Made by a program: the position numbers and the translations under genes
Source of the DNA: a virus
IMG/VR virus record: IMGVR_UViG_3300044630_005032
Location: 1-63,813 of that record
Length of the DNA: 63,813 nucleotides
Reading direction: 5' to 3' (one strand)
Part shown: positions 1-63,813 of the stretch, one piece after another
How positions within the stretch are numbered: position 1 is the stretch's first letter
Layout: every line of letters begins with the position of its first letter
The notes under the pieces: generated by a model
Seen by the model: the letters and a program-made list of their open reading frames with translations, nothing else
Databases searched by the model: none
What the model was told of the DNA's origin: nothing

Positions 1-127
1 GGGGGCGGTGGGGGGCTGTGGAGGTTGTTGGCAATGGCAAAGAGCTTGCCAATATGTAACCCATCGTTCCATCTTTTAGTCAAAGGCACCTCCGCCTGAA
101 CTAGCGCCTCCCGCAGAAAAGCGGCAA
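1..127. repeat. Terminal direct repeat / assembly overlap, left copy
   Basis: Bases 1-127 are identical to 63687-63813. A third exact copy lies at 62891-63017. The length of 127 is typical of an assembler overlap, so the first and last copies are probably one physical copy and the real circle is about 63,686 bp with two copies. Confidence 0.85.
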
Positions 128-251
128 AAGCGCGGCGAAAGTCGGCAGGCGAAGAAGGTAGGTCGTCGAGGCTTGTGAAAGTAAGAATTGCCGCATTAAA
201 TGCCGCCCTTGCTTCTGGTATCTCTACCGGGAATTCAACGTGCTTGCTCAC
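1..251 (-). CDS. Small unknown protein with proline hinge, 5' part (cut by window start)
   Basis: The GTG at 251-249 opens a frame that runs leftwards off base 1. The same frame is entered at base 63813 and stops at 63587-63589, so on the closed circle this is one gene. Visible order: a variable start (VSKHVEFPVE), FLREALVQAEVPLTKRW, then IANNLHSPPPPPPT. It is a close paralogue of 62791-63138 and a distant relative of 5435-5803 (IADNLHALPPPPPT). The GTG overlaps the stop of the gene at 248-436 (GTGA), so the two are probably translationally coupled. No membrane segment or catalytic motif is visible; function unknown. Confidence 0.6.
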   Translation of the reverse strand, partial: MSKHVEFPVEIPEARAAFNAAILTFTSLDDLPSSPADFRRAFAAFLREALVQAEVPLTKRWNDGLHIGKLFAIANNLHSPPPP

Positions 252-436
252 GCCGGCACCCCCTGCTGCTGGGTGCGGACAACGTGAAGCGCGAAGTCAA
301 GAACATCATCAAACGGGTTGGCTTGACGCCAGGCGTCGTACTCGGCCCGCAGTTGTGCGCGGCTGCTGCGCTCAGCTGGGGTTAGCTCGGGGCCGTCGTC
401 GTGGGGCTCTAGCGAGAGGTGTCGCGCAAGGTCCAT
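248..436 (-). CDS. Small unknown protein, free form of a C-terminal domain
   Basis: 62 residues from the ATG at 436, starting MDLARHLSLEPHDDGPELTP. It is the stand-alone version of the C-terminal third of the 151-residue protein at 63135-63590 (MDLARHLSLEPHDDEPDLTP). First gene of the leftward operon that crosses the closure point: a promoter-like segment lies just upstream (468-491) and its stop overlaps the GTG of the next gene. Acidic N-terminal half and a helical ANPFDDVLDFALH tail. No known function. Confidence 0.55.
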   Translation of the reverse strand: MDLARHLSLEPHDDGPELTPAERSSRAQLRAEYDAWRQANPFDDVLDFALHVVRTQQQGVPA

Positions 437-467
437 GGTGTTGCGGGTCGTTGGTGGTGGTGCGGCT

Positions 468-491
468 GTTGCCGTTCCGCAACTCTAAGCC
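468..491 (-). promoter_or_regulatory. Early-type leftward promoter with leader hairpin
   Basis: On the minus strand TAGAGT (487-482) follows AATGGCT, and a short hairpin GTTGC/GCAAC (483-468, loop GGAACG) lies immediately downstream, then a CACCACCACC-rich leader to the ATG at 436. This matches the layout of the other early starts. A GGCTTA half-site (491-486) overlaps the box. Confidence 0.4.
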
Positions 492-1126
492 ATTGCTTCC
501 GCTTTTGCAAAGCAGGTGCTGCGGTTTCGTAGCGCATCGAGCCAGACGACCGTTTCGAGCCCGGTGACCCAGGGCACGGTGCAGTCGTCCGGGTCGTGCT
601 CGGTGGTAGTGACGCCAAGGGGGCTGGCCCAGATCAGAAAGGGCCGATCGATCACGGTGCGGAGCTGATCGGAGCCCATCACCAGGGCCCCGCCAAGGGC
701 AGCAAGCCAGGGCTCGGGGATGGCTGGGGGCTGGGCCTCAGTGATCAGCAGGGCGATGCCGAGGGCGCCATCAGGGAACCTCAGCAGTAGATCGGCGGTG
801 GTGGCCACCCGGAGGCGGTGGTCAGCTAGGTGGATCGGCGCCGCAATGATCTGCGCCCTTTCCCATAGGCCCCAGGAGGCGAGGTGCGCGGTTGTGCGGC
901 CGATCGGGTCCTTCCCCCCGCTGAAGCGCTCTACACGCCCTCCTGCTGCTCGCTGGCGGGCCATGCGGGCAAAGCTGCGGCGAACGGTGCCGTTGGGCTG
1001 GCTAATGCGCTGCTCGGGGTAGAGGCTGGCGACCACCTCGGCCGCCGTGCGGCGGATCAAAGCGCCGCTCTGGTGTTCGTAGATGCCGGGGATCGGTGTG
1101 GGCTTGCAGGTGGGGGAAAACATCAC
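485..1126 (-). CDS. Unknown protein coupled to the C5 methyltransferase
   Basis: 213 residues; its ATG overlaps the stop of the methyltransferase gene (ATGA at 1123-1126), so the two are co-translated. The N-terminal half is Arg-rich (RRSFARMARQRAAGGR). The second half has alternating hydrophobic strands, ADLLLRFPDGALGIALLITE, which faintly recall the D..(D/E)xK core of PD-(D/E)XK nucleases, but the expected lysine is absent (TEAQ). A partner nuclease for the methyltransferase is therefore only a guess. Confidence 0.6.
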   Translation of the reverse strand: MMFSPTCKPTPIPGIYEHQSGALIRRTAAEVVASLYPEQRISQPNGTVRRSFARMARQRAAGGRVERFSGGKDPIGRTTAHLASWGLWERAQIIAAPIHLADHRLRVATTADLLLRFPDGALGIALLITEAQPPAIPEPWLAALGGALVMGSDQLRTVIDRPFLIWASPLGVTTTEHDPDDCTVPWVTGLETVVWLDALRNRSTCFAKAEAMA

Positions 1127-2139
1127 TGGCCCCCCATAGAACCGGCCAGCTCCAGCACCCGCGCCAGCGGCACCATCGCCACCTGAGGCACCACGGCATT
1201 GCCCAGCGCCTTCAGGCGGTCCACCCTGGAGGGAACCCCATCATCTCCTCGACGAACGACGGGTTCAGATACATAGGCCCGCCAGTCGGGGTTGAGTCGT
1301 TGCGGAGCAGGTGGCCAGGCAGGCTGGCCCGCCCTCGCTGCGAGGGCGGCAAGGTGCTGTTCTTGCTGTCGTTCACCGTTGGCGTGGGAATCAGACGCGC
1401 TACGACCGTTTCCAGATTCGGGAACCGCGCTGGGTCCTGATTGCCTTCCGTGTCCAGCCGGGCGGCCATCGCCGAGCAGGTGCGCGGTGTTGGCAGCAAC
1501 TGCGCCGCAATCGTCAGCGGCATTCCCATCCCGTTGCCATTGTTGGCAGTCAGCTTCACCCGCTCCCGCCGCGCAAGCCACGTCTCCGGCCTCTCCCCAT
1601 CGTTCGCAACGCACGCCGCGGGCGTCGGCAGCCCCGGCGTCCCGTCCGGTCCGATAAGCAACGCACCACCACCGGTCGCGTCGGTGGCAGGCTCCCAGAG
1701 CGCTCGCCGGAATGCACGCCCATTCACAGTCGTACCCGATCGCGGCCAGTTCCCCGAGAACGGTATTGAGCCCGTTGGAAACAATGGCAGCGACGTTTTC
1801 CAGCACGACGTATCGGGGTCGAACCACGCGAACGACTCGCATGAGTTCGTAGAACAACCCCGAGCGGGTGCCTTCTTTGATGCCGGCTTGTTTGCCGGCA
1901 ACGCTGATGTCGGTGCAGGGAAATCCACCGCAAACAACGTCGGCTGAGCCTGCTGCCGCCTTGAAAGTGCGGATGTCATCGTGAATGGGAACGGAGGGCC
2001 AGTGTTTGGCAAGGATGCGTTGGCAGAACGGCTCACGCTCCACAAACTGCACGGTTTCAATTCCACCCAGCCAGCGAGCGGCGAGGCTGAAGCCGCCGAT
2101 GCCGCTGAAGGTGTCGATCATGCGAAGGGGTGTCATCAC
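1123..2139 (-). CDS. dcm: DNA (cytosine-5) methyltransferase
   Basis: 338 residues. Motif I DTFSGIGGF (residues 9-17), motif IV GGFPCTDIS with catalytic Cys near 75, motif VI VVLENV near 112-116, motif VIII CHRRDRWW near 151-158 and motif X LKALGNAVVPQ near the C-terminus are all present in the usual order, so it should be active. It would transfer methyl from S-adenosylmethionine to cytosine, presumably protecting phage DNA from a host restriction enzyme. The short target-recognition region (about residues 200-290) is low in complexity, so specificity cannot be predicted. Start overlaps the stop of 2136-2891. Confidence 0.93.
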   Translation of the reverse strand: MMTPLRMIDTFSGIGGFSLAARWLGGIETVQFVEREPFCQRILAKHWPSVPIHDDIRTFKAAAGSADVVCGGFPCTDISVAGKQAGIKEGTRSGLFYELMRVVRVVRPRYVVLENVAAIVSNGLNTVLGELAAIGYDCEWACIPASALGACHRRDRWWCVAYRTGRDAGAADARGVRCERWGEAGDVACAAGAGEADCQQWQRDGNAADDCGAVAANTAHLLGDGRPAGHGRQSGPSAVPESGNGRSASDSHANGERQQEQHLAALAARAGQPAWPPAPQRLNPDWRAYVSEPVVRRGDDGVPSRVDRLKALGNAVVPQVAMVPLARVLELAGSMGGQ

Positions 2140-2891
2140 CGGAGCCCCCTGGCAACAGGCCCCACCAAGTCAGCCATCAGCCCCTCGGCGGAAGGCTTCG
2201 TAGCCTCGCCCTCTAGGGCTTCCTGCAACATCCGGTCCACGGTCTGGCCATTGCGCAAAACCCAGGCGGCAACGGTTTCGATTTTGGTTTCCGTCAGGAA
2301 CGGGGCGCCCATCAGCACCTGCTTGAAAAAAGAGCGACCCATGTTCAGTTGCAGAGGCGTCCAGGTGCCCGTGTCAACCCCAGCGTCTCGCAAATCCTTC
2401 ACAGCCTTCATCACCTCCCGCAGGTGGGCCCGCCGCTGCTCGTCGGTTTGCTGCAGCCACGGTGGGCCGTTACCACCGGCTCCCTCGGGAAGGCGCGGGG
2501 TCGTATCCAGCCTCACTTCATCCCGGACCGGTGCAGTGTCGTGGAAACAATCACGGCGGGCCATGCGTTGAGCTAAATCAAGTCGCAGCCCCCTGTCCAA
2601 CAAGGGCTGATCGGTAAAAGTCTCCAATCCACGCTGTTCTTTTGTTGTTCGCTTAACCGGATAAACGTAGCGAAGGAGCGCTATGTGAGGCGCAATGTCC
2701 CTCTGTGGCTCTGGGTCAAGCACCCGCTGCTGAACCGCGTACAGCAGGATTTCGTCAGAGAGGTCAATCTTCGCCCGCTCGGGGAAAGTGTCCCACATCA
2801 TCACCAGGGCCGCTGCCGATAACGGCTTCGCCATCGGCAGGATTTGCATCAGCGAGGTGATGGCTACCTGGAACTGCTGAAGGCTGATCAC
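2136..2891 (-). CDS. Unknown protein in the replication operon (lambda-P position)
   Basis: 251 residues, ATGA-coupled to the O-like initiator upstream and to the methyltransferase downstream. Soluble, helical. Stretches such as KVKDLRDAG-like helices and TETKIETVAAWVLRNGQTVDRMLQEAL are visible, but no nucleotide-binding or metal motif. Position directly after an O-like initiator is where lambdoid phages carry the helicase loader P, so a loader role is a synteny-based inference. Could equally be a regulator. Confidence 0.65.
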   Translation of the reverse strand: MISLQQFQVAITSLMQILPMAKPLSAAALVMMWDTFPERAKIDLSDEILLYAVQQRVLDPEPQRDIAPHIALLRYVYPVKRTTKEQRGLETFTDQPLLDRGLRLDLAQRMARRDCFHDTAPVRDEVRLDTTPRLPEGAGGNGPPWLQQTDEQRRAHLREVMKAVKDLRDAGVDTGTWTPLQLNMGRSFFKQVLMGAPFLTETKIETVAAWVLRNGQTVDRMLQEALEGEATKPSAEGLMADLVGPVARGLR

Positions 2892-3928
2892 GCAACCACC
2901 TCAGCGAGCAGGGTTTGCTGAGAGGCGGCAGCAGCGGCTGCCTTGCGGGCATCGCGGGCCTGGATGAACGCGACGGCAGCGGCGGCGTTTTCCTCAGGGG
3001 TTGGGCGGCGGTTGCAGGTGGTGCCCTGCTGCATCCCGAACTTCCGCCAGTTGCCGTAGCTGACCGACAGCCACGGCTTGATCGGGGCTCTGTCAATGCC
3101 GGTCTGAAGCTGGGTGCGGACCATCTCGGTTCCGCCTTGTGGATCCTGCTGGATCAGGCCGAGCTGTTTGATCAGATCATCCCAGGCTTGCTGGGTGCGG
3201 GCTCCGGCTTTCACGGCCCAGAAACCCAGAATCTCGGGATGGACGGGCAGTAGCTCGGCAGGGATCAGGTCGTGTGAGGGCTGGAAGCGCGGCTTCCGCG
3301 CTGGCTTGGTCAGGGCCATGGTCTGCGGTGGTGGTTCTGAAACTTTAGCCGATTTCGGGCTTTTGGAAAGCGCAGCATCAACGGGCAAGGCTTCGACCGT
3401 GATCAACTCGCCCTGCCCCTCGCCCGCGTTCCCCCCACTGGGGGGTAAGGGGGGTTCTAATGCTTTCTTAGAATTGATCTTCTTAGATTTATCTACTTCC
3501 TGTCCGTCTCCCGGACACTCCCTGTCCGTCTCCCGGACACTCCCTGTCCGTCTCCCGGACACTCCTTGTCCGTCTCCCGGACACTCCCTGTCCGTCTCCC
3601 GGACACTCTGGGCGGACTGTTCGGCCTCAACCTGCCAATGCGTTTCCCAGATCGTCAGCCGATAGCGCGTTGAAGTGCTCCGCCCGTTTTCAAGAAATGC
3701 CCGCTCACGCCTGACCCAGCCCTTACGCTCAAGGCCTGTGAGGACCAAGCAAAGCGTGCTCTTAGCCATCCCAGCTTCCTTGTGCAGCAGTTCCAGGCCT
3801 GGGTGAATGTTCGGGTAGTGACTTTGCAGGCACCACATGACCGCCAGCTCCAATGGAGTGGTCTTGCCTCTCAACCAGTTCGGCAAAGCCGTAAATGTGG
3901 GCTTCTGCCCGATGTACTCGGTTGCCAT
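2888..3928 (-). CDS. Lambda-O-like replication initiator with winged-helix N-terminus
   Basis: 346 residues from the ATG at 3928, preceded by GGAAAG at suitable spacing; a start at 3979 would add 17 residues. Residues about 5-100 form a MarR/O-type winged helix: TPLELAVMWCLQSHYPN, GLELLHKEAGMAKSTLC (recognition helix), LERKGWVRRERAFL, STRYRLTIW. The middle is encoded by five 22-bp DNA repeats whose period is not a multiple of three, so the peptide cycles through all frames (SVRETDRE, CPGDGQGV, SGRRTG). The C-terminal part (RFQPSHDLIPAELLPVHPEI onwards) is globular. In lambda the O gene contains the origin iterons to which O itself binds; the same arrangement here is the main argument for the call. 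Confidence 0.7.
   Translation of the reverse strand: MATEYIGQKPTFTALPNWLRGKTTPLELAVMWCLQSHYPNIHPGLELLHKEAGMAKSTLCLVLTGLERKGWVRRERAFLENGRSTSTRYRLTIWETHWQVEAEQSAQSVRETDRECPGDGQGVSGRRTGSVRETDRECPGDGQEVDKSKKINSKKALEPPLPPSGGNAGEGQGELITVEALPVDAALSKSPKSAKVSEPPPQTMALTKPARKPRFQPSHDLIPAELLPVHPEILGFWAVKAGARTQQAWDDLIKQLGLIQQDPQGGTEMVRTQLQTGIDRAPIKPWLSVSYGNWRKFGMQQGTTCNRRPTPEENAAAAVAFIQARDARKAAAAAASQQTLLAEVVA
3452..3609. repeat. Five 22-bp iterons plus AT-rich tract inside the initiator gene: candidate replication origin
   Basis: Five contiguous near-identical units at 3500-3521, 3522-3543, 3544-3565, 3566-3587 and 3588-3609, each carrying the inverted repeat GTCCG-TCTCC-CGGAC. Next to them at 3456-3499 is the most AT-rich tract of the neighbourhood (TTCTTAGATTTATCTAC). 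In gene direction the order is iterons then AT-rich tract, as in lambda ori. A CCCCCC-ACT-GGGGGG inverted repeat lies at 3431-3446. Confidence 0.65.
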
Positions 3929-3956
3929 GTAGAGTCTTTCCGTTGGTATTGATCTG

Positions 3957-3992
3957 AAAGCCTCCCGAGCTGGCCGCATGGGGGGCTTTTTT
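3957..3992 (+). terminator. Rho-independent terminator on the strand opposite the initiator gene
   Basis: Ten-bp stem AAAGCCTCCC/GGGGGGCTTT (3957-3966 with 3980-3989, one T-G pair), followed by a six-T run (3987-3992). No rightward gene ends here, so it would end a short transcript antisense to the start of the initiator gene, or stop stray rightward transcription before the regulator. Confidence 0.6.
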
Positions 3993-4128
3993 GTGCCTGG
4001 CAGGACAAGCCCTCGCCATCACTGCCCCTCATCTTAAGCCAACTGCAACATGCCGCTCCAGTTTCGCAACTGCCATGGCCCATCTTGCCGCATGGTGCTG
4101 TAACGGGCGTGCAGCAGGCCGCAACCTA

Positions 4129-4146
4129 TAAGCCGTTAAAGGCTTA
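4129..4146. promoter_or_regulatory. Operator-like palindrome upstream of the regulator
   Basis: TAAGCC-N6-GGCTTA, a perfect 6-bp inverted repeat with a GTTAAA spacer, 11 bases before the ATG at 4157 and overlapping a TATAAG box (4127-4132). Single GGCTTA/TAAGCC copies overlap the -10 region of most early promoters in the window, so it may be the binding site of the adjacent regulator. Confidence 0.45.
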
Positions 4147-4156
4147 CGGTTGCCTT

Positions 4157-5005
4157 ATGAAAGTCACCACCGACCTTCGCCAGTCGCTCGATTGGCCCGA
4201 CCTGCCCCCGCCACCAACTCCGACCGTGCCCGACTCCCTGCCCCCAGGCCGCCAGCTTTCCTCCCGCCGTCACCTGATGGGCCGGCAGCACCTTTCGGCG
4301 GTTTTGAATTTCTGGATGGCCCGTACCGGCCTCTCCCATGAGCAGCTGGGCTCGATTGCCGACTGGGCCCTGAGCGAGAAGGGCTGGCTGTCGTCGCCGC
4401 AGCTCAGTCACCTGCGCAATGGGAGCGTCGTCAAGCCATCCCATCGGAACCTCGACGCCCTCGGCGGTGCCAATGAGGCGATCTGGCTATGGCAGAAGCG
4501 AGGCCCCGAGGTGTGCATGAGGCGCTACGGGCCGCACTCGGCTTACCGGATCGAAGACCAGTGGTTGAACAACGCAATCTGGCTCCATCACCCTCACCAC
4601 ACGGATGAAGCCCTCAACTACGCGGATTTCTGCGATCTGCAGGCGGGCTATCTGGTGCTGCCCTATCTGGGTGAGGTGAACCTGTCACCAAGCGAAGCCA
4701 AGGGCCTCAGCCAGGCCCTGGCCGATCTGTTTGACCGGCTTGCCCAGGAGCGAATGGGGGCAGGGCGATCGATGCGCGAGGCACTCGACGCCGTGTTGTG
4801 TGCCTACCCCTCCTCCGCCTCGCCTGATCGCCGCGATCACCTGCGATCAGTGATCCTCGGCACAGCCGACTACACCAAGACCGAGCTGGAGAAGGAACTG
4901 TTCATGCTGGCTGAGACGGTCAGGCAGCTTCGAGGGCTACCGGAAGGGGACTATGGACCTGCGGAGCTTCACGCAGAGTTGTCAGCATGCCGCCGCCGTG
5001 CCTGA
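4157..5005 (+). CDS. Putative transcriptional regulator / repressor
   Basis: 282 residues from the ATG at 4157; the frame also has an upstream start at 4085, but that would span the operator palindrome. After a Pro-rich N-terminus, residues about 59-90 (LSHEQLGSIADWAL, SSPQLSHLRNG) resemble a helix-turn-helix of the XRE kind. The long C-terminal part is helical (TELEKELFMLAETVRQLRG) and may serve in dimerisation. It is the only gene divergent from the replication operon, where temperate phages keep the repressor. No peptidase motif of the LexA type is seen. Role inferred from position and the HTH-like segment. Confidence 0.6.
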   Translation: MKVTTDLRQSLDWPDLPPPPTPTVPDSLPPGRQLSSRRHLMGRQHLSAVLNFWMARTGLSHEQLGSIADWALSEKGWLSSPQLSHLRNGSVVKPSHRNLDALGGANEAIWLWQKRGPEVCMRRYGPHSAYRIEDQWLNNAIWLHHPHHTDEALNYADFCDLQAGYLVLPYLGEVNLSPSEAKGLSQALADLFDRLAQERMGAGRSMREALDAVLCAYPSSASPDRRDHLRSVILGTADYTKTELEKELFMLAETVRQLRGLPEGDYGPAELHAELSACRRRA

Positions 5006-5138
5006 CCACATGGAACAGGTAGGAGCCGTTTAGCCACACCTCAGCCTCGGTGATGGCTGTCTGCTCGCACAGAGCACGCCAAACGGCATCAGCCTGCTCC
5101 TGATTTGCTGCGTGGATGCGGATCGGGGGGGTTGACAT
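4920..5138 (-). CDS. Small unknown protein, convergent with the regulator
   Basis: 72 residues from the ATG at 5138 (MSTPPIRIHAANQEQADAVW). Its 3' end overlaps the 3' end of the regulator gene by 86 bp. Composition is balanced and looks coding (AITEAEVWLNGSYLFHVV). No known domain. An upstream start at 5189 exists but would read through a poly-C tract. Confidence 0.4.
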   Translation of the reverse strand: MSTPPIRIHAANQEQADAVWRALCEQTAITEAEVWLNGSYLFHVVRHGGGMLTTLREAPQVHSPLPVALEAA

Positions 5139-5335
5139 GATGCGAAACGGCGTGATGAAAGTGCACTCCAGCCCCCCCCCCTCCCGCAAGCTTTTGCATC
5201 ATCCTGCTGCTTAAGTGCAGCGAGGATGCAGAGCTAGTCCTTTGCTCTCGCAAGTATGTTACGAAAGCCTAACGAATATGCAGCAAGTGCATAACGCAAT
5301 AGGAGTTGGTGAAGCGGCTGCCGTGGCAATCCTAG

Positions 5336-5397
5336 CCGTTGCGGTTCCCAAACGGCTTAGGGATGGCGTAGAATTGCAAAGCCAGGGGGCAGCCCCC
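5336..5397 (+). promoter_or_regulatory. Early promoter with leader hairpin for the recombination operon
   Basis: GTTGCGGTTCCCAAACGGC (5337-5356) is followed after about 12 bp by TAGAAT (5369-5374) and then the hairpin GGGGG-CAG-CCCCC (5385-5397). The same upstream block and spacing recur before 23592 and, on the other strand, near 41040. Bases 5190-5335 between the convergent gene and this promoter hold no gene I can support. Confidence 0.5.
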
Positions 5398-5434
5398 GCG
5401 GCCAAGCTCTGGCAACACTACCGCCGATCTTCCT

Positions 5435-5803
5435 ATGGCACACGACGAATTTCCGCCGCTGACGGACCGGTCCCTAAGAATCCTGCAATCTGCAAACCTT
5501 GCTAACTGCCGTGACATTCCTGGCGGGGTTCGCCCTTTTGCCGCCGCCGTGATCCGTGAGGCGATAAATCAGGCTGCTCCGTTTCGCATAGGTTTCCACC
5601 TGGTCGTAGAAGTTGCGGACCTTTCACGCATCGCCGACAATCTCCACGCCTTGCCACCACCCCCGCCGACACGGGAGCAGATGGAGGAGGCGCTGCAACA
5701 CCTGATCGATATGTATGGCGCCAGGGTGGCCGGAGAATCGACTGATGAGCTCCTGCAAACCCTGCGGGCCGGCATCGCCCACCACTGCAAGGTGCAGCCA
5801 TGA
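5435..5803 (+). CDS. Small unknown protein with IADNLH-Pro hinge
   Basis: 122 residues from the ATG after the leader hairpin. The segment AAAVIREAINQAAP...RIADNLHALPPPPPT is shared with the paralogues at 62791-63138 and across the closure point (IANNLHSPPPPPPT). First gene of the rightward early operon; stop overlaps the start of the Rad52-family gene. Function unknown. Confidence 0.65.
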   Translation: MAHDEFPPLTDRSLRILQSANLANCRDIPGGVRPFAAAVIREAINQAAPFRIGFHLVVEVADLSRIADNLHALPPPPPTREQMEEALQHLIDMYGARVAGESTDELLQTLRAGIAHHCKVQP

Positions 5804-6747
5804 CCGAAGCCTCGGGGCACGCACCGCTCATCCCTCAACACGGGTTTTCACCCGAACAGATCACAGCCCTTTCTGGCCCCCTCGCCCGTGCTCACGTCAA
5901 GCAGCGCAAGCAAGGCGGCAGTAGCGTTAGCTACATTGAAGGTTGGGTAGCGATTGCCGAAGCTAATCGCATCTTTGGTTTTGATTGCTGGCAACGTGAA
6001 ACCATCCTGCTTAATTGTGCCAGCCAGTCAGAGCGTCTTATAGGAAGAGATCAAAAGCAAGGTTGGGGAGTCACCTACGTGGCTCGCGTTCGGATTACTG
6101 TCACAGCAGGTGATCGCCCTCCACTGATCCGAGAGGGAAGTGGCGCTGGCCACGGCATCGATGTTGACCTAGGGCAGGCGCATGAATCCGCCCTTAAGGA
6201 GGCCGAAACTGATGCCATGAAGCGGGCGCTGATGACCTTTGGGAACCCGTTTGGCCTTGCTCTATACGACAAGCAGCAACGGGAAGTAGAAGGAACCTCT
6301 GAGTCTGCTCGGAGCACCGAAAGGCCAGCATCGCAACAGGCTGCGGCAGGTTCACCAGTTTCCCGCCCATCAGCAGCAGCCCCTCCTGTTCGGCGTGGTT
6401 CTCCTGCTGGTCAGGCAGTTCCAGCCGGCCAGGCGAACACCAGGCCGCAACAGGCTGCCCAGCCGCAGCAGCAGGCCGCTAGCGGTGCCCAGCCCACTAC
6501 AGCTGCCATGGCCTACCTGCGCTGCCAGCAGGCGGGGCTAACCGAAGCCGGCATGCGTGCCATGGCCACTGAGATCAGCAAGGGGGCCACGGCCGCCGTT
6601 GCCGCCCTTTCCGAGGCGACTCAGCACAAGCTGGCAACCACAGGAGTTCCCGAGGAATGGGTCCAGAGGTACAACGCTGCCGGTGCTGCCCTGACCGACG
6701 ACGACCCCGATCTGCCGCGCACCTGGGATGCTCCCGCTGCCGCTTGA
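5800..6747 (+). CDS. Rad52/Rad22-family single-strand annealing protein
   Basis: 315 residues. The N-terminal ~165 residues carry the family pattern: an L..PL..AHVKQRKQGG start, SVSYIEGWVAIAEANRIFGF, CWQRETI, then ALKEAETDAMKRALMTFGN. This part forms the oligomeric DNA-annealing ring in Rad52 proteins. Residues about 170-245 are a disordered Ala/Gln/Pro linker, and the tail may bind partners. It would promote strand annealing during phage recombination, together with the SSB and RusA encoded just downstream. Confidence 0.85.
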   Translation: MTEASGHAPLIPQHGFSPEQITALSGPLARAHVKQRKQGGSSVSYIEGWVAIAEANRIFGFDCWQRETILLNCASQSERLIGRDQKQGWGVTYVARVRITVTAGDRPPLIREGSGAGHGIDVDLGQAHESALKEAETDAMKRALMTFGNPFGLALYDKQQREVEGTSESARSTERPASQQAAAGSPVSRPSAAAPPVRRGSPAGQAVPAGQANTRPQQAAQPQQQAASGAQPTTAAMAYLRCQQAGLTEAGMRAMATEISKGATAAVAALSEATQHKLATTGVPEEWVQRYNAAGAALTDDDPDLPRTWDAPAAA

Positions 6748-6782
6748 TCAATCCTTTCCCGTTCACCTTTGCAACAAATCAC

Positions 6783-7166
6783 ATGGCAATGACCAAAAAA
6801 GAGCAAGCAGCAATGCAAGCCGCGATTGACCGCGCCGATACTCTTGCGGCTTTGCGGTGGACAAACCCGGTTGAGCGAGATGTAGACGTGCCTAAGGATG
6901 GCTACAGCGAAGGCTGGGATTACAACGCCTGGAATAAGAATGTGTTTATTGGTTGGAGCAGTCGTGTTTCACATGGAACTGGCGCTGCGCCTGATGCAGG
7001 AAAACACAAGACTGGAAGCCAAATGGCCCGACGCTATTACTCAACCGAAGCGCTGGCGCTGGCTGCGATGCGGCACGAAATTGAGCTAAAGGTAGCGGCT
7101 GATCTGCTCAAGATCGACCGACAGATTGCCGCTGCGTTGGACAAAAGCAGCTCCGAAACCGCCTGA
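6783..7166 (+). CDS. Unknown protein in the recombination operon
   Basis: 127 residues from the ATG at 6783. Starts with a helix rich in Ala/Gln (KKEQAAMQAAIDRADTLAAL); the centre is aromatic (GYSEGWDYNAWNKNVFIGWS) and the C-terminus is a long helix (ALALAAMRHEIELKVAADLL). Lies between the annealing protein and SSB, so a recombination accessory role is possible but unsupported by any motif. Confidence 0.65.
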   Translation: MAMTKKEQAAMQAAIDRADTLAALRWTNPVERDVDVPKDGYSEGWDYNAWNKNVFIGWSSRVSHGTGAAPDAGKHKTGSQMARRYYSTEALALAAMRHEIELKVAADLLKIDRQIAAALDKSSSETA

Positions 7167-7176
7167 TCATCGGCCC

Positions 7177-7193
7177 GCCGGGGCCAACCCGGC
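7177..7193 (+). repeat. Intergenic hairpin GCCGGG/CCCGGC (copy 1)
   Basis: Six-bp stem with a five-base loop, within CGGCCCGCCGGGGCC directly after a stop and 23 bases before the SSB ATG. Related hairpins with compensated stem changes lie at 8963-8979 and 9893-9909. No T-run follows, so it is probably not a terminator. Confidence 0.5.
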
Positions 7194-7216
7194 AACCTCC
7201 ACTAACCCAACATCCC

Positions 7217-7594
7217 ATGGCATCCCTCAACGTCTGCAGCTTCACTGGTCGCGCTGGTCGTGACACCGAACTGCGCTACCTTGACAATGGCAACTACGTC
7301 GCCAATCTCACCCTTGCGGTGGACGGCTGGAAACGCGATGCCGAGCCTTTGTGGCTCACCTTGAAGATCTGGGGCAAGACCGCCCAGGTTGCCGCCGACT
7401 ACGTGCGCAAGGGCAGCCAAATTGCCGTCAGCGGGCAACTGGAGAATGAAAGCTGGCACGACAAGGCAACAGGCGAGAAGCGGAGCAAGATGGTACTCAA
7501 CGTCAAGGAACTCACCCTGCTGGGCAGCAAGAAAGACAGCGACAATCAAGACGGCTGGGGTGGCCCCCCATCTGACGAGGAGGTGCCCTTTTGA
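7217..7594 (+). CDS. ssb: Single-stranded DNA-binding protein
   Basis: 125 residues, one OB fold: MASLNVCSFTGRAGRDTELRY, then GNYVANLTLAVDGW, WLTLKIWGKTAQVAADYVRKG and QIAVSGQLENESW are the family signatures. It ends with the acidic tip DEEVPF (canonical DDDIPF), the docking site for partner proteins. Binds ssDNA at phage forks. Stop overlaps the start of the RusA gene. Confidence 0.95.
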   Translation: MASLNVCSFTGRAGRDTELRYLDNGNYVANLTLAVDGWKRDAEPLWLTLKIWGKTAQVAADYVRKGSQIAVSGQLENESWHDKATGEKRSKMVLNVKELTLLGSKKDSDNQDGWGGPPSDEEVPF

Positions 7595-8025
7595 TGGCCT
7601 ACACCTTCCGAGTCGAGGGCATGGCGCCGGCACCGCAGGGGAGCAAGCGCCACCTTGGTAAGGGGGTGATGATTGAATCCTGCCGCAACGTCAAACCGTG
7701 GCGAGCTCTGGTCACCAGCGCCGCTATTGCCACCGGGCTCCCGATCATCCGGGGGCCCGTTTCTATGTCGGTGGTGTTCCTGTTCTTGCGGCCGAAGGGG
7801 CACTTCACGCCAAAAGGGGCGCTGCGCCCCTCAGCCCCCGAGCATCACGCGGTCAAGCCTGACGGGTCTAAGTTGCTTAGATCGACAGAGGATGCTCTCA
7901 CGGGCTCTCTGCTAGAGGATGACGCGAGGATCGTCTCCTGCACCTGGCAGAAGCGCTACTGCGTGGGGCCAGAGAAGCCGGGCGCATTGATCACCCTGAT
8001 CCCGCTCCAAAAGCAAAGCCCTTGA
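7591..8025 (+). CDS. rusA: RusA-family Holliday junction resolvase
   Basis: 144 residues. The family core KPDGSKLLRSTEDALTG...LLEDDARIV is intact, including the acidic residues (D in KPD, ED, DD) that bind Mg2+ for junction cleavage. Upstream strand MSVVFLFLRPKGHFT matches the RusA dimer strand. ATGA-coupled to SSB. Would resolve recombination intermediates before packaging. Confidence 0.9.
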   Translation: MMAYTFRVEGMAPAPQGSKRHLGKGVMIESCRNVKPWRALVTSAAIATGLPIIRGPVSMSVVFLFLRPKGHFTPKGALRPSAPEHHAVKPDGSKLLRSTEDALTGSLLEDDARIVSCTWQKRYCVGPEKPGALITLIPLQKQSP

Positions 8026-8043
8026 CGATCACGCCAAGGGCTT
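8016..8043 (+). terminator. Terminator-like hairpin after rusA
   Basis: Perfect nine-bp stem AAGCCCTTG/CAAGGGCTT (8016-8024 and 8035-8043) that includes the stop codon of rusA. No strong T-run follows, so termination is uncertain. Bases 8044-8163 contain no gene I can support. Confidence 0.35.
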
Positions 8044-8163
8044 CGCTCACCACCAGGCCGACCGGCCTGATGCAACAGGAACCACCCCGTTGCCTCTGAA
8101 TCATAACAGCAGCAAGGGCTGCGGGTTGCTGCGATTGCCTAAGCGTGTGGGAGTAGTTGGCGC

Positions 8164-8193
8164 TATGATGTGTGGGTCGGAGCGATCCGGCCC
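8164..8193 (+). promoter_or_regulatory. Early promoter box and leader hairpin
   Basis: TATGAT at 8164-8169, followed by an eight-bp hairpin GGGTCGGA-GCGA-TCCGGCCC (8174-8193) closed by a GNRA-type tetraloop, 12 bases before the ATG at 8205. Confidence 0.5.
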
Positions 8194-8204
8194 TCGGCCC
8201 TGAG

Positions 8205-8369
8205 ATGAGAGCAAAGGCCATCCCCCCAGAGATGCAGTGCTGGGTTCTCCGCCCTGGGACAAGTGCAGAGGCCGTGACCGTGGGGGACCGTTACACCCCC
8301 GCAACCATTCCATCCAACCGGCGAGGCACTGTGAGGCCCCGGTTGGTTCTACCACCACCAAACCGATGA
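8205..8369 (+). CDS. Tiny unknown protein
   Basis: 54 residues from the ATG at 8205, just after the leader hairpin. Sequence MRAKAIPPEMQCWVLRPGTS, rich in Pro and Arg at the end. Its stop overlaps the ATG of the next gene (ATGA at 8366-8369), which is the best evidence that it is translated. Confidence 0.45.
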   Translation: MRAKAIPPEMQCWVLRPGTSAEAVTVGDRYTPATIPSNRRGTVRPRLVLPPPNR

Positions 8370-8551
8370 CCACCACCTGCCTCACAGCATGGGCCCTGGC
8401 CCTGCTGCTGCTCCCTGTTCTGCTGCTCACCTGGATCCTCGAAACCGACCGCGACCGGGCCCGCCGGTGGAGGCGTCAGGGACTCAGCCAAGCCCGCATC
8501 GCCGATCGGCTGGGGTGCTCCCGCTGGAAGGTGCGGCAGCTGTTGGCGTAA
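8366..8551 (+). CDS. Membrane-anchored helix-turn-helix miniprotein
   Basis: 61 residues. Residues 5-25 (CLTAWALALLLLPVLLLTWIL) are a single strong membrane segment. Residues 39-60 (GLSQARIADRLGCSRWKVRQ) are a textbook helix-turn-helix of the resolvase/HTH_7 kind, separated by a basic RDRARRWRR patch. The whole protein is anchor plus DNA-reading head. Coupled to the preceding tiny gene. It could tether phage DNA to the membrane, or the HTH may bind something else. Confidence 0.6.
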   Translation: MTTTCLTAWALALLLLPVLLLTWILETDRDRARRWRRQGLSQARIADRLGCSRWKVRQLLA

Positions 8552-8593
8552 CGTGTGACGTTATGTGAACTGGCCAGCTTTGGCGCTGCTGAC

Positions 8594-8639
8594 CGTAACG
8601 CTAAGCGCTACAGTATGTGCATCGGGGGCAAGAGCTTCC
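8594..8639 (+). promoter_or_regulatory. Early promoter and leader hairpin (copy A of a near-duplicate pair)
   Basis: GTAACGCTAAGCGCTACAGT (8595-8614) contains the TACAGT box. Hairpin GGGGGC-AAGA-GCTTCC at 8624-8639 uses G-T pairs where copy B (9686-9700) has GGGGC/GCCCC, with the AAGA loop kept. A CACCACCCACC leader then leads to the ATG. Confidence 0.55.
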
Positions 8640-8656
8640 ACCACCCACCGCCAGCC

Positions 8657-8947
8657 ATGATCTCCGCCCTCGCCCACGGATCCACCCACAACCGCCCTAC
8701 CGGTTACGAAGTAGCTGTCACCATCAATGGGGGCTTAGTTCTGGCCGGTTACACAGCTCGCAAGACCAAGGCAGCCCTGCTAGCTACCGCAATGGACAAC
8801 GACGCGGTGCGCCAGCAAATGATCAACTCGCTGCCCGCTGACGACGACAGCATCCCTTCCTACAGCCGCGCCTTTGGCTGGACCATGGGCAGATGCATTC
8901 GCATCCACTTCACCGGCGGCACCAGCCTTCACCCAATGGCCGCCTGA
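8657..8947 (+). CDS. Unknown protein, early region
   Basis: 96 residues from the ATG at 8657, chosen because the promoter and leader hairpin lie between it and the longer frame start at 8555. The first half (TGYEVAVTINGGLVLAGYTARKT) looks like a small beta fold, the second half is polar. No recognised family. Confidence 0.55.
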   Translation: MISALAHGSTHNRPTGYEVAVTINGGLVLAGYTARKTKAALLATAMDNDAVRQQMINSLPADDDSIPSYSRAFGWTMGRCIRIHFTGGTSLHPMAA

Positions 8948-8962
8948 CCCCCCCCACGGCCC

Positions 8963-8979
8963 GCCGGAGCCTATCCGGC
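8963..8979 (+). repeat. Intergenic hairpin GCCGGA/TCCGGC (copy 2)
   Basis: Same context as copy 1 (ACGGCCCGCCGG), but both stem arms changed together (GGA/TCC instead of GGG/CCC), preserving pairing. Directly follows a stop and precedes the ATG at 9004. Confidence 0.5.
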
Positions 8980-9003
8980 AACCACCCCACTGCATTGCCT
9001 TCA

Positions 9004-9186
9004 ATGACTGTCCCAACCGTTGACGACGTTTTGGCCCGCACGCACCTAGGCGGCCATTTCCACGAATGGGGCGCCGATGGCGGCGTGATCCGCGTCACCC
9101 GCGACGAGCTGCGTCCGGCCCTTGAGGCTGCTTACGACCCGAACATGCCCAACTGGCCCGCCATGGTGGAGATTGACGATGCCTGA
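9004..9186 (+). CDS. Small unknown protein
   Basis: 60 residues (MTVPTVDDVLARTHLGGHFH ...), acidic. Starts 25 bases after hairpin copy 2 and overlaps the next gene by eight bases in the junction ATGCCTGA. No domain recognised. Confidence 0.5.
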   Translation: MTVPTVDDVLARTHLGGHFHEWGADGGVIRVTRDELRPALEAAYDPNMPNWPAMVEIDDA

Positions 9187-9391
9187 CCCCACCATGCAAT
9201 CGCCCAAATGGATCCGCGATGCTCTCAAGCAGTATTTTCTTAATCGCCCAAACACATCAGTTGATACCGTTGATCTAATCGGGCATTTTCACGTTGCAAT
9301 AGTCCTTGATGCCGCAGAAGACCTCGTAAGAACTGGATGGCTAGTCAGAACCACTGGCTTGTACCCAAAGCTGCAGCAATTCCATGCCTGA
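9179..9391 (+). CDS. Small winged-helix-like protein
   Basis: 70 residues from the ATG at 9179. The pattern WIRDALKQYFLNRPNTS, VDLIGHFHVAIVLDAAEDLV, TGWLVRTTGLYPKL resembles a compact winged helix (helix, recognition helix, beta wing). Overlaps both neighbours with the identical junction ATGCCTGA, pointing to tight coupling. Possible small DNA-binding regulator. Confidence 0.5.
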   Translation: MPDPTMQSPKWIRDALKQYFLNRPNTSVDTVDLIGHFHVAIVLDAAEDLVRTGWLVRTTGLYPKLQQFHA

Positions 9392-9620
9392 CCCCACCGC
9401 CGCCGACCGCCAACGCCGCTGGCGAGAGCGGCAGCAGGATGGCACCCCCTGGCAGTCGCCCGTCTGCGCCGCCTGCGGCCGCAACACAAGCGGCGGGAAC
9501 ACCAGCACGCCAACCTACGGGGAGCTGTGCCGTAGGTGTTGGGAGAAGCTCACCCCCGAAGGCAGGGCTGCCAAAGCGAAGCGGGTGCGGCAGACCAGAG
9601 CTCGGCAGCGGGCCGTGTGA
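9384..9620 (+). CDS. Small zinc-ribbon-like basic protein
   Basis: 78 residues. CAACG and CRRCW provide a Cys-x2-Cys pair on each side of a short loop, a plausible zinc ribbon. The C-terminus is strongly basic (AKAKRVRQTRARQRAV), and RQRRWRERQQDG is near the start. Likely binds nucleic acid. Function not known. Confidence 0.55.
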   Translation: MPDPTAADRQRRWRERQQDGTPWQSPVCAACGRNTSGGNTSTPTYGELCRRCWEKLTPEGRAAKAKRVRQTRARQRAV

Positions 9621-9659
9621 CGGGTTGTGAACAGGCCTCCCGCTGGCTCGTGTGCTGTA

Positions 9660-9700
9660 ACGCTAAGCGCTACAATATGGAGACCGGGGGCAAGAGCCCC
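9660..9700 (+). promoter_or_regulatory. Early promoter and leader hairpin (copy B)
   Basis: TAACGCTAAGCGCTACAAT (TACAAT at 9671-9676), then the hairpin GGGGC-AAGA-GCCCC (9687-9700) and a CACCACCCACCACC leader to the ATG at 9718. Confidence 0.55.
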
Positions 9701-9717
9701 ACCACCCACCACCAGCC

Positions 9718-9879
9718 ATGACCGCAACCCAGCGCAAGCAAGCCCTCCGCCACGACATCATGAACGCCATCAAGGCCAACAATTTAGAAGTCACCGGAGA
9801 TTTTTGGCTCATGCTGATTTTCCGCACTGAAGCCGAACTTAAAGAGATCGCTCGGGGCTTCCACATCAAAACCGCCTGA
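9718..9879 (+). CDS. Tiny unknown protein
   Basis: 53 residues read directly from the sequence (MTATQRKQALRHDIMNAIKA ... HIKTA). Helical and mildly basic at the start; composition looks coding. It sits right after promoter copy B and ends just before hairpin copy 3. Confidence 0.5.
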   Translation: MTATQRKQALRHDIMNAIKANNLEVTGDFWLMLIFRTEAELKEIARGFHIKTA

Positions 9880-9892
9880 CCCCCCACGGCCC

Positions 9893-9909
9893 GCCGGGGC
9901 CTGCCCGGC
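9893..9909 (+). repeat. Intergenic hairpin GCCGGG/CCCGGC (copy 3)
   Basis: Stem 9893-9898 with 9904-9909, same ACGGCCCGCC lead-in as the other copies, between the stop at 9879 and the ATG at 9939. Confidence 0.5.
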
Positions 9910-9938
9910 ACACCACACCACCCCACCGCCTCCGACCA

Positions 9939-10223
9939 ATGCCCGCCACCATCGATCAGCACCTTGCCCACGCCCTGCCCACCATCCACCTGAACGGCAC
10001 CGGGGCCAAGTCCCTAGCCGATGAGTACCACGCCGTCTACCGGGCCATCGGCAGGGCCAGTGATGCCCTCCAGGCCGCCACCTGCAACGCCCGCGACTTC
10101 TACCCCCAGGGTGATGCCGCTTGGCAGCAGGCCAGAGACGAGCGGGCTGAGATGTTCCGCAAGCTGGCCGAGGTGCAGGCTTACGCCGAGGCGTGGATGG
10201 AGCGGGCCAGCGATCACCTCTGA
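9939..10223 (+). CDS. Small helical unknown protein
   Basis: 94 residues, almost entirely predicted helix (SLADEYHAVYRAIGRASDAL; AWQQARDERAEMFRKLAEVQ). No cysteine cluster and no membrane segment. Last rightward gene before a convergent leftward unit. Confidence 0.55.
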   Translation: MPATIDQHLAHALPTIHLNGTGAKSLADEYHAVYRAIGRASDALQAATCNARDFYPQGDAAWQQARDERAEMFRKLAEVQAYAEAWMERASDHL

Positions 10224-10249
10224 CCCCCAGTCACCGTTGAGCCGCTCAT

Positions 10250-10273
10250 AAAAAAGGGGCCAACCACGGCCCC
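10250..10273 (-). terminator. Rho-independent terminator for the leftward unit
   Basis: Read leftwards: GGGGCC-GTGGTT-GGCCCC followed by TTTTTT (10255-10250). It lies 20 bases beyond the stop of the gene at 10293-10850. Confidence 0.75.
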
Positions 10274-10292
10274 CTCGATCTCTGCACCAGTC

Positions 10293-10850
10293 TCACCGGG
10301 CCTTTTGCAATTCGCGCTCCCATGTGCTGCTGACCTGACAGTTGGTGAGCGCTTCGTGGGCTTCATCGAGCATCCCGAACGCCACTCCCAGCACAGCCAT
10401 CGACTTCCGATCGCCCATCCGCTGGGTGCGTAGTTTCAGCTCCTCGACCTTGCGGCGGGCCTCCACCACCAGGCCCACGGCCTCCAGTACCTCCTTAGCC
10501 ATCGGGTCGTAGCGCTCGACCACCGGGGCAGCCGCCTGGGTGACAGGTCGCACCGATGCCACGCGGGGCTCTTGCGGAGCAGCAGGCACCACCCGCACCA
10601 CCTTGATCAGCGTGCTGGCCTGATGCTTGCGCCACTGTTCAGCGGCCACCGGATCGCGCCACTCAAACGCCGGATGCAGCGGTGCCTCCTCCGGTCTGGC
10701 CTCGTCAACCACCGCAGCAGGGCAGATGGTGCCATCACGCCGCCGGATGCGGTCTAGCTCGCTGCCAGCGGTCTGTGCATCGACGCCCATCGCTTCCTCG
10801 CCATCTTCGATTCGGAAGGTGTACTCGGGTTCAGCCTTGATGAAATCCAT
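10293..10850 (-). CDS. Conserved phage protein of unknown function
   Basis: 185 residues from the ATG at 10850 (longer frames upstream run into low-complexity DNA). The core HPAFEWRDPVAAEQWRKHQA, with a preceding VVDEARPEEAPL, matches a phage protein pattern I recognise as recurrent but functionally unassigned. C-terminal helix EVLEAVGLVVEARRKVEEL. The ATG follows a C/T-rich leader. Confidence 0.65.
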   Translation of the reverse strand: MDFIKAEPEYTFRIEDGEEAMGVDAQTAGSELDRIRRRDGTICPAAVVDEARPEEAPLHPAFEWRDPVAAEQWRKHQASTLIKVVRVVPAAPQEPRVASVRPVTQAAAPVVERYDPMAKEVLEAVGLVVEARRKVEELKLRTQRMGDRKSMAVLGVAFGMLDEAHEALTNCQVSSTWERELQKAR

Positions 10851-10989
10851 TTGTTCAGGGAATAGGGAATGAGGGGGCCCATTCGGACCCCCATTCTGCT
10901 GCCATTTGGCAACCGCAACACGCCAGTTGAGCCGCATCGTGCCGTGTCTTGCGCCAACAAGCCAGGCCAGCAGCGCCACGCCCGGTCGA

Positions 10990-11736
10990 TCGTCGATCGT
11001 TCCTTGCCTTGCCTGCTATGCCCTTCCATGCCGCGCTTTGCCGAGCCGCGCCGAGCCTGCGACGACGTACACCGCCAGACCTTCCTAGCCAGTCCTGCCG
11101 TGCCTCACCAGACGTTCCGCGCCAGATCTCGCCTTGCCTGCCACGCCTGTCCAGGCCACGCCTTTCCTTGCCTGCCGATCCCTGCCTTCCTGGCCATGCC
11201 TGCCGTCCGATGCCGTGCCTCGATCGCTCCTGGCCTCGTCACTCCGTGCCTGCCAACCCCGCCGTTCAACGCCACGTCGTACCACGCCTGCCGAACCGAG
11301 CCTGTCCTTCAGCACCCTGCCACACCAGACCCAGCCATGCCCTTGTTGCTTCGCCTGCCATGCCCCGCGAGAGGTGCCCACCAGACCTTGCCCGCCGTGC
11401 CTTGCCCTAGCCCGACCACGCCTAGCCAGCCGTGCCTGACCTTCCACGCTTGGCCACACCTTGCCTGCCAGAACTGGCCTGGCCAGGCCGTGCCTACGAA
11501 GCCATGCCTGCCATGCCTGTCCAGTCCAGTCCTCGACAAGCCCCTCGAAGCCATGCCTGCCACGCCCTCCCGGCTTGGCCGTTCCGACCTGTCCGGGCCA
11601 TGCCTGCCGCGTCAACCCTTGCGAGCCCCGGCCACGCCTTCCGCACCATGCCTGCCGTGCCAATCCCGACCAACCCTGTCATGCCAGGCCTGCCAACCCT
11701 TGCCACTCCGCTCGTTGCCTAGCCAGCCGTGCCAAT
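10990..11736. repeat. Low-complexity stretch of degenerate CCATGCCTGCC units
   Basis: About 750 bases on the top strand are an irregular run of CCTTGCC, CCTGCC and GCCATGCCTGCC words (for example near 11190, 11500, 11550, 11600 and 11640) with few A bases. Stops are scarce in several frames of both strands, so long frames exist, but they give only Pro/Cys/Ala or Trp/Arg/Gly mixtures without fold-like pattern. I see no gene in it. Confidence 0.7.
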
Positions 11737-11889
11737 TCATGTCAGCCGAGGGGCTGCCAAAAAAGCCGCCACCACCAACACAGCCGCTGTGAACCACCCG
11801 GTAGGGTTGAACCACAGGAAGCACACAAACCACGCTGCCACAAGCAGCAGCAGTGCCATGGCGGCACGGTTGGCGGTGGGGTCATCCAT
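11737..11889 (-). CDS. Small two-helix membrane protein
   Basis: 50 residues read from the ATG at 11889 (MDDPTANRAAMALLLLVAAW ...). Two hydrophobic stretches (MALLLLVAAWFVCFLWF and FTAAVLVVAAFLAA) are separated by NPTGW, a helical hairpin. Downstream of 11925-12578 in the same leftward unit. Function unknown. Confidence 0.5.
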   Translation of the reverse strand: MDDPTANRAAMALLLLVAAWFVCFLWFNPTGWFTAAVLVVAAFLAAPRLT

Positions 11890-11924
11890 ACTAGAGCTTT
11901 CCAGCTATACCGAAAAACAGCTAT

Positions 11925-12578
11925 TTAGATAATTTCAAAGAGACCGAAGCCTAAGCCCGCCGATGCTTTGCTATCGGGCCGCCCCTCGCCAATGCCCACC
12001 TGGAGCCCCACCCGGCTGATCAGGTTCACCACGTCGCTGGAGCTGAACATCCCCGCGTCGTAACGAATCCGCAGGATGGCAGCCCACTCCCGATACATCG
12101 GACGGCAGCGCAGATCGACCACACCTGTAGCGTTCCGGGTTTGTGTTACCCACTGCTCAGCCTTCCCTTCGGACAGCCGCACCAGCGGGGCACCATCGAC
12201 CCGATCGAAGCCATCGGCCAGCACGCTGAATGCCAACTTTGCGAAGGTCATTTTGTACCCCACGGTTCGGCAAGCACTGATGGCGCCATTGCGGAATGCA
12301 GCGGCATGGATGCCCTCCCAACCCTCCTCTGAAATGTGCTTGGCGTCCTCAAATAGGGCATCAAAGTTCTTCGGTTCGCGCACTTTCTTGGCCTTAGCGG
12401 TGCTGCCTGCCTCCTGCGTGGCCCGCATCATCTGAAGCGCTTTGGCTGAGAAGCGGTTGACGACTAGGGGGCTGGTGCCTCTGATGTTGATCTCTAGGGA
12501 TTGGAAATTTGGCGCTTTGATGACGATGGCCTCTTCAGGGGCCTGGGCTTGGGTTTTGGCCTTGGTGCTGGTCGCCAT
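11925..12578 (-). CDS. Unknown phage protein
   Basis: 217 residues. Starts MATSTKAKTQAQ, then a beta-rich body (LEINIRGTSPLVVNRFSAKA; FAKLAFSVLADGFDRVDGAP; MYREWAAILRIRYD) ending in GLGFGLFEII. The beta pattern and Gly-rich end recall RAMP/Cas7-like folds only superficially. Divergent from the coiled-coil gene at 12671. Confidence 0.65.
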   Translation of the reverse strand: MATSTKAKTQAQAPEEAIVIKAPNFQSLEINIRGTSPLVVNRFSAKALQMMRATQEAGSTAKAKKVREPKNFDALFEDAKHISEEGWEGIHAAAFRNGAISACRTVGYKMTFAKLAFSVLADGFDRVDGAPLVRLSEGKAEQWVTQTRNATGVVDLRCRPMYREWAAILRIRYDAGMFSSSDVVNLISRVGLQVGIGEGRPDSKASAGLGFGLFEII

Positions 12579-12609
12579 GGTGGTGTTTCGTGATGAATTG
12601 CCGCTGGCC

Positions 12610-12660
12610 TAAGCCGTTGCGGTTTCAAAATGCTATCGTACGTAGGTCGTTCCGAAACGA
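12610..12660 (+). promoter_or_regulatory. Early promoter with leader hairpin
   Basis: TAAGCC half-site (12610-12615), GTTGCGGTTTCAAAATGC, box TATCGT (12634-12639), then the hairpin TCGTT-CCGA-AACGA (12647-12660) and a CACCACCAC leader to the ATG at 12671. Confidence 0.45.
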
Positions 12661-12670
12661 TCACCACCAC

Positions 12671-13810
12671 ATGACCGCCACCACCGCCAAGGCCAAGGCC
12701 AAAACCGCCAAAGCCACCACCGCAGCATCCCCAGCCGTTACCGCAGAGGTGCTGCCCACCGAGGCCCCCGCCGCTGCGGAGGCCACTGCCGCCCCCCAAG
12801 CCGCCATTGTTCCAGCCGCCGAAGCGCAGGCGATCAGCCGATGGGAAGCCATCGCCTGCGACATCGCCATTGCCGGGGAGAAAGCTCCCACCCAGCAATT
12901 CGACTACGACGACAAGTGGGACAACAAGCGGGCCCGCTCCTGGGTCCATGAGCTGCGTCAGCTCAAGGGCAAGATTGAAAGAGCCCGAAAGGACGCCAAG
13001 GCGGTTCACCTGCAGCGCGGCAAGTCGTGTGACGAAACCGCCAAGACGCTGGAAGCAGCCGTTCAGGGCCTGATCGAGCCGCATGAAACGGCCATCAAGG
13101 CGATTGAGGCTCGGGAAGAGGCCCGCATCGAAGCGCACCGGGCCGTCCTGGATCGCATTGCTGCGCTCACCGAAGGGGTTGAAACCGCCCTTGACGCTTC
13201 CGCCCGCTTGGCAGAGCTGGGCACGATCGACCCCACCACGCTGGAGGAGTTCAGCGAGGCTGGCGCCAACCGCTGCGCCGAGGCCCTGGAGCGGCTGCAG
13301 ATCCTGCACGACACCCTGGCTGCCCAGGAAGCGGAGCGCATTGAGCTGGAGGCTCTACGTGCCGAGAAGGCGGCCCGCGAGGAGGCCGACCGCATCGCGC
13401 AGCTTCAACGAGAGGCAGTGGAGGCCGATCGCCTGGAGCGTGAAGCTGAAACCGAGCGCCAGCGCCTTGCCGCTGAGGAGCAGGCACACAAGGAACGGGA
13501 AGCAATCGCCGCCCGCGAAGCTCAGGCCCTGGCTCGGGTGGAGGCGGCTCGCCTTGCGCAGGAGGAGGCGGAGCGCCGGGCTGAGGAGGCGGTTGCACGG
13601 GAGGAGGCCCGCGTTAAGGAGAAAGCCGAGATGTTAGCGGCCATGCGGGAGGCGGCTGCCAGGGCTGCGGCGGCACAGCAGCAGTTCCGGGATGCGTTCG
13701 TGGCTGCCCTTACCGCGACCCTCACCACCATGGACCCCGGCGCCGCCGCCCGCGCCATTGTCGAGGGGACGCTGCACCCGGCGGTTCGGGTTGATTGGTC
13801 TGAGGTTTGA
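12671..13810 (+). CDS. Long coiled-coil protein, DUF1351-like N-terminal pattern
   Basis: 379 residues from the ATG at 12671. Ala/Pro/Thr-rich tail to about 55, then FDYDDKWDNKRARSWVHELR and KGKIERARKDAKAVHLQ, which resemble the start of phage DUF1351 proteins often found near recombination genes. Residues about 200-345 are an uninterrupted charged coiled coil (EAERIELEALRAEKAAREEA). No catalytic site. Four bases separate it from the methyltransferase gene. Confidence 0.7.
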   Translation: MTATTAKAKAKTAKATTAASPAVTAEVLPTEAPAAAEATAAPQAAIVPAAEAQAISRWEAIACDIAIAGEKAPTQQFDYDDKWDNKRARSWVHELRQLKGKIERARKDAKAVHLQRGKSCDETAKTLEAAVQGLIEPHETAIKAIEAREEARIEAHRAVLDRIAALTEGVETALDASARLAELGTIDPTTLEEFSEAGANRCAEALERLQILHDTLAAQEAERIELEALRAEKAAREEADRIAQLQREAVEADRLEREAETERQRLAAEEQAHKEREAIAAREAQALARVEAARLAQEEAERRAEEAVAREEARVKEKAEMLAAMREAAARAAAAQQQFRDAFVAALTATLTTMDPGAAARAIVEGTLHPAVRVDWSEV

Positions 13811-13813
13811 GTA

Positions 13814-15289
13814 ATGAGTTTATTTTCTACTGATTTCTACCCCACCCCGCCCGAAGTAGCGGCCACCATGCTCGATTGCCTCGACCTACGGGGCAGGACG
13901 ATCCTGGAGCCCAGCGCCGGTAGTGGGAACCTGGTGCGCGAGTGCCTGAACCGTAGCGCTGCAGAGGTGATTTGGTGCGAAGTGGAGCCCAAGCTGCACG
14001 GCATCCTGACCAGCATCTGGAACGCCACGCCAGCCCACAGCTACGCCGACTTCCTGCAGGTGCATCCGGCCGACGTGTCGCACATCGACATGATCGTGAT
14101 GAACCCGCCCTTCTCGGCGGACGAGGCCCACATCCTGCACGCCTGGGAGATCGCTCCGCCCGGCTGCGAGATCGTGGCACTGTGCAACTGGAACACGATC
14201 GATGAGTACGTGCATTGCCTTACCCAGCGCGGCCCCAAAGGTCTGCAGAAACAGCTAGCCCACTTGATCAACGCCTACGGCAGCAAAGAAGACCTAGGCG
14301 AATGCTTTGCCACTGCCGAGCGGCCTACACGGGTCAATGTCGGCATGGTGCGCCTCCGCAAGCCGGGGCAACGTGTAAGCGCCGCTGATGAGTTCGATGG
14401 GTTCTTCCTCGGGCCCGACGACATCGAGGCCCAGGGCGAAGGGCTCATCCCCTACCGGCGCAGCCGCGACATCGTGAACCGCTACGTGGAGGCCTGCCGC
14501 ATCTACGACGAGCAGGTGGAGGCCGGGGTGCGCCTGCGCAGCGTGCTCGACGGGTTCTTTGGTGGGGAGCTTGGCCTGCAAGTCACGGTCGAGGGGGCCC
14601 CGGTTACCCGCAACCGGTTCCGCAAAAATCTTCAGAAAGCGGCATGGAAACACGTGTTCGGCGAGTTTCTGCCCGCGCAGATGGCCACCAGCAACCTGCA
14701 AAAGGACATCAACGCCTTTGTGGAGGAGCAATCCAAGATCCCGTTCACCGAGCGGAATATTTACCGGATGCTCCAGATCGTGGCCGGCACACAGGAGCAG
14801 CGGGTAGACCGTGCGGTTGAGGAGGCGATCGACAGCCTGACCAAGCACACAAAGGAGAACCGCTGGGGTGTGGAGGGCTGGGTTACCAACTCGGGCTACA
14901 TGCTGAACCGCCGCTTCATCCGCAGCTACATGGCTGAACCAAGCTGGAGCGGCGGTTTTGTCACAGTCGACTGCAGCCAGAGCGATGAGATCCGCGACCT
15001 GATCAAGGCACTGTGCTTCCTCACTGGCCGGTCGTTTGAAGAGGTGGGCGAGCCCCGTAACCCAGGAGTTGAAGGTGGCCGCTACTGCCCCGGCGAGTGG
15101 TACGAGTGGGGATTCTTCCGGTTCCGCGCCTACAAAAAGGGCACGGTGCATTTTGAGTTCCTGGACGAGGAGGTGTGGGCTGCCGTCAATGCCCGCTATG
15201 CACGGATCAAGGGGCAGGTGCTGCCGGAAGCCTTTAGGCGAAAGGCTGCCCGCAGGCCCAGGCGTGAACCGGCGGGGGTAGCGGCATGA
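13814..15289 (+). CDS. N6-adenine-type DNA methyltransferase with DUF4942-like C-terminus
   Basis: 491 residues. FYPTPPEVA (8-16), SAM-binding EPSAGSGN (32-39) and catalytic NPPF (97-100) define a class I adenine-N6 methyltransferase. The C-terminal ~270 residues, including the region around NRYVEACRIYDEQVEAG and KHVFGEFLPAQMATSNLQKD, follow the DUF4942 pattern usually fused to such domains. Likely modifies phage DNA against restriction. Overlaps the next gene by four bases. Confidence 0.85.
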   Translation: MSLFSTDFYPTPPEVAATMLDCLDLRGRTILEPSAGSGNLVRECLNRSAAEVIWCEVEPKLHGILTSIWNATPAHSYADFLQVHPADVSHIDMIVMNPPFSADEAHILHAWEIAPPGCEIVALCNWNTIDEYVHCLTQRGPKGLQKQLAHLINAYGSKEDLGECFATAERPTRVNVGMVRLRKPGQRVSAADEFDGFFLGPDDIEAQGEGLIPYRRSRDIVNRYVEACRIYDEQVEAGVRLRSVLDGFFGGELGLQVTVEGAPVTRNRFRKNLQKAAWKHVFGEFLPAQMATSNLQKDINAFVEEQSKIPFTERNIYRMLQIVAGTQEQRVDRAVEEAIDSLTKHTKENRWGVEGWVTNSGYMLNRRFIRSYMAEPSWSGGFVTVDCSQSDEIRDLIKALCFLTGRSFEEVGEPRNPGVEGGRYCPGEWYEWGFFRFRAYKKGTVHFEFLDEEVWAAVNARYARIKGQVLPEAFRRKAARRPRREPAGVAA

Positions 15290-15630
15290 TCAGCTGTCCC
15301 GATTGCAGCGCTTTGGGCCATGAGGTCCTTCCCCGTCTTGAACTGATTGAAGCCAGGGTGGAGGCATTGGTTGCCGCCAAGGTGCGGGAAAGCACCCAGC
15401 CAGCCGAAGGGCCTGCCGTGGCATCGGTGCCGATCGAGCGGTTAGACCTCCGCACCCTGCGCGCCTACAACACCCTCAAGCGGGCAGGAGTGAGCACGGT
15501 GGATCACCTGCTGAACCTGACCCCTGCGGATCTGCTGCGGATCAAGCGGTTTGGTGTGACCTCGCTGGCTGATGTGGTGGAGGCCCTGGAGCGGCTGGGG
15601 CTGGAGCTTCCACGGGAGGCCAGCGCATGA
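15286..15630 (+). CDS. RNA polymerase alpha C-terminal-domain-like protein
   Basis: 114 residues. Residues about 48-110 (PIERLDLRTLRAYNTLKRAG, LLNLTPADLLRIKRFG, LADVVEALERLGLELP) align along their whole length with the bacterial, and particularly cyanobacterial, alpha-CTD. Residues equivalent to E. coli R265, N268, G296 and S299 are kept (R59, N62, G90, S93), while the K298 equivalent is Thr. The N-terminus has a CPDC motif and a helix instead of the alpha NTD. It may bind UP-element-like DNA or compete with host alpha. The fold also occurs in other helix-hairpin-helix proteins. Confidence 0.8.
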   Translation: MISCPDCSALGHEVLPRLELIEARVEALVAAKVRESTQPAEGPAVASVPIERLDLRTLRAYNTLKRAGVSTVDHLLNLTPADLLRIKRFGVTSLADVVEALERLGLELPREASA

Positions 15631-15690
15631 GCGAGTGAAACAAAGACCACTGCCCCGTAGTTTAAACCCATTCCCTTAACCAATCCAGCC

Positions 15691-15990
15691 ATGCCACTCC
15701 CCGAAAACGCTTTTGAGGCCCAGTATCAAGTTGAAGATGGATACGTTACTGGCCGAAGGCTGCAAACGTTTGAAATCTACGCCGAAGACCTAGAAGATGA
15801 TGCAAGTGATGACGCTCTTAGAGAGTTTTACGACAAAGCGATAGGTGAGGATTTTCGAGAAAGCGGGAAAATCTATCCGTCGTCAAGGAAGGGAGACGAA
15901 TTTGTTGAGTGGGCAAAAGCTCAGATTGCTGAGCGCAAAGCAGTAGAGCTTGACGAGGCCAGGGAGTTCGGCCTGACAGGCCCGGAGTGA
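15691..15990 (+). CDS. Acidic unknown protein
   Basis: 99 residues, strongly acidic (YAEDLEDDASDDALREF), lower GC than neighbours. Preceded by the short gap 15631-15690 with a TTTAAACCC stretch. Such small acidic phage proteins sometimes mimic DNA, but no family is recognised. Confidence 0.6.
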   Translation: MPLPENAFEAQYQVEDGYVTGRRLQTFEIYAEDLEDDASDDALREFYDKAIGEDFRESGKIYPSSRKGDEFVEWAKAQIAERKAVELDEAREFGLTGPE

Positions 15991-15997
15991 TGCTGCA

Positions 15998-16103
15998 CCG
16001 GTAGCCTGACGCTGCCGGGTCGGTCCTATCCGTAAGGACGGACACCGGTGGAAGGTGCTTTCGGTCGCCTTCCTGAAACCGGATCCAACGGCCCGGTGGG
16101 CAG
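15998..16103 (+). ncRNA. Candidate structured RNA of unknown class
   Basis: Three successive stems: CCGGTAGC-CTGAC-GCTGCCGG (15998-16018); GTCCT/AGGAC (16023-16039); and a two-tier stem CCGGT/ACCGG enclosing GGAAGG/CCTTCC (16045-16082). They directly precede a terminator and contain no reading frame. No match to a tRNA or a riboswitch known to me. Confidence 0.45.
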
Positions 16104-16128
16104 GGGCTGACTTGGGTCAGCCCTTTCT
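16104..16128 (+). terminator. Rho-independent terminator
   Basis: Perfect eight-bp stem GGGCTGAC/GTCAGCCC with a TTGG loop followed by TTTCTC. It ends the transcript of the upstream operon or of the structured RNA. Confidence 0.8.
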
Positions 16129-16135
16129 CATGCGC

Positions 16136-16166
16136 TATGGTTGTGATGTTCGGCGGGGACGCCGGA
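16136..16166 (+). promoter_or_regulatory. Early promoter and leader hairpin
   Basis: GCTATGGT (box TATGGT 16136-16141), then the hairpin TTCGGCG-GGGA-CGCCGGA (16149-16166), 22 bases before the ATG at 16189 and immediately after the terminator. Confidence 0.5.
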
Positions 16167-16188
16167 CAAACCGAAGTCCGTATTCACC

Positions 16189-16377
16189 ATGAAAACCCTG
16201 GCTATGCCCGCCTTCCCAGGCGGGTCACCTTTCGCGTCCGCTGTTGACTGCGCCCTTTGGGAGCTGGGCTACCCCAACGACTTTGAGACTGAGGCCGAGG
16301 CCCGCGCCGCCGTTGCAGAGCTGCGCAGCACCTCACCCGAGTTTGCTGCCCTCACCTTCAACTTTGTGGAGGCCTGA
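16189..16377 (+). CDS. Small unknown protein
   Basis: 62 residues (MKTLAMPAFPGGSPFASAVD). First gene after a clear terminator/promoter boundary; three bases separate it from the next gene. No family recognised. Confidence 0.5.
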   Translation: MKTLAMPAFPGGSPFASAVDCALWELGYPNDFETEAEARAAVAELRSTSPEFAALTFNFVEA

Positions 16378-16380
16378 GCC

Positions 16381-16656
16381 ATGCGCACAACCTGCGAATG
16401 CTGCGGCGAACCCCTCGCCCTGCCCCCTGCCCGCACCCTGATGCCTGGGGAACCCCGCTACCGCCCCTCTGACCTAGCGCCAGAGCTGGCCGCCACCGCC
16501 CATGAGACCCTTGACCGGGTCGAGGCTGATCTGTCCCTGTTGGCCGGTTGTGAGCTGCCCCCGGCCCTTCTGGAGCTGGCCCAGAAGATCAACGGCACTG
16601 CCGCCCAACTAGCCCAGTTGGCGGAGCGGTTCATTACAGAAGCCGCCGTCGCGTGA
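16381..16656 (+). CDS. Small protein with N-terminal CxxC
   Basis: 91 residues. CECCGEPLAL at the N-terminus gives two close Cys pairs, possibly half of a zinc site; the rest is a long helical hairpin (HETLDRVEADLSLLAGCELP; QKINGTAAQLAQLAERF). Followed by a terminator. Confidence 0.55.
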   Translation: MRTTCECCGEPLALPPARTLMPGEPRYRPSDLAPELAATAHETLDRVEADLSLLAGCELPPALLELAQKINGTAAQLAQLAERFITEAAVA

Positions 16657-16706
16657 TTGGGTCTGCCAGCCTCCGATACGAGGTGGCCCTCACCGCCTGA
16701 TCCCTG

Positions 16707-16735
16707 GCCCTGGCAACCGCCGGGGCTTTTGCTTT
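16707..16735 (+). terminator. Rho-independent terminator
   Basis: GCCCTGGC-AACC-GCCGGGGC (eight pairs, one T-G), then TTTTGCTTT. Confidence 0.7.
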
Positions 16736-16798
16736 GGCGCCCATTGTTACGGTTTCTGAAACGCAACGACGACAGGGCTTTACGAAAGCGCGATTTAC

Positions 16799-16832
16799 GG
16801 CTTATGATTTGTGGACCGGGGCAAAGACCCGG
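16799..16832 (+). promoter_or_regulatory. Early promoter and leader hairpin
   Basis: TACGGCTTATGATTTG with TATGAT at 16803-16808, then CCGGG-GCAAAGA-CCCGG (16816-16832). The GGCTTA half-site overlaps the box. The leader to 16964 is otherwise gene-free. Confidence 0.55.
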
Positions 16833-16963
16833 CACCACCACCAACCGACCACTCGCCAGTCATGCCCTAATTCACGGCCCGCTAGGGCCCATGCGGTAAA
16901 CCAAACCAAGGCGCCTTGACCGATAGCGAGTTACGGCGTCACCTCACACTTTTTTACCCTCCA

Positions 16964-17296
16964 ATGTCTACTCCCGATTCCCAAGTCCTTGAGATCAACG
17001 GCGTCAGGTACGTGCCTGAAACCGCCGCCGGCCCCGCTGCGCTACCTGCAGGCGATAGGGCTGTGTTTGTAGTTGATCGCGGCTTCATTTATGCCGGCGA
17101 TTGGAGTTTGACTGATGGAGAGTACACACTGGCTAATGCGGTTAATTTGCGCCGCTATGAATCTATCGGGTTTGAGGGTGTGCTAGCAGACCCAAAGTCA
17201 GACAAGGCCACAATCGTAGCCATGCCTTATCCTGTAATTGTGCCAGCTGGGTCTGTGCTGTTTAGGGTCCCCGTTCCTCAAGGGTGGGGACTGTGA
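16964..17296 (+). CDS. Unknown protein preceding the GYGD-repeat gene
   Basis: 110 residues from the ATG at 16964; an upstream TTG at 16916 is possible. Beta-rich: VLEINGVRYVPE, AVFVVDRGFIYAGDWS, ATIVAMPYPVIVPAGSVLF. Stop overlaps the GTG of the next gene (GTGA), so the two are probably made together. Confidence 0.6.
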   Translation: MSTPDSQVLEINGVRYVPETAAGPAALPAGDRAVFVVDRGFIYAGDWSLTDGEYTLANAVNLRRYESIGFEGVLADPKSDKATIVAMPYPVIVPAGSVLFRVPVPQGWGL

Positions 17297-17586
17297 CAGC
17301 ATCACTTCAAGCCGTTAGGCCGGTCGGCAATGGCGATGGCTATGGCTATGGCGATGGCTATGGCCATGGCGATGGCGATGGCGATGGCTATGGCTATGGC
17401 TATGGCCATGGCGATGGCTATGGCTATGGCTATGGCTATGGCGATGGCGATGGCGATGGCTATGGCTATGGCTATGGCTATGGCTATGGCTATGGCCATG
17501 GCGATGGCTATGGCTATGGCGATGGCGATGGCGATGGCTATGGCTATGGCCATGGCACCGTTTCAACTGCATTCAGAAGGCGCTAG
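17293..17586 (+). CDS. GYGD-repeat protein
   Basis: 97 residues from the GTG at 17293. After VTASLQAVRPVGNGDG the protein is an alternation of Gly with Asp, Tyr or His (GDGYGYGDGYGHG), then GTVSTAFRRR. Encoded by a hexamer-like array of GGC(G/T/C)AT words. The GTGA overlap with the gene before and the normal C-terminus argue for a real, length-variable protein. Structural or adhesive roles are possible. Confidence 0.55.
   Translation: MTASLQAVRPVGNGDGYGYGDGYGHGDGDGDGYGYGYGHGDGYGYGYGYGDGDGDGYGYGYGYGYGYGHGDGYGYGDGDGDGYGYGHGTVSTAFRRR
17329..17556. repeat. GGCNAT short tandem array
   Basis: Over 220 bases of GGCTAT, GGCGAT and GGCCAT words in variable order. Every frame is open. Likely prone to length change by slippage. 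Confidence 0.9.
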
Positions 17587-17613
17587 CCCCTCCCCACCAC
17601 TACCCGACCGCCC

Positions 17614-17853
17614 ATGTCCACCCCTCTCGCCGAAGCCCTGCTCACCATCGGGGACCACCCCCTTTGCTCCATCGCCAGTGAGCGGCAATCCGACGATCTG
17701 GCCCCCTGGTTCTACGTCGAAAACGACGACAACAACGACTACACCAACGCCGAAGGCCTAGCCGCTACCCTGGCCAGCTACGACGAGACGCAGGCCCCTT
17801 ACCGCCTCACCGTGCTTCTACCGGCCGAGGAAGATGCTTTCGCGTACGCTTAG
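17614..17853 (+). CDS. Small acidic unknown protein
   Basis: 79 residues starting MSTPLAEALLTIGDHPLCSI, with WFYVENDDNNDYTNAEGLAA in the middle. No known domain. Follows the GYGD gene by 27 bases. Confidence 0.55.
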   Translation: MSTPLAEALLTIGDHPLCSIASERQSDDLAPWFYVENDDNNDYTNAEGLAATLASYDETQAPYRLTVLLPAEEDAFAYA

Positions 17854-17892
17854 CTGCTGCGCTTCCCAAACCATACCACTCAGTTTCCCTTC

Positions 17893-18537
17893 ATGGCAAA
17901 CCCAACCACAGTTGAAGAATTGTTGGATTACTGGCCTGGCAACATCCCGTTCAAAGGGAGTCTTGTTAGCGATGATGGCTCTTGCATGTGCGCACAGGGT
18001 CAAGCCTTGCACTTCTTGGATAAATACAATTCAAGTGACTTGCGCTACATTGATCAGGCAACTGCCGACAAAAGAGTAGCAGAGCTTTTTGGTATCAGTC
18101 GCTCACATTCAGTGCTGCTACGAATTGTTAATGACAGACAAGATGGTGCGCCGTCGAATGTCATTCGCAATCCCGAACAGGTTTTAGGTGACCAGGCGCA
18201 TGTAGTACTGGCGTTTTGGCGGAATCTTGACCGCATGACTGCAAATGACTGGGACGCCGCATGGGACGCCGCATGGGCCGCCGCATGGGCCGCCGCACGG
18301 GACGCCGCATTGGCCGCCGCATGGGACGCCGCACGGGCCGCCGCATGGGACGCCGCATGGGACGCCGGACGGGACGCCGCACGGGACGCCTCATGGGACG
18401 CCGCACGGGCCGCCGCATGGGCGACAAACGAAATCCAAGGCGCCGCAGTTATGCGCGCAAAAGGTTTGCCGTTTTTCTTCCTGCCGCTATTTGGTTTTGC
18501 AGACCCAGAAGCTGTATTAGCGGCAGATAAAGCCTAA
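17893..18537 (+). CDS. Protein with WDAA-repeat helix
   Basis: 214 residues. N-terminal ~120 residues are a globular part (VEELLDYWPGNIPFKGSLVS; DKRVAELFGISRSH). Residues about 118-178 are tandem four-residue steps of the type AAWDAAWAAA, encoded by GACGCCGCATGG-like 12-mers (18250-18420). A hydrophobic end PFFFLPLFGF follows. Such Ala/Trp/Asp arrays form long amphipathic helices in other phage and bacterial proteins of unknown role. Confidence 0.65.
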   Translation: MANPTTVEELLDYWPGNIPFKGSLVSDDGSCMCAQGQALHFLDKYNSSDLRYIDQATADKRVAELFGISRSHSVLLRIVNDRQDGAPSNVIRNPEQVLGDQAHVVLAFWRNLDRMTANDWDAAWDAAWAAAWAAARDAALAAAWDAARAAAWDAAWDAGRDAARDASWDAARAAAWATNEIQGAAVMRAKGLPFFFLPLFGFADPEAVLAADKA

Positions 18538-18579
18538 CCGCTGCGCTTCCCAAACCAAAACGTTGCATTCATTTTTGCC

Positions 18580-19008
18580 ATGGAAAATCTAAACCGCGAT
18601 CCTTATCGCCAAGTTCCCCACCAAGGAAAATTCTTTACAGAAGGAGGAAAAACTTTTTATTGGAATTTTAGCAATGCAAAACCTGGAACAAGACATAAAT
18701 CAAAACAACAAGCTTGGCGAGCTACTGGAATGCCGGTAGTGCAAATGGAAGCAGAACTTTCCGAGCACCCTATGTTTCCCGGTGCAGCACCGGTTTTCCA
18801 GGGGCTAATCTCTAGTCCAGGTTTTTATTTTGAAGTAGATAGCGACGTTACTGCAGTTGAAAACGCAGTAACGCCAGACGGAGTGATTACCAAATGGCGT
18901 GTTAATAATGCTTTGAGTGGGGCCATGCAAACAATGATTGCATGGAGCAGCAATTCTGCTGACGAATACAAAGCGGCCAAGGCTGCGGCCCAGATCTCCG
19001 CAAATTAA
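18580..19008 (+). CDS. Unknown protein, AT-richer gene
   Basis: 142 residues (MENLNRDPYRQVPHQGKFFT). Noticeably lower GC and more Lys/Asn codons than its neighbours, so possibly recently acquired. No domain recognised. Confidence 0.6.
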   Translation: MENLNRDPYRQVPHQGKFFTEGGKTFYWNFSNAKPGTRHKSKQQAWRATGMPVVQMEAELSEHPMFPGAAPVFQGLISSPGFYFEVDSDVTAVENAVTPDGVITKWRVNNALSGAMQTMIAWSSNSADEYKAAKAAAQISAN

Positions 19009-19045
19009 CAGTCAATCCCCTTTAAGCCAAACTGCTCCATTCCCA

Positions 19046-19303
19046 ATGCCCACGATCACCCACACCCCCCGCCAGCAGCCGGTAGCCACCACCTTGGATC
19101 AACTGCTAGCCGATGCCGAGGCCACCGCCCGCGCCATCGAAGACAACGCCCGCGAAGACGGCATCCCCGTGGATGCCCTGGCCCTTAGCAACTGGCGCAG
19201 CCGCATCTATCGCATCACCTCCGCCCTCACCAACGCATCAATCCCCACCCCCACGCCATTCCTGCCGACCTTCCCCTCCTTCACCGGTAAGGAATTGCTC
19301 TGA
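19046..19303 (+). CDS. Small unknown protein
   Basis: 85 residues from the ATG at 19046; helix LDQLLADAEATARAIEDNAR then a Pro/Thr-rich tail (TPTPFLPTFPSFTG). Bases 19304-19510 after it hold no frame I can defend. Confidence 0.5.
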   Translation: MPTITHTPRQQPVATTLDQLLADAEATARAIEDNAREDGIPVDALALSNWRSRIYRITSALTNASIPTPTPFLPTFPSFTGKELL

Positions 19304-19510
19304 TCCTCGGGGCATGGCCCGGTGTCATTGCCGGAACACCTGCGCTCCCTGGTGATGCCATCCACTGCTCGGGTTAAGCGGTGGAACACATGGCCTCTCA
19401 CCTGCATCTGGACCCGTCGAGGTCTGCCGTTGATTCCAGGGTCTTCATGCTCCAAGAGAACGGCAGCAAGCGCAGCGCCTGTTAGACCCCGAACCCTTCA
19501 TCACCACCCC

Positions 19511-19714
19511 ATGACCTTCTCAATCACCTACCACCCTCCGACCCGTGCAAATTCCATCCTCCCCAGCATCTTCCAGTCCAGCGACACCAAGCACACCGAA
19601 TGGGTCACGCCTGACGGCTGGAGTGCCCACGACGCCAAACAAGCCTTTGAGGCGCGTCACCCCGGCGCCGTTGTCCTTCGTTGTGACGCCATCCCCTGCG
19701 AGGTTCTCGCTTGA
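19511..19714 (+). CDS. Small unknown protein
   Basis: 67 residues from the ATG at 19511 after a CACCACCCC leader. TEWVTPDGWSAHDAKQAFEA and HPGAVVLRCDAIPCEVLA suggest a small alpha/beta fold. Overlaps the next frame. Confidence 0.5.
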   Translation: MTFSITYHPPTRANSILPSIFQSSDTKHTEWVTPDGWSAHDAKQAFEARHPGAVVLRCDAIPCEVLA

Positions 19715-19949
19715 GCCGTCCCTTCCCACGGTTTCTGATCGCAGCTCTGCTAGTGCTGCTGATCGCGCAGAGGAGGTGCTCCAAGCCGAGCGCCGCCGCC
19801 GCAGTGAAGCCTCCGATCGCCGAGTAGGGCCCACCTTGCTTGTCATCCTGCTATTGCTGGGGGCTGTCATCCTTGGCCAAGCCCTGGCCCTGCGGGACGC
19901 ACATCAGCAGCTGCTGCACGAACGCCACGTAGCACCGAGGGCCCGATGA
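19683..19949 (+). CDS. Small single-pass membrane protein
   Basis: Start uncertain: GTG at 19683 gives 88 residues, GTG at 19776 gives 57. A basic stretch (AERRRRSEASDRRVG) precedes one membrane segment (TLLVILLLLGAVILGQALAL), then a polar tail. Its stop overlaps the ATG at 19946, opening a long chain of ATGA-coupled genes. Confidence 0.45.
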   Translation: MTPSPARFSLEPSLPTVSDRSSASAADRAEEVLQAERRRRSEASDRRVGPTLLVILLLLGAVILGQALALRDAHQQLLHERHVAPRAR

Positions 19950-20275
19950 GCGAAGCGAATGGCCTGACGCCCTGCTGCGCTAACTGCCGGTTCTTCGTCG
20001 AGCCAGACGATGGGCAAGGCACCTGCAAACGCTACGCCCCCAGGCCAGCGCAAGGCGAGGCCTGGGCTGAGTGGCCGTGGGTGCTGCCTCACGACTGGTG
20101 CGGCGAGTGGGCTCAGCCCCTCAGCAATGACGAGCTGTTTGCCGACTACCTGGCACGCAATGTAGGCGCCAAGCCCCTGCTTGACGGGATCCCGGTGATG
20201 CCCACCGACGACCTTTTGACCAAACCTACCGACCCGTCAGTGATCACCTACGACTTTGAGGATCTCCTTCGATGA
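19946..20275 (+). CDS. Cysteine-rich (zinc-binding-like) phage protein
   Basis: 109 residues. CCANCRFFVEPDDGQGTCKR followed by YAPRP ... WPWVLPHDWCGEW is the layout of a small Cys4 domain seen in many phage proteins (CxxCRFW ... GxCRRxxP ... DWCGEF). Metal-binding likely, function unknown. Confidence 0.65.
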   Translation: MSEANGLTPCCANCRFFVEPDDGQGTCKRYAPRPAQGEAWAEWPWVLPHDWCGEWAQPLSNDELFADYLARNVGAKPLLDGIPVMPTDDLLTKPTDPSVITYDFEDLLR

Positions 20276-20439
20276 CCTACCAGATCAGCTGGTATATCAA
20301 ACGCAAGCCCGGCCCCGGCCGCCGCGCACTGGTCGGAACAGAGCGCTTTGAACTGTTCACCGAAGCGTCAACGCGCACCGAATCGTTGTTGGCTGAGGGA
20401 ATGGAGGTGCGCATCCTGCCCCTAGAGGTGAAGGGATGA
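20272..20439 (+). CDS. Tiny unknown protein
   Basis: 55 residues (MTYQISWYIKRKPGPGRRAL). Begins four bases before the previous stop and ends four bases into the next gene, so it is locked into the operon. Beta/alpha pattern, no family. Confidence 0.5.
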   Translation: MTYQISWYIKRKPGPGRRALVGTERFELFTEASTRTESLLAEGMEVRILPLEVKG

Positions 20440-20885
20440 GCAGCTCACTACTGCCTGCAGACCTCGCTTCGCTGCGCAAGGCCGCTGCCGCTGGCTACAC
20501 CCATGCACGGGTGCTCCTGCACCTGCTGGAGCGAGTGGAGGCGCTGGAGCAACTGCATCAGGACAAGCTCGACCGGCTGATCGCGCTGGATCGAGGCGAC
20601 GACGAGCCCACCCCCGAGGCTGCCCATCCCAGCCACGGAAACAGTGAGTACACCGACCAGGAGTGGGCCGAAATTAAACGCTGGAGGCAGCAGCCACCAG
20701 CTTCCCAGCCCGCCCCGCCGGCCGCGCCTGCCGGGGGGTTGCTGGAGAGGGTTTGCGGAGAGATGACCGGGGACGACGATCCATCCATTGATGCCCGCGC
20801 CGCAATCCGCGAAGTGGCGGAGTGGTTGGATCAGCAGGGCCAGCACGGTTGCTCGCTGCTGCTGCGTGAGGAGGCTGGCCGATGA
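20436..20885 (+). CDS. Unknown protein with Pro/Ala linker
   Basis: 149 residues: a helical N-terminus (ARVLLHLLERVEALEQLHQD), a central disordered linker (QPPASQPAPPAAPAGG) and the C-terminal module LLERVCGEM...DARAAIREVAEWLDQQG. The last module is common in phage genomes with no assigned function. Confidence 0.55.
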   Translation: MSSSLLPADLASLRKAAAAGYTHARVLLHLLERVEALEQLHQDKLDRLIALDRGDDEPTPEAAHPSHGNSEYTDQEWAEIKRWRQQPPASQPAPPAAPAGGLLERVCGEMTGDDDPSIDARAAIREVAEWLDQQGQHGCSLLLREEAGR

Positions 20886-21061
20886 ACGCCCGAACATTGA
20901 AAGCCGCCATAACCGAAGCCGAGCGCTTTCTGGATCTGGCCAGAGAGCTTCAGCCCGAATTCGCCAACGGCTATTACAACGGCAGCAAAGTTTCAGGCGC
21001 CACCCGCCGCGCATCCATGGACTTGACCCGTGCCCTTGCTGATCTCAGGAGGCCGACATGA
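20882..21061 (+). CDS. Tiny helical unknown protein
   Basis: 59 residues: AAITEAERFLDLARELQPEF, then YYNGSKVSGATRRASMDLTR. Coupled at both ends. An AGGAGG ribosome site for the next gene lies inside its 3' end. Confidence 0.55.
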   Translation: MNARTLKAAITEAERFLDLARELQPEFANGYYNGSKVSGATRRASMDLTRALADLRRPT

Positions 21062-22053
21062 TTGAAATCAACTGCCACCAAAACGGAGGCAACATGAGCA
21101 CCCCCAGTATCCGCGCCGCCCTGGAGCAATGGCGCGACCTAGCCCAGACGGATCTGCTTTGTCCCGCAAATCCAGCCGAAACTGACTGGGGCGCTGTTGT
21201 CGTCGCTATCGCCGCAACACACGCCGCCCTGGCTCAGCCGGGGGGGGAGGGTCGCTGGTCTGAAGGTGTCTGCGGAGACGGCGCCGCAATTCTTTTTGAT
21301 GGGGCGATGGTTCCGATCGAGGAGGTTGTCCGAGCGCTGAACCGTACCCCCGCCACCCCACCAGCGCCGGAAACAGATGACGGCGATGTTGCTATTGATC
21401 GGTGGATTGAAGGCCGCCCAGATTGGCCCGAAGGCTGGCCCGGTGTGACCCAGTGCCAGCTGACTGCGCTGATCGGCGAGGCGCTGGAGCATTGGGGCCG
21501 TCCCGCCACCTTGCCAGCGCCAGAGGTGCTCGCTGCGGAGGTAAGGGAGTTGGTGACGTGGCTAGGGGAAGGGGTTGCCAAGACCGCTGATGAGTACCCC
21601 GACGCAAGCGCCAAGCTCGCCCGCGCCGCCACGTTGCTTCAGCAGCAGGAATCGCGTGCTGCCTTTCTTCGATATGTTTTGATTGACTGCGGCCAGGCCG
21701 TTGGCGGGCTAGTGAATCAGAGCTGCTCGGACTCGTTCTTACTGGACGTGGCTACCGAGGTTCGCCTGGCAATAGCCAAGCCCGCCCCGGCGGGGGTGCC
21801 GGTGGCGGTAAGTGAGTGGGAAGACGGCTTCATGGGTGGCGTCTGTGTGGCGCTGGCAACGGTAAAGGCGCATGGGGACAATGCTATTTGGAGGGACATC
21901 GTGCGCTCGGTTGGTGTTGACAACGCCCTGAACTATGCGGCTAATGTAAACCCGGAGGATTGGGACTTGGCTGGCTTTAGTGAGTATGCCCAAGCCGAGC
22001 TGGGCAAGGACAGGCCAGCCCCGCTACCCCAGGCCGGGGAGGGGGAGGCGTGA
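21058..22053 (+). CDS. Multi-module unknown protein
   Basis: 331 residues. Start at 21058 (AGGAGG five bases upstream); an internal ATG at 21094 also has GGAGG. Segments: WRDLAQTDLL..., IDRWIEGRPDWPEGWPG..., a helix VLAAEVRELVTWLGEGVAKT and an end module DGFMGGVCVALATVKAHGDN. Looks like a modular family related to 20436-20885. No enzyme motif. Confidence 0.55.
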   Translation: MIEINCHQNGGNMSTPSIRAALEQWRDLAQTDLLCPANPAETDWGAVVVAIAATHAALAQPGGEGRWSEGVCGDGAAILFDGAMVPIEEVVRALNRTPATPPAPETDDGDVAIDRWIEGRPDWPEGWPGVTQCQLTALIGEALEHWGRPATLPAPEVLAAEVRELVTWLGEGVAKTADEYPDASAKLARAATLLQQQESRAAFLRYVLIDCGQAVGGLVNQSCSDSFLLDVATEVRLAIAKPAPAGVPVAVSEWEDGFMGGVCVALATVKAHGDNAIWRDIVRSVGVDNALNYAANVNPEDWDLAGFSEYAQAELGKDRPAPLPQAGEGEA

Positions 22054-22178
22054 ACAACAAGCAACTCTATCTACTCTGCGCCGTGATTCTCTTCATGGTG
22101 AGCAACATATTCCAGCCTGCACTGCTATTCGGGCTTGCGTTGTTTTTCCTTACCCTGTTTTTATTCACAGAAACATGA
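22050..22178 (+). CDS. Tiny two-helix membrane protein
   Basis: 42 residues from the GTG in the GTGA overlap: LYLLCAVILFMVSNIF and ALLFGLALFFLTLFLF are two membrane segments separated by QP. AT-rich compared with neighbours. Confidence 0.5.
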   Translation: MNNKQLYLLCAVILFMVSNIFQPALLFGLALFFLTLFLFTET

Positions 22179-22609
22179 GCAAACCACTAATGCCTAAGCG
22201 CCTCCCGGACATTCCCGCAGGCTCAACCATCCGCCAAAACACGGATGGATCCTGGCAATATAAGCGGTGGAACATTGGCCCGTGGCTTCCGATGCCAGAC
22301 CCCCAGGGAGCCGCGCCATGGACCGATGGACCGGCTGTGTCCAAGAACAGGGAACCGGCCTCCGTCGCTGCTGATCTTAGCCCAACCCCCGCCGACCGCC
22401 TGGCCCTGGCGGTGTGCGTTGCCGTCTTACCTGGATCAAAGCCCTGCAACGCCCCGTGCAATGCCTGCCGCGTGAACTCCGCCGCCGTCGCACACGAGAT
22501 TGCCCGGCAACTGCGAGAGCGCTACGGCAGCAGCGCCACAGCCGATTGGCTTGACGGGGTGGGGTGCCACACGTCGGGGGCCGTGCAAACCGTGCAGGAG
22601 GGGCAATGA
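22175..22609 (+). CDS. Unknown protein with Cys cluster
   Basis: 144 residues. GSTIRQNTDGSWQYKRWNIG near the start, and CNAPCNACR near residue 97 forms a possible metal or disulfide cluster. Coupled to both neighbours. Confidence 0.5.
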   Translation: MSKPLMPKRLPDIPAGSTIRQNTDGSWQYKRWNIGPWLPMPDPQGAAPWTDGPAVSKNREPASVAADLSPTPADRLALAVCVAVLPGSKPCNAPCNACRVNSAAVAHEIARQLRERYGSSATADWLDGVGCHTSGAVQTVQEGQ

Positions 22610-22875
22610 TCGTCTTTCTTTACAGCCCACCCGCTCCAAGGCCCGAACCACCACCCGCCGACTGCTTCCGCCTTGGCGACATCTGGCGATCCCCTCGCCT
22701 GAAGGATTGGCAGGTGGACAAGGTTGAAGGCGGGACACGCGGAGGGATCGCCAGGCTGCGAGCCCTGCACAACCGGCACTCAACCCAGTGGCGCGGAATA
22801 TGGGAAACCGGCAGGGACATGACCAACGCATGGGAGCGGCTTCAGTCCGCTGCTGATCCGGTTACCTATCTATGA
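22606..22875 (+). CDS. Small basic unknown protein
   Basis: 89 residues from the ATG at 22606 (MIVFLYSPPAPRPEPP). GDIWRSPRLKDWQVDKVEGG and ARLRALHNRHSTQWRG suggest a small beta barrel. ATGA overlaps on both sides. Confidence 0.5.
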   Translation: MIVFLYSPPAPRPEPPPADCFRLGDIWRSPRLKDWQVDKVEGGTRGGIARLRALHNRHSTQWRGIWETGRDMTNAWERLQSAADPVTYL

Positions 22876-23042
22876 CCACCACCAAAATCCCCGGCTGGGG
22901 CCTCCGCATCCTCAAGGTCCGCAGCGCCAACGGCACACCCGAGGCACTGATCCTTCCCCCAGGCCACGAGGCCCCGTTCTGGACGGACCTCCGCCAGATC
23001 GCCCAGCACCAAGCCCGCACCATCTACGAACCCATCAAATGA
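22872..23042 (+). CDS. Tiny unknown protein
   Basis: 56 residues (MTTTKIPGWGLRILKVRSAN ... YEPIK), read from the sequence; coupled to dCTP deaminase by ATGA. No family. Confidence 0.5.
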   Translation: MTTTKIPGWGLRILKVRSANGTPEALILPPGHEAPFWTDLRQIAQHQARTIYEPIK

Positions 23043-23554
23043 CCGTTCTCGCTGACTTCCAGATCCGTGCCCTATGCGAAGCCGGCATGGTCACCCCCTT
23101 TGACCCAGCCCTCCTCAACCCTGCAAGCCTGGACCTTCGCCTGGGCTCGAACATCCTGATCGAGTCCAGCGAGGGGCCCGGCCTTGTGCCTTACTGCATG
23201 GCCCACCACACCGCAGGCGACCCCTACCGCATGGTGCCGGGGCAGTTTGTGCTCGCAGAGGGGGAGCCCATCTTCAACCTGCCAGACAACATCGCCGCGC
23301 AGTTCGTGCTCAAATCGTCCCGCGCCCGCGAAGGCCTCCAGCACCTGCTAGCCGGATGGTGTGACCCCGGTTGGAACGGCTCACGCCTCACCCTGGAGCT
23401 GAAAAACGTGAGGCAGCTCCACTGGGTTGGCATCTACCCAGGCCTCAAGATCGGGCAGATGAAGTTCATGCGCATGGACTCCACGCCCCTTGCGTCCTAT
23501 GCCGAGGTTGGAAGATACAACGGGGATGTGACGGTCACTTCATCGCGTGGTTAG
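23039..23554 (+). CDS. dcd: dCTP deaminase
   Basis: 171 residues. SLDLRLGSNILI near 31, SSRAREGLQHLLAGWCDPGW with catalytic-site Arg, and LTLELKN carrying the catalytic Glu match Dcd of the trimeric dUTPase fold. It converts dCTP to dUTP, feeding dTTP synthesis. Length is close to the usual ~180. With the thymidylate kinase two genes on, it suggests control of the dTTP pool. Confidence 0.9.
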   Translation: MTVLADFQIRALCEAGMVTPFDPALLNPASLDLRLGSNILIESSEGPGLVPYCMAHHTAGDPYRMVPGQFVLAEGEPIFNLPDNIAAQFVLKSSRAREGLQHLLAGWCDPGWNGSRLTLELKNVRQLHWVGIYPGLKIGQMKFMRMDSTPLASYAEVGRYNGDVTVTSSRG

Positions 23555-23591
23555 CCGTTGCCGTTCCCAAACGGCAATTATGGCTTAGACT
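23553..23591 (+). promoter_or_regulatory. Early promoter before the terminase operon
   Basis: GCCGTTGCCGTTCCCAAACG, then TATGGCTTAGACT (box TAGACT 23586-23591). The block is nearly the same as the one before 5435. If TAGACT is the -10, transcription would begin after the ATG at 23592, and translation would start at the in-frame GTG at 23619. Confidence 0.45.
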
Positions 23592-24095
23592 ATGGGCGAC
23601 CGCAACGCCGCGTTACTCGTGCCTGCTGGCCGCCCAAGCAAGCTCACACCTGAATTGGTGAAAGCGGCCAAGCAGCACGCAGCGGATGGTTTGCCCGTTG
23701 GAATGATCGCCAGCCTTCTCGGGGTTCATCGAGCCACCTGCAGCACCTGGATCAAGAAAGCAGACGAAGAGGAAGAAAGCAGCCTTTATCGCCAATTTCG
23801 CGAAGCTATCTTTTTTGCTGACGCGGAATATTGCCGCACCTTACTGCTTGGCATCAAGAAGCAGGCTGATGGAGGCAACCCTTGGGCTGCAACCTGGCTG
23901 CTGACGCATCATCCCAGGCTGCGTGATCACTTCTCGGATGCTGCCGCAGATCGCCGCGTAGAGCGCAAGACGGTCGCCACCGTGATGGATGCCCTTGCCT
24001 CTGCGGGGCTCACCCCAGACGATGAACGGCGGGTGCTGCTGCAGATCCAGGCCCGTGGCCTCGGGACGCCTCCTGTTGATGAGGGGGAAGAATGA
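23592..24095 (+). CDS. Terminase small subunit
   Basis: 167 residues (158 from GTG 23619). AGRPSKLTPELVKAAKQHAA, then IASLLGVHRATCSTWIKKAD is a homeodomain-like HTH followed by YRQFREAIFFADAEYCRTLL, the typical small-terminase arrangement. It recognises phage DNA for packaging and recruits the ATPase subunit. The large subunit lies two genes downstream. Confidence 0.85.
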   Translation: MGDRNAALLVPAGRPSKLTPELVKAAKQHAADGLPVGMIASLLGVHRATCSTWIKKADEEEESSLYRQFREAIFFADAEYCRTLLLGIKKQADGGNPWAATWLLTHHPRLRDHFSDAAADRRVERKTVATVMDALASAGLTPDDERRVLLQIQARGLGTPPVDEGEE

Positions 24096-24748
24096 CCAAA
24101 CCCACAGCACCCCGTGGTCGCTTCATCGCCCTGGAAGGCATCGACGGCTGCGGCAAGAGCACGCAGATCGAGGCCCTGCGCCAATGGCTGCCCACCAGTG
24201 GACTGATGCCCCAAGGCGCCCGCGTGATCGTGAGCCGAGAGCCTGGGGGAACCGCCCTGGGCCAAGCCCTGCGGGAGCTGTTGCTGCATCCTCCCGATGG
24301 AACGGCCCCCGTGCCTCGCGCAGAGCTGCTGCTGTATGCGGCCGACCGTGCCCAGCATGTTCAGACGGTCCTGCAACCGGCGTTGGAGCGGGGGGATTGG
24401 GTGTTGTGTGATCGCTTCACCGGATCAACCGCCGCGTATCAGGGCTATGGCAGGGGATGGGGCGAGCCTCTGTTGCGCACACTGGAAACCGTGACCACAG
24501 GCGGTCTTCAGGCCGACCTTACCCTCTGGCTGGATGTGTCCGTGGCCGAGTCGATCCGGCGCCGTGGCGGGCAAATGGCCGACCGCATCGAGGCGGAAGG
24601 GGAATCTTTCCTGGGCCACGTGAGGGTAGGTTTTAGCTACCTGGCTGAACAGCGTGGATGGGCCGGCATTAATGCAGAACAGCCCGTAGCCGCTGTGACG
24701 GCGGACTGTTGCCGCGCCCTGGCCCGCAGCTTTGGGGGGCGGGCATGA
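24092..24748 (+). CDS. tmk: Thymidylate kinase
   Basis: 218 residues. P-loop EGIDGCGKST (about 15-24), SREPGGTALGQALRELLL (DR/EPGG substrate motif), LCDRFTGSTAAYQGYGRG and LWLDVSV follow the dTMP kinase order. The lid region contains RRRGGQMADRIEAE. Phosphorylates dTMP to dTDP. Inserted between the two terminase subunits. Confidence 0.92.
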   Translation: MTKPTAPRGRFIALEGIDGCGKSTQIEALRQWLPTSGLMPQGARVIVSREPGGTALGQALRELLLHPPDGTAPVPRAELLLYAADRAQHVQTVLQPALERGDWVLCDRFTGSTAAYQGYGRGWGEPLLRTLETVTTGGLQADLTLWLDVSVAESIRRRGGQMADRIEAEGESFLGHVRVGFSYLAEQRGWAGINAEQPVAAVTADCCRALARSFGGRA

Positions 24749-25023
24749 CCGATCTAGTCCGCACCCTGCTGGCACGACGGCCCTATGTGAGTGAAGGCAC
24801 CCTGCTTGATTGCCTGGAGCTGGCCGAATGGTTGGATATGCGCATCCGGGCAGGCATTGTCCCGGAGATTACTACCGCTGAGATGATGAGCCGGTGGCAG
24901 TGCTCGCAGTCCACCGTGAGCAGGCGGATTGCGGCATTACGTGAACACCAGTTGATTGAGGTTACGGACCACCCAGGGCCCGGCGCCTACTGGGCGGTGT
25001 ATCGCGTGGGGCCGGTGGGATGA
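24745..25023 (+). CDS. Small winged-helix DNA-binding protein
   Basis: 92 residues from the ATG at 24745. ITTAEMMSRWQCSQSTVSRR, then IAALREHQLIEVTDHPGPGA and YWAVYRVG is a clear winged helix (two helices, recognition helix, wing). Coupled to tmk and to the large terminase. Could regulate the operon or assist packaging. Confidence 0.7.
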   Translation: MTDLVRTLLARRPYVSEGTLLDCLELAEWLDMRIRAGIVPEITTAEMMSRWQCSQSTVSRRIAALREHQLIEVTDHPGPGAYWAVYRVGPVG

Positions 25024-26474
25024 CCCCCCACCGCGCCCCTGACCCCTCCTCGCGCCTCGCCGTGCTGGAGCTGGAAAGCACCGCAGCGGCGCACATGCGT
25101 CTTGACATCCCCGCCACCCTCGCCCGCATCCGCGACGACCTCCACGGCGGGCAGGTTGAGCTGTTCGATGACACCACCACCCGTGAGATCGGCGTGGCCG
25201 CTGGCTACGGGGCAGGGAAGACCCTGGGAGCCTGTGCCAAAGCCTTTCAGCTCGCGGTGCTGAATCAGGGCTTTATCGGCTGCGTGCTGGAGCCAACTGG
25301 GCCCATGCTGCGGGACATCTGGATCAGGAAGTTTGATGCCTTCCTTGATCACTACGGCATCCCCTACACCTTCCGTGCATCGCCGCTCCCCGAGCACATC
25401 CTCCACCTACCTGATGGTGATACGCCCGTACTAGCCCGGAGCTTTGAGAACTTCAAGCGCATTGTCGGCCCCGACTGGGCATGGGCCCTTGTTGACGAGG
25501 TGGACACCGTTCAGGAGCAGATCGCCGCACGGGGTTACGAGAAGATCCTCGGCCGCATCCGGGTTGGCCATGTCAGCCAGCTTGTCTTCCTTTCCACCCC
25601 TGAAGGATTCGTCTGGCATTACAAGACCTTCGGCACCGTTGAAGCCCAGGCCGATCCTGGTAAGCGGTTGATCAGGATGCGCACGCAAGACAACCCACAC
25701 TTGCCCGAGGCTTACCTGGACAACCTGCGCACCCGATACACCAGCAATATGCTAAAGGCTTACATGGAAGGCATCTACATCAACCTGAAGAGTGGCCAGG
25801 TTTACGACCGCTTCAACCGTGATTATCACGTCAAGCCGCTACCTGATGGCCTACAGCTCACTGATCAGATCCTGATCGGCATCGATTTCAACGTAGGTAA
25901 TATGTCAGGCATCCTGCTAGTGGTCCGCAAGGGTATTGCCCACGCCTTTGGCGAGATCATGGGCGCCCATGACACCGATGACCTGTGCCGCAAGGTCCGC
26001 AAGCGATTCCCCGAGCGTTCGATCTGGGCCTATCCCGATGCCAGCGGCGCCAACCGCAGCACTAATGCCAGCCTGTCGGACATCGGGATCCTGAAGTCCT
26101 ACGGCTTTGCCAACTACGCCCCTGATGCCAATCCCCCGGTGCGCGATCGGGTGAACGTGGTGCAGGCTCTGCTGTTGAACGCCAAGGGTGAGACAAGGTT
26201 CTGGATCAGCCCAGAGTGCCCACGGCTGATCGAGGCCCTAGAGCGACAGCCCTACAACGAGCAGGGCGAGCCGGACAAGAAGACCGGCTACGACCATCCC
26301 AATGATGCCGTTGGCTACCCGCTGCATCGCCTGTTTGCTGCAGAGCTGGGCTACGGGCCCGGCGGCCCCATGCGGATCACCACCGCCACTTACGGCCACG
26401 GTTCTACCGCACTGCTGCAGCAGCCGGAGCCCCCACCACCCCGGCGGCGGTCCGCTATCCCCGGCTTCCGATGA
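25020..26474 (+). CDS. Terminase large subunit
   Basis: 484 residues. Walker A AGYGAGKT (61-68), Walker B ALVDEVD near 155-161, coupling motif FLSTPEG near 194. The RNase H-like nuclease follows with IGIDFNVGNMSG near 287, YPDASGA and DHPNDAVGY giving its acidic residues. Motor and nuclease that packages DNA into the prohead. Length is normal. ATGA-coupled to the sigma factor gene. Confidence 0.95.
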   Translation: MTPHRAPDPSSRLAVLELESTAAAHMRLDIPATLARIRDDLHGGQVELFDDTTTREIGVAAGYGAGKTLGACAKAFQLAVLNQGFIGCVLEPTGPMLRDIWIRKFDAFLDHYGIPYTFRASPLPEHILHLPDGDTPVLARSFENFKRIVGPDWAWALVDEVDTVQEQIAARGYEKILGRIRVGHVSQLVFLSTPEGFVWHYKTFGTVEAQADPGKRLIRMRTQDNPHLPEAYLDNLRTRYTSNMLKAYMEGIYINLKSGQVYDRFNRDYHVKPLPDGLQLTDQILIGIDFNVGNMSGILLVVRKGIAHAFGEIMGAHDTDDLCRKVRKRFPERSIWAYPDASGANRSTNASLSDIGILKSYGFANYAPDANPPVRDRVNVVQALLLNAKGETRFWISPECPRLIEALERQPYNEQGEPDKKTGYDHPNDAVGYPLHRLFAAELGYGPGGPMRITTATYGHGSTALLQQPEPPPPRRRSAIPGFR

Positions 26475-27385
26475 CTACCACTCTCACGCCACAACCCACC
26501 GACACCCTCCCGGAGCTCCCCAAGCGCAGGCGACGGGAGCGCAAAGGTGCGCCGCTGGAGCAACCGACCAAACCTGGAGCACCACCGCGCACTGAGCTAT
26601 CCGAGCGGCTGATTGTGGAAAACCAGGGGCTAGCCGAGGCAGCCGCTGCTAAGTGGTCCCGCCGCTGCTCCCGCCCTTTTGAAGACTTCATCGGCCCTGC
26701 CCTAGAGGGGCTGATCAACGGGTGCCGTCGCTACGACCCGCACAGGATCAACCCCGCCACAGATCGCCCCTATGCGCTCTCAACCTGCGTGTGCATGTTT
26801 ATCGAGGGGGCCATCAAACACCACATTCGGGACCACGGCTACGACGTGAAGATGCCATCGAAGTGGCGCGAGCACTACCCCAGGGTGCGGCGCCTGATAG
26901 CCGAAGGTCAGACCCTTGCGCAGATCGTTGAGGCCCTGCCCTGCTTCACCGAGGAGGAGATCACGGAGATGCTTGGCGGCATGGTCGGCACGGTGGAGCT
27001 GGAAGACGAGCTGACCCTGTTCAGTTTGCACCAGCCACAGGCCACCGAGGCAGCCCTTGCCCCCGCGCTCTATGCCCTCACCGATGCAGCGTTCGCCAAC
27101 CTGCGCCCCGCTGATCGTGGCCTCCTGGAGCGGTGGGCAGCTGATCCATTTAAACGGGCCTACCCCTCGGGGCCGATGATTCAGTTCCACAACCGTCTGA
27201 AGACGCAGCTGCGTGGACGCACCCTGGAGCAGTTCCGCCAGGGGCTCCTAGGGCTCGACGTTGCCACCATTGCCCCTGCACCCCGTGAGCGGCGCCCCCG
27301 CCAGCCCAGGCCCGCACCGGCCGAGGTGGTACAGCCGTCCCTGTTCGCCCGCCGCAAGCCGCATCCCAAGGCGGTGAAGCTCTAA
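26471..27385 (+). CDS. Phage-encoded sigma-70-family (group 3, SigF/SigB-like) sigma factor
   Basis: 304 residues. Residues about 42-135 fit sigma region 2: RLIVENQGLAEAAAAKWSRR (2.1), FEDFIGPALEGLINGCRRYD (core-binding DL..G..GL), LSTCVCMFIEGAIKHHIRDH (2.3/2.4). GYDVKMPSKWRE matches the start of region 3 (R.P). TLAQIVEALPCFTEEEITEM could be region 3. The expected region 4 HTH is not evident; the C-terminus ends in a basic Arg/Pro tail, so -35 contacts may be lost or divergent. Probably directs host polymerase core to late promoters. Nested between terminase and portal. Confidence 0.8.
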   Translation: MTTTLTPQPTDTLPELPKRRRRERKGAPLEQPTKPGAPPRTELSERLIVENQGLAEAAAAKWSRRCSRPFEDFIGPALEGLINGCRRYDPHRINPATDRPYALSTCVCMFIEGAIKHHIRDHGYDVKMPSKWREHYPRVRRLIAEGQTLAQIVEALPCFTEEEITEMLGGMVGTVELEDELTLFSLHQPQATEAALAPALYALTDAAFANLRPADRGLLERWAADPFKRAYPSGPMIQFHNRLKTQLRGRTLEQFRQGLLGLDVATIAPAPRERRPRQPRPAPAEVVQPSLFARRKPHPKAVKL

Positions 27386-27387
27386 GC

Positions 27388-27402
27388 GGAAAGCTCAGAT
27401 AC
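27388..27402 (+). promoter_or_regulatory. Late element before portal
   Basis: GGAAAGCTCAGATAC, 23 bases before the GTG of the portal gene. Core GGAAAGCT shared with the other late elements. Confidence 0.5.
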
Positions 27403-27424
27403 GAGGCTGAGAGTACGGGCGGCG

Positions 27425-28939
27425 GTGCAATCTGAACATCCTGGAACCGACCCGAAGTTGCCATCGTTCCGGCATCCGATCTTGCGGGAGCACGCCGAGG
27501 ATCTGGAGCGAGCCTATGACGCCTGGTATTGCCTGAAGGGTGAGGCGACCAAGCGGAAGTATCTGCCGCCCGAACCAGCAGAACCACCGGCTGCCTATGA
27601 GGGAAGGCTGGGTCGTGCGGTGTTCGCCGATTTCTTCCGGGCTGGTGTCGAAGCCTTCGCAGGGGTGCTATCGCGCAGCAACCCAGTGAACCCACCGCCG
27701 ACCTTTGAGAAGGCGATGGACAACATTGATCTAGAGGGCAATAGCCTTGAGGCGTGGTGGCTCACCGTGGATGCCCTGTGCCTCCGCGATGGTGGGGTGC
27801 CGGTCCTGGTGGAGATGCCTGATGGTCAACCCACTGACGGGGCCAGCGAGGCTGCACTGAAGCGGCGCCCGTACCTGGTCAGCCGCACCCGTTCAACGTG
27901 CTTGAACTGGCGGACCGCCATCGTCAATTCGGTGGAGGTGGTGACCCGCTGCACATTCCTGGAATGGGCTGAGATTGATTCCCCCGATGGCGACTATGGG
28001 GTGATCTACGAGGAGCGCTACCGGGTGATTGAGGCAGGGAAGTGGACGCTGTACAAGTTGACCAAGCAGGCAGACGGCAGGCTGACTATTGGCCAGGTGG
28101 ACAAAGGCCAATACCTGGACGCCAGACAAAAACCGCTGCCGATCTGCCCGGTGGTCTGGTACCCAGCCGAGAAAGCCGGGTTCGGCAAAGGTGGGCAGCC
28201 ATTGCGGCAGGTGGTGGAGCACTGCTTCCAGCATTTTCGGAAGTCCAGCGATCTGGAGGAGAAGACCCACAAGTGCGCCATGCCGGTGCCGGTTGAGGAG
28301 GGTGGTATCCCAGTTGGGCCAGGCCAACCGGAAAGGCCTCTGGTTATCGGTCCCAATAGCGTCATCCGGCTGGAAAAAGGTGGGAAGTTCTATTGGTCAG
28401 AGCCCGAAGCCACATCCCTAGCCGAACAACGGGAACAGATCAAGGAAGTGGTTGAGCTGATCAATCAGCAGCTACTGGGATTCCTCAGTGGTGATAGCAA
28501 GATCACCAAGACTGCCACTCAGGCGCAACTGGAAGGCGGCAGGACGCAGGTGAGCATCAAAGCTATGGGCGAGCGCAAGAAAAGCGTGATGCAGTCCATC
28601 CTGGCGATCTGGTGCCTCTATACCGGGGAGGAGCTGCCTGTAGGCGCTGGCCTCACGATGGACGAGAACGCCTTTGTCCCGCCGCTCGATGCGCAGGGCG
28701 CCAAAGCGCTGATGGATTTAACCGGTGGTGAGCCGCTGATCAGCCAGGAGAGCGCGGTGGAGGAGCTGCAGCGCGGTGGCTTCAACCGGGCAACGAGCAG
28801 CGTGGAGGATGAGATGGAGCGGATCCGGCGCGAGCGGCCGACGCTGGGGGCGCCAACACCAGGGCGGAACGACACGACCACGCCGCTGGATATGAGCACA
28901 CCGCTGGATGAGGTGGAGCCGACGGTGGCGGAAAGCTAA
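27425..28939 (+). CDS. Portal protein
   Basis: 504 residues from a GTG. Matches the DUF4055-type portal pattern: GRLGRAVFADFFRAGVEAFA, a mid-region with NWRTAIV, PICPVVWYP, SSDLEEKTHKCAMPVPVEE and a long helix QREQIKEVVELINQQLLGFL. It forms the dodecameric ring for DNA entry. Follows the terminase as usual. Low-complexity acidic tail. Confidence 0.85.
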   Translation: MQSEHPGTDPKLPSFRHPILREHAEDLERAYDAWYCLKGEATKRKYLPPEPAEPPAAYEGRLGRAVFADFFRAGVEAFAGVLSRSNPVNPPPTFEKAMDNIDLEGNSLEAWWLTVDALCLRDGGVPVLVEMPDGQPTDGASEAALKRRPYLVSRTRSTCLNWRTAIVNSVEVVTRCTFLEWAEIDSPDGDYGVIYEERYRVIEAGKWTLYKLTKQADGRLTIGQVDKGQYLDARQKPLPICPVVWYPAEKAGFGKGGQPLRQVVEHCFQHFRKSSDLEEKTHKCAMPVPVEEGGIPVGPGQPERPLVIGPNSVIRLEKGGKFYWSEPEATSLAEQREQIKEVVELINQQLLGFLSGDSKITKTATQAQLEGGRTQVSIKAMGERKKSVMQSILAIWCLYTGEELPVGAGLTMDENAFVPPLDAQGAKALMDLTGGEPLISQESAVEELQRGGFNRATSSVEDEMERIRRERPTLGAPTPGRNDTTTPLDMSTPLDEVEPTVAES

Positions 28940-28942
28940 GCC
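28930..28942 (+). promoter_or_regulatory. Late element at the end of the portal gene
   Basis: GGAAAGCTAAGCC, overlapping the portal stop and 18 bases before the ATG at 28960. Confidence 0.45.
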
Positions 28943-28959
28943 GTAACCACAGAGTCACC

Positions 28960-29118
28960 ATGACTTCAGCGGAACAGCTTTACGAACAGATCAGCCTCGC
29001 CATCTCACAGTCGCTCTGCAGCCTGTTCGAGGTGGTTGGTGTGCTGGAACTGGCCAAGCAGGAGTTGGTGCTCGCCAGCTTTGACGAGGATTCCGACGAT
29101 GAGGAGGAAGGCGAATGA
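28960..29118 (+). CDS. Tiny acidic unknown protein
   Basis: 52 residues (MTSAEQLYEQISLAISQSLC), ending with a run of Asp/Glu (DEDSDDEEEGE). Coupled to the next tiny gene (ATGA). Sits between portal and the Mu-F-like gene. Confidence 0.5.
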   Translation: MTSAEQLYEQISLAISQSLCSLFEVVGVLELAKQELVLASFDEDSDDEEEGE

Positions 29119-29258
29119 AGGCCGCGTCAAATTGGAGCCTTGTTGTAGTGGGCTGCTTTTATCTGTTTGCAAGGAATGCAAACATACTTGACCATGCAGT
29201 TGCCATTGGGATGATTATTGCGGGCACTTGCTTTTTGATTGGCTCGCACACCGCCTAA
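29115..29258 (+). CDS. Tiny membrane protein
   Basis: 47 residues with two hydrophobic stretches (WSLVVVGCFYLFA and AVAIGMIIAGTCFLIG). AT-rich for the window. Function unknown. Confidence 0.45.
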   Translation: MKAASNWSLVVVGCFYLFARNANILDHAVAIGMIIAGTCFLIGSHTA

Positions 29259-29261
29259 TCA

Positions 29262-30392
29262 ATGGCCCAGGGCGACCGCATCATCAGCCGCGTAGACAGC
29301 TACGCCGCCATCCTCGATGAGCTGGAGAGGCGGATGGTGGAGAACACCACCGCCATGCTCCGCACCGCCCTGGATCGCGTCCTAGGCGACCTGAAGCGGC
29401 ATTACAGCGCCTACCTGAACGCCGTGGGCCCCGAGGCCCTGGATCCCGAGGGGAACCCGATCAGGGCCCCCGGTGCTTACAGCTCCGGCGAGGCGACAGC
29501 GAAATACCAGGCCATCCTCAGGGATGCTCAGCAGTTCCTACCGCCTGAGGAGATCGCAACTTGGCAGCGGCGGTTCACCACCGATCTAGTCGAGGCCCTA
29601 TCCGTTGGTGGTGAGGCGGCTGCCGCCCTGCAGACCATCGTGACCGGCGCCACCGCCACCTATGCCGGGGCCAACCCACTCGCGGTCCGTGCTGCCACGC
29701 AGGCGGCCACCGCCTTCATGCAGGGCGAAACTGCCCGGTTCCGTGATCAGATTGCCCAGATCGTCAGCGAGGGGGTGGCCCGTGGTTGGGGCTCCAGGCG
29801 GCTGGAACGGCAGATCGTCGCGGCACTGGAGGGCACAACCGATCCCACGGGCAAGACGGCCCGCATGGGGCTACGGCAGCGGGCTGAGGTGATCGCTCGC
29901 AGTGAGCTGGCCAATGCCTATGTGAAGGGGGCCATAGATCACAATCTGAAGGAGGGCTATGCGTTCATCCGGTGGGTCGCTGCCACCGATGAGCGGGTCT
30001 GTCGATGGTGTCTCAGCCGTCATGGGCAGATATTCCCGGCCGATCAGGTGGTGATCCCTGCTCACCCGCAGTGCCGCTGCACACCGGTTCCGGTGCCTGC
30101 CAATGAGGTGGAGGAGGATGATCCGGTGATTCGTGACACCCTGCTCGATGGTGAGTTCTGGCGGGAGGAGCAGGCGGCAGGCGTGAGGGCCCTGGCCAAG
30201 GCCGAGGGGATCAGTGAAGAGAAGGCGCGGGGGCTGCTGCAGCGGGCACTGACGACACCAACTGCCAGCGAGCGGTATCTGTTCCCCGATCGCAAGCGCA
30301 GCATCCCGCCCTCGGCGCCGTTGGATGCCCCGCAGGATGGGCGGACGTTCAGCGAGGCGATAGGGGAACTGGCGGCTAGGAGGGGTGGCTAG
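29262..30392 (+). CDS. Mu-F/SPP1-gp7-like minor head protein
   Basis: 376 residues. RAEVIARSELANAYVKGAID is the phage Mu F signature helix, followed by WVAATDERVCRWCLSRHGQ and PAHPQCRCTPVPV, the Cys/His core of this family. Joins portal and capsid and may be ejected with DNA. Its 3' end runs into a GGCTAGGAGGGGT tandem duplication (30374-30405). Confidence 0.88.
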   Translation: MAQGDRIISRVDSYAAILDELERRMVENTTAMLRTALDRVLGDLKRHYSAYLNAVGPEALDPEGNPIRAPGAYSSGEATAKYQAILRDAQQFLPPEEIATWQRRFTTDLVEALSVGGEAAAALQTIVTGATATYAGANPLAVRAATQAATAFMQGETARFRDQIAQIVSEGVARGWGSRRLERQIVAALEGTTDPTGKTARMGLRQRAEVIARSELANAYVKGAIDHNLKEGYAFIRWVAATDERVCRWCLSRHGQIFPADQVVIPAHPQCRCTPVPVPANEVEEDDPVIRDTLLDGEFWREEQAAGVRALAKAEGISEEKARGLLQRALTTPTASERYLFPDRKRSIPPSAPLDAPQDGRTFSEAIGELAARRGG

Positions 30393-30401
30393 GAGGGGTG
30401 G

Positions 30402-30731
30402 CTAGGGGGGCGATGAACCTTGCGAGCCGTTAAACTTTTTTGTTTCCTTATTCATGCCTATGTTGCGAATTGCCCCAAATTCAGAACTCCAAATAGAAAC
30501 GCTTTTGCCGTTGACAAAAACAATAATTACTTCTGTTGAGCCAATGTCTATCTCCGGTTCAACTTTTTTGAATGAGTTAGTAACAAGTCTTTTTTCAATT
30601 TCGCCGCCTTCAGAATTACCATAATCATATGTCGTGATAAAAGCATCTGCCACAATATCAGCTCCAAAGATGTTACAAGCCATGATGTAAAGGTTTTGAT
30701 CCCTTCTGAAAATACTTAAATCGAGATCCAT
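30402..30731 (-). CDS. Unknown AT-rich accessory gene
   Basis: 109 residues (MDLDLSIFRRDQNLYIMACN), beta-rich (ADAFITTYDYGNSEG; TEVIIVFVNGKSVSIW). GC well below its surroundings, leftward among rightward structural genes: the last member of an inserted leftward operon, moron-like. Confidence 0.6.
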   Translation of the reverse strand: MDLDLSIFRRDQNLYIMACNIFGADIVADAFITTYDYGNSEGGEIEKRLVTNSFKKVEPEIDIGSTEVIIVFVNGKSVSIWSSEFGAIRNIGMNKETKKFNGSQGSSPP

Positions 30732-30769
30732 GGGTTGGCGGCTAGGGGGTGATGGGTGGAGGGTTGGGG

Positions 30770-31018
30770 TTAGCGATAAACCACAAAGGAATCCAAGGGG
30801 AAACGTTCAATAAAATCTCGCACATCTGCTGCTGTCCTCAGCCCACCGCTTTCCAATAACTGGTTGCCCCAAGCAAGAAATTCGTCCCTTGTGGCCAAGC
30901 ATACTGCCCTTGTAGTGTCATTAACCATTGAAGCCAAGGCTCCCAATGTGTCACCCCTATCGCAAAAATCAAAGGCGCGTTGCTTGCACCATTCTAGGTA
31001 CTGCTCAGGTGTTTGCAT
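30770..31018 (-). CDS. Conserved small phage protein (YLEWCKQRA type)
   Basis: 82 residues from the ATG at 31018 after a CACCACC leader. QYLEWCKQRAFDFCDRGD, then LASMVNDTT resembles a recurrent small phage protein family without known role. Confidence 0.6.
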   Translation of the reverse strand: MQTPEQYLEWCKQRAFDFCDRGDTLGALASMVNDTTRAVCLATRDEFLAWGNQLLESGGLRTAADVRDFIERFPLDSFVVYR

Positions 31019-31053
31019 GGTGGTGGTTGACAATGTGGTTGATAAAGCGGGGC

Positions 31054-31338
31054 TCAGTGGTTGTCAAACCCGATGTGAAGCCACTGCCGGGGCTCAATCG
31101 TCAGCGGCGCGGGCCAGAAGCCGTGGCGGCGGAACTCAGCCGGAAGATCCCATTGCTGCTGGCGGCCCCTGGCCATTCTCAGGATTGCACCCACTATGCG
31201 GCTCTCGCCGATGCGGATCACCTCTCCGGTCTTCGGGTCGAAGGCCACCACGCCGCTGATCCTGCGCCCGGTGCGGTCGTAGACGGTGGCGCCGTTGGGG
31301 TATTGCTCGCGGAAGGCGGGGTCGTTGGCGTCAAGCAT
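31054..31338 (-). CDS. Small unknown protein
   Basis: 94 residues from the ATG at 31338: DRTGRRISGVVAFDPKTGEV, then IRIGESRIVGAILRMARGRQ is a plausible beta-hairpin plus helix. Overlaps the end of the DUF551-like gene by eight bases. Confidence 0.55.
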   Translation of the reverse strand: MLDANDPAFREQYPNGATVYDRTGRRISGVVAFDPKTGEVIRIGESRIVGAILRMARGRQQQWDLPAEFRRHGFWPAPLTIEPRQWLHIGFDNH

Positions 31339-32458
31339 GGGGGCTGGGGGTGATGGGTGGGCTGGGGAGGGGTTGCCAGTGGGTTGGCTCGGGGAACCAA
31401 GTACCCTTTTGCCCATGCCAGTAGTGCATCGGAAACCTGATCGTGCCATCAGGCGGCGCGGCGATGGGGGAAATTGACTTTGCTGCCGTGATGTAAGGAC
31501 CCGTGAACTCGTTGTAGGCGATGAAATCAGCCCCATCCCTAGGCGCCGTTTCAATCGGCTGCCAGGCGCTGCGCTGGTTCCAATCCGCCAGTGCCTGCTC
31601 TGCTTTTTCAGTGTCGATCTGTGCGGTTCCGTCGCATGATTTAACCTGTGACAACAGATCGGCAAGCGCTGATTGAACTCCCACGGGGCCATCGTGGCAG
31701 CCGCTGAACCCAGGATGCGCCAGGATCGCCTCAGCGTCTTCTGGATAGGTGTCGTACCTGCCATCCACTTCTTCGAGGATCTGGGCCAGCCTCAGGACGC
31801 GCTCCGCCTCGGGCTCTTCCGGTGCAGGAGTGGTGGTTAGGGTTTGGCACAGATCACGAAGCCGTTGGATCTCGATCAGGGCCGCCATCAGCTCCAGGTT
31901 CACTTCCCCCTCCACCGGCTGAGCGGCGGGCTGGGTAACCGGAGCACGCCAGCGGGTGATAGCGGCGGTGATCATGTCGCGCAGCATTGGAAGGGGGGTA
32001 AATGGTGGTGCGCGGAAGACATCAGCCGCAAGCAATGCGCCGTTGTTGCCTGGTACAAACCCAAACTCTTTGCACAGCTCGGCAACGTCGTCAAGGCTTG
32101 GCCCTTCTGTTTGATCAGCCCGAGGATCCGGCCCACCACGCAGCACGTCAAGGTGCTGGCTTGCAGTCAGGCCGTCGGAGAAGCCGGGGTCGTGCAGCTC
32201 GGCTAGGTTTACTGGGTTGGCTGCGGGCTTGGCAGAAGACGGCGGGGTAACCAGCCCATCCCTCAACAGGCGGGCAGCAGTGCTAATCACCAGATCAGCG
32301 TCGTGGTAAGGCTCAGCAGGAACCCGCATCACAAAGTTGCGGCGGACGCAATCAGCGCCCTGCGTCACATAGTCGGCCAACTCGTCCAGTCTGTCGGCGA
32401 GACGCTTTACATCAATCCCGTGGCCCCAGGGGTCTGATTGTGTCGTGCGGTCCTTCAT
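31331..32458 (-). CDS. DUF551-domain phage protein
   Basis: 375 residues from the ATG at 32458. C-terminal ~65 residues: SAWQPIETAPRDGADFIAYN ... HYWHGQKGTWFPEPTHWQPL, with the W-P-I ... T-H-W-x-P-L-P pattern of DUF551. The rest is a linker-rich helical region. A second, diverged DUF551 copy is encoded at 35165-35902. Confidence 0.65.
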   Translation of the reverse strand: MKDRTTQSDPWGHGIDVKRLADRLDELADYVTQGADCVRRNFVMRVPAEPYHDADLVISTAARLLRDGLVTPPSSAKPAANPVNLAELHDPGFSDGLTASQHLDVLRGGPDPRADQTEGPSLDDVAELCKEFGFVPGNNGALLAADVFRAPPFTPLPMLRDMITAAITRWRAPVTQPAAQPVEGEVNLELMAALIEIQRLRDLCQTLTTTPAPEEPEAERVLRLAQILEEVDGRYDTYPEDAEAILAHPGFSGCHDGPVGVQSALADLLSQVKSCDGTAQIDTEKAEQALADWNQRSAWQPIETAPRDGADFIAYNEFTGPYITAAKSISPIAAPPDGTIRFPMHYWHGQKGTWFPEPTHWQPLPSPPITPSPHA

Positions 32459-32608
32459 TGTTGGTGGTGGCAAGTGGGTTGGTCGCGTGGTGTCACCGCT
32501 GGCATTCAATACCAACATACTCAGCGGCTTCTGAGTCGCTTTTGGTTACCGGAAGGCCGTGGAAAAGGCCGTGGTCTTGTACTCTGGGGAAAGGCCCATC
32601 CTTGCGCA

Positions 32609-32899
32609 TCAACTTAAGTTAAGCGCTTTGCGCACTTCCCTGCGCAGTAACTGTAAAGCTCTAGTACCGACAACAATCTCAACTGGAACAAGGTCCCTTT
32701 GCTCAACCTCAGCCAAAAGCTCCACAATGCGCTCGCTGACCAGCTTCCCGGACGACAGCCGCTCGCCTTCCTCGGCGGCCTGCAGCAGCTTGCGGGCGTG
32801 ATCCATGGCGATGGCCAGCGGGTCATCCTTTGCGGGGTCCATCTCCCACCCGTCAACAGCATCAGCAAGCTGCTTCAGGGCGGCGCGAAAGTCGGTCAT
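32609..32899 (-). CDS. Small unknown protein, first gene of a leftward accessory operon
   Basis: 96 residues from the ATG at 32899. Start context CGACCATGACCGACTTC is almost the same as at 35902, and MTDFRA is shared. Helical, charged (LVSERIVELLAEVEQRDLVP). Driven by the promoter at 32979-32984. Confidence 0.6.
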   Translation of the reverse strand: MTDFRAALKQLADAVDGWEMDPAKDDPLAIAMDHARKLLQAAEEGERLSSGKLVSERIVELLAEVEQRDLVPVEIVVGTRALQLLRREVRKALNLS

Positions 32900-32927
32900 G
32901 GTCGGTTGGCGGTGGTGGTGAAGGGGT

Positions 32928-32984
32928 GCCGGAGGTACAACGGTCCCTGCGCAGAACAGGAAACCCTCCGGCCCGCCCATCATA
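32928..32984 (-). promoter_or_regulatory. Leftward early promoter with long leader stem
   Basis: Minus strand GGATTATGAT (TATGAT 32984-32979), followed by a leader whose ends pair perfectly: GCCGGAGG (32972-32965) with CCTCCGGC (32935-32928). The equivalent stem at 36250-36310 has different, still pairing bases. Confidence 0.5.
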
Positions 32985-33011
32985 ATCCATTGCAGTTTCC
33001 TAAGCCACCAC

Positions 33012-33023
33012 GGCAAGCTAAGG
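33012..33023 (+). promoter_or_regulatory. Late element back to back with the leftward promoter
   Basis: GGCAAGCTAAGG, 16 bases before the ATG at 33039. About 55 bp around it (AGCCACCACGGCAAGCTAAG) closely resembles the block at 36321-36366. Confidence 0.4.
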
Positions 33024-33038
33024 AAACGCAACGGCCCC

Positions 33039-33227
33039 ATGCCTCTTGATCTACGTGCGTTCCTGACTCTGCACGCCACCGTTGGCGCCAGGGATGAGGA
33101 GGCCACCCGCCAGGTGCTGCGTGATGTGGCCCTGAACCTGCCGCAGCGGACCGCTCACAAAGTGGTCTCGATGCTGGAGCGGTCCATTGGCGTGGGTGCT
33201 CGGGTCTGGCTGCAGAGGCTGGCCTAG
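33039..33227 (+). CDS. Small unknown protein
   Basis: 62 residues: helical (RDEEATRQVLRDVALNLPQR; HKVVSMLERSIGVGARVWLQ). The next frame begins with GTG immediately after its stop. Possibly a small head-tail joining or regulatory protein. Confidence 0.5.
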   Translation: MPLDLRAFLTLHATVGARDEEATRQVLRDVALNLPQRTAHKVVSMLERSIGVGARVWLQRLA

Positions 33228-33539
33228 GTGTCCCGCCACCGAATTGAGGGATCAGAGCTGGTCCCCAAGCGGGTCACAATGAGCAGCTTCAGACGCGAGA
33301 TCAGCAACGCCTGGGATGGTGCCTGCGCCTACTGCGGATGCAAGCCGGAGAAGATCACGCTTGACCATGTAACGCCAAAGGCGAAGGGGGGCACGACCGA
33401 TCGCGCCAACCTTGTCCCGGCTTGCGCAGAATGCAACGTGTCAAAGAACCACTGCGACGTGTGGACCTGGTATCACGCGCAGCCGTTCCACTCTGCCGCG
33501 AGGGAGGAGCGGATCAGGAGCTGGCTGGCCCCTGATTGA
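33228..33539 (+). CDS. HNH endonuclease
   Basis: 103 residues from the GTG at 33228; an ATG at 33279 gives 86. CAYCGCKPEKITLDHVTPKA with KGGTTDRANLVPACAECNVS is an intact HNH motif (DH, N, zinc Cys pairs CxxC...CxxC). Small stand-alone HNH proteins near terminase or portal genes stimulate packaging in several phages; a homing role is the alternative. Confidence 0.85.
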   Translation: MSRHRIEGSELVPKRVTMSSFRREISNAWDGACAYCGCKPEKITLDHVTPKAKGGTTDRANLVPACAECNVSKNHCDVWTWYHAQPFHSAAREERIRSWLAPD

Positions 33540-33716
33540 TCACTTCGCCTTCATGCCCCCGCCCTTGGCAGGCTTGGGCTTCTTCGGCATGGCCTTTCCC
33601 TTGCCCTTGCCAGCCTTGCCCATTGCCATGCCCTTGCCTGCTTTGCCGTTGTACACGGGGTCACCGCTGACTGCCTGAGGTTTCCTGGAAACCTGGGCTA
33701 GATCGTGCGACGCCAT
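33540..33716 (-). CDS. Lys/Gly/Met-rich basic peptide
   Basis: 58 residues from the ATG at 33716: KAGKGMAMGKAGKGKGKAMP, then KKPKPAKGGGMKAK, very basic. Its ATG and the ATG of the rightward gene at 33715 share one CATG. Low complexity makes the call uncertain; such peptides are seen beside head genes. Confidence 0.4.
   Translation of the reverse strand: MASHDLAQVSRKPQAVSGDPVYNGKAGKGMAMGKAGKGKGKAMPKKPKPAKGGGMKAK
33679..33699 (+). promoter_or_regulatory. Late element variant
   Basis: GGTTTCCTGGAAACCTGGG is an imperfect late element (GGAAACCTGGG), here part of an inverted repeat GGTTTCC/GGAAACC, before the ATG at 33715. Confidence 0.35.
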
Positions 33717-34209
33717 GACCATCCCCGTCCTGAACAGCCTATGGCGGATCACCCCAAGGGATGACCGTGAGTTAATCAGGAGCTACGCGGGCTGGCCCTT
33801 GTCGGTGACCAACCTCACCCAACTAACGGCGATCCTCAACCGGGTGGCGATCACCTCCACTGCTGCCGTAACCCAGGTGCAACGATGGATCGACGAGATC
33901 GAGAACCTGGAGGCGGACTACGCGGATCAGGTGGAGAGCGGCAAGGCGCACCTCAACAATGCGGCGAGCTACGAAGGCCCAACCCCTGGAAAGACCCTGA
34001 GCCGCAACGACCTGAAGAAGAAGGCCGACGTACTGGAATGGGACACCAGCCTGTTGCTCGTGAAGTACGAATCGGGCGGCGCTGGTGGGACGGCAGGCGC
34101 CGTGCTCGGCGGACGTATGGCCGACTTAAAAGGGCGGATCTTCCAGACGCTGGGGATCCAACCGGTCAGCGGCAGCGGCAGCGGAATGGCAACGCTGGTG
34201 CGTAGCTGA
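33715..34209 (+). CDS. Putative head-tail connector protein
   Basis: 164 residues. Helical; VTQVQRWIDEIENLEADYAD and KKKADVLEWDTSLLLVKYES. Position after the head genes and before the gp10-like protein is that of a connector. No firm motif. Overlaps the next gene by one base. Confidence 0.55.
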   Translation: MTIPVLNSLWRITPRDDRELIRSYAGWPLSVTNLTQLTAILNRVAITSTAAVTQVQRWIDEIENLEADYADQVESGKAHLNNAASYEGPTPGKTLSRNDLKKKADVLEWDTSLLLVKYESGGAGGTAGAVLGGRMADLKGRIFQTLGIQPVSGSGSGMATLVRS

Positions 34210-34676
34210 TGGCTACCGACTTCGCCGAATACGCGAATCTGCGGATGCTGTGGCAACCGCCGGGGACGATCACGAACTTCCGTGCGGGGGTGCCCGCTGC
34301 TGGCCCTGCGGTAGTGGTCGAGGCGTTTGCCAAGCCGCAAGGCAGGAGCGAGCAGGATCTACCGGGGGTGAAGGCAGGCTCGCTGATGCTTGAAGGGTTT
34401 ATCACTCGCTGGGCGCTGCTGGGCTCCGCAAGCTGGCTGGCGGCCGGTGCTTCCCTCACGTGGGATGAGACGGGCTACAGGCCTGCTGGGATGCTGCCAG
34501 GGGCCACAGGGCAGGCGGTGCTGAGCGACCTCACCGTGCTGCCCACACTGGCCGATGGTGCCGAACAGGGGCAGCTGCGCATCCTGGAGTTCCCTTTTGG
34601 TGTTGGCGGGATCGGCAGCGAGCTACGCGAGGCACTGGGGGACAAGTTCAAGGCTGCCCTGTTCACTGCGATCTGA
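34209..34676 (+). CDS. Putative head-tail joining protein
   Basis: 155 residues. Beta-rich with Gly/Ala loops (GRSEQDLPGVKAGSLMLEGF; QLRILEFPFGVGGIGSELRE). Same operon, synteny suggests head completion. Function not established. Confidence 0.55.
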   Translation: MATDFAEYANLRMLWQPPGTITNFRAGVPAAGPAVVVEAFAKPQGRSEQDLPGVKAGSLMLEGFITRWALLGSASWLAAGASLTWDETGYRPAGMLPGATGQAVLSDLTVLPTLADGAEQGQLRILEFPFGVGGIGSELREALGDKFKAALFTAI

Positions 34677-34679
34677 ACC

Positions 34680-35168
34680 ATGAGCATTCGAGTAGAAACC
34701 ACGGTCACCGGCCCCGGTCCTGGGGAGATGAATCAGATGCTGGCGGCAGTCGTTCAAAACACATTTGTTGAGCTGATCGGTCGCTATCAGGCATCGTTCA
34801 ATCCACCGGCTTGGCAATGGCCACGGGAAACCAAGCGTTACAAGGGAAGGAAAGGCGGTAAATCAGGGAAGACAAAGCGCACCTTTGTAGTAGTCGGCAG
34901 CCCGCGTAACCTCAAAGATCGGGGCACGCTTAGCCAATCGTTCTCTTATTCCTCCCCCAATCCTTTTGTCCTAGAAGCCACCTGGAGCGCCCAGTACGCC
35001 ACCGCCGTGCATGAAGGAGCCCGCCTGCGCAACGGCACCATTCTCCCGGCCAGGCCCTGGACTGATGCGGTCAGGGGCACGGTGCAGGCATCGGCATCGG
35101 GGATCCCGGTGTTCCCGCTTGGCCGGAAGCTGCAGCAACGCATCCAAAGGGCGGTGGCGGGGTCTTAA
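34680..35168 (+). CDS. HK97 gp10-like tail-completion protein
   Basis: 162 residues. The central basic loop (KRYKGRKGGKSGKTKRTFVV) and YATAVHEGARLRNGTILPAR with PW at the family position match gp10-type proteins that sit between head connector and tail terminator. Confidence 0.7.
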   Translation: MSIRVETTVTGPGPGEMNQMLAAVVQNTFVELIGRYQASFNPPAWQWPRETKRYKGRKGGKSGKTKRTFVVVGSPRNLKDRGTLSQSFSYSSPNPFVLEATWSAQYATAVHEGARLRNGTILPARPWTDAVRGTVQASASGIPVFPLGRKLQQRIQRAVAGS

Positions 35169-35902
35169 GTCGGTTGGGCGGGATCTACCGTCGTCGGCAG
35201 GAACCGAGTTGACGCCGGCAGCCAGTAAGTGAAAGGCAAGTCCAGCTTCAAGGCCGATGTCGGCTTGAGTTCCCAGATCAATAGCACCTGGCCGCAGTGC
35301 CTGAACTCCTTAGCCAGGTAGCAGTAGTGTTCATCAGAGCTGCTAGTCCCATCGTATGCCGTGATAACCAGGCAATCGGCATCCTCCGGCAGCCGCTCGC
35401 TCACCGGGATGGGCTTTGGCGCGAGTGCCGCATGGCAACCCCAGCGGGCGAGGGCAGCGCGAAGCAAGCCCAGTAACTCAGGGACGTACAGGGGGTCTGG
35501 CAATTCCTGATCATCGGAAGGGAGATCCGTACAACCCATCCATAGCATTATTTGCGCCCTTAAATCATCGTCTGTCGGCCCATCGCTTTCCGGTGGCACT
35601 GCAGAGCGGCCCCAACGGGCAAGGATGATCTCAGCCGTGTTCAGCGAGTGCGTGCGAGCGTCTGAATTGGGCAAATCAGCCCAGCTTGGCCAATGCGGCT
35701 TGGCGTGATCGGGTGCAGTTGCAAGCATTGCATTTTCGTAGACGATCTGAGCTACTTGCTCAACGCTCGCCCGCGTCCCTCTTGTCTCGTCCAGTTCTGC
35801 GCAGGCTCGATTTACAAGGGATCTGTCGTGCATGGGGTTCGCTACTTTGTAGCCAAACAGTTCGCTTACAAGCTCAGCACACAAGGCGCGGAAGTCGGTC
35901 AT
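35165..35902 (-). CDS. DUF551-like phage protein, second copy
   Basis: 245 residues. MTDFRALCAELVSELFGYKV start; C-terminus KPIPVSERLPEDADCLVITA ... TYWLPASTRFLP retains the DUF551 outline, with Y-W replacing H-W. Start context equals that at 32899. Convergent overlap of four bases with the gp10-like gene. Confidence 0.6.
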   Translation of the reverse strand: MTDFRALCAELVSELFGYKVANPMHDRSLVNRACAELDETRGTRASVEQVAQIVYENAMLATAPDHAKPHWPSWADLPNSDARTHSLNTAEIILARWGRSAVPPESDGPTDDDLRAQIMLWMGCTDLPSDDQELPDPLYVPELLGLLRAALARWGCHAALAPKPIPVSERLPEDADCLVITAYDGTSSSDEHYCYLAKEFRHCGQVLLIWELKPTSALKLDLPFTYWLPASTRFLPTTVDPAQPT

Positions 35903-35941
35903 GGTCGGTTGGTGGTGAATGGGTGCGATGCTTTGGTTGAG

Positions 35942-36220
35942 TCAGGTGGCGGGAAAGGGGGAGATGGACACGTACCATTCAACCCTTACCTTCATTAGTT
36001 CATTGTTTGCTTCATCTATCCATTCAACCGTTACGCCACTGATAGGCTCTTGGCCTTTGAAGTCAATTCGCCGTTCTTGCTCAGCTTGGCGCAAGGCAGC
36101 GGCAAGGGGTAGAAGATTTTCTTTTGTAAGGTAACTGTTTACACAAGAAGCAATCCCCAGCAATCCTTTGCGGATCTCTGTGTCGTCAGGGGTTAAGCCC
36201 GCTCGGCAGTTTGAATCCAT
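35942..36220 (-). CDS. Small unknown protein
   Basis: 92 residues from the ATG at 36220. LLPLAAALRQAEQERRIDFK, then a beta strand SGVTVEWIDE. First gene of a two-gene leftward insert in the late region. Confidence 0.55.
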   Translation of the reverse strand: MDSNCRAGLTPDDTEIRKGLLGIASCVNSYLTKENLLPLAAALRQAEQERRIDFKGQEPISGVTVEWIDEANNELMKVRVEWYVSISPFPAT

Positions 36221-36249
36221 GGTCGGTCGGTCGGTGTTGGTGAATGGGT

Positions 36250-36322
36250 GCCGGGGGAAGAGCAGCGGTCGTAGCGTCAGACGCTCGCCCACGCCAGCGC
36301 AGCCCCCAGCCCCCATATCATA
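36250..36322 (-). promoter_or_regulatory. Leftward early promoter with long leader stem
   Basis: Minus strand AATGGCTTATGATATGG (TATGAT 36322-36317). Leader arms GCTGGGGG (36310-36303) and CCCCCGGC (36257-36250) pair with one T-G. The promoter block resembles 32979-33023. Confidence 0.5.
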
Positions 36323-36349
36323 AGCCATTGCGCTTCCCTAAGCCACAAT

Positions 36350-36360
36350 GGCAAGCTGAG
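36350..36360 (+). promoter_or_regulatory. Late element before the tail chaperone
   Basis: GGCAAGCTGAG, 19 bases before the GTG at 36380, back to back with the leftward promoter. Confidence 0.4.
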
Positions 36361-36379
36361 AAAACACAACCGCAGCACC

Positions 36380-37087
36380 GTGCCGCTTCCCTTTGTCACC
36401 GCGCCGGAAGTCAAGGTCGAGCAGGTGGGGGATTCCCTCACCGGCATCCTGGAGTTCCCCGTCTTCAACAGCCTGCTGGCTGGGGAGCGGATGATGCTCG
36501 ACGAGATCGACTACCAGAGCACGGTGAACGAGCAGACCCACCGGCTGGCCCGCATCATCCAAGATATGGACGAGCTACCAGAGGAGGACGCCAAGTTGGT
36601 GGCCGCACGCCTGATGGCCAAGCACATCGGGATCCCCGTGGTACTGGAGCCGAAGGAGGACTATATCCGCCAGCGCGAGCACCGGCTGATCCGCGACATT
36701 GACAACCGCCTGTCAGCTCAGAACGAGGCCCAGGTCACCCGACTGGTCACCGCTGCGATCGTCTACCGGCTGGGCAAGGTCGATCCCGACTGCGCGAAGT
36801 GGACCGACGACGAAACCCGCAACCTCACCGAGGGGCTGCGCAATGCCATCTATGCCTTCATGTTGCGCGAGCAGCGCGGTGGCGGCGCACCAGCTGATCC
36901 CGCGGCAACGTTGCAACTGATGGCCGCAAGCCTGGGAAAGCCCAACCTGCCCCAACCGACTGGGGAGCCATCTTCTGGCAGCTCAACGACCTCTGGCCCG
37001 GTCACCACGCCTTCACCAGCGAGCACTTCGCCTGGTGCCCGGAAGTCACCATCTGGGAAGCGCTCGACCAAGGAACCCGCCTCCTGA
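36380..37087 (+). CDS. Tail assembly chaperone, short form (gpG-like)
   Basis: 235 residues from a GTG. LARIIQDMDELPEEDAKLVA, KEDYIRQREHRLIRDIDNRL helical body, then a disordered Ser/Pro/Thr-rich tail (GSSTTSGPVTTPSPASTSPG). The tail is low in complexity because its DNA is also read in the -1 frame as the T domain of the long form. It would keep the tape measure protein in assembly-competent form. Confidence 0.75.
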   Translation: MPLPFVTAPEVKVEQVGDSLTGILEFPVFNSLLAGERMMLDEIDYQSTVNEQTHRLARIIQDMDELPEEDAKLVAARLMAKHIGIPVVLEPKEDYIRQREHRLIRDIDNRLSAQNEAQVTRLVTAAIVYRLGKVDPDCAKWTDDETRNLTEGLRNAIYAFMLREQRGGGAPADPAATLQLMAASLGKPNLPQPTGEPSSGSSTTSGPVTTPSPASTSPGARKSPSGKRSTKEPAS

Positions 37088-37632
37088 GGGAACGGCTGCA
37101 CGCGGCAGAGCGGCCGATCGCCAATTTCCATGCCTGGTATGCCAGCGCTCACCGGGACTCCGAGAAGCGCCGCGAGCCGTTCACGATGGAGGAGTTCTGC
37201 TGGTTCCTGCCGCCGAAGGATCAGGACGCAACCGAGGGGCCGCCTGCTGTAGCCGGTGCGGCGATGCTGGCCCTCTGCGAGGCGAGGCAGGTGCCAGGGT
37301 TCGCCATGGCCTTCTACGACGCTCTGGCCACCGCCGGGGAGGGGACGCCACCGCCATCACTGCTGGCCCTGCTGGCAGATGATGCCATCCTGCTCGCCCC
37401 GGTGGAGCACCAGGACGGCTGGCGGGGGCTACTGCTGGCGGAAGACACAGCAGCGGGGCAGGAGCGGGTCTTCAGGCTGGCGGATGATCCGCAGCGGGCA
37501 GTGACCCTGTTGGTGCCGATCGCTCCCGATGCTGCAGCGCCAGCATGGGCGGCGGCAGGTTCATGGCTGCCCATCGTTCGATCTGGCGATAGCAATCCTC
37601 CACCGCCTGCGCTGCAGCCTGAATCGATGTGA
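36380..37632 (+). CDS. Tail assembly chaperone, frameshifted long form (gpGT-like)
   Basis: Translation shifts -1 at the slippery heptamer G-GGA-AAG (36934-36940), the heptamer used in lambda G-T. The product is about 417 residues: 187 from the G frame, then AQPAPTDWGAIFWQLNDLWP onwards to 37632. The -1 frame is closed by a TGA at 36895-36897 and has no start codon before the slip site, so the T domain can only be made by shifting. The T part looks properly coding (EALDQGTRLLRERLHAAERP; FTMEEFCWFLPP). Confidence 0.8.
36934..36966 (+). promoter_or_regulatory. Programmed -1 ribosomal frameshift site
   Basis: Slippery GGGAAAG at 36934-36940, then about ten bases later a stem GCCCC/GGGG (36949-36965, loop AACCGACT), a suitable stimulatory hairpin. 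Confidence 0.8.
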
Positions 37633-37735
37633 AGTAGCCCAGCGACCACCGCCTTCCAGCCCACCACACGCGAGCCTGATACGGGCGCCGTGCGTTATGG
37701 GGACAGTGGGAAACGCCGCGAGGGTAAGAAGCCAT
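37472..37735 (-). CDS. AP2-like DNA-binding small protein
   Basis: 87 residues from the ATG at 37735. NARRPYQARVWWAGRRWSLG, then YFTSIQAAAQAVEDCYRQIE matches the AP2/integrase-type beta-sheet-plus-helix (G....LG.F.t...Aa.A) found in homing endonucleases and phage proteins. Its 3' part overlaps the T domain antisense by 161 bp. It is preceded by its own late element on the minus strand. Confidence 0.6.
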   Translation of the reverse strand: MASYPRGVSHCPHNARRPYQARVWWAGRRWSLGYFTSIQAAAQAVEDCYRQIERWAAMNLPPPMLALQHRERSAPTGSLPAADHPPA

Positions 37736-37750
37736 GCCCCAGCTTTCCCA
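37736..37750 (-). promoter_or_regulatory. Late element on the minus strand
   Basis: TGGGAAAGCTGGGGCATG with the ATG of the AP2-like gene directly attached, the same arrangement as at 41095. Behind it, GGCTTAAGCC (37767-37776) is a perfect palindrome. Confidence 0.55.
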
Positions 37751-37822
37751 CCTAAGCCGCTGAGAAGGCTTAAGCCGTAGCGGAACCCTGCGAGGTAACG
37801 CACCGGCAGCGCCGGCAGGATC

Positions 37823-38656
37823 ATGACTCAGGCATGGGAACAGGCCTACGGCTTTAGGTTCTTCTTCACCCCCCTCAAGTCTTCGGCGGTTGACCTCAAC
37901 CGCATCAACCTCGGCGGGCTTGGCACCGGCAGGTTCATTGACAACACCACCCTGCAAAGCTCCACCGCCAAGGTGATCACCGCTGGCACGGGTGACACGT
38001 TTGCCGTTGGTGTTGGCACCAAGGCGGTTACCAATGCCGTGAGCACCAGCACCACCGCAACCCTGACCTTTGCTGATGCCCATGGCATCACGGTGGGCAA
38101 GCGGATCGCGGTGAAGGACTTGCCTGCCCCCTTCACCACGCTCAACGGGTCTTTCGTGGTGACAGCAGTTACGACCACCTCGCCGCACACCCTGACCTAT
38201 GCCCTGACCGGTTCGGCGATCACCACTGCCGCCGTATCTGCTGGTGTGGTGGCCCCCTCACTCCTGCTCGACGGCACCGATCCCCCGTTCCGCCTGCTGG
38301 GTCTGACCAATATCCAGCCCAGCAACAGCACCACCAAAGAAAGCGTCACCACCTACGACGACGAGGCGGGCAGCTACAACACCCCGATTCCTACCGCCAG
38401 GGACAAGACCTGGAGCCTGTCCGGGGCGATGAACTTCGCCGATCCTGCGTGGCGTGCCATGCGGATCTGTGAAGAGTTCAACGTGAGCGAGAAGTTGATG
38501 GTTGAGTACGCCGTCATCGGCCCGAACAACGGGAAGCAGGTGGAGTACGGCTATGGCTTCTTCGAGAGCTACCAGCCTGAGCAGGCTGCTGGCACGGTGA
38601 TCAAGTTCCAGGTAAGCCTGGCCGGTTACGGCAAGGTTGGGCTGGATCTGCTCTGA
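37823..38656 (+). CDS. Major tail (tube) protein
   Basis: 277 residues, beta-rich, with Ser/Thr/Ala repeats (TNAVSTSTTATLTFADAHGI), YDDEAGSYNTPIPTARDKTW, then the tube-like end EYGYGFFESYQPEQAAGTVI, KFQVSLAGYG. Fits lambda V-like tube proteins by size and position before the tape measure. Bases 37633-37822 upstream hold the AP2-like gene start and a palindrome. Confidence 0.7.
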   Translation: MTQAWEQAYGFRFFFTPLKSSAVDLNRINLGGLGTGRFIDNTTLQSSTAKVITAGTGDTFAVGVGTKAVTNAVSTSTTATLTFADAHGITVGKRIAVKDLPAPFTTLNGSFVVTAVTTTSPHTLTYALTGSAITTAAVSAGVVAPSLLLDGTDPPFRLLGLTNIQPSNSTTKESVTTYDDEAGSYNTPIPTARDKTWSLSGAMNFADPAWRAMRICEEFNVSEKLMVEYAVIGPNNGKQVEYGYGFFESYQPEQAAGTVIKFQVSLAGYGKVGLDLL

Positions 38657-38658
38657 TC

Positions 38659-38931
38659 ATGGCGATCACTGTTCGGGGGGAGACGTTTCAGGGCTATAAC
38701 CAGCCCAAGCGGACCCCCCAGCACGCCACTAAGAGCCATGCGGTGTTGGCGAAGGAGGGTGAGAAGGTCCGGCTGATCCGGTTCGGTCAGCAGGGGGTGA
38801 GTGGTGCGGGGAAGAACCCTCGCACCGACGCCCAGAAGGCCCGCCGTGCGAGCTTCAAGGCCCGCCATGCTGAGAACATCGCCAAGGGCCCGATGAGCGC
38901 CGCTTACTGGGCAAACAGGGTGAAGTGGTAG
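38659..38931 (+). CDS. Conserved small basic phage protein
   Basis: 90 residues. GYNQPKRTPQHATKSHAVLA, GEKVRLIRFGQQGVSGAGKN, KARRASFKARHAENIAKGPM, SAAYWANRVKW: a distinctive pattern recurring in phage structural modules. Highly basic, perhaps binds DNA or stabilises the virion. Followed by a strong terminator. Confidence 0.75.
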   Translation: MAITVRGETFQGYNQPKRTPQHATKSHAVLAKEGEKVRLIRFGQQGVSGAGKNPRTDAQKARRASFKARHAENIAKGPMSAAYWANRVKW

Positions 38932-38969
38932 CCAAGCAAACAACGGAAATCCCGGTGTTTGAGTTGATG

Positions 38970-38996
38970 GCCCCGGTAGTGCCGGGGCTTTTTATT
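38970..38996 (+). terminator. Strong Rho-independent terminator
   Basis: GCCCCGG-TAGTG-CCGGGGC then TTTTTATT. It ends the first late transcript before a leftward gene cluster. Confidence 0.92.
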
Positions 38997-39001
38997 GCCC
39001 T

Positions 39002-39220
39002 TTACGCTTCAGCGCTAAACGGCTGGCTGACCCTCTCCATGCGCTTGGCCCAGGTGTCGCCACCTTCGCGGCCCCGGCACGGGTTGATGCAGGCGGGGTC
39101 GTTGACCATGTTGCAGACCAGGCCCGCCAGATCAAGCTCAGAGGCCTTCTTACCGGTTGCCCAGTAAAGCTGTTCGCCTAGCCAGAGGGCGCCGCAGCGT
39201 GGGCAGGAGCGGGCTTCCAT
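39002..39220 (-). CDS. Small cysteine-rich protein
   Basis: 72 residues. SCPRCGALWLGEQLYW with CNMVNDPACINPC gives five or six Cys in a zinc-ribbon-like order. Last gene of a leftward operon, stopping just after the terminator. Confidence 0.6.
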   Translation of the reverse strand: MEARSCPRCGALWLGEQLYWATGKKASELDLAGLVCNMVNDPACINPCRGREGGDTWAKRMERVSQPFSAEA

Positions 39221-39349
39221 GGCGGGCTGGCAGTGTTGCGGCAGGTTTCCGGGTGCGTCAGCCGCCCTGCTTGGATTTGGTCAGAACAAACGGCGTCAGC
39301 GATTCGACTACGCCTTCTTCGCAAAGGGCTTCAATGAACTTTGGGTTGT
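39220..39349. repeat. 130-bp direct repeat, copy 1
   Basis: Identical to 39603-39732 except one base (39228 T versus 39611 G). It covers the 3' end of the gene at 39258-39560 and 37 bases beyond. Confidence 0.95.
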
Positions 39350-39560
39350 CTTGTATTAGTGCTGCAAGTTTGGGTGAGCAAAAAATTGCTACCGTATCGC
39401 CTTTTGCATGAGCTTCCGCTCCCACTAAAAGAAGATTGAGGCCCACTGGGAAGCTGTGATACCACTTGTCAAGCTCTAGCAGCGCTGCAATCCGCTCCGC
39501 TTTTTTCTTTTCACTATCTGGAAAAATGATGCTGTTAGTGTGTTCAATCTTGTCTTTCAT
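39258..39560 (-). CDS. Unknown protein, paralogue A
   Basis: 100 residues. N-terminal ~60 residues differ from paralogue B except for conserved positions (IAALLELDKWYHS; SPKLAALIQ), while the last ~29 residues (NPKFIEALCEEGVVESLTPF ...) are identical. Helix/strand mix, no known domain. Confidence 0.65.
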   Translation of the reverse strand: MKDKIEHTNSIIFPDSEKKKAERIAALLELDKWYHSFPVGLNLLLVGAEAHAKGDTVAIFCSPKLAALIQDNPKFIEALCEEGVVESLTPFVLTKSKQGG

Positions 39561-39602
39561 GGTGTGGCCGGAGGCGGTGGTAGTGAATCAGTGGAAAGGG
39601 CC

Positions 39603-39732
39603 TGGCGGGCGGGCAGTGTTGCGGCAGGTTTCCGGGTGCGTCAGCCGCCCTGCTTGGATTTGGTCAGAACAAACGGCGTCAGCGATTCGACTACGCCTTC
39701 TTCGCAAAGGGCTTCAATGAACTTTGGGTTGT
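39603..39732. repeat. 130-bp direct repeat, copy 2
   Basis: Spacing from copy 1 is 383 bp. The repeat ends in mid-gene, so it is not a simple gene duplication of uniform age. Confidence 0.95.
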
Positions 39733-39940
39733 TGTTTAGGACTTCTGCTAATTTGGGCGTGCAGCAAAGTACCATTGTATAACCCCTTGCGTGATCTTTC
39801 GCACACCTTAGTGCAAGTTCTGCACTGAAAACAGTAGCTTGATTCCAGTCTTTAAGTTCAAGCAAAGCTGCAATTTGCTCAAATTGTCTTCTGTGGGCAT
39901 CGGTGAAGAATAGCGAGTGAGGATAACTTTCTTTGCTCAT
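39641..39940 (-). CDS. Unknown protein, paralogue B
   Basis: 99 residues (MSKESYPHSLFFTDAHRRQF). TPKLAEVLNN leads into the shared C-terminus. ATGA-coupled to the RHH gene upstream. Confidence 0.65.
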   Translation of the reverse strand: MSKESYPHSLFFTDAHRRQFEQIAALLELKDWNQATVFSAELALRCAKDHARGYTMVLCCTPKLAEVLNNNPKFIEALCEEGVVESLTPFVLTKSKQGG

Positions 39941-40113
39941 GGCGTGTTCGGGGGGGGTGGTGTTGATTCAGTGGAAAGGGCTTGGCGGATCAGCTCCCGC
40001 GCCCATACGGTTACTGGCGTGTCCTGCCGTTTGCAGTGGTCGCGCACGGCTGCATAAAGGTCTGGCGCCATCGTGAGCTGAATCATGCAGCGGCCGTCTT
40101 TGCGGATGCTCAT
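39937..40113 (-). CDS. Ribbon-helix-helix (Arc/CopG-like) DNA-binding protein
   Basis: 58 residues. GRCMIQLTMAPDLYAAVRDH, then CKRQDTPVTVWARELIRQAL: a beta strand, helix, loop, helix with the spacing of ribbon-helix-helix repressors. Coupled to the ParB-like gene upstream and to paralogue B downstream. A candidate autoregulator of this leftward operon. Confidence 0.7.
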   Translation of the reverse strand: MSIRKDGRCMIQLTMAPDLYAAVRDHCKRQDTPVTVWARELIRQALSTESTPPPPNTP

Positions 40114-40928
40114 GCTGCTACAGGAGTAGACACAAACTTGTCAAGACTTTCTCGTATGTACACCATTGCAATAAATCTGGTTTGCGGTTCGACTACAATC
40201 CTGCTGACACGTGATTTAGCGGGGTCAAAAACAACCAATGCTCGGGCAAAGACGTCAATTTTGTCGTGAGTACGTAGCGGAGTTCCCGTTGTTACCCGAC
40301 GAGTTAAAGCCTTTGATGCAACAGTCATTTCATCATAACGTGCCATCACTAAAGCTCTGTACTGAGAATAAACAAAATCAACATCGACATTGTTAATAAT
40401 TTGCACGGCAGCGGCTAGCTTAAAAGGTGCGCAGCTAAAGTAACTCACTTTTGTAGGGCAGAAACTTATTAATGCTTCAATTACGTTTTGCAAGCCTCGA
40501 TCTATTAACGGCTGAATTTCGCGAGCTGTTGGGCGTGTGTTGTTCACTATCAATGTTCCAGCCAGCCGAAGTACTTCGGCTACCGGCCTAGAGCAGTTTA
40601 GTATGTCGCTGTAGCTACGTGATAAACCTCTATCAGTAACTTGATAGGCTTCTTTGGGAAGACCCCAAACAACTGTCGATTGAAATGCAGTATCGGCAAG
40701 TATGCAACCGTTCAACCTGTGGTGCGCATCTCTCAATCGACCTTCAGTGTCTATTCCTATTCCTTGACTGGTTACCAACCAATCCCCGCGCTTCATGGCA
40801 ATGGAGAGAAGTCTGACGTAGTGGGGGCGAATTGGCCTGTTGCCTGGGCTTGTTGCGAGCAACTCTCTCGCCATATCTGGCGTAATGGTCACTATTGCGC
40901 TTTGCGGAACTGGGCTGACAAAATTCAT
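40110..40928 (-). CDS. ParB-like nuclease-fold protein
   Basis: 272 residues from the ATG at 40928. VTITPDMARELLATSPGNRP, LSIAMKRGDWLVTSQGIGID, GRLRDAHHRLNGCILADTAF, VVWGL is the ParB/sulfiredoxin-fold pattern common in phages (nNRp...G.W....gI.fd..G.l.d..HRl.A). No C-terminal HTH is obvious. Lower GC. Role unknown; ParB-like phage proteins may act as nucleases or NTP-binding switches. Confidence 0.7.
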   Translation of the reverse strand: MNFVSPVPQSAIVTITPDMARELLATSPGNRPIRPHYVRLLSIAMKRGDWLVTSQGIGIDTEGRLRDAHHRLNGCILADTAFQSTVVWGLPKEAYQVTDRGLSRSYSDILNCSRPVAEVLRLAGTLIVNNTRPTAREIQPLIDRGLQNVIEALISFCPTKVSYFSCAPFKLAAAVQIINNVDVDFVYSQYRALVMARYDEMTVASKALTRRVTTGTPLRTHDKIDVFARALVVFDPAKSRVSRIVVEPQTRFIAMVYIRESLDKFVSTPVAA

Positions 40929-40991
40929 GAGACAATGCCGGCGGCTATGCCGGGCGATGGGTAGTTGAGCCCGGCCGGTGGCCAGGAGCGG

Positions 40992-41048
40992 GCGGGGGGT
41001 GCAACCCCGCTTGTTCCGCATGATCGGATCCTAAACGATCGTAAGCCG
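40992..41048 (-). promoter_or_regulatory. Leftward early promoter with leader hairpin
   Basis: Minus strand: TTTCCAAACGGCTTACGATC, box TAGGAT (41033-41028), then the hairpin GCGGGG-TTGCA-CCCCCCGC (41010-40992). Same upstream block as before 5435 and 23592. Confidence 0.5.
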
Positions 41049-41094
41049 TTTGGAAAGGGCAACGCCACCCGGTTGCCAGATCGGCCCGCCCGCC

Positions 41095-41108
41095 GGGAAA
41101 GCTGAGGC
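41095..41108 (+). promoter_or_regulatory. Late element directly abutting a start codon
   Basis: GGGAAAGCTGAGGC with ATG at 41109 attached. If GGGAAAGCT is a -10, the mRNA would be leaderless. Confidence 0.55.
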
Positions 41109-41555
41109 ATGAGCCTGCCTACCACTGCACAGGAGCTGTACGACCTACTGGCGGGCGATGCGGAGGTCAGCGCAGCCTTAGGCGCGTACACGCCTCGCGG
41201 CCAGAGCCCTGTCCCCGCCATCGCCGTGGTGCGCCGCAATGAGCAACTACCCGAGGGGGTGGCCGTGGCTGGCCTGGAGGTGGTGATCCTGAACAACCCC
41301 GACTACAGCCCTGAACCGATGCTTACCGGGGAGACGGGGCTGAACCCACAGTTCCGGCTGTACGTGAGTGAGTGGTCACCCTCGACCGACTTGACGGCCC
41401 TGCAGGCGCTCACCCAGCGGATCATCAGCCTCCTGCCGGGCTGCCGTGCGGTGCCGATCGGTGGTGATGCGCCGGGGCAGGGGCTCGGGGTGCTGGATCA
41501 GTACGCCATCAGCTGGACAAACCCCACTCAGTACGTCGTGACACCGGAGAGCTGA
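41109..41555 (+). CDS. Putative tail terminator / minor tail protein
   Basis: 148 residues. AQELYDLLAGDAEVSAALGA, a beta core (VAGLEVVILNNPDYSPEPML) and TALQALTQRIISLLPGCRAV fit gpU-like tail-end proteins by layout. Directly upstream of the tape measure. Confidence 0.55.
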   Translation: MSLPTTAQELYDLLAGDAEVSAALGAYTPRGQSPVPAIAVVRRNEQLPEGVAVAGLEVVILNNPDYSPEPMLTGETGLNPQFRLYVSEWSPSTDLTALQALTQRIISLLPGCRAVPIGGDAPGQGLGVLDQYAISWTNPTQYVVTPES

Positions 41556-41556
41556 T

Positions 41557-44421
41557 ATGGCAGGGAATGAGTGGGTCGTTAAGGTCACCGCCGATGTAAA
41601 GGGTGTGCTCGATGCCTCGCGGCAGATCGGGCAGGCGGGGAAGCAAGCGGGGCAGAATTTCCAGGACGGGTTTAACGGGACCGACAAAACTCTCTCAGGC
41701 TTATCTACACAGCTTAGGGAGACGACAGGCGGAGTAAAAAGCTTTGGCGAATCACAACAAACCATCGTCAAAAATCAAGGGGATGTTAATTCCGTATTGG
41801 GTAAAGGCAATAGCATTCTGGGCAGCTTGACTGATGGTGTAAAGAGCTTTGCGCTGCAAGCTGGTTCGGTTCTTACGGTTGGCGCAGCGCTTCAGTTTGC
41901 TGGCAAGCAGATTATGGATCTTGACAACGCAAGCGCTGCGGTGCGGACCCTTGGCGTTGACTCAAAAGCACTTAGCAAAGAACTACTGAAGTTATCAACA
42001 GAGCTAGACGGTAACGTAAGTCGTGTTGAGCTGATGCAAGCATCTTACGATGTAGCATCAAGCGGCTTTACCAAAACCTCAGAGATTGTCGATATTCTGC
42101 GAGCTTCAGCACTAGGCGCTACCGGGGGATTCTCGGATCTTGCCACTGTAGCCGATGCTGTAACATCCGTCATCAATTCTTACGGGCTTGAAGCTTCAGA
42201 CGCTACGTCTATTGTAGATAGCTTTATCCAAACACAAAATGACGGCAAGATAACAGTTGCGCAATTTGGAAAGCAGATCGGTAACATTGCAGCCGTTGCG
42301 GCTGCAGCAAATATTCCCTTAAGCGAGCTAAGTGCTGCAATCGCCGACGCTACAGCAAAAGGAGTTCCTGTTGAGCAAACATTTACAGGACTTAGGCAAG
42401 CCATCAGTTCAATCATAAAACCTTCAGAACAAGCCAAGGATGAAGCAGAGAGGCTCGGAATAGAATACAACTTGACTGGCCTAAAAGCGCGTGGGTTCGC
42501 TGGATTCCTAGCCGATGTAGTTACAAAAAGCAAAGGTTCAGCTGATAGCATTGCAATCTTGACCGGTAGTGTAGAAGCCCAAGCTCCCATCCAGCAAATT
42601 GCAAACGATAAATTAAAAAATTACAACGAGTTCCTGGATAATCAAATCACGAAAACCGGCCAGGCCAAGGCAGCCGCTGAAATTGCTTCGGCAACCATTG
42701 TCGGTGGAATTGAGAAAATTACTAACGCATCTAGCAATCTTGTTACAGTATTGGGAGCATCTGGAGGAGGATCGGTAGGGGAATTTTTAAGTCGTCTTGC
42801 AACAGGCATTTCGCTCGTTCAAGCATTAACAGTGAAAGCCGTTGAAGCTGCCGGGGCCATTAAAAGCGTTTTTACTTTCACCCCACCAGCAAAGGCGGTT
42901 TACGATCTAAAAGAGGGGTTTGATAATCTTATTATATCTGGCGCAAAATGGATAACCTCACAACTTACTGGGACAACACAGCTAACGGTAGCGCAAGAGA
43001 AGCAAATCAAGGCAATAGCACAAGGAAACCAAGATCTTCTAGACCTTGCAAAAGCATATAACAAAGAGCAGCTAGAGCGACTTGAATACGATCAGAAGAT
43101 AGCGGATGCTCAGGGCAAGCTAGCCAAGGCGCAGTCTGACTCTCAGCTGCAAATTGGCCAGGCCAGCATTAACCTTGGCCAGGCATTGATCAGTCTAGAA
43201 GATTCCCGCTTTGGCATCATCAAAAGTCGCAACGACTTTGAGTTGAGAGATGCTCAAGAGCGCAAGGCAAGCGAACGAGAACTGGATGAAATTAAGCGCC
43301 GGGGTGAAGAGATAGAAGCTGCCGCCATGAGCGCCAAGTTTCAGGGATTGGTGGCACAGCAGGGACTAGAAAGAGATCTGCTGGCATTGAAGCAGCAACA
43401 GGCACTTACAGAGGCAAACAGTGAGGTAAGGAAAGCAAATGCAGAGTACAAAAAAGCAGAGCTTGAGGTAACAAAAGCAATCAACGAAAACAACAAAGAA
43501 GCGGAAGCCTCGGCAAGAGCAAACCTAGAGATCAAGGATATTGACAGGCAGATTGCCAATGAAAACCTAGGGATCCTTCAGCAAATCCAGCCTATACAGG
43601 GCAGGATCGCTGATGCCACCAACGAAGAGGCGATCAATAGGGCCCTTGCTGCCGCCGAGGCCAAGGGCCTACAGCTTGCCGCTGACGGCACGTTCAAAGC
43701 TGCCAAGGGCACCGCCGACCAGTTCAAGAGCGTGGGGGACAGCCTGAAGGTGCCGCTAGCGCAACAGGGTGCCTTTGCCCAGTTGGCCAAGGATGTGGGC
43801 CTCCGGGTGCGTGATACCGGCAGGGGCTACTACGAGATCGGACAGGCTCTGGGCAAGGGGGTGGGGCCCGCTGCGAACGACATCAAGGACTTCATGGGCG
43901 TGGCATCCAAGGCCACCGCTGCAGCCAAGGGCCAGGCGGCAGGGCTTAGCACCAACATGGGCAATGCAGCCAACGCTGCAGACAGGTTCTACCGCTCCCT
44001 GGCAGCAGCCTCCGGCTTGCCCCCTGCCCGATTCACGGGTGGCCCTGTGGATGCCGGCCAGACGTACCGCATCAACGACGGCCCCAGCGGCATGAGCCTG
44101 GGCCAGGAGGCGTTCCTATCAGCCTCTGGCGCCCTGTCCCTGATTAACCGGCCCGCCAACAGCCTGTGGTCGCCCCCCTCCAAGGGCACGGTGATCCCTG
44201 CTGCTATCACCAGCCGCCTGAAGGAATCCGGGGCCCTCGGCGGCGGTGCTGGTGTGCTGCGTGGTGGGTCCGATCCGGCAGTAGCCCATCTGGCCCTCGC
44301 GGTTGGAAACCTGAGCCAAGAAGTGGCCGAGCTGAGGCGAAAAGCGTGGAATGTGTCGTTCACGGGACGCTCCGATGGATCCGGCTTGAGGCTGGCGAAG
44401 ACGACAGCGCGGATGTTCTGA
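41557..44421 (+). CDS. Tail tape measure protein (TP901 family)
   Basis: 954 residues. Residues about 130-330 hold the TP901 core: AAVRTLGVDSKALSKELLKL, SYDVASSGFTKTSEIVDILR, AVTSVINSYGLEASDATSIV, ANIPLSELSAAIADATAKGV. Hydrophobic patches near 410-440, then a coiled coil near 500-680 (ERDLLALKQQQALTEANSEV). AT-richer in the middle. Length implies a tail of roughly 140 nm by the usual 1.5 angstrom per residue rule. The C-terminus is Gly-rich. Confidence 0.93.
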   Translation: MAGNEWVVKVTADVKGVLDASRQIGQAGKQAGQNFQDGFNGTDKTLSGLSTQLRETTGGVKSFGESQQTIVKNQGDVNSVLGKGNSILGSLTDGVKSFALQAGSVLTVGAALQFAGKQIMDLDNASAAVRTLGVDSKALSKELLKLSTELDGNVSRVELMQASYDVASSGFTKTSEIVDILRASALGATGGFSDLATVADAVTSVINSYGLEASDATSIVDSFIQTQNDGKITVAQFGKQIGNIAAVAAAANIPLSELSAAIADATAKGVPVEQTFTGLRQAISSIIKPSEQAKDEAERLGIEYNLTGLKARGFAGFLADVVTKSKGSADSIAILTGSVEAQAPIQQIANDKLKNYNEFLDNQITKTGQAKAAAEIASATIVGGIEKITNASSNLVTVLGASGGGSVGEFLSRLATGISLVQALTVKAVEAAGAIKSVFTFTPPAKAVYDLKEGFDNLIISGAKWITSQLTGTTQLTVAQEKQIKAIAQGNQDLLDLAKAYNKEQLERLEYDQKIADAQGKLAKAQSDSQLQIGQASINLGQALISLEDSRFGIIKSRNDFELRDAQERKASERELDEIKRRGEEIEAAAMSAKFQGLVAQQGLERDLLALKQQQALTEANSEVRKANAEYKKAELEVTKAINENNKEAEASARANLEIKDIDRQIANENLGILQQIQPIQGRIADATNEEAINRALAAAEAKGLQLAADGTFKAAKGTADQFKSVGDSLKVPLAQQGAFAQLAKDVGLRVRDTGRGYYEIGQALGKGVGPAANDIKDFMGVASKATAAAKGQAAGLSTNMGNAANAADRFYRSLAAASGLPPARFTGGPVDAGQTYRINDGPSGMSLGQEAFLSASGALSLINRPANSLWSPPSKGTVIPAAITSRLKESGALGGGAGVLRGGSDPAVAHLALAVGNLSQEVAELRRKAWNVSFTGRSDGSGLRLAKTTARMF

Positions 44422-44431
44422 GGGTGAACTG

Positions 44432-45202
44432 ATGAGCATTCAGCTCGTCTACGGAGCTTCCACCCTGACACTGCGTTACCTGCAGGCTCAGCCGATCGGG
44501 TATGCGGAGACAGAGACGGAGCAGGGGCTGACGGCAAGGCGGTTCAGCGTGGCGGGCCTCTGCACCCCGACGCAGTGGGTGACCACCTGCACGATCTTTG
44601 ATGCGTGGCAGGCGGCCAAGATCCTGGAGTCGCCCACCATTGCCAGCCGGGCAGTGGGGGGCACCGTGGCGCTGACTTGCTCCGCCCATGGCCGCAGTGT
44701 CACCAGCCTGGCGTGCTGGTTCACCGGGGCGCCGGTTGGCGAGACGGTGCAAGGCGGGGCATGGGTGAAGGTGTCGTTCACCCTGATCGATGCAGCGCAG
44801 CAGCTGGCGGTGCTGCTACGGCAGAACGAGAAGGCCCGCCTAGGGGGTGATGCCTTCCTGCCCGCCTACGGCACCATCACCCTGGGCACCACCACGCTGG
44901 CGCTGCTGGATCAACCCGAGGGCTTTGAGGATGGCCCGACCCTGGAGCCCACTTCTACCGGGGGGTTCGTGGCGCGGGGGCCCCTGGTGGCCAGTGAGGT
45001 GCGCACCGTTCGGGGGGTCACCAATTCCGCCGGCTGGACTGCGGTAAAGGCATGGTTTGCTGCCACGATCGCGGCCCGTCCCGGTGCTAGCGAGTTCTGG
45101 CCGGTGGGTGAGCTGGGCCTGGAGCGTGATCAGATCGTGTCAGGTGGCGCGGTGGTCGAGCGCTACATCGTGACCGTGAAGCTCAAGCGGAGGGCTGCCT
45201 GA
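44432..45202 (+). CDS. Distal tail-like protein
   Basis: 256 residues, beta-rich: MSIQLVYGASTLTLRYLQAQ, a central ITLGTTTLALLDQP strand set and VVERYIVTVKLKRR end. Position after the tape measure is that of the distal tail/baseplate hub ring. One-base overlap with the next gene. Confidence 0.6.
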   Translation: MSIQLVYGASTLTLRYLQAQPIGYAETETEQGLTARRFSVAGLCTPTQWVTTCTIFDAWQAAKILESPTIASRAVGGTVALTCSAHGRSVTSLACWFTGAPVGETVQGGAWVKVSFTLIDAAQQLAVLLRQNEKARLGGDAFLPAYGTITLGTTTLALLDQPEGFEDGPTLEPTSTGGFVARGPLVASEVRTVRGVTNSAGWTAVKAWFAATIAARPGASEFWPVGELGLERDQIVSGGAVVERYIVTVKLKRRAA

Positions 45203-48200
45203 TGCCGGCCGCACCGGTTGATGTTCGCGCACAGGTATTCAGCAACCTGGGCCCTGTGATCAGTGGGCAGCTATCGGATGATCCGATTGCGCCGGGGGTG
45301 GGCCTCCTGCGCACGCAAGGGGAGGTGGTGATCAGCGGCCTAATCCAGCCTGCTCGGGGGACTGAGCTGCTGCTGGGGGTGCGCTCACCCGGGGGGAAGC
45401 TCACGCGGTTCCCCAGGCGCCTCCGGGTGATCAAAGCTGATAGCGACCCGATCAACAATGAAACAACCTTGACGGTCGGGTGCCTGCTGGCCCTGAAGTG
45501 GGATCTGGTGCAACCGGAGATTTACTACGCCACCGACTACCCAGCCTGGACACCGGTTGATACGGCAGCAGGCTCGACGCCAAACATCTGCTTCTTGAGC
45601 AGCGTGGTAGCCGTTGCGCTCGACCGGTGCGGGATCACCCAGGCCACGGGCAACCCTGGGATCACGTTCGCCAAGGCGGTGGCCAGCATCGATCTATCCG
45701 GGGGCTACCTGGAGATCGCCAGCCGGATCATTGCGGAAGCGGGCTTCTACGGCTTCATCGATGCTGCCGACAAGCTACGGCTCCGCCGGGTGCTGGTTCC
45801 TGCCACTAAGGGGCCGTTCCTGACGATCAACGAATTGCTCACCATCGAGGCGATCGGCAACCCGCCGCCGCCGGAGGAGATCACGATCAGCAATGGTCAG
45901 TTGGGCTTGCCTACTGTTCAGGCTTCGCCTAACTACCTGCCGCTCCCAAGTGGAAGCGAGCCTTACACGTGGCTACGTGGCGATGACGGCTATTACGGCG
46001 GCGGCGGTACTGGGGGCGGTGTCGGTGCTGGGGGCGGTACTGGCGGTGGCGGCAACGACGGCGGCGGCGGTGGTGATGATGGTGGCGGTGACGGCGGTGG
46101 TGATGATGGTGATGACGACGAAGGTACGGGTGGAGGCCCACTTAGGGACTGGATCTTCCAGCAAACGATTAGTCCTGCCGAAACTTTTGCAGTTGAGTAC
46201 AGGTTTAGAATTGCAGGCCCGCCCGTAAGGTTTGAGACAAGATCTGATTCAGTGAGCTTTGTTTCTGTATCCGAGGTAGTTACCGAGTACGATACAATCA
46301 AATGGTTTGATAAGGACAACAAACTACAAAATCAAGATGTAATTAAGGGTACAATATCAACTACTACAACCTGCGTCGGTGCTGCTAACCCTACCCGGTG
46401 GAAGTCGAAGCTTGAAGCGGGAAGTCCGGCATTCCCAAGTGCCGTATTAACAAAAATCACTCAAACTTACTATGGCTACCAACTTACAGAGGATGGCCCC
46501 ATAGAAACAATGGTAACAACGGATGAATACGAACCACGCATTGCCTTTGCCGGTGGCTTGTCGATTGAAAATTACAAAAACATTGACCTTGGAACCGGCA
46601 ACATCCTGCTTCGCAGAACAATAGTAGAAAAGGAAGGGAATGTAGCTGCTGGACTAACAAAGCAAGCCACGGTCATTTATGAAGCCTGGGGGGCTACTGC
46701 GGCCGGGAAGACGGTTGCGGCCTCGATTATGGCTGGCCTAAAAAGAGCAGAGGAGGCCGACCGGATCAGCGGAACCTACACCCTCGTTGATCGCATGAGC
46801 GCTCTGGTCTGTCGCGGGGTTGAGAAGACAATCAACATCGGGCGTGGTACGGCCCCGGCCCAGCCGAACAAACTAGACCAGGAGAATGAAAGGCTGCAAG
46901 GTGCTCAGGAAAGGCTGAGCACCAACGGTAGCTGGAATCAGTCTGGCCCATTAGGCAAGCCCTATGAAAGCCAGTATGTAGATATGTCGTTTGGCTCCGC
47001 TGGAACGAATAGCACAGATAAATATGATATGCAGTTTGCCCCTGATAGCTACCTGCGACCCGCTACGGATGCTGGCGACAATAACACGGGGTTAAAGTAT
47101 GTCTACGTTTCTAGCGCAACTGCCGCCTACGAATACGGCAGGGCGATCCACTACATCCTGTCAGGGATGGCCAATGGCAAGAGCATCACCACCGAGCTGC
47201 GCAACATCCCCAGCGAACCCATGGGCACCCTCTACCTGGAGGCGGCCGGCACCGTGGGCAGGTTTCGCGCCAACGGCACCACCTTCGCCTGGGACGCTCA
47301 GGGGCTGGTCGTGGGTTGTGATGCCATGCTCGACGGCGGGGCGGGCTTGGTGACCGGTGCTAGTGGTGATGACTGGTTCCCGATGATGGTTGCCGCAACC
47401 AACCTGCCGACCGTTACCGCCACGGTCAACAGCACCCCAGCCCTGGCGAACACGATCACAGCGCCGGGTGGGTTTGACCCGATGGCACCGGGGAACGTCT
47501 GGGCCAGCTTTGGGACAACTGGTGTCGAGGGGGATGTGTACGCGGCTGATCTGACCAGGGCCAGTGTGGTGGGGGCTGTGGCGGAGAATGTGCAGCGGGA
47601 AAGCGTGAGCCGCTCGCTCACCTGGGTCTTGGAGGCTCCTTATAGCTTGACTGCAACAACCGAAAGCCTTGTCAGCGTAACGGTGAACTACGGGACCGCC
47701 TCGGTTGTGAATGAGATGTTTGCAGGCAGCGGGTCTGGCGTTATCGCAGACCTGTCAGCCGAGATCACCCCAGAGCGGTTGTATGCAGGCAGCGGGTCTG
47801 GAGTTATCGCAGATCTCTCGGGTGAAGTATTCATAGAGCGGTTGCTTGCAGGCAGTGGGTCTGGAGTTATTGCGGACCTGTCGACTGAAACCCTTGCATT
47901 GTTTGCAGGCAGCGGGTCTGGGGTTATTGAGGGAGACAATGGAGCCGATCCCTACTTCTCATCCGTGATTCTGCTTTGCGGGTTTAACGGATCCAACGAG
48001 TCTACGACTATTGTTGATGAAGGCCCGCTGGGACTCACGCTAACAGCATCGGGAAGTGCTCAAATTTCTACAGCGCAATCCGTATATGGTGGCAGCTCGC
48101 TAAGTATGGCGGGCACCGGAGGTGTAAGCCTGCCCAGCGATTCTAGACTAGTCTTGACCGGCGACTTTACTTTAGACGCGAGATGTTGGTTTAATGTTGC

Positions 48201-48564
48201 CAATAGAAAAGACATGATACTAGGCGGGCGCTCATTAGCTGCTAATATGCAACTTGCAAGAGAAAGCGGAACGGAGCTATCGATGTATAACGGCGCGCCT
48301 CGGGCAGCTTCCTTTGCAACTAGCGCTAATACTTGGTATGCACTGCGTTGGGCACGAAGCGGCTCAACCGTGTATTTCTTTGCAGATGGAACACTTCTCG
48401 GCACAGGGACGCTAACAGGCGACTTTGACTTCTCAGGCGGCGCTATTGGGAACTTGTTTGGCAATGACATCCTTAATGGCTTTGTTGATGAGCTTCGTCT
48501 CACGGCCGTCTGCCGATCCACCGCCAACTACACAGTTGACTCCGCACAATTCCCAAGACTATAA
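45202..48564 (+). CDS. Tail tip / receptor-binding protein with C-terminal LamG-like domain
   Basis: 1120 residues. N-terminal ~250 residues are a tail-hub-like domain (ADSDPINNETTLTVGCLLAL; YLEIASRIIAEAGFYGFIDA). Residues about 262-312 are a Gly/Asp linker. Residues about 838-911 hold four repeats of AGSGSGVIADLS. The last ~200 residues form a concanavalin/LamG-like lectin domain (VILLCGFNGSNESTTIVDEG; GFVDELRLTAVCRSTANYTV), the likely receptor binder. Confidence 0.75.
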   Translation: MPAAPVDVRAQVFSNLGPVISGQLSDDPIAPGVGLLRTQGEVVISGLIQPARGTELLLGVRSPGGKLTRFPRRLRVIKADSDPINNETTLTVGCLLALKWDLVQPEIYYATDYPAWTPVDTAAGSTPNICFLSSVVAVALDRCGITQATGNPGITFAKAVASIDLSGGYLEIASRIIAEAGFYGFIDAADKLRLRRVLVPATKGPFLTINELLTIEAIGNPPPPEEITISNGQLGLPTVQASPNYLPLPSGSEPYTWLRGDDGYYGGGGTGGGVGAGGGTGGGGNDGGGGGDDGGGDGGGDDGDDDEGTGGGPLRDWIFQQTISPAETFAVEYRFRIAGPPVRFETRSDSVSFVSVSEVVTEYDTIKWFDKDNKLQNQDVIKGTISTTTTCVGAANPTRWKSKLEAGSPAFPSAVLTKITQTYYGYQLTEDGPIETMVTTDEYEPRIAFAGGLSIENYKNIDLGTGNILLRRTIVEKEGNVAAGLTKQATVIYEAWGATAAGKTVAASIMAGLKRAEEADRISGTYTLVDRMSALVCRGVEKTINIGRGTAPAQPNKLDQENERLQGAQERLSTNGSWNQSGPLGKPYESQYVDMSFGSAGTNSTDKYDMQFAPDSYLRPATDAGDNNTGLKYVYVSSATAAYEYGRAIHYILSGMANGKSITTELRNIPSEPMGTLYLEAAGTVGRFRANGTTFAWDAQGLVVGCDAMLDGGAGLVTGASGDDWFPMMVAATNLPTVTATVNSTPALANTITAPGGFDPMAPGNVWASFGTTGVEGDVYAADLTRASVVGAVAENVQRESVSRSLTWVLEAPYSLTATTESLVSVTVNYGTASVVNEMFAGSGSGVIADLSAEITPERLYAGSGSGVIADLSGEVFIERLLAGSGSGVIADLSTETLALFAGSGSGVIEGDNGADPYFSSVILLCGFNGSNESTTIVDEGPLGLTLTASGSAQISTAQSVYGGSSLSMAGTGGVSLPSDSRLVLTGDFTLDARCWFNVANRKDMILGGRSLAANMQLARESGTELSMYNGAPRAASFATSANTWYALRWARSGSTVYFFADGTLLGTGTLTGDFDFSGGAIGNLFGNDILNGFVDELRLTAVCRSTANYTVDSAQFPRL

Positions 48565-48591
48565 AGCAGGTGCTTGAGATCCCGCTGAACC

Positions 48592-48606
48592 GGGAAAACT
48601 GAAGCA
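48592..48606 (+). promoter_or_regulatory. Late element
   Basis: GGGAAAACTGAAGCA, 14 bases before the ATG at 48621. Confidence 0.5.
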
Positions 48607-48620
48607 GATACGGAAAACCC

Positions 48621-49064
48621 ATGCCTGCCGCAATGCTCCAGACCCCCTACGAGGCCGAGCGGTTGTTTGCCGGGGACTATGCCGGCAAGAAAGCCCGCCT
48701 GTGCCTGGCAACGACCACTTCAGGATCCCCCAACCTCAGTTCAAACACGGCGGCATGGGATGCCGTAGAGCGCAGCGGCTCGGGCTATGCACGGTGCGAG
48801 TGGACAATTCCAGCAGGCAGCTTCAACACCACCACAGACCGCTTTGAGGCGGGCTCGTACACCTGCACGTTCACCGCTTCAGGCTCAGCGCTTACCTGGA
48901 ACGCTGCCTATCTGGTGATCGGCACGATCAGCGGCAGCACCGTGACATGGGGCACTGGCGTGTCGTTTGTGCTCACCGAGAGCCCCAGTATCAGCCTCGC
49001 AGCGGGATTGAGCCGCATCTACACGGTCCAGTTGTTCACCGATGGGTTCACGGTAACCGCCTGA
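48621..49064 (+). CDS. Structural protein, fibre-associated (pair member 1)
   Basis: 147 residues. KARLCLATTTSGSPNLSSNT, GYARCEWTIPAGSFNTTTDR, CTFTASGSALTWNAAYLVIG: a small beta sandwich shared with the next gene. Probably a virion decoration or fibre-attachment protein. Confidence 0.6.
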   Translation: MPAAMLQTPYEAERLFAGDYAGKKARLCLATTTSGSPNLSSNTAAWDAVERSGSGYARCEWTIPAGSFNTTTDRFEAGSYTCTFTASGSALTWNAAYLVIGTISGSTVTWGTGVSFVLTESPSISLAAGLSRIYTVQLFTDGFTVTA

Positions 49065-49066
49065 TC

Positions 49067-49080
49067 GGGAAAGCTCCTGT
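49067..49080 (+). promoter_or_regulatory. Late element
   Basis: GGGAAAGCTCCTGT, 14 bases before the ATG at 49095. Confidence 0.4.
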
Positions 49081-49094
49081 AAGCGGTTGCTGCA

Positions 49095-49493
49095 ATGGAC
49101 GTTCTAATCTCACCGGATGCGCTGGCCAAGCAGGCGCAGCTCACCTACGAAGGCAAAACCTACAAGCTGATGCTGTGCTTCCGCGATGGCGAGGTGCTGA
49201 CGCAAGCCAGCCTGATGAGCGCCTGGAATGCGGTGAAGCTGGCGAATGGTAACGGTTACACAGAGAAGACCGGCACCATCGGGACCGGCAGCTTCAATAG
49301 CGGCAATGCCCGCTACGAACTTCCGCAGTTCACGCTGTCGCTAACGGCATCAGGCAGTGGCTTCACGTTCGATGCGATCGTGCTACAGGTGGACAACCGC
49401 ACCTATCCCGATCGGGTGGTGCTACTGCCGACGCCTGAGACGCTGCAATCAGGGCAAAGCAAGAGCTTCGTGCTGTTGCTGGCCCAGGGATGA
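49095..49493 (+). CDS. Structural protein, fibre-associated (pair member 2)
   Basis: 132 residues. GKTYKLMLCFRDGEVLTQAS, GNGYTEKTGTIGTGSFNSGN, LTASGSGFTFDAIVLQVDNR parallel the layout of 48621-49064, so the two are probably paralogues. ATGA-coupled to the next gene. Confidence 0.6.
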   Translation: MDVLISPDALAKQAQLTYEGKTYKLMLCFRDGEVLTQASLMSAWNAVKLANGNGYTEKTGTIGTGSFNSGNARYELPQFTLSLTASGSGFTFDAIVLQVDNRTYPDRVVLLPTPETLQSGQSKSFVLLLAQG

Positions 49494-50338
49494 GCCTGAT
49501 CGTTGACATCAACCCGGTACCCTGGAAGATCCTGGATCTTGTAAAAGCTCGGATCCTGAAGAACCGGGCGAAGAAGGCAAAGAAGGGGCTGGACTGGTCT
49601 AAGGAAACGCTGAGGCGGGAGATGGCCTTGTCTCCGGCGCCGTTGATAAGCAGGAAAAGGGATGAACCTAGTTTTGTGCCTTCAGGAAGGTTTGTAACCT
49701 ACACTATTGAAGGTATAAGAGACTTTGATGTTGATGGCGACGGCACTGGTGCAATTACGGCTACCATTGTTGACGAATGGACAATCTACGCAGAATGGGA
49801 TGGATACGAAAAACAGGTCTGGGCAAAGCTTTATCATACCGACATTAGAGGTTCAGGGTTTGAAACTGTGCCCAGAAGCGCAATGTATATTTCAACTTTT
49901 ATAGATCCTCAGTCTGGGGACGAATCACCGCCACTTATATCTTATGTGCGTTATGGCGGATTTGCTATTATTGGGGGCCCTTTTGCAGGAAACATTGCTA
50001 TTGTTATGGCAATGACACTAGAAAACCCAATACCGTTTGACGATTTTCCAGAAACAACCACTGATAATTTCGGCAGGCTCATAAACCCTGCAATTATACC
50101 CGCATCAGGAACAGACTTACTTGCGGCCGGGCAAAATCCCTTGCATGCCTGGACACCAGGGGGGCCCAGTTCCGCGGTACTTGGCTACCCTTTTATTTAT
50201 GGAGTAACTGCAGCCAATCCCCTAGCCAACGAATACGACATCTCTAGGATTGAGCTTGCTGCAGGCTACAACAAAACTTCATCAGTAGCGCTGACAGAGG
50301 AGGCTTCTTACAGCGTCTCCATCACTGTTGACCCATGA
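49490..50338 (+). CDS. Unknown structural-region protein
   Basis: 282 residues. Basic N-terminus (KARILKNRAKKAKKGLDWSK), then a beta-rich AT-richer body (VTYTIEGIRDFDVDGDGTGA; IYAEWDGYEKQVWAKLYHTD). DVDGDGTG could be a calcium loop. No family recognised. Confidence 0.6.
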   Translation: MSLIVDINPVPWKILDLVKARILKNRAKKAKKGLDWSKETLRREMALSPAPLISRKRDEPSFVPSGRFVTYTIEGIRDFDVDGDGTGAITATIVDEWTIYAEWDGYEKQVWAKLYHTDIRGSGFETVPRSAMYISTFIDPQSGDESPPLISYVRYGGFAIIGGPFAGNIAIVMAMTLENPIPFDDFPETTTDNFGRLINPAIIPASGTDLLAAGQNPLHAWTPGGPSSAVLGYPFIYGVTAANPLANEYDISRIELAAGYNKTSSVALTEEASYSVSITVDP

Positions 50339-50469
50339 ATACCCCCCAACCCTCCTCCATCGAGACCCTCCTAGAGACGGTGCAAACCCGGCAGCTCGCC
50401 AACCGCATGGCCGCTGCCGAACGCGAGCAGGAGCGACGACAACGACCTAAGCCACAGGGCAAACGCTAA
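50335..50469 (+). CDS. Tiny basic helical peptide
   Basis: 44 residues (MNTPQPSSIETLLETVQTRQ ... PQGKR), ending in an Arg/Gln-rich helix. Coupled by ATGA to the previous gene. Confidence 0.4.
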   Translation: MNTPQPSSIETLLETVQTRQLANRMAAAEREQERRQRPKPQGKR

Positions 50470-50472
50470 GCC

Positions 50473-50484
50473 GGAAAGCTGCGC
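50473..50484 (+). promoter_or_regulatory. Late element before the scaffold gene
   Basis: GGAAAGCTGCGC, 34 bases before the ATG at 50518. Confidence 0.4.
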
Positions 50485-50498
50485 TGTAGTTGCTCGCG

Positions 50499-50509
50499 GG
50501 CGTGATGCC
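50499..50509 (+). repeat. GGCGTGATGCC motif, copy 1
   Basis: Eleven-base motif in the leader of the scaffold gene; three more exact copies precede the capsid gene. Confidence 0.7.
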
Positions 50510-50517
50510 CCGACCAA

Positions 50518-51336
50518 ATGAACAAGCGATGGTTTGAACAGTTCATCCTCCAGAGCCCCGAGGGTGGCAGCGAGGGTGGCGGCGGTGCTGGTGCAGGTGG
50601 TGGTGCAGTTGCTGGAGCCGGTGCAAGCCAGGGCGCTACCGACCCTGCTGCCGGCGCTGGTGATGGCGAGGGGACCGGTGATGACGACCTATCCCGCGTC
50701 AAGCACACCCTTGACCGTGAGCGTGAAATCAACCGTGCAAATCAGCGCCGCATGGGTGCCCTGGAGGCCCAGTTACGGGAGCTGAGCAACACCAACCCTG
50801 AAGCGGTACGGGCGGCGGAAGCTAAGGCCCAGCAGGAGCAGGCGCGACGCGAGCTGATCGAGCAGCAGGCGGCCCTGGAGCGCCAGCAGATCGAGGCCAA
50901 ATACTCGCAGCAACTGGAAGCATCCACCACTGCCCTTCAGGCCGAGCGGGAAGCCCGCCAGCGCGAGCTGGTTCGGCAGCTAGCCGAGAAGGCCTTCATC
51001 GGCGCCAAGGGATCCACCGAGGTATCCGAAATCGACGGCAGCACCCCCTTCGATTCGGTCTGGAGCCGCTTTGGCCCTCAGTTCCGCAATGAAGACGGCG
51101 CACTTGTGGTCGTTGATGCCAACGGCAGCCCAGAGATCGACCCGGAAACCGGCAAGCGCTTTGAGCCCGTCAAGTGGCTCCGGCGGCTGCAATCCGATCC
51201 CGTGTGGGGGCGCAACTTCGAGCCCGCCATGGGAACCGGCAGCGGGGCGCGTAGCAGCCGTGATGGTCGCGTTTCCAGTGGCACTGACCTTCTAACTATG
51301 CCCTCTGGCCAGGCGATTTCCACGGTCTTTGGCTGA
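50518..51336 (+). CDS. Scaffolding protein
   Basis: 272 residues. Gly/Ala-rich start, then a long coiled coil (SRVKHTLDREREINRANQRR; ELIEQQAALERQQIEAKYSQ; AEREARQRELVRQLAEKAFI) and a small C-terminal domain. Classic scaffolding layout, directly before the capsid gene. No protease motif seen. Confidence 0.75.
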   Translation: MNKRWFEQFILQSPEGGSEGGGGAGAGGGAVAGAGASQGATDPAAGAGDGEGTGDDDLSRVKHTLDREREINRANQRRMGALEAQLRELSNTNPEAVRAAEAKAQQEQARRELIEQQAALERQQIEAKYSQQLEASTTALQAEREARQRELVRQLAEKAFIGAKGSTEVSEIDGSTPFDSVWSRFGPQFRNEDGALVVVDANGSPEIDPETGKRFEPVKWLRRLQSDPVWGRNFEPAMGTGSGARSSRDGRVSSGTDLLTMPSGQAISTVFG

Positions 51337-51382
51337 ACGGCTTAGGGATCGGGGAAACATCGGACAACAGGGATCGACCGAT

Positions 51383-51456
51383 GGCGTGATGCCTAGGTCG
51401 ATTCCAAATCAATCAGCTCGGCGTGATGCCTTGCGGTGTTCTTTCGGCGTGATGCC
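51383..51456 (+). repeat. GGCGTGATGCC motif, copies 2-4
   Basis: Exact copies at 51383-51393, 51420-51430 and 51446-51456, in the 152-base leader between scaffold and capsid genes. The leader otherwise holds a weak late element (GGGGAAACAT near 51353). Confidence 0.75.
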
Positions 51457-51488
51457 ACCCCCCTTGACCTTCACCTGGATTTCCCCCA

Positions 51489-52403
51489 ATGGGACTTACG
51501 ATTTTGGAGGCCGCCAAAACTGATACCAATCAGAAGCGGGTGGCCATTGTTCGCGGTCTTGCTGAAAGCGAGATGATCAGCCTTGTGCCCTTCGCCAATG
51601 TGATGGGTGGCTTGGACTACGGCACCGAGGAAGAGCTGCCAGGCGTTGGTTTTCGTGCCCTAAACGAAACCTACGACCCCAGCTATGGTGTCATCAATCC
51701 GCAGTATGAACGGCTGAACTACTTCGGTGGAGACATCGATGTGGACATTCAGATCCTCAAGAATAAAGGGCGTCAGGCGAGGGCTGATCAGATCACAATG
51801 AAAGTGCGCTCAATGCGCCTTACATTTGAAGATGTCATGATCAACGGCGACGCAGCGGTCGACCCTCGCGCTTTTGATGGCCTCAGGAAGCGTCTTCCTA
51901 CCGACTGCTCACAAGCGGTCAACATCAACGGAGCCCTTTCGCTCACTGGACTTGATGAGCTGATTGATGCCGTAGATGGTGACAACAAGATCCTGCACAT
52001 GAACAAAACGATGCGTCGGCGCCTTACGGCTGCCAGTCGCAACACTGCCATCGGCGGGTTCATTACTTACGAGCAGGATGCCTTTGGTCGTAGGGTTACT
52101 TACTACAACGATGCTCGCATTGTAGTAACAGACACCAACGCCCAGAACGTGCAGATCCAGGGCTTCACGGAAGATACCAACCGCACCAGTATTTACTGCG
52201 TGTCCTATGGCGATATGGAGGTCACCGGCATCCAAGGCCCTGATTCTGCTGGTGGCTACGGAATCGACATCAAGGAGTTCGGGGAAGTCTCTGATGCTCC
52301 TGTTGATCGGACCCGGATTGACTGGTCAATCGGCCTGGCAATCAAGAACGGCCGATCTGCCGCCCGCGCCTACGGCATCACCAATGCTGCGGTAACCGCC
52401 TGA
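51489..52403 (+). CDS. Major capsid protein
   Basis: 304 residues. ELPGVGFRALNETYDPSYGV, LNYFGGDIDVDIQILKN, QITMKVRSMRLTFEDVMING and SIYCVSYGDMEVTGIQGP match HK97-fold capsids of the LPGVGFR...GGD(V/I)DVD group. Placed after the tail genes rather than after portal. Confidence 0.88.
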   Translation: MGLTILEAAKTDTNQKRVAIVRGLAESEMISLVPFANVMGGLDYGTEEELPGVGFRALNETYDPSYGVINPQYERLNYFGGDIDVDIQILKNKGRQARADQITMKVRSMRLTFEDVMINGDAAVDPRAFDGLRKRLPTDCSQAVNINGALSLTGLDELIDAVDGDNKILHMNKTMRRRLTAASRNTAIGGFITYEQDAFGRRVTYYNDARIVVTDTNAQNVQIQGFTEDTNRTSIYCVSYGDMEVTGIQGPDSAGGYGIDIKEFGEVSDAPVDRTRIDWSIGLAIKNGRSAARAYGITNAAVTA

Positions 52404-52441
52404 TCATCGCTACACCTATCCACTTTCCAAGGTACTGATTC

Positions 52442-52912
52442 ATGGCTCGTTCTACTGGTCTTGCCCGCCGGCAGGGCTATCAACTGGATGCTGAGACCAT
52501 CCTGCTCGGTCTGGTCAAGGCGGGGGCCCGTGGCCGCGCTGCTGAGACCCGCACTGGCGCCGCTCGTCTGCTCAGCACCAATCTGGCCGCCCAGAACATG
52601 GTGAAGATCGAAGGCTTTGGCCAATCCAGCACTTCGGCTGGCGGCTACCTGGTGCAAGCTGCCCACGTTGCTGAAGGTGCTGCGATTGGCACCGCCTCGG
52701 CCTACGCCACCATCGGCGTGATCAGCTTTACCGCTGGTCGGATCAACAAGGTCGCCCTTTCTGGTGAGCAGATCCGAGAAGCGGTAAAGGCTGCCGGTTC
52801 GCTGACCGGTGACATCCGGGTGGTGGCAGTTCGGCTGACTGCAGGAACCGGAGCCAATGGTGCTGCGGTTCCTGCGGGCACGAACACCGTGGCGATCTGC
52901 CCAGCGGAGTGA
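52442..52912 (+). CDS. Unknown capsid-module protein
   Basis: 156 residues. Ala/Gly-rich; GLARRQGYQLDAETILLGLV, GYLVQAAHVAEGAAIGTASA, VVAVRLTAGTGANGAAVPAG. Possibly a decoration or head-completion protein. Function inferred from position only. Confidence 0.55.
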   Translation: MARSTGLARRQGYQLDAETILLGLVKAGARGRAAETRTGAARLLSTNLAAQNMVKIEGFGQSSTSAGGYLVQAAHVAEGAAIGTASAYATIGVISFTAGRINKVALSGEQIREAVKAAGSLTGDIRVVAVRLTAGTGANGAAVPAGTNTVAICPAE

Positions 52913-52938
52913 GCCGAAAGCGGCTTGTGATGACCTGG

Positions 52939-52962
52939 GGGCCCTTTGGGGCCCTTTCCACT
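52939..52962 (+). terminator. Possible terminator hairpin
   Basis: GGGCCC-TTTG-GGGCCC followed by TTTCC, with a GGGGCCCTTT direct repeat. Weak T-run. Confidence 0.3.
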
Positions 52963-52973
52963 ATGGAGGCCCC

Positions 52974-53222
52974 ATGAACATTTCGGTAGGCGTTGGCGTT
53001 GACCTGGAGCAGCTGCAGCAGGCCGTCAACGAGCCAGGTGAACCCCAGCAATCAGCGGCTGAGCCCGAGCACCAGGAGCCCGTTCAGGAGGCTGCTGAGC
53101 AGGCCACCGAAGAAGCGGTGGCGTGCCCCACCCCAAAGCGCAAGAGAGCGCGGGTGACAGGCGGGCGGTTTGCGGCTGACGACCCGTCCACCGCTGCAAA
53201 TGAGGCGTGGTCGGAAAGCTGA
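52974..53222 (+). CDS. Small acidic/basic unknown protein
   Basis: 82 residues from the ATG at 52974 with GGAGG nine bases upstream. Glu/Gln/Ala-rich middle (EHQEPVQEAAEQATEEAVAC) and a basic PKRKRARVTGGRFAA segment. Function unknown. Confidence 0.55.
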   Translation: MNISVGVGVDLEQLQQAVNEPGEPQQSAAEPEHQEPVQEAAEQATEEAVACPTPKRKRARVTGGRFAADDPSTAANEAWSES

Positions 53223-53226
53223 GGCA
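53212..53226 (+). promoter_or_regulatory. Late element
   Basis: CGGAAAGCTGAGGCA overlapping the previous stop, 44 bases before the ATG at 53271, which also has AGGAG upstream. Confidence 0.5.
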
Positions 53227-53270
53227 GTGATCAAGCGGTCTGCCGCTAAACACCACCCCAGGAGACTTGC

Positions 53271-53672
53271 ATGGCCTTTCAGTTTTCAGTAGGAGCACGG
53301 AACGCCGCCCTTGATGCAATCGAGACGGCAGCGGGTACGGCGCCCACGCTGACCATTCGCACTGGCTCTGTGCCGGCCAACTGCGCGACCGCTAGAACCG
53401 GCACGGTGCTTGCAACGCTGACGCTTCCATCCGATTGGCTAGCGGCGGCATCAAACGGATCAAAAACCCTCGCCGGCACCTGGCAAGACCTATCAGCAGA
53501 CGCTGCCGGCACAGCGGCTCATTTCAGTATTGATCAAGGAGCCACTTGTCATATTCAGGGCACGGTGACTGCAACCGGCGGCGGCGGCGACATGACACTT
53601 GACAACACCTCGATCGCCACGGGTCAGCAAGTGAACATCACGGCCTTCACCCTGACCGCTGGAGGTGCCTGA
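53271..53672 (+). CDS. Virion structural protein
   Basis: 133 residues. ALDAIETAAGTAPTLTIRTG, ATLTLPSDWLAAASNGSKTL, CHIQGTVTATGGGGDMTLDN, VNITAFTLTAGG: a beta-sandwich pattern recurrent in phage structural operons. Probably decoration or fibre-related. Confidence 0.7.
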   Translation: MAFQFSVGARNAALDAIETAAGTAPTLTIRTGSVPANCATARTGTVLATLTLPSDWLAAASNGSKTLAGTWQDLSADAAGTAAHFSIDQGATCHIQGTVTATGGGGDMTLDNTSIATGQQVNITAFTLTAGGA

Positions 53673-53710
53673 TGGCGGTTCCTTGGCCGCGCCACTTATG
53701 GGGGTAAGAA

Positions 53711-54175
53711 ATGGCAACCCGAGAACAGAAAATCGCAGCGAAGGTGGCAGAGGCGCAGTTTGCCGGGATCGCAGAAGCGGATGTTGCCGCCGCGCTCAAT
53801 GCACCAGATAGCAACCTACCAACCAAACGGAGTGATGTGGCCACTTATGACGCCAGGGAAGTTCTGCTTTCTACGGGTGAATGGGGAGCAGTAGTTCTCG
53901 CTGCCGAGAATGCTGCAGTTCCTGAACAGGTGCGCGGTGCGTGCATTGTTCTGCGTGACGCAATTATCCAAACCTCGACAATCAGGATCAGTATGCCAAC
54001 GATATACAGCGCAACGGCCAACCTGCTTGGCGTTCTAGTTTCTGCCGGAATTTTGACAAATGCAACCCGCAATGCACTGATGGCACTCGCAGACGTAGCC
54101 CAATCCTGGGCGGAAATGGAAGGGGTGGGTGTTGTCACGATCCGTGACATTGGAATCGCAAGGGGGAGCATCTGA
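53711..54175 (+). CDS. Unknown structural-operon protein
   Basis: 154 residues, helical (REQKIAAKVAEAQFAGIAEA; NALMALADVAQSWAEMEGVG). One-base overlap with the next gene. No domain recognised. Confidence 0.6.
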   Translation: MATREQKIAAKVAEAQFAGIAEADVAAALNAPDSNLPTKRSDVATYDAREVLLSTGEWGAVVLAAENAAVPEQVRGACIVLRDAIIQTSTIRISMPTIYSATANLLGVLVSAGILTNATRNALMALADVAQSWAEMEGVGVVTIRDIGIARGSI

Positions 54176-54606
54176 TGGCCGTCGCAAAATGGGCAGCGCC
54201 CGCTACTCGCGGGTCTAACATTGCCGGAAACGCGATCAATTCCCTAGCGAATGGATCGGAGACAACTTCTGGTAACGCAATCGCTTACGACAACGGCACC
54301 AGTAGGGATCTTTATGCAGCGGTTACCATCAAGCTAGCTTCTTTTACACCGACTGCGGGCGGGTCCGTCACGCTGCGCGTTTATAGCGGTGACGGCACAG
54401 ATGTTCCAGACATCGGCGGAGGCCCTTTTGACAGCTATGTGGCAGCACTAACAGTGACCACAGGTGCCAAGGTCGCAGTGTTCCCAATGGTGCGGCTATA
54501 TCCTTTTTCAAACATGCGATTCACGGTCGTAAACAACGCAGGCGTCTCAACGGCATCAAGCGGACACGAACTTTACATCCGCCCGTTCAACGAGGATGTC
54601 AGCTAA
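54175..54606 (+). CDS. Beta-rich structural protein
   Basis: 143 residues. DLYAAVTIKLASFTPTAGGS, VTLRVYSGDGTDVPDIGG, MRFTVVNNAGVSTASSGHEL: a likely small beta-sandwich virion protein. One-base overlaps on both sides. Confidence 0.6.
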   Translation: MAVAKWAAPATRGSNIAGNAINSLANGSETTSGNAIAYDNGTSRDLYAAVTIKLASFTPTAGGSVTLRVYSGDGTDVPDIGGGPFDSYVAALTVTTGAKVAVFPMVRLYPFSNMRFTVVNNAGVSTASSGHELYIRPFNEDVS

Positions 54607-55469
54607 TGCCTCGCGGGGTGTCGCCACTGGATGAGGCGCGGTTACAGGGGAGGCTCTGGACGCCGGCCCAACTGCGCACCGCCTTGTGGCTTGATGCTGC
54701 CGATTTGTCCACCATCAGCACGGCCACGGGCGTCAGCGAATGGCGGGACAAGAGCGGGAACGCAAGAAACTTCACGCAAGGGACTGGCGGTACACAACCC
54801 ACGCTCACGCCAGGGGCGCTGAATGGCAGAAACGTACTGGCCTTCAACGGGTCGCAATGGCTGACCTCTGTGAATACAGTGGCAACATGGAACTTCCTGC
54901 ACAACACCAACGGATCGAGCATCTTTGCCGTCTGGAAAGCCGGAAACATCAGCGATCCCAATGCAATCTATGGTTTGATGGGGAGCAATGCGGCTACATC
55001 GGCCAATATCGGCGCCTATATCGCCTATGACGACAGGGCTAGTGCTCCCAGAAACAATACCATTCTCGTCCAGGTTTCGGGTGGTGGCAGTACGTCTGTG
55101 GCGGCTGCGTCTGCCGACGGTCTGATGCCTGCCAATACGCCTGTCATTCTTTCGCACATCGCCGATCCCAATAATGGCACTGCCGCCAACAGGTCATTTG
55201 TTCGGGTCAACAAGACACTGAGTCAAATCAACGCCTCACCGGCTGCTCCCTCTGCGTCCAACGCATCCTTTGCTTTGCAGATCGCCGCGCTTGGCAATAA
55301 CACACTGCCGCTTGTCGGCTACATTGCTGAAATCATCGTCCTTGCATCTATTGCGAGCGCCAGGGTTCGGCAGCAGATCGATGGCTATCTGGCGTGGAAG
55401 TGGGGTTTGCGAGACGCCCTGACCACCGGCCATCCCTTCGCTAACCGCCCGAACCTCATCGGAGACTAG
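54606..55469 (+). CDS. Lectin-like (LamG/concanavalin) tail protein
   Basis: 287 residues. ALWLDAADLSTISTATGVSE with WRDKSGNARNFTQ opens a LamG-like jelly roll, and the end RVRQQIDGYLAWKWGLRDAL with TTGHPF is the typical C-terminal tail of such phage and cyanobacterial lectin domains. Probably binds host polysaccharide. Confidence 0.75.
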   Translation: MPRGVSPLDEARLQGRLWTPAQLRTALWLDAADLSTISTATGVSEWRDKSGNARNFTQGTGGTQPTLTPGALNGRNVLAFNGSQWLTSVNTVATWNFLHNTNGSSIFAVWKAGNISDPNAIYGLMGSNAATSANIGAYIAYDDRASAPRNNTILVQVSGGGSTSVAAASADGLMPANTPVILSHIADPNNGTAANRSFVRVNKTLSQINASPAAPSASNASFALQIAALGNNTLPLVGYIAEIIVLASIASARVRQQIDGYLAWKWGLRDALTTGHPFANRPNLIGD

Positions 55470-55471
55470 CC

Positions 55472-56767
55472 ATGCTGCGCCTTAGAGTTCCGTCGCTGGG
55501 GACAGGCGTTAGCGGTAGCGCAGTTGCAGGCACGGCCAGCGGGACGATCGCCTTTACCGGGACCGCGACTGGCGCCGTCATTACTTCCGGCACCGCCAGC
55601 GGCACCCTGCCGCTTACGGGGACTTCGGCGGGCAGTATAGGCAACGCCCCGGCCACCGCAACCGCGTCGGGCACGCTGGACCTCGGCGGGGCGGCAGCGG
55701 GCGCGGTCGTTGTATTTGGGGTCGCTGCAGGAACCCTGCCCCTCGGCGGGGCGGCTACAGGAGCGGTCATTACATCTGGCTTGGTCAGTGGCACGCTACC
55801 CCTGTCCGGCATCGCTGCAGGCAACATCGGCAATGCGCCAATCATTGGCACGGCCTTTGGGTTACTGGGCTTAACCGGTGCGGGGGCAGGTGGAGTAGTT
55901 GCATCGGGCATAGTTGCCGGCACGTTTCCGCTGGTCGGGACTGGGGTTGGTGCTGTTCGCCTAGTTGCCGCAAGCAGTGGCACCCTGCCTTTGTCTGGTG
56001 CCGCAACAGGCAACATCGGCGCCACTCCAATCAGCTCCACTGCGTCGGGCTCCCTACCAGTTTCCGGGTCTGCGACCGGCAAGGTCAGCGTCAGCGGCGC
56101 AATCAATGGCGTTCTGTCGCTCACTGGCACCGGAACGGCTCTTGTTCGCGTGTCCGGCACCGCCAGCGGCAACCTGCCGCTCGTTGGCGCCGGGGCGGGC
56201 ACCGTGGGCACGTCAAGCGTCTCTGGTACAGCTGCAGGCTCATTGCTTTTTAGTGGGACAGCTACAGGCGCCGTTCAAGTTTCCGGCTTTGCGGTCGCCG
56301 TTTTTGGCATCACCGGTAGTGCAGCAGGAAGCGGACCAATTCAAATTGCCGCCCGCTTCGCATTCCCTGGTGATCCAGCGAATGGGGGAAAACTCCTTAT
56401 GTCACGCCAGGGCGGGCAAAGTCTCGCCGAGGTTTCAATGAGTACGTTTTACCTCAAGCTGGGCGACACTTCCCCAGCGCTTCGATACGCGATAACGCCA
56501 AAATCAGTGGTGCTGACCGGCGCATCCGTTCAGTTTCAAGTGCGACCAAGGCGACCAAAAGGTGCGGCTGCCGTAATTGACGCAGCGGCCGTGGTGGTGA
56601 TTGCAACGGGCACGCCAACAGTGGAATACGGCGAGTGGCAGGCAGCCAACATTACTAGCCCTGGCCTGTATCAGGCGGAGTTCCGGGTGACCTATGCCGA
56701 TGGCAGTGTTGAGACGTTCCCTAATGACGATTTCATTTTGGTAAAGATTTCGGAAGACATTCGATAA
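55472..56767 (+). CDS. Repeat-rich tail fibre with BppU-like C-terminal domain
   Basis: 431 residues. Residues about 15-290 are ~17-residue repeats of the type ASGTLPLTGTSAGSI, likely a beta-helical shaft. The C-terminal ~110 residues (FYLKLGDTSPALRYAITPKS; GEWQAANITSPGLYQAEFRV; ETFPNDDFILVKI) match the immunoglobulin-like baseplate upper protein domain. Confidence 0.75.
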   Translation: MLRLRVPSLGTGVSGSAVAGTASGTIAFTGTATGAVITSGTASGTLPLTGTSAGSIGNAPATATASGTLDLGGAAAGAVVVFGVAAGTLPLGGAATGAVITSGLVSGTLPLSGIAAGNIGNAPIIGTAFGLLGLTGAGAGGVVASGIVAGTFPLVGTGVGAVRLVAASSGTLPLSGAATGNIGATPISSTASGSLPVSGSATGKVSVSGAINGVLSLTGTGTALVRVSGTASGNLPLVGAGAGTVGTSSVSGTAAGSLLFSGTATGAVQVSGFAVAVFGITGSAAGSGPIQIAARFAFPGDPANGGKLLMSRQGGQSLAEVSMSTFYLKLGDTSPALRYAITPKSVVLTGASVQFQVRPRRPKGAAAVIDAAAVVVIATGTPTVEYGEWQAANITSPGLYQAEFRVTYADGSVETFPNDDFILVKISEDIR

Positions 56768-56834
56768 CCTAGCCCCGCTCCCTGGGGTCACCGGATCAGC
56801 CGCCAATCTGATTTAGTGGGAGCGCTGCGGGAGT

Positions 56835-56849
56835 GGGAAAACTGAGGCA
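56835..56849 (+). promoter_or_regulatory. Late element before the lysis genes
   Basis: GGGAAAACTGAGGCA, 14 bases before the ATG at 56864. Confidence 0.55.
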
Positions 56850-56863
56850 GAGCGCGATACCCC

Positions 56864-57121
56864 ATGGAAAACGGCGATCAGCACCAGCAAAAAGCTCAGT
56901 TCTGGGGCGAGGTAACACCGCAAGTCGCCAGCGGACTGATTATGATGGCAGTGGCAGGGATTATCTATATCGGAGTCACAGTCCCCCGCCAGCTTGATTT
57001 GGTCCTTGAGAACCAGAAAGCCGTCCTCACCCGCCAGCTTGCAGCAGAGAGTCGGATTGAAAGGATGGAGGAGAGCGTCGGCGGAATCGACCGGCGGCTG
57101 ACACGGCTGGAGGCGCGATGA
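56864..57121 (+). CDS. Holin-like protein with one membrane segment
   Basis: 85 residues. Short polar start, membrane segment ASGLIMMAVAGIIYIGVTV, then a coiled coil (AESRIERMEESVGGIDRRLT). Resembles one-segment holins or hemolysin-XhlA-like proteins. ATGA-coupled to the next membrane protein. Confidence 0.6.
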   Translation: MENGDQHQQKAQFWGEVTPQVASGLIMMAVAGIIYIGVTVPRQLDLVLENQKAVLTRQLAAESRIERMEESVGGIDRRLTRLEAR

Positions 57122-57354
57122 ACTGCCGGGAGGTCATCATCAACACTGTGGCCTTGTGCCTGGGCCTTGCTGCTGCCGGAGGCTTCAGTGGGGCGATCTA
57201 CTGCCAGTCACAGGGCGGGGAATGCGTGGAAATATGGAAAGCTGCAGGCACCGGGGCCCTGGCAGCAGCCACGACAGGCGGCACCTTGCTGGCGCAGTTG
57301 GATGGGCGGCGGCGGCAAGACCCCGAGGATCCCCAGGAACCGCCCACGCCCTAA
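57118..57354 (+). CDS. Holin candidate with two membrane segments
   Basis: 78 residues. TVALCLGLAAAGGFSGAIYC and AAGTGALAAATTGGTLLAQL are two short hydrophobic segments with a charged Pro-rich tail. Position before the endolysin candidate supports holin. Confidence 0.55.
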   Translation: MNCREVIINTVALCLGLAAAGGFSGAIYCQSQGGECVEIWKAAGTGALAAATTGGTLLAQLDGRRRQDPEDPQEPPTP

Positions 57355-57641
57355 GCGGGTTGGGTGTGGAAGGCTTCTAGCAGCTCTTCCCGCCATTGCT
57401 CTAGGTCTTTCGGATCGGTATCTTCCCAGGCCATGATCACCGGCTCAAAGTTGATGATCTCAGCCTTTGTGCTGCTGACAATCTTGACGGTCACCCCAAC
57501 GATTCCGCGCAAGATGCAGGGGGCCGAGAACATTGTGCCTCCCGGTAGAAGATCAAAAGCACGTCCCATGATGCCTAGTCCGCGCTTGCCTTCCAGGGGG
57601 AAGACCCTCTGAAGATCCCAGGCGATGACAGCGGTAGGCAC
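57351..57641 (-). CDS. Unknown protein, leftward
   Basis: 96 residues. AWDLQRVFPLEGKRGLGIMG, IVGVTVKIVSSTKAEIINFE, DTDPKDLEQWREELLEAFHT: balanced coding composition with a beta core and terminal helix. Overlaps the holin gene end by four bases, convergent. Confidence 0.55.
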   Translation of the reverse strand: MPTAVIAWDLQRVFPLEGKRGLGIMGRAFDLLPGGTMFSAPCILRGIVGVTVKIVSSTKAEIINFEPVIMAWEDTDPKDLEQWREELLEAFHTQPA

Positions 57642-57668
57642 GGCACTAGGCGTGTGCCTCAGCTTGCC

Positions 57669-57683
57669 GGGAAACCTGGGGGA
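57669..57683 (+). promoter_or_regulatory. Late element before the peptidase
   Basis: GGGAAACCTGGGGGA, 15 bases before the ATG at 57699; supports that ATG over the GTG at 57654. Confidence 0.4.
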
Positions 57684-57698
57684 GAACCTGACGTGACC

Positions 57699-58439
57699 AT
57701 GGCCAACACTTCCCCTATTGCCCTGCCCCAGTTGTTCAGGTACTGGCGGGCTCTACCCCATCAGTCGGCGGCGGTTGTCGAACTGGAGGCAGATCTTGCC
57801 GCCAATGGGCACGCGGTGGCCATGCGGCGCGATCGACCGTGGTTTGCCACCTGGAGCCAGGACGGCAAGCAGGCTGAGCCTGTGGAACCGCCAGCGGCAA
57901 GACCGACCAACCCGCTAACAGGGTTCCCCTATTTTTCGCAGCTCGACAATGAAGGCGGCACCGGATATAGGGAATGCCAGACCAGCGCGATCGCCATGTG
58001 CCTGGCCTACCTGGGTGTCGGTGGGATCACCTCGGATGACGAGTACCGGGCCGTCGTGCGGCGCCACGGTGACACCACCGACCAAGCGGCACACCAGGCG
58101 GCGCTGAAAGAGCTGGGGGTCCGGGGGCGGTTTGTGACCAGATGCTCAGCTGCTCAAGCCCAGGCCGAGATCAAAGCTGGGCTGCCGCTTGCGATGGGCT
58201 TCTATCACAAGGGCCCGGTTGGAGCCCCGTCTGGCGGCGGCCATTGGCTGGCGTGTTGTGGGTTTGACCCGTTTGGCTGGTATGTGAATGATCCACAGGG
58301 GGAGTTGGATCTGATCACCGGGCGCTGGCTGCGGACCGGCGGCAACTCTGGCCGAGCACTCCGCTACAGCTACAAAAACTTCAACCCTCGCTGGCAGGCT
58401 GAGGGGGCCGGATCGGGCTGGGTCTGGCTGTTCAGCTAG
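57699..58439 (+). CDS. C39-like peptidase, putative endolysin
   Basis: 246 residues from the ATG at 57699. After a binding-like N-terminus (~70 residues): PLTGFPYFSQLDNEGGTGYR, ECQTSAIAMCLAYLG (catalytic Cys), HGDTTDQAAHQAALKELGV, GGGHWLACCGFDPFGWYVND (catalytic His, Asp). This is the C39-like papain fold. Located after holin candidates, so probably cleaves the peptidoglycan peptide. Confidence 0.75.
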   Translation: MANTSPIALPQLFRYWRALPHQSAAVVELEADLAANGHAVAMRRDRPWFATWSQDGKQAEPVEPPAARPTNPLTGFPYFSQLDNEGGTGYRECQTSAIAMCLAYLGVGGITSDDEYRAVVRRHGDTTDQAAHQAALKELGVRGRFVTRCSAAQAQAEIKAGLPLAMGFYHKGPVGAPSGGGHWLACCGFDPFGWYVNDPQGELDLITGRWLRTGGNSGRALRYSYKNFNPRWQAEGAGSGWVWLFS

Positions 58440-58657
58440 ACCCCTGGATCCGGCAACGGAGGGGGCCCCACGCTGGGCCCTGTGATGTGCCTGGCCGCCA
58501 GGGTGACCCCTGCACCCCGGCAGAGCTGCTGAAGCTGCTCCCAGGCCTCGGGGCCGGACTTGGCCTCGACGCAATGATCCCCGGCGCAGATGCGCCAGAC
58601 CAGATCACCCCCCTCGGCGATCACTGCCTCCTGGACCGGGATGAGAGGATCGGGCAC
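58436..58657 (-). CDS. Small unknown protein, leftward
   Basis: 73 residues from the GTG at 58657 (CTG or GTG further in are alternatives). GGDLVWRICAGDHCVEAKSG, then EAWEQLQQLCRGAG looks coding. Stop overlaps the peptidase stop. Start uncertain. Confidence 0.4.
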   Translation of the reverse strand: MPDPLIPVQEAVIAEGGDLVWRICAGDHCVEAKSGPEAWEQLQQLCRGAGVTLAARHITGPSVGPPPLPDPGV

Positions 58658-58962
58658 CGGGCTACCGCTGTGGTTCCGAAGGTTTCCGGGTCGTGGCGGT
58701 GATGGGCAGTTTATGCACCACCGCCGAGAACTCTTGCGGTGACTGGGTTTGGAATACGACATCCGCGAGATTGACGAGGATTTGTATCTTGCAGTTCTGG
58801 CCTGCCGTTTGGGGCAAAGAGCAGGCGCTGAGGGCGATCTGGCCGGATGCAGCGGTGCTGCCTTAGGTGACAGGAAGGGACAGGAAGGGACTGGTAGAGC
58901 GTAGTTTATGCACGGCCCGTGCATCGGGTGCAGCTCTGCTTTTTCGCCGCGTCGTATTCCCC
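58658..58962. promoter_or_regulatory. Integrase upstream region with palindrome and direct repeats
   Basis: No gene is certain; a short frame at 58751-58903 (EYDIREIDEDLYLAVLACRL) may be one. GACAGGAAGG is repeated in tandem at 58868-58891. AGTTTATGCAC occurs at about 58708 and 58903. ATGCACGG-C-CCGTGCAT (58908-58924) is a perfect 17-bp palindrome 39 bases before the integrase ATG: candidate operator, integrase or excisionase sites. Confidence 0.45.
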
Positions 58963-59967
58963 ATGGCCTCGATCAACACCCAACGTGGGCGGCTCTACCT
59001 GCTGGCCAGGGTGCCTAGGCGTGACGGGGCCCCAGGGCTGCAGCAGTCCCGCATCGCCCTGAAGCTGGACGACACGCCGATCAACCGCCGCACCGCTGCG
59101 AAGCAGCTCCAGACACTGGAGCAGCAGCTCAGCACGGGGGCATTTGAGTGGGGGTACTGGCTTGACCAGGCCTCGGGAGCGATCACCTGGCGCGAGGCCA
59201 TCGCCAAGCTCTACCGGGCTCGGGTGGTGCTGGGGCGCACGGGCGAGAGCACCTGGCAGGTGAACTATCTCGGGCGCCTACGGCAGGTTCCACAGGGGGG
59301 CGCCTGCACGACCGCCAGCATGGCCAAGGCGCTGGAGCGGTACGACCGGGCCACCTGCAGCTACAAGGAGCTGTACTACCTCCTGCGGCACCTGTCGCGG
59401 TTGGTAGCGGTGCCGTTCCCAGAGGTGCCATTGCCCACCTACAGCCAAGCGGAGTTGGTGGCGGTGCCGACCGATGCCGAGATCATCGAGTGGGTGGAGG
59501 GGGCGCCCGATCCGGTGCGCTGGTACTGGGGAATGATGGCCTGCTACGGGCTCAGGCCCCACGAGATTGAGGGGGCGGCGCTGATCGATCGTGACTTCTG
59601 CCAGGTGGCGGATGGCACCAAGACCGGGTTTCGCACGGTGGTGCCCCTCCCCCGCGAGTGGGTCGAGCGGTTCAGACTGCGGGATCGGCGGTTGCGGCCG
59701 CGCCTGGAGGGCAGCGCCGATCGGCCGGATGCGGTGAGCAAGTGGCTCTCGAAGGAGCTACGGCGGCAGCGGTTGCCGTGGCGGCCCTATGCCCTTCGGC
59801 ACGCCTACGGCGGGAGGCTATGGCGGGAGGGGGGCAGCAGGCTGGATGTTTATACCGCGGCGAGGTTGATGGGTCATACTCCGGCGGTTCACGCTCGCAC
59901 TTACCGCGCTCACATTCAGCCGTATCAGGTGGCAGAGGCGGCGGAGAAGGCGTTAGGGGGAGGCTGA
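58963..59967 (+). CDS. int: Tyrosine-family integrase
   Basis: 334 residues from the ATG at 58963. Catalytic set: Arg in CYGLRPHEIEG (near 196), Lys in TKTGFRTVV, PYALRHAYGGRLW (second Arg; the preceding His position is Tyr, a known variant), LMGHTPAVHARTYRAH with His and nucleophilic Tyr near 313. The N-terminal ~170 residues form arm and core-binding domains. Marks the phage as temperate. Convergent with the excisionase-like gene. Confidence 0.92.
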   Translation: MASINTQRGRLYLLARVPRRDGAPGLQQSRIALKLDDTPINRRTAAKQLQTLEQQLSTGAFEWGYWLDQASGAITWREAIAKLYRARVVLGRTGESTWQVNYLGRLRQVPQGGACTTASMAKALERYDRATCSYKELYYLLRHLSRLVAVPFPEVPLPTYSQAELVAVPTDAEIIEWVEGAPDPVRWYWGMMACYGLRPHEIEGAALIDRDFCQVADGTKTGFRTVVPLPREWVERFRLRDRRLRPRLEGSADRPDAVSKWLSKELRRQRLPWRPYALRHAYGGRLWREGGSRLDVYTAARLMGHTPAVHARTYRAHIQPYQVAEAAEKALGGG

Positions 59968-60183
59968 GGGCTGCCCCACCCCCGGCGCCACCGCCGCAAC
60001 ATTCACCCGCACGCAGCGCCTGCTGCTGCCCACGGGCGCCAAATCGATCAGCTCCCGGCCCCAGCGCCAGCGGGATTTGCGGTTGGCATCGGCCTCAGCA
60101 ATCAGGCGCTTGATGTGCCGATCTGAAACCTTAAGGGCTTCGGCAGCTTCCGCAACGGTGAGCAGCACGCGAGCGGCGGCCAT
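59953..60183 (-). CDS. Excisionase-like helix-turn-helix protein
   Basis: 76 residues from the ATG at 60183. LLTVAEAAEALKVSDRHIKR, LIAEADANRKSRWRWGREL, RVNVAAVAPGVG: a MerR/Xis-type HTH with wing. Overlaps the integrase end by 15 bp. Likely controls integration direction. Confidence 0.65.
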   Translation of the reverse strand: MAAARVLLTVAEAAEALKVSDRHIKRLIAEADANRKSRWRWGRELIDLAPVGSSRRCVRVNVAAVAPGVGQPSASP

Positions 60184-60518
60184 CAGCAACGAGCCTCCGA
60201 GTCACCCTGCAGTTGCTCGCGCTTGGCCAACCGTTCCGGCAGCAGCGGCAGCGGACCGGCCATGCCGTCCAGGGTGGCCCAGAGGTAGACGCCTTCCACC
60301 ACCTGGCTGTCGTGGCCCTGAAGGTTCCAACGCACCAGGCGCCTGACGGCCTCCCTGGCTGTCGCCAGATCGCCCCGCAAGTATTCGGCTTCCCGCCGCA
60401 GCTCTACGGCGCTGTCGCCAAGCTCTTGAGATAGCCGCCGATTCTCCTCCTCCAGTCGCCGGATCGTGCGCCACGGGGCCAGCAGGCGGGCCAGGGTGCG
60501 GAGGGTGGGGTGGTTCAT
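60183..60518 (-). CDS. Coiled-coil unknown protein
   Basis: 111 residues. IRRLEEENRRLSQELGDSAV, ELRREAEYLRGDLATAREAV is a leucine-zipper-like coiled coil, with a globular end. ATGA-coupled to the excisionase-like gene and to the gene upstream. Confidence 0.6.
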   Translation of the reverse strand: MNHPTLRTLARLLAPWRTIRRLEEENRRLSQELGDSAVELRREAEYLRGDLATAREAVRRLVRWNLQGHDSQVVEGVYLWATLDGMAGPLPLLPERLAKREQLQGDSEARC

Positions 60519-61168
60519 ACTGTTACCCCCAGCCTGCGGCGCGGTCTGCGCGAAGCGATGCGTTTTGCGTAGAGCGTATTGCGTCGTGAGCGCCGTAAAC
60601 CCTCAAGCCTTTTCATCTCTCGTAGTCTCCAAAGAAAATGATTTAAGTCAAGCAACTCCATTTCAGCTTTTCTAAGTTCTTTTTGGTGTTCATTAAGTTT
60701 TTCCCAACCTCTAGAAACACACTCGCGAAAGCATTCATCGGGGAACCTTCTAGCTTCAAGTGCAAGCCACGAAGCGGGATGGCAATTCATAGCGCGAGCC
60801 ATTTCGCTTGAGAAAAACCAATCCCCTTCGTGGAAGGCTCTTGAGATTATTGCAGCACGCAGCAAGTGGGAATAGCCAGAAAATAAACACAGCTTTTGGG
60901 CCAGCTTTAGCTCTAGCTCCAGTAAATCATTATAAAGCAACTGGAGCCCTTTCTCCCTGCCGATGATTTGCCCCCATGCAATGTTTGCGCTGGTATGGCA
61001 ATAGCCTATTGATAAAGGCTTATCGTGGTGGAACCAAAACAGCCCTTTGTCGCACATTGAAAAATATGCGCTTGGCCGAAACACGTTAAATCTAGTGATG
61101 ATGTCTACCACTGGGCCCAGTCGTTTTGACACGCCTTGACCAAGGATTGGGAGGGTGGGGCGGTTCAT
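60515..61168 (-). CDS. Unknown protein, AT-richer
   Basis: 217 residues. Aromatic N-terminal half (FRPSAYFSMCDKGLFWFHHD), helical C-terminus ending Arg-rich (RRSRRNTLYAKRIASRRPRR). Both this gene and its upstream neighbour start MN(H/R)PTL. No known domain. Confidence 0.6.
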   Translation of the reverse strand: MNRPTLPILGQGVSKRLGPVVDIITRFNVFRPSAYFSMCDKGLFWFHHDKPLSIGYCHTSANIAWGQIIGREKGLQLLYNDLLELELKLAQKLCLFSGYSHLLRAAIISRAFHEGDWFFSSEMARAMNCHPASWLALEARRFPDECFRECVSRGWEKLNEHQKELRKAEMELLDLNHFLWRLREMKRLEGLRRSRRNTLYAKRIASRRPRRRLGVTV

Positions 61169-61785
61169 GGCATCGCCTCTTCTAGCAACGACTGCAGATC
61201 AAGTAGCCGCACCTGCCTCCCGTCGTCATCCCACCCAAGCCCATGGCCGGGGCATTGGCGAACCCCAGGGGCCACGTAGCGTCCGCAGGCGATCGGGATG
61301 CCGCGATGGGGACACAGGCCATCAACCACGTGGCAACCTGCGTGGGCCTTTTGTATCTCGCCCGCCCACCTTGTCTGAGGAAAGACAGGAGGCACCGGCC
61401 TGCGACACTGCAGCCGGCGTAGCTCAAGCACAGCGTTGCTGGCTATGTCTAAATAAAGACCATCATGTGCGCCATTCCATGTACCGCCATCCGAGAAGGA
61501 TACAGGCTGCGCTAGTGCGCGGCTTTCAGCGTAAAAGTCTCTACTGTTAATCGTAATAAACCTTGTATCGACGTGAATATGCCAAGGCTTGAATCCAATG
61601 TGCTCTTGATCTTCATGTAAAGTCCCAATTAAGGGGATCCAGTTTCCCCAGCCAAAGAGTTTGCGGCTCAGTCTGGGATGACTGATGCACGGCACCATGT
61701 AACGGCGCCCAGCTATGCAGCGCTCGGGGGAAGAATGCGCGGCCATGAAGTCGGCGAAGCGCTGGAGATTGGCGGGGATGTTCAT
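61165..61785 (-). CDS. Rieske-type [2Fe-2S] domain protein
   Basis: 206 residues from the ATG at 61785. CPH (158-160) and CPGH (178-181), separated by 17 residues, form the CxH...CxxH ligand set of Rieske clusters within LCPHRGIPIACGRYVAPG. The N-terminal ~140 residues are not a known oxygenase domain (HIHVDTRFITINSRDFYAES). It may carry electrons or simply use the fold structurally. Overlaps both neighbours by four bases. Confidence 0.75.
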   Translation of the reverse strand: MNIPANLQRFADFMAAHSSPERCIAGRRYMVPCISHPRLSRKLFGWGNWIPLIGTLHEDQEHIGFKPWHIHVDTRFITINSRDFYAESRALAQPVSFSDGGTWNGAHDGLYLDIASNAVLELRRLQCRRPVPPVFPQTRWAGEIQKAHAGCHVVDGLCPHRGIPIACGRYVAPGVRQCPGHGLGWDDDGRQVRLLDLQSLLEEAMP

Positions 61786-62483
61786 GGCTGCACCCTCCGA
61801 AACTCCACAACCCACACCCACGGGTTGGCGGCCCATGATCCGGGGCCGTTGATGGATTCAAAGAGAGCGCAAAACGCCTGAACAGGCGTATCCCACTTTC
61901 CGCCAACTATCCAAGAGCCATCCCACCATTTCCCGTTATACAGCGTTACACCCTCTGCCCTTGCGTCAGCATAACTGATGCTCTGCAGCCGCTCCACCCG
62001 AACGGCGGTGATCTCCAGGTCGATGCGGCTGGCCCAGCGGGGCATGAAGATTGATGGGCGCCATTTGACACCCGGATCACCTGTGCCAACTTCCAGCTCT
62101 GGCGTTGGGTCCGTGGCCCGGTAGTGCGGCTGCTGCCACCACGGGCCCCAGTGTTCATCGTTGTGATGCCGAATTGGGCGGCCATCGTCGAACGGCGGCT
62201 CGTAGGTGACTTCCCTGCTGCTTTCAATGCAGAAAGTTTCCCGGACCCAGAGCATGTCTCCGGGCTTGCCGTAGGGGCAGCGCACTTTTGCATCTTCGCC
62301 ATCGGCTTCAGTAGCGTAGGAGAGCCAGTAAGGGCCATAGGTTGGGTCATTTACATCAAACTCCATATCTCTTTGACGCTTAACAATCCGCCGCGTTTGC
62401 TTTTTCTGGTCTTTCAGGATGGCGCGAACCATCGGACCGCTGAACAGGATTGGCCGCTCCTTTGTTGCTGTAGTGGTGCTCAT
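61782..62483 (-). CDS. Conserved phage protein (PILFSGPMVRAIL family)
   Basis: 233 residues. RPILFSGPMVRAILKDQKKQ with TRRIVK, CPYGKPGDMLWVRETFC, SIFMPRWASRIDLEITAVRV, NPWVWVVEFRRV is a widely recurring phage family, often called morphogenetic protein or ASCH-like; RNA or nucleotide binding is suspected but not proven. Confidence 0.75.
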   Translation of the reverse strand: MSTTTATKERPILFSGPMVRAILKDQKKQTRRIVKRQRDMEFDVNDPTYGPYWLSYATEADGEDAKVRCPYGKPGDMLWVRETFCIESSREVTYEPPFDDGRPIRHHNDEHWGPWWQQPHYRATDPTPELEVGTGDPGVKWRPSIFMPRWASRIDLEITAVRVERLQSISYADARAEGVTLYNGKWWDGSWIVGGKWDTPVQAFCALFESINGPGSWAANPWVWVVEFRRVQP

Positions 62484-62794
62484 GGCTGCACCCCCTCCCC
62501 CAGAGTCGCTAGGAAGGCGGCGTGCTCCGGCGGGGTCTCAATTCGCTCCCAATCTCGGTTGTGCAGATCCAAGCCTGTGGACTCATAGAGGCATGACCAG
62601 CCGCTCTTGAACCGTGAACAGTTTGTGCGACCGCTGACAATCCAAACAGCTTGTGTCGTTCCCAACCAGAGCAGAGTGATTCGGTTCTCGATCCAGCCTT
62701 CGCCAAAGTCCTGGCGGCCTTGAATTGTGTCACCGACCTTCAGGCCCAACTCGCGGGCCTGATCGGCGGTAGTAGCAAATTCAGTAGCTTTCAT
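62480..62794 (-). CDS. KVGDTIQGR-family protein, chimeric short form
   Basis: 104 residues. ARELGLKVGDTIQGRQDFG, ITLLWLGTTQAVWIVSGRTN is shared with 63135-63590, but after TPPEHA the sequence switches to AFLATLGEGVQP, which resembles the end of the neighbouring 62791-63138 product (DFLATLGEVDQ). Suggests a deletion-fusion between repeats. Confidence 0.65.
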   Translation of the reverse strand: MKATEFATTADQARELGLKVGDTIQGRQDFGEGWIENRITLLWLGTTQAVWIVSGRTNCSRFKSGWSCLYESTGLDLHNRDWERIETPPEHAAFLATLGEGVQP

Positions 62795-63138
62795 TGGTCT
62801 ACCTCCCCCAGCGTCGCCAGGAAGTCGCGAACCGCGGCTTTGCCCTCTGGCGTGTCTAGATCAGCCTCCCGAGCCTCAGCCAGGGTCGGCGGGGGCGGTG
62901 GGGGGCTGTGGAGGTTGTTGGCAATGGCAAAGAGCTTGCCAATATGTAACCCATCGTTCCATCTTTTAGTCAAAGGCACCTCCGCCTGAACTAGCGCCTC
63001 CCGCAGAAAAGCGGCAAGATATCGGCGATCTTTGTTTGTTAGTGCCACCTGCGGGACCACAGCAGCTCTGCAGCCAGCTTGAAACGCGGCTTGGGTCTGT
63101 TGTGTCAGCTCTGGAAACTCTTCATGCTGAGTGCTCAC
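62791..63138 (-). CDS. Small unknown protein with proline hinge, second copy
   Basis: 115 residues from the GTG at 63138 (GTGA overlap). N-terminal part STQHEEFPELTQQTQAAFQ is unique; FLREALVQAEVPLTKRW onwards is nearly identical to the gene spanning the closure point. Function unknown. Confidence 0.65.
   Translation of the reverse strand: MSTQHEEFPELTQQTQAAFQAGCRAAVVPQVALTNKDRRYLAAFLREALVQAEVPLTKRWNDGLHIGKLFAIANNLHSPPPPPPTLAEAREADLDTPEGKAAVRDFLATLGEVDQ
62891..63017. repeat. Internal copy of the terminal 127-bp sequence
   Basis: Exact copy of 1-127. With 23 further identical upstream bases it forms a ~150-bp exact repeat with 63664-63813, so it exceeds the overlap length used to close the molecule. 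Confidence 0.9.
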
Positions 63139-63590
63139 GCTGCCACCTCTAAAACACGGCTGCTCTTGAGGAGGTGCAGGCTCCAATCCAGAACATCAGA
63201 GAATGGATTATCACGGCGCCAGGCTTCGTACTCAACTCGGAGTTGGGCACGGCTGAGCCGCTCGGCTGGGGTCAGGTCCGGCTCGTCGTCGTGGGGCTCT
63301 AGCGAGAGGTGTCGCGCAAGGTCCATAGCGTGCTCCGGCGGGGTCTCGGTGCGCTGCCATTCGCGGATGTCTAGTTCCCAATTTGCGGACTCGTAGGGAG
63401 GTGACCAGGGACACCTGTTGTTGCGACCGCTAACAATCCAGATGGTGTTTACTTTGCCCAGCCAAAGGAGGGTGATCAGGGCATCGTGCCAGCCGTCACC
63501 GATCTCTTCACGGCCTTGAATCGTGTCACCAACCTTCAGGCCCAACTCGCGGGCCTGATCGGCGGTAGTAGCAAATTCAGTAGCTTTCAT
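63135..63590 (-). CDS. KVGDTIQGR-family protein, full two-domain form
   Basis: 151 residues. Domain 1 (1-87) as in 62480-62794; domain 2 (from MDLARHLSLEPHDDEPDLTP) as in the free protein at 248-436. Both single-domain genes exist separately, so this is either the ancestor or a fusion. ATGA/GTGA-coupled on both sides. Confidence 0.65.
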   Translation of the reverse strand: MKATEFATTADQARELGLKVGDTIQGREEIGDGWHDALITLLWLGKVNTIWIVSGRNNRCPWSPPYESANWELDIREWQRTETPPEHAMDLARHLSLEPHDDEPDLTPAERLSRAQLRVEYEAWRRDNPFSDVLDWSLHLLKSSRVLEVAA

Positions 63591-63813
63591 TGGTCTACCT
63601 CCCCCAGCGTCGCCAGGAAGTCGCGAACCGCGACTTTGCCCTCTGGCGTGTCTAGATCAGCCGCCCGAGCCTCAGCCAGGGTCGGCGGGGGCGGTGGGGG
63701 GCTGTGGAGGTTGTTGGCAATGGCAAAGAGCTTGCCAATATGTAACCCATCGTTCCATCTTTTAGTCAAAGGCACCTCCGCCTGAACTAGCGCCTCCCGC
63801 AGAAAAGCGGCAA
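63587..63813 (-). CDS. Small unknown protein with proline hinge, 3' part (cut by window end)
   Basis: C-terminal part of the gene that begins at 251 across the closure point: ends AVRDFLATLGEVDQ. Differs from 62791-63138 by only a few residues in this part. Confidence 0.6.
   Translation of the reverse strand, partial: AAFLREALVQAEVPLTKRWNDGLHIGKLFAIANNLHSPPPPPPTLAEARAADLDTPEGKVAVRDFLATLGEVDQ
63687..63813. repeat. Terminal direct repeat / assembly overlap, right copy
   Basis: Identical to 1-127. Confidence 0.85.

Follow-up and report, generated by a model that had tools for sequence, protein, structure and literature searches.

Sigma factors of the SigF type encoded right after the large terminase gene (terL) are already known in cyanophages: ORF003 of the Prochlorococcus siphovirus P-SS2, a type III (group 3) sigma factor, was published in 2009, in a paper that did not test its function (PMC2784084), and the corresponding genes of S-CBS2 and S-CRES1-3 (PHROG 36098) are annotated likewise. 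An earlier note on the DNA studied here, which knew of no well-described sigma factor of this type in cyanophage-like genomes, was mistaken on this point, but the mechanism of these proteins is not described in the accessible literature. Their cellular counterparts, the group 3 factors SigB and SigF (8x6g; PRK07408), combine GG-rich -10 recognition with a region 4 and a -35 element. Because SigB reads its GGGWAW -10 box as double-stranded DNA through sigma2 and sigma3 together (PMC11156646), a protein consisting of sigma2 and sigma3 could read a GG-rich -10 element without region 4. A sigma factor that has sigma2 and no sigma4 is known from phage T4, whose gp55 carries a C-terminal clamp motif preceded by a linker that is divergent and not constant in length (PMC2988020) and, in a system with gp45 and gp33, serves late promoters that have only a -10-like element (PMC2988020, PMC7892883). 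The consensus for binding the bacterial beta clamp is Q-L-x-L-F, usually near the C-terminus (PMC4549789). In the openly accessible literature (most subscription journals lie outside it), we found neither a clamp-binding phage sigma factor outside the T4-like phages nor a published late promoter in these siphophages.

The stretch analysed here (the window, 63,813 nt of a viral record) contains one detectable sigma gene, which starts with ATG, shares an ATGA with the end of terL and lies 39 bp ahead of the portal gene (phrog_145, E 5e-69; Table 1). The gene had been described as locked to terL, which is accurate for the window but not general: among relatives the junction varies, and the upstream neighbors are TerLs with little or no detectable mutual similarity, sometimes with one or several additional ORFs in between. 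The portal gene directly behind it, also pointed out earlier, is constant, and the sigma-portal spacing stays at ~40-50 bp in all relatives where the junction was read. The dissimilar TerLs of otherwise similar phages (the window, L006, L007, L014, L016 and L022) have the appearance of a module swap beside a constant sigma-portal pair. Close relatives of the window sigma occur in more than 60 viral contigs. A contig from a Cyanobium metagenome bin (L079, 94% identity) is the nearest genome match and points to a (freshwater) picocyanobacterium as the probable host, an assignment that is suggestive only.

Several further features accompany this gene family and the window. Sigma relatives with a longer N-terminus carry, in another frame across the extension, a conserved 73-aa ORF (e.g., MPSLTLPKAPLTQLRGKPVAGTWRLRQ...); the window lacks the extension, and a PHROG search with the L031 copy of the ORF returned no match. 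Short sigma-like ORFs (~170-220 aa) akin to the window family are present in many picocyanobacterial genomes (e.g., G018:C15:13522-13947) and are possibly prophage remnants. The window also holds an array of ~38 copies of the hexamer GGCTAT at positions 17326-17556.

Profile searches bear out the claimed SigF/SigB-like region 2, which is closest to that of cyanobacterial SigF. The window protein matched phrog_36098 (E 2e-14), phrog_351 (E 1e-13) and, over residues 39-145, the NCBIfam SigF model PRK07408 (E 5e-14, with a score of 52.6 bits that lies well under the curated cut-off of 261), and the family profile matched S. aureus SigB in the PDB (8x6g_H, E 1.3e-14). A Pfam search with the window protein gave no match, and Sigma70_r2 was matched by 18 of the 29 aligned relatives. 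An AlphaFold2 model (29 sequences, mean pLDDT 65.5) has a disordered N-terminus, region 2 helices at residues 42-50, 52-66, 70-87 and 103-121, region 3-like helices at 130-144, 149-155 and 161-170, and a second helical domain at 193-258 that precedes a low-confidence linker and tail; a fold search with the whole model returned sigma factors (E ~3e-4). Only the start of region 3 had been recognized earlier; we infer its presence from the model, in which it appears complete. By our own reading of the alignments, the SigB -10 contacts R74 and R100 correspond to R87 and R120 of the window protein (two of the six SigB contacts tested) and SigB R97 corresponds to H117, all three invariant in the family alignment.

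In line with the earlier note, neither sequence and profile comparisons nor fold searches detect a region 4. NCBIfam, PHROG and SigB/SigA matches stop at about the end of region 3, with a few weak PDB matches (e.g., to FliA) extending further. The full-length profile alignment to SigF does span residues 186-264 but is driven by regions 2 and 3; the isolated 186-264 domain aligned to 13 cyanobacterial SigF-like proteins (hhalign) no better than column-shuffled controls, and its predicted fold had no match in the PDB (best E 3.5). We therefore rejected this domain as a recognizable region 4, although it could be a region 4 that has diverged beyond recognition. The window sigma shares region 2 homology with group 3 and, with gp55, a sigma2 without recognizable sigma4. 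We do not class it as a strict member of the SigF family, because region 4 is not recognizable and its score is under the curated cut-off. The unrecognizable region 4 and the non-standard C-terminal domain would suit a protein whose binding to core polymerase serves chiefly to shut down host transcription instead of late initiation. Against this stand the conservation of regions 2 and 3, including the invariant R87 and R120, and a gene position and motif distribution (see below) that fit a late initiator, and we regard such a blocking role as very improbable.

What may stand in for region 4 lies at the C-terminus (...EVVQPSLFARRKPHPKAVKL), where the pentapeptide QPSLF, within the peptide EVVQPSLFARRK, follows a Pro/Arg linker and resembles the Q-x-x-L-F type motif of beta-clamp-binding proteins. 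The suggestion that the protein depends on something other than region 4 is supported by this putative clamp-binding motif. Almost every full-length relative has QPSLF, the exceptions being three with QPSLL and one with QSSLF, and the preceding linker is variable. Of the 374 window ORFs with 60 aa or more, the sigma alone shows Q.[SD]LF within 25 residues of its C-terminus, a pattern that shuffled tails yield at ~3e-5. In the S-CRES/S-CBS2 lineage (~25-30% identical), the last residues are QGSLF or QPSLF, and in the sigma of L205 (34% identical, with the same terL-sigma-portal order) they are QLDLF. The annotated SigF gene of S-CBS2 (L063:9010-9630, GenBank GU936714 gp077) stops early compared with its relatives, and the conserved C-terminus, LQGSLF included, is encoded past that point in the +1 frame, which we attribute to a frameshift or sequencing error in the record. 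A fourth, short lineage behind terL (L216-L226, ~230 aa) ends right after region 3 and has QLSLP or QLVLP near its N-terminus, which we take to be akin to the hexapeptide form of the clamp motif. The sigmas of the PSS2 lineage and of L214, which are of the same type, have no recognizable clamp motif, and tethering is thus not universal. No DnaN-type clamp was found in the window or its relatives; the candidate host encodes one, to which QPSLF may bind, and its DnaE has QGNLF at residue 930, a position that fits an internal clamp motif. S-H1, a cyanophage without this sigma, encodes a DnaN-type clamp of its own (L066:4317-5366) two genes before the terminase.

The same region admits another explanation, namely that the protein is a conventional SigF-type late sigma without clamp coupling, in which GG promoters are read by regions 2 and 3 (perhaps helped by a diverged region 4) and QPSLF binds another partner or is incidental. 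SigB-type -10 reading requires only sigma2 and sigma3 (PMC11156646), PSS2-type relatives retain the gene and its place without the clamp motif, and in the window family conservation extends just as strongly to the basic residues behind QPSLF, which leaves room for a different contact made by the tail as a whole. However, the same class of pentapeptide occurs at the C-terminus of three diverged lineages whose tails are otherwise different, and the motif is constant where the linker before it varies, for which reasons we consider the uncoupled alternative unlikely.

A candidate for the sequence that the sigma would read emerged from the sigma-portal gap, which in 14 aligned phages contains a conserved block with the motif GGAAAnCT-N4-YA, repeated through the late region. 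Exact GGAAAGCT is found 10 times in the window versus 2.5 expected (0 of 100 shuffles), and the exact motif with YA occurs 6 times in the 64-kb window as against 7 times in the 3.5 Mb host bin. We used a stricter matrix (threshold 14), trained only on the divergent relatives G005-G007, because an initial iterated one had slid toward looser sites and matched control fragments as well. It found 17 sites in the window versus 0.6 with permuted columns; the counts were 12-17 in G001-G003 and 0-1 in the cyanophages S-H1 and KBS-S-2A, neither of which has this sigma. Twelve of 18 sites lie in called non-coding DNA, with a start codon mostly 13 or 26-30 nt downstream; a few strong sites fall inside genes or outside the late region. 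Across five contigs (G000, G001, G003, G005 and G006), which are related and whose counts are thus not independent, a single site precedes the sigma-portal gap (88 kb) and 73 lie from the gap onward (176 kb); G002 and G007 were excluded from this count, as their late genes appear to cross contig ends. An A is present at +13 in 19 of 32 sites, with a pyrimidine-A step 12-13 nt past the first G, and no conserved block was seen at the -35 position, where a group 3 factor with a -35-reading region 4 would be expected to make contact.

Other readings of the repeats were weighed. Searching with the 11-mer GCGGAAAGCTC and allowing two mismatches gave no excess, the enrichment being in the shorter core, and a role in ribosome binding fits poorly: Some sites are 13 nt before an ATG but most are more distant, and at 53213 the start codon has a separate AGGAG closer to it. 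The repeats might also be operator or activator boxes of another phage regulator, with the sigma acting elsewhere, as two site pairs in the window form back-to-back inverted repeats (one of them AGGTTTCC-T-GGAAACCT) and similar pairs occur in relatives. Most sites, however, are single and directional, the pyrimidine-A step at a fixed distance fits a start site, and the GGnAnnCT core is present in a distant phage with a related sigma and lacking in the two control phages without it, making this explanation decidedly improbable. The strongly enriched GGAAAnCT may be the -10 element of promoters used by the window sigma, which would agree with the GG-rich -10 and the late-gene role proposed in the earlier note.

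The evidence for this core in the distant phage came from a de novo search of late upstream regions of S-CRES1, which returned GGnAnnCTA with a score of 66 (20-28 in shuffles). The resulting matrix found 42 sites in S-CBS2 versus 8.6, some of them inside a tandem repeat, and 14 matches in PSS2, which were not above controls and were all on the plus strand. Applied to the window, it gave no excess of sites, and the reverse application was weak; the window and S-CRES1 motifs have the GGnAnnCT core alone in common. The sigma-portal gap of L205 contains GGAAAACT-GAATT-A.

Table 1. Features of the sigma locus, candidate late promoters in the window, and loci of the 73-aa ORF in relatives.
Feature	Coordinates	Strand	Evidence
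Large terminase (terL)	25020..26474	+	Profile match; shares ATGA with sigma start
SigF/SigB-related phage sigma factor, 304 aa	26471..27385	+	PHROG, NCBIfam and PDB profile matches
Sigma region 2, residues 42-121, core-binding and -10-reading helices (predicted)	26594..26833	+	HMM matches; AlphaFold2 helices
Sigma region 3-like helices, residues 130-170	26858..26980	+	AlphaFold2 model; full-length profile alignment to SigF
C-terminal four-helix domain, residues 186-264, not recognizable as region 4	27026..27262	+	
Pro/Arg-rich linker, residues 265-287, variable, low model confidence	27263..27331	+	
QPSLF, putative beta-clamp-binding pentapeptide, residues 288-292	27332..27346	+	Near-invariant in relatives
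Basic tail, residues 293-304 (...RKPHPKAVKL), conserved	27347..27382	+	
Portal protein	27425..28939	+	phrog_145 match
Strong motif site, outlier in early region	11889..11902	-	Matrix
Candidate late promoter GGAAAGCT-CAGATA, sigma-portal gap, first of late set	27388..27401	+	Block conserved in 14 aligned phages
Candidate late promoter, overlaps portal 3' end	28930..28943	+	Matrix
Candidate late promoter, back-to-back pair with 33687..33700	33672..33685	-	Matrix
Candidate late promoter, back-to-back pair with 33672..33685	33687..33700	+	Matrix
Candidate late promoter	37735..37748	-	Matrix
Candidate late promoter	39237..39250	-	Matrix
Candidate late promoter	39620..39633	-	Matrix
Candidate late promoter before 41109-41555 and tape measure gene (41557)	41096..41109	+	
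Candidate late promoter (uncertain), within tape measure gene 3' end	44305..44318	+	Matrix
Candidate late promoter	48593..48606	+	Matrix
Candidate late promoter	49068..49081	+	Matrix
Candidate late promoter upstream of 50518 and major head protein gene (51489)	50473..50486	+	
Candidate late promoter	53213..53226	+	Matrix
Candidate late promoter	56836..56849	+	Matrix
Candidate late promoter, back-to-back pair with 57670..57683	57655..57668	-	Matrix
Candidate late promoter, back-to-back pair with 57655..57668	57670..57683	+	Matrix
73-aa ORF across the N-terminal extension of sigma relatives	L031:5655-5876, L016:2126-2347, L037:7846-8067, L042:7795-8016		

The reading that we favor, and hold with moderate confidence, is that the window sigma is a late factor of the sigma2-sigma3 type, tethered to the host clamp, that recognizes GG promoters with only a -10 element and resembles T4 gp55 in function. 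Region 2, the undetectable region 4, the conservation of the C-terminal motif, and the promoter-like motif with its position are supported directly by the sequences. Under this model, a promoter of a different class would drive the sigma gene together with the terminase genes. The sigma would bind the core of the host RNA polymerase and guide it to promoters that have only a -10 element, GGAAAnCT-N4-Y-A(+1); the first of these would lie just behind the sigma gene and the others before virion genes. Contacts to a -35 element would be replaced, at least in part, by the C-terminal QPSLF on its flexible linker, which would bind the DNA-loaded beta clamp of the host and supply part of the anchoring that region 4 normally provides; late transcription would then be favored on replicating phage DNA, as it is with T4 gp55 and gp45.

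The resemblance to the T4 system lies in a sigma2 without sigma4, a C-terminal clamp motif (putative in its binding here) after a variable linker, and late promoters (candidates here) with only a -10-like element. In contrast to gp55, the window protein has regions 2 and 3 of the SigF/SigB type, a bacterial-type QxxLF motif and a different promoter sequence, and since no phage-encoded DnaN-type counterpart of gp45 was found and clamp binding is putative, we do not class it as gp55-type. Among the cyanophage proteins, P-SS2 ORF003 is likewise of the SigF type (~32% identity over 111 residues) but is 213 aa long, lacks the clamp motif and is not followed by an annotated portal gene. The sigmas of S-CBS2 and S-CRES1-3 (~30% identity in region 2) share the position after terL, end in QGSLF and come from genomes with a GGnAnnCTA late motif, but have another C-terminal domain and are followed by a primase gene instead of portal. 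In S-CBS2 and S-CRES1 there is, in addition, an RpoD-like sigma.

Extending the model beyond the window, we judge it an evenly balanced question whether several lineages of cyanobacterial siphophages hook a region-4-less SigF-type sigma to the host beta clamp, thereby coupling late transcription to replication through -10-only GGnAnnCT promoters (the first of them behind the sigma gene in the window's family), in a manner analogous to but separate from gp55, gp33 and gp45 of T4. By this analogy, our results suggest that late transcription in this phage is tied to DNA replication as in T4, with different parts, and the window sigma appears to activate the virion genes from a GG-rich late promoter. 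If this is true, replication-coupled late transcription would have arisen, or been kept, in a different group of phages by means of the host clamp and a different class of sigma factor, and the window sigma would offer a minimal, testable case of a sigma factor that works without region 4, alongside a specific late-promoter candidate in a cyanophage group that has been little studied.

Follow-up and report, generated by a model that had tools for sequence, protein, structure and literature searches.

The degenerate word GGNANNCT, repeated ahead of late genes on both strands of a cyanophage genome, most plausibly (at a probability of about 85%) serves as a -10-like core in late promoters that consist of one element and are read by the phage's own sigma factor. 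The stretch analysed, hereafter the window, is 63.8 kb of a tailed phage with terminase, portal, major head and tape-measure genes, and by virtue of an integrase-like gene at 58867 the phage is probably temperate. Identical 127-nt copies occur three times (1-127, 62891-63017 and 63687-63813), two of them at the record ends, and are accompanied by a 796-nt tandem duplication; the end repeat suggests a complete genome. A genome-bin contig labelled Cyanobium carries a sigma gene 94% identical to that of the window, which points to a freshwater picocyanobacterium as the probable host. Shorter tandem repeats, with units of GGCTAT, TGGGACGCCGCA and a 22-mer, lie at 17326-17556, 18250-18421 and 3495-3608, and in an Rfam scan nothing matched except low-complexity microRNA entries over the GGCTAT repeat.

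What is conserved is the 8-mer GG[AC]AA[ACG]CT, present in the window mainly as GGAAAGCT with the variants GGCAAGCT, GGAAACCT and GGAAAACT. Taken over the window and its distant relatives, the degenerate consensus is GGNANNCT, which replaces the GGGAAARCTGAGGCA of the original prediction. That prediction had listed 12 copies of a 15-mer. The core is present at all 12 places, while the 15-mer was rejected as the unit, having just five copies at one mismatch or fewer: two exact (41095 and 56835) and three with one mismatch (37735-37749 on the minus strand, 48592 and 53212). With up to three mismatches it gives 13 matches against 4.7 ± 1.9 in shuffles. The remaining listed places, including 33012 and 36350 (both GGCAAGCT) and 57670 (GGAAACCT), have just the 8-mer in common, and the GAGGCA found 3' of the 8-mer is retained at some sites only. 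Four further copies had been overlooked (33678-33685 minus, 33687-33694 plus, 39243-39250 minus and 57661-57668 minus) together with a weak one at 37782 on the plus strand, and all five are in or close to divergent gene arrangements. The copies had also been said to fall always in the gap before a start codon; this is true of nearly all, the exceptions at 28930 and 53213 overlapping the stop codon of the preceding gene.

The first G of the element stands 27-30 nt before most start codons and 13-14 nt before two. On the plus strand, GGAAAGCT at 27388-27395 precedes the portal gene (GTG at 27425); this copy, 3' of the sigma gene, is kept at a variable distance from the sigma stop codon in all the distinct relatives compared. 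It recurs at 28930-28937, overlapping the portal stop codon 30 nt before 28960, and is followed by GGCAAGCT at 33012-33019 (27 nt before 33039) and at 36350-36357 (30 nt before 36380). The weak element, GGAACCCT at 37782-37789, lies 41 nt before the tail protein gene at 37823 and reads GGGAAACCT in several relatives. Further plus-strand copies are GGAAAGCT at 41096-41103 (13 nt before the ATG at 41109), GGAAAACT at 48593-48600 (28 nt before 48621), GGAAAGCT at 49068-49075 (27 nt before 49095, kept in relatives), at 50473-50480 (45 nt before 50518) and at 53213-53220 (58 nt before 53271), and GGAAAACT at 56836-56843 (28 nt before 56864). On the minus strand, GGAAAGCT at 37741-37748 is 14 nt before the ATG at 37734 and is kept in relatives, and GGAAACCT at 39243-39250 is 30 nt before 39220. 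The surrounding minus-strand gene region is duplicated in tandem (39220-39419 and 39603-39802, 87% identical), and a second element copy lies within the duplication at 39626-39633. A different repeat, GGCGTGATGCC, occurs four times on the plus strand (50499, 51383, 51420 and 51446) before gene 50518 and the major head protein gene at 51489, the latter being without a GGNANNCT element.

The element is real, conserved and far above chance. Half of the 36 occurrences of the 8-mer on the two strands (18) fall no more than 75 nt upstream of a same-strand start, positions that make up 3.9% of the window sequence; the gene list behind these positional counts was partly curated by hand. In the interval 24-36 nt upstream of window starts there are 12 copies of GGNANNCT, whereas 60 letter-rearranged patterns average 0.9 and the next-best pattern reaches 4. 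When four minus-strand gene calls that may have been biased by the motif are dropped, 9 copies remain against 1.0 at random positions, a count reached in none of 1000 random trials. Across 1.35 Mb of the window and its relatives, none of the 2520 possible orders of the same letters is as common as GGGAAAGCT, which has 72 distinct contexts, many of them orthologous sites, where rearrangements average 5.8 (sd 6.1). A pattern-free EM search of upstream regions recovers GGAAAGCTG with a log-likelihood of 74, compared with 37-52 in first-order shuffles. In unannotated relatives, a count taken ahead of all possible ORF starts was rejected as too noisy, the loose word being uninformative there.

Close relatives supply a second line of evidence. 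Among IMG/VR orthologues of gene 41109, GGAAAGCT is exact in all 68 with readable upstream DNA, and the 60 nt upstream of it average 53% column identity over 44 non-redundant sequences, the upstream DNA falling into several unrelated versions that differ between subgroups. The spacing from element to ATG is 13 nt in 63 of the orthologues and 26 nt in five. In some, an intrinsic terminator lies upstream, its T-run ending 22 or 10 nt before the GG (10 nt in L067, L068 and L072). Upstream terminators were rejected as a general rule, being found at only one to four element-bearing genes per annotated phage, and are supportive.

The variable spacing bears on the possibility that the repeat acts in RNA as a translation-initiation element, in the manner of the start-associated sequences of cluster K mycobacteriophages. 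Copies invariably lie in the sense orientation near start codons, and the cluster K repeat, a short asymmetric sequence that precedes many starts and begins GGGA, looks similar and has been proposed to serve translation (PMC3203893). That repeat is, however, the 13-bp GGGATAGGAGCCC, placed directly ahead of the start codon and with no sigma link reported; the window sequence differs from it and most copies lie 27-30 nt before the start. A distance that shifts between 13 and 26 nt among orthologues of one gene, the palindromic overlap at divergent genes (a DNA-level design), versions in phage S-CBS2 such as GGCATCCT that have no anti-Shine-Dalgarno match, and the fact that the presence of the word tracks a sigma gene all speak against a role in translation, which is considered quite unlikely.

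The overlap takes the form of two dyads, each made of two outward-facing copies with one base between them. At 33.68 kb the arrangement is AGGTTTCC-T-GGAAACCT, with GGAAACCT at 33678-33685 (minus) 30 nt before the GTG at 33655 and GGAAACCT at 33687-33694 (plus) 28 nt before 33715. At 57.66 kb it is AGCTTGCC-G-GGAAACCT, with GGCAAGCT at 57661-57668 (minus) 27 nt before the GTG at 57641 and GGAAACCT at 57670-57677 (plus) 29 nt before an endolysin-like gene at 57699. A scan of the window and relatives for the dyad pattern found 34 non-identical matches, a few of them degenerate. Relatives such as L012 carry a dyad between a gene like that at 39002-39220 (minus strand) and the 41109 orthologue; its window counterparts, at 39250 and 41096, are separated by other genes, a layout that could have come about through an insertion into the dyad that spared the two halves. 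Symmetry in the sequence is known to give rise to bidirectional promoters in bacteria (PMC10268837). The dyads also resemble binding sites for dimers, as would be expected if the word were the operator of another phage regulator (a late activator or repressor, or a stoperator-like system) near ordinary promoters, and any regulator inherited together with the sigma would show an equal association with the word. Against an operator, most copies are single, asymmetric and held within a narrow distance of the start codon, and no other conserved promoter element is found nearby. An operator is thus very unlikely.

Turning to the presumed reader of the promoter, the sigma gene (26471-27385, plus strand) begins where the gene for the large terminase subunit (25020-26474) ends. 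Its product matches PHROG sigma families, and its best NCBIfam match is SigF over residues 39-145. The original prediction of a SigF-like sigma is right as to the best match; the score is 52.6 bits against a curated cut-off of 261 and covers the N-terminal half only. Judged by these profile matches, the protein falls short of the SigF / SigB-F-G sigma family and is a partial, diverged relative as opposed to a standard SigF. In close relatives, Pfam region 2 is detected in 14 of 25 sigmas and region 4 in none of the 25. The AlphaFold model of the window sigma has a mean pLDDT of 64, too weak to settle the matter of region 4, and a Foldseek search with this weak model retrieved sigma-70 family chains (best E 4e-4). 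Among the points that count against the promoter reading are that the C-terminal half of the sigma is helical and that GGNANNCT is GC-rich for a -10.

The region upstream of the element (-45 to -1) has no position above 0.3-0.5 bit, and thus no conserved -35 element. A sigma that lacks region 4 would explain both this and a terminator that ends 10 nt before the element. The word TAAGCC was rejected as an obligatory upstream partner, being missing upstream of many 41109 orthologues. The longer TAAGCCRTT recurs in the window, mostly between genes, at 486, 4129, 12610, 36321 and 41042 (plus) and at 5359 and 51344 (minus); TAAGCCGT was counted 8 times where 1.0 would be expected, the Cyanobium bin shows no enrichment of TAAGCCGTT, and TAAGCCRTT is possibly an early promoter or an operator.

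Distant cyanophages allow the word and the sigma to be followed together. In S-CBS2 and S-CRES1 (estuarine Synechococcus) and P-SS2 (Prochlorococcus), a sigma gene directly follows terL; the encoded proteins are 24-26% identical to the window's sigma, and Pfam region 4 was not detected in these three homologues. All four terminase-linked sigmas have SigF as best NCBIfam match in the N-terminal part, with Pfam region 2 scoring from weak to strong. Late genes of the three phages are preceded by GGCATCCTA, GGAATACTA, GGTAGACT and similar words at the same spacing as in the window. Copies number 21, 14 and 13 in S-CBS2, S-CRES1 and P-SS2, respectively, against 1.8, 1.0 and 0.9 at random positions and 2, 0 and 1 on the opposite strand, and GGNANNCT ranks first of 60 patterns in each. 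Independent EM searches recover the word in the window, S-CBS2 and S-CRES1; the blind search in P-SS2 placed a TTGACA motif first. The latter belongs to a different repeated promoter-leader module of P-SS2 (L146), in which small genes have TTGACA followed, nearer to the start codon and ahead of it, by GTCGAGA (12247, 12609, 12897 and 13220 minus; 26440, 26981 and 27244 plus). Five control phages without a terminase-linked sigma (S-CBS4, S-LBS1, S-CBS3, MED4-184 and Cr-LKS4) have 0-2 copies and no signal; S-CBS4, Cr-LKS4 and P-SS2 were covered over their first 45-50 kb. The sole annotated sigma of S-LBS1 and S-CBS3 is RpoD-like or group 2, and Cr-LKS4 does have a SigF-like sigma, located away from terL, whose match to region 4 is weak. 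The word and the terminase-linked sigma therefore co-occur in four genomes and are missing in five; the four share ancestry in this region, and the word could instead be read by some third factor inherited along with the pair. In S-CBS2 and P-SS2 the element also precedes the sigma gene itself, which suggests that the sigma activates its own expression.

Two established SigF sequences were compared with the element. The Bacillus SigF -10 sequence GGNNANAMT, which the original prediction had invoked, fits only 2 of the 16 main sites, namely the GGGAAAACT copies at 48592 and 56835. The phage sigma fits the SigF model best, and cyanobacterial SigF (group 3), which has a region 4, reads a GG-containing element, GGTAA, at -12 (PMC2758279), in keeping with a SigF-like reader. 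Given that element and a full-length match to SigF-like proteins encoded in the Cyanobium bin, the promoters might be meant for the host's own SigF. The characterised promoters of this kind, in Synechocystis, however, also need TAGGC at -32, a sequence that is not conserved here at -45 to -1 from the element and whose requirement counts against the main reading too; moreover, the presence of the word tracks the phage gene. Recognition by host SigF is accordingly barely credible. The Cyanobium genome bin shows no enrichment of GGGAAARCT (36 occurrences against 29 for the reversed word), which adds to the case against host SigF and led to the rejection of a host origin of the word.

The idea of a phage-specific promoter thus holds in essence, on conservation, spacing, dyads and co-occurrence with the sigma, with its consensus revised and its action apparently independent of a -35 box. 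From these comparisons we infer that transcripts start at the element, that this sigma reads it and where the start points lie. Host RNA polymerase carrying the phage sigma, which has no recognisable region 4, would read GGNANNCT without a -35 box. The gp36 sigma of phiEco32 likewise lacks region 4 and uses one promoter element, with transcription starting 6-8 bp downstream (PMC8948821). If the same offset applies, transcription would start about 6-8 nt past the final T of the element, the mRNAs of 41109 and 37734 would start at or within the ATG and be leaderless or nearly so, and most other genes would have leaders of about 12-20 nt. Back-to-back copies around one base would fire divergent gene pairs.

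The arrangement resembles two known systems. As in the middle and late promoters of phiEco32, a phage sigma with no recognisable region 4 would be paired with a single element and no -35; unlike here, the phiEco32 element is AT-rich (tAATGTAtA), the sigma lineage and hosts are others, and dyads are not known to have been noted. T4 late promoters similarly have a single element at the -10 position, about one helical turn before the start (PMC2988020), no -35 conservation and use of both strands, whereas their element is an 8-bp TATA box and gp55 belongs to another family that requires gp33 and the sliding clamp. By the features that mark the phiEco32 gp36 and T4 gp55 systems, the window likewise has one late-gene element without a -35 and a sigma with no recognisable region 4. 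It is reasonably probable that freshwater Cyanobium phages share with siphophages of Synechococcus and Prochlorococcus from estuaries and the sea a -35-free and non-AT-rich late promoter class with the consensus GGNANNCT, driven by a SigF-like sigma from which region 4 has been lost and marked by leaderless starts and overlapping bidirectional dyads.

In the P-SS2 genome paper the predicted promoters are all of the sigma-70 kind, and no more is said of the group 3 sigma than that its likely targets are the sequences of a particular regulon (PMC2784084). The element is a concrete candidate for the target sequences of P-SS2-type sigmas in at least four cyanosiphophage genomes, and it may serve as a marker for late transcription units in the genomes of uncultured cyanophages.
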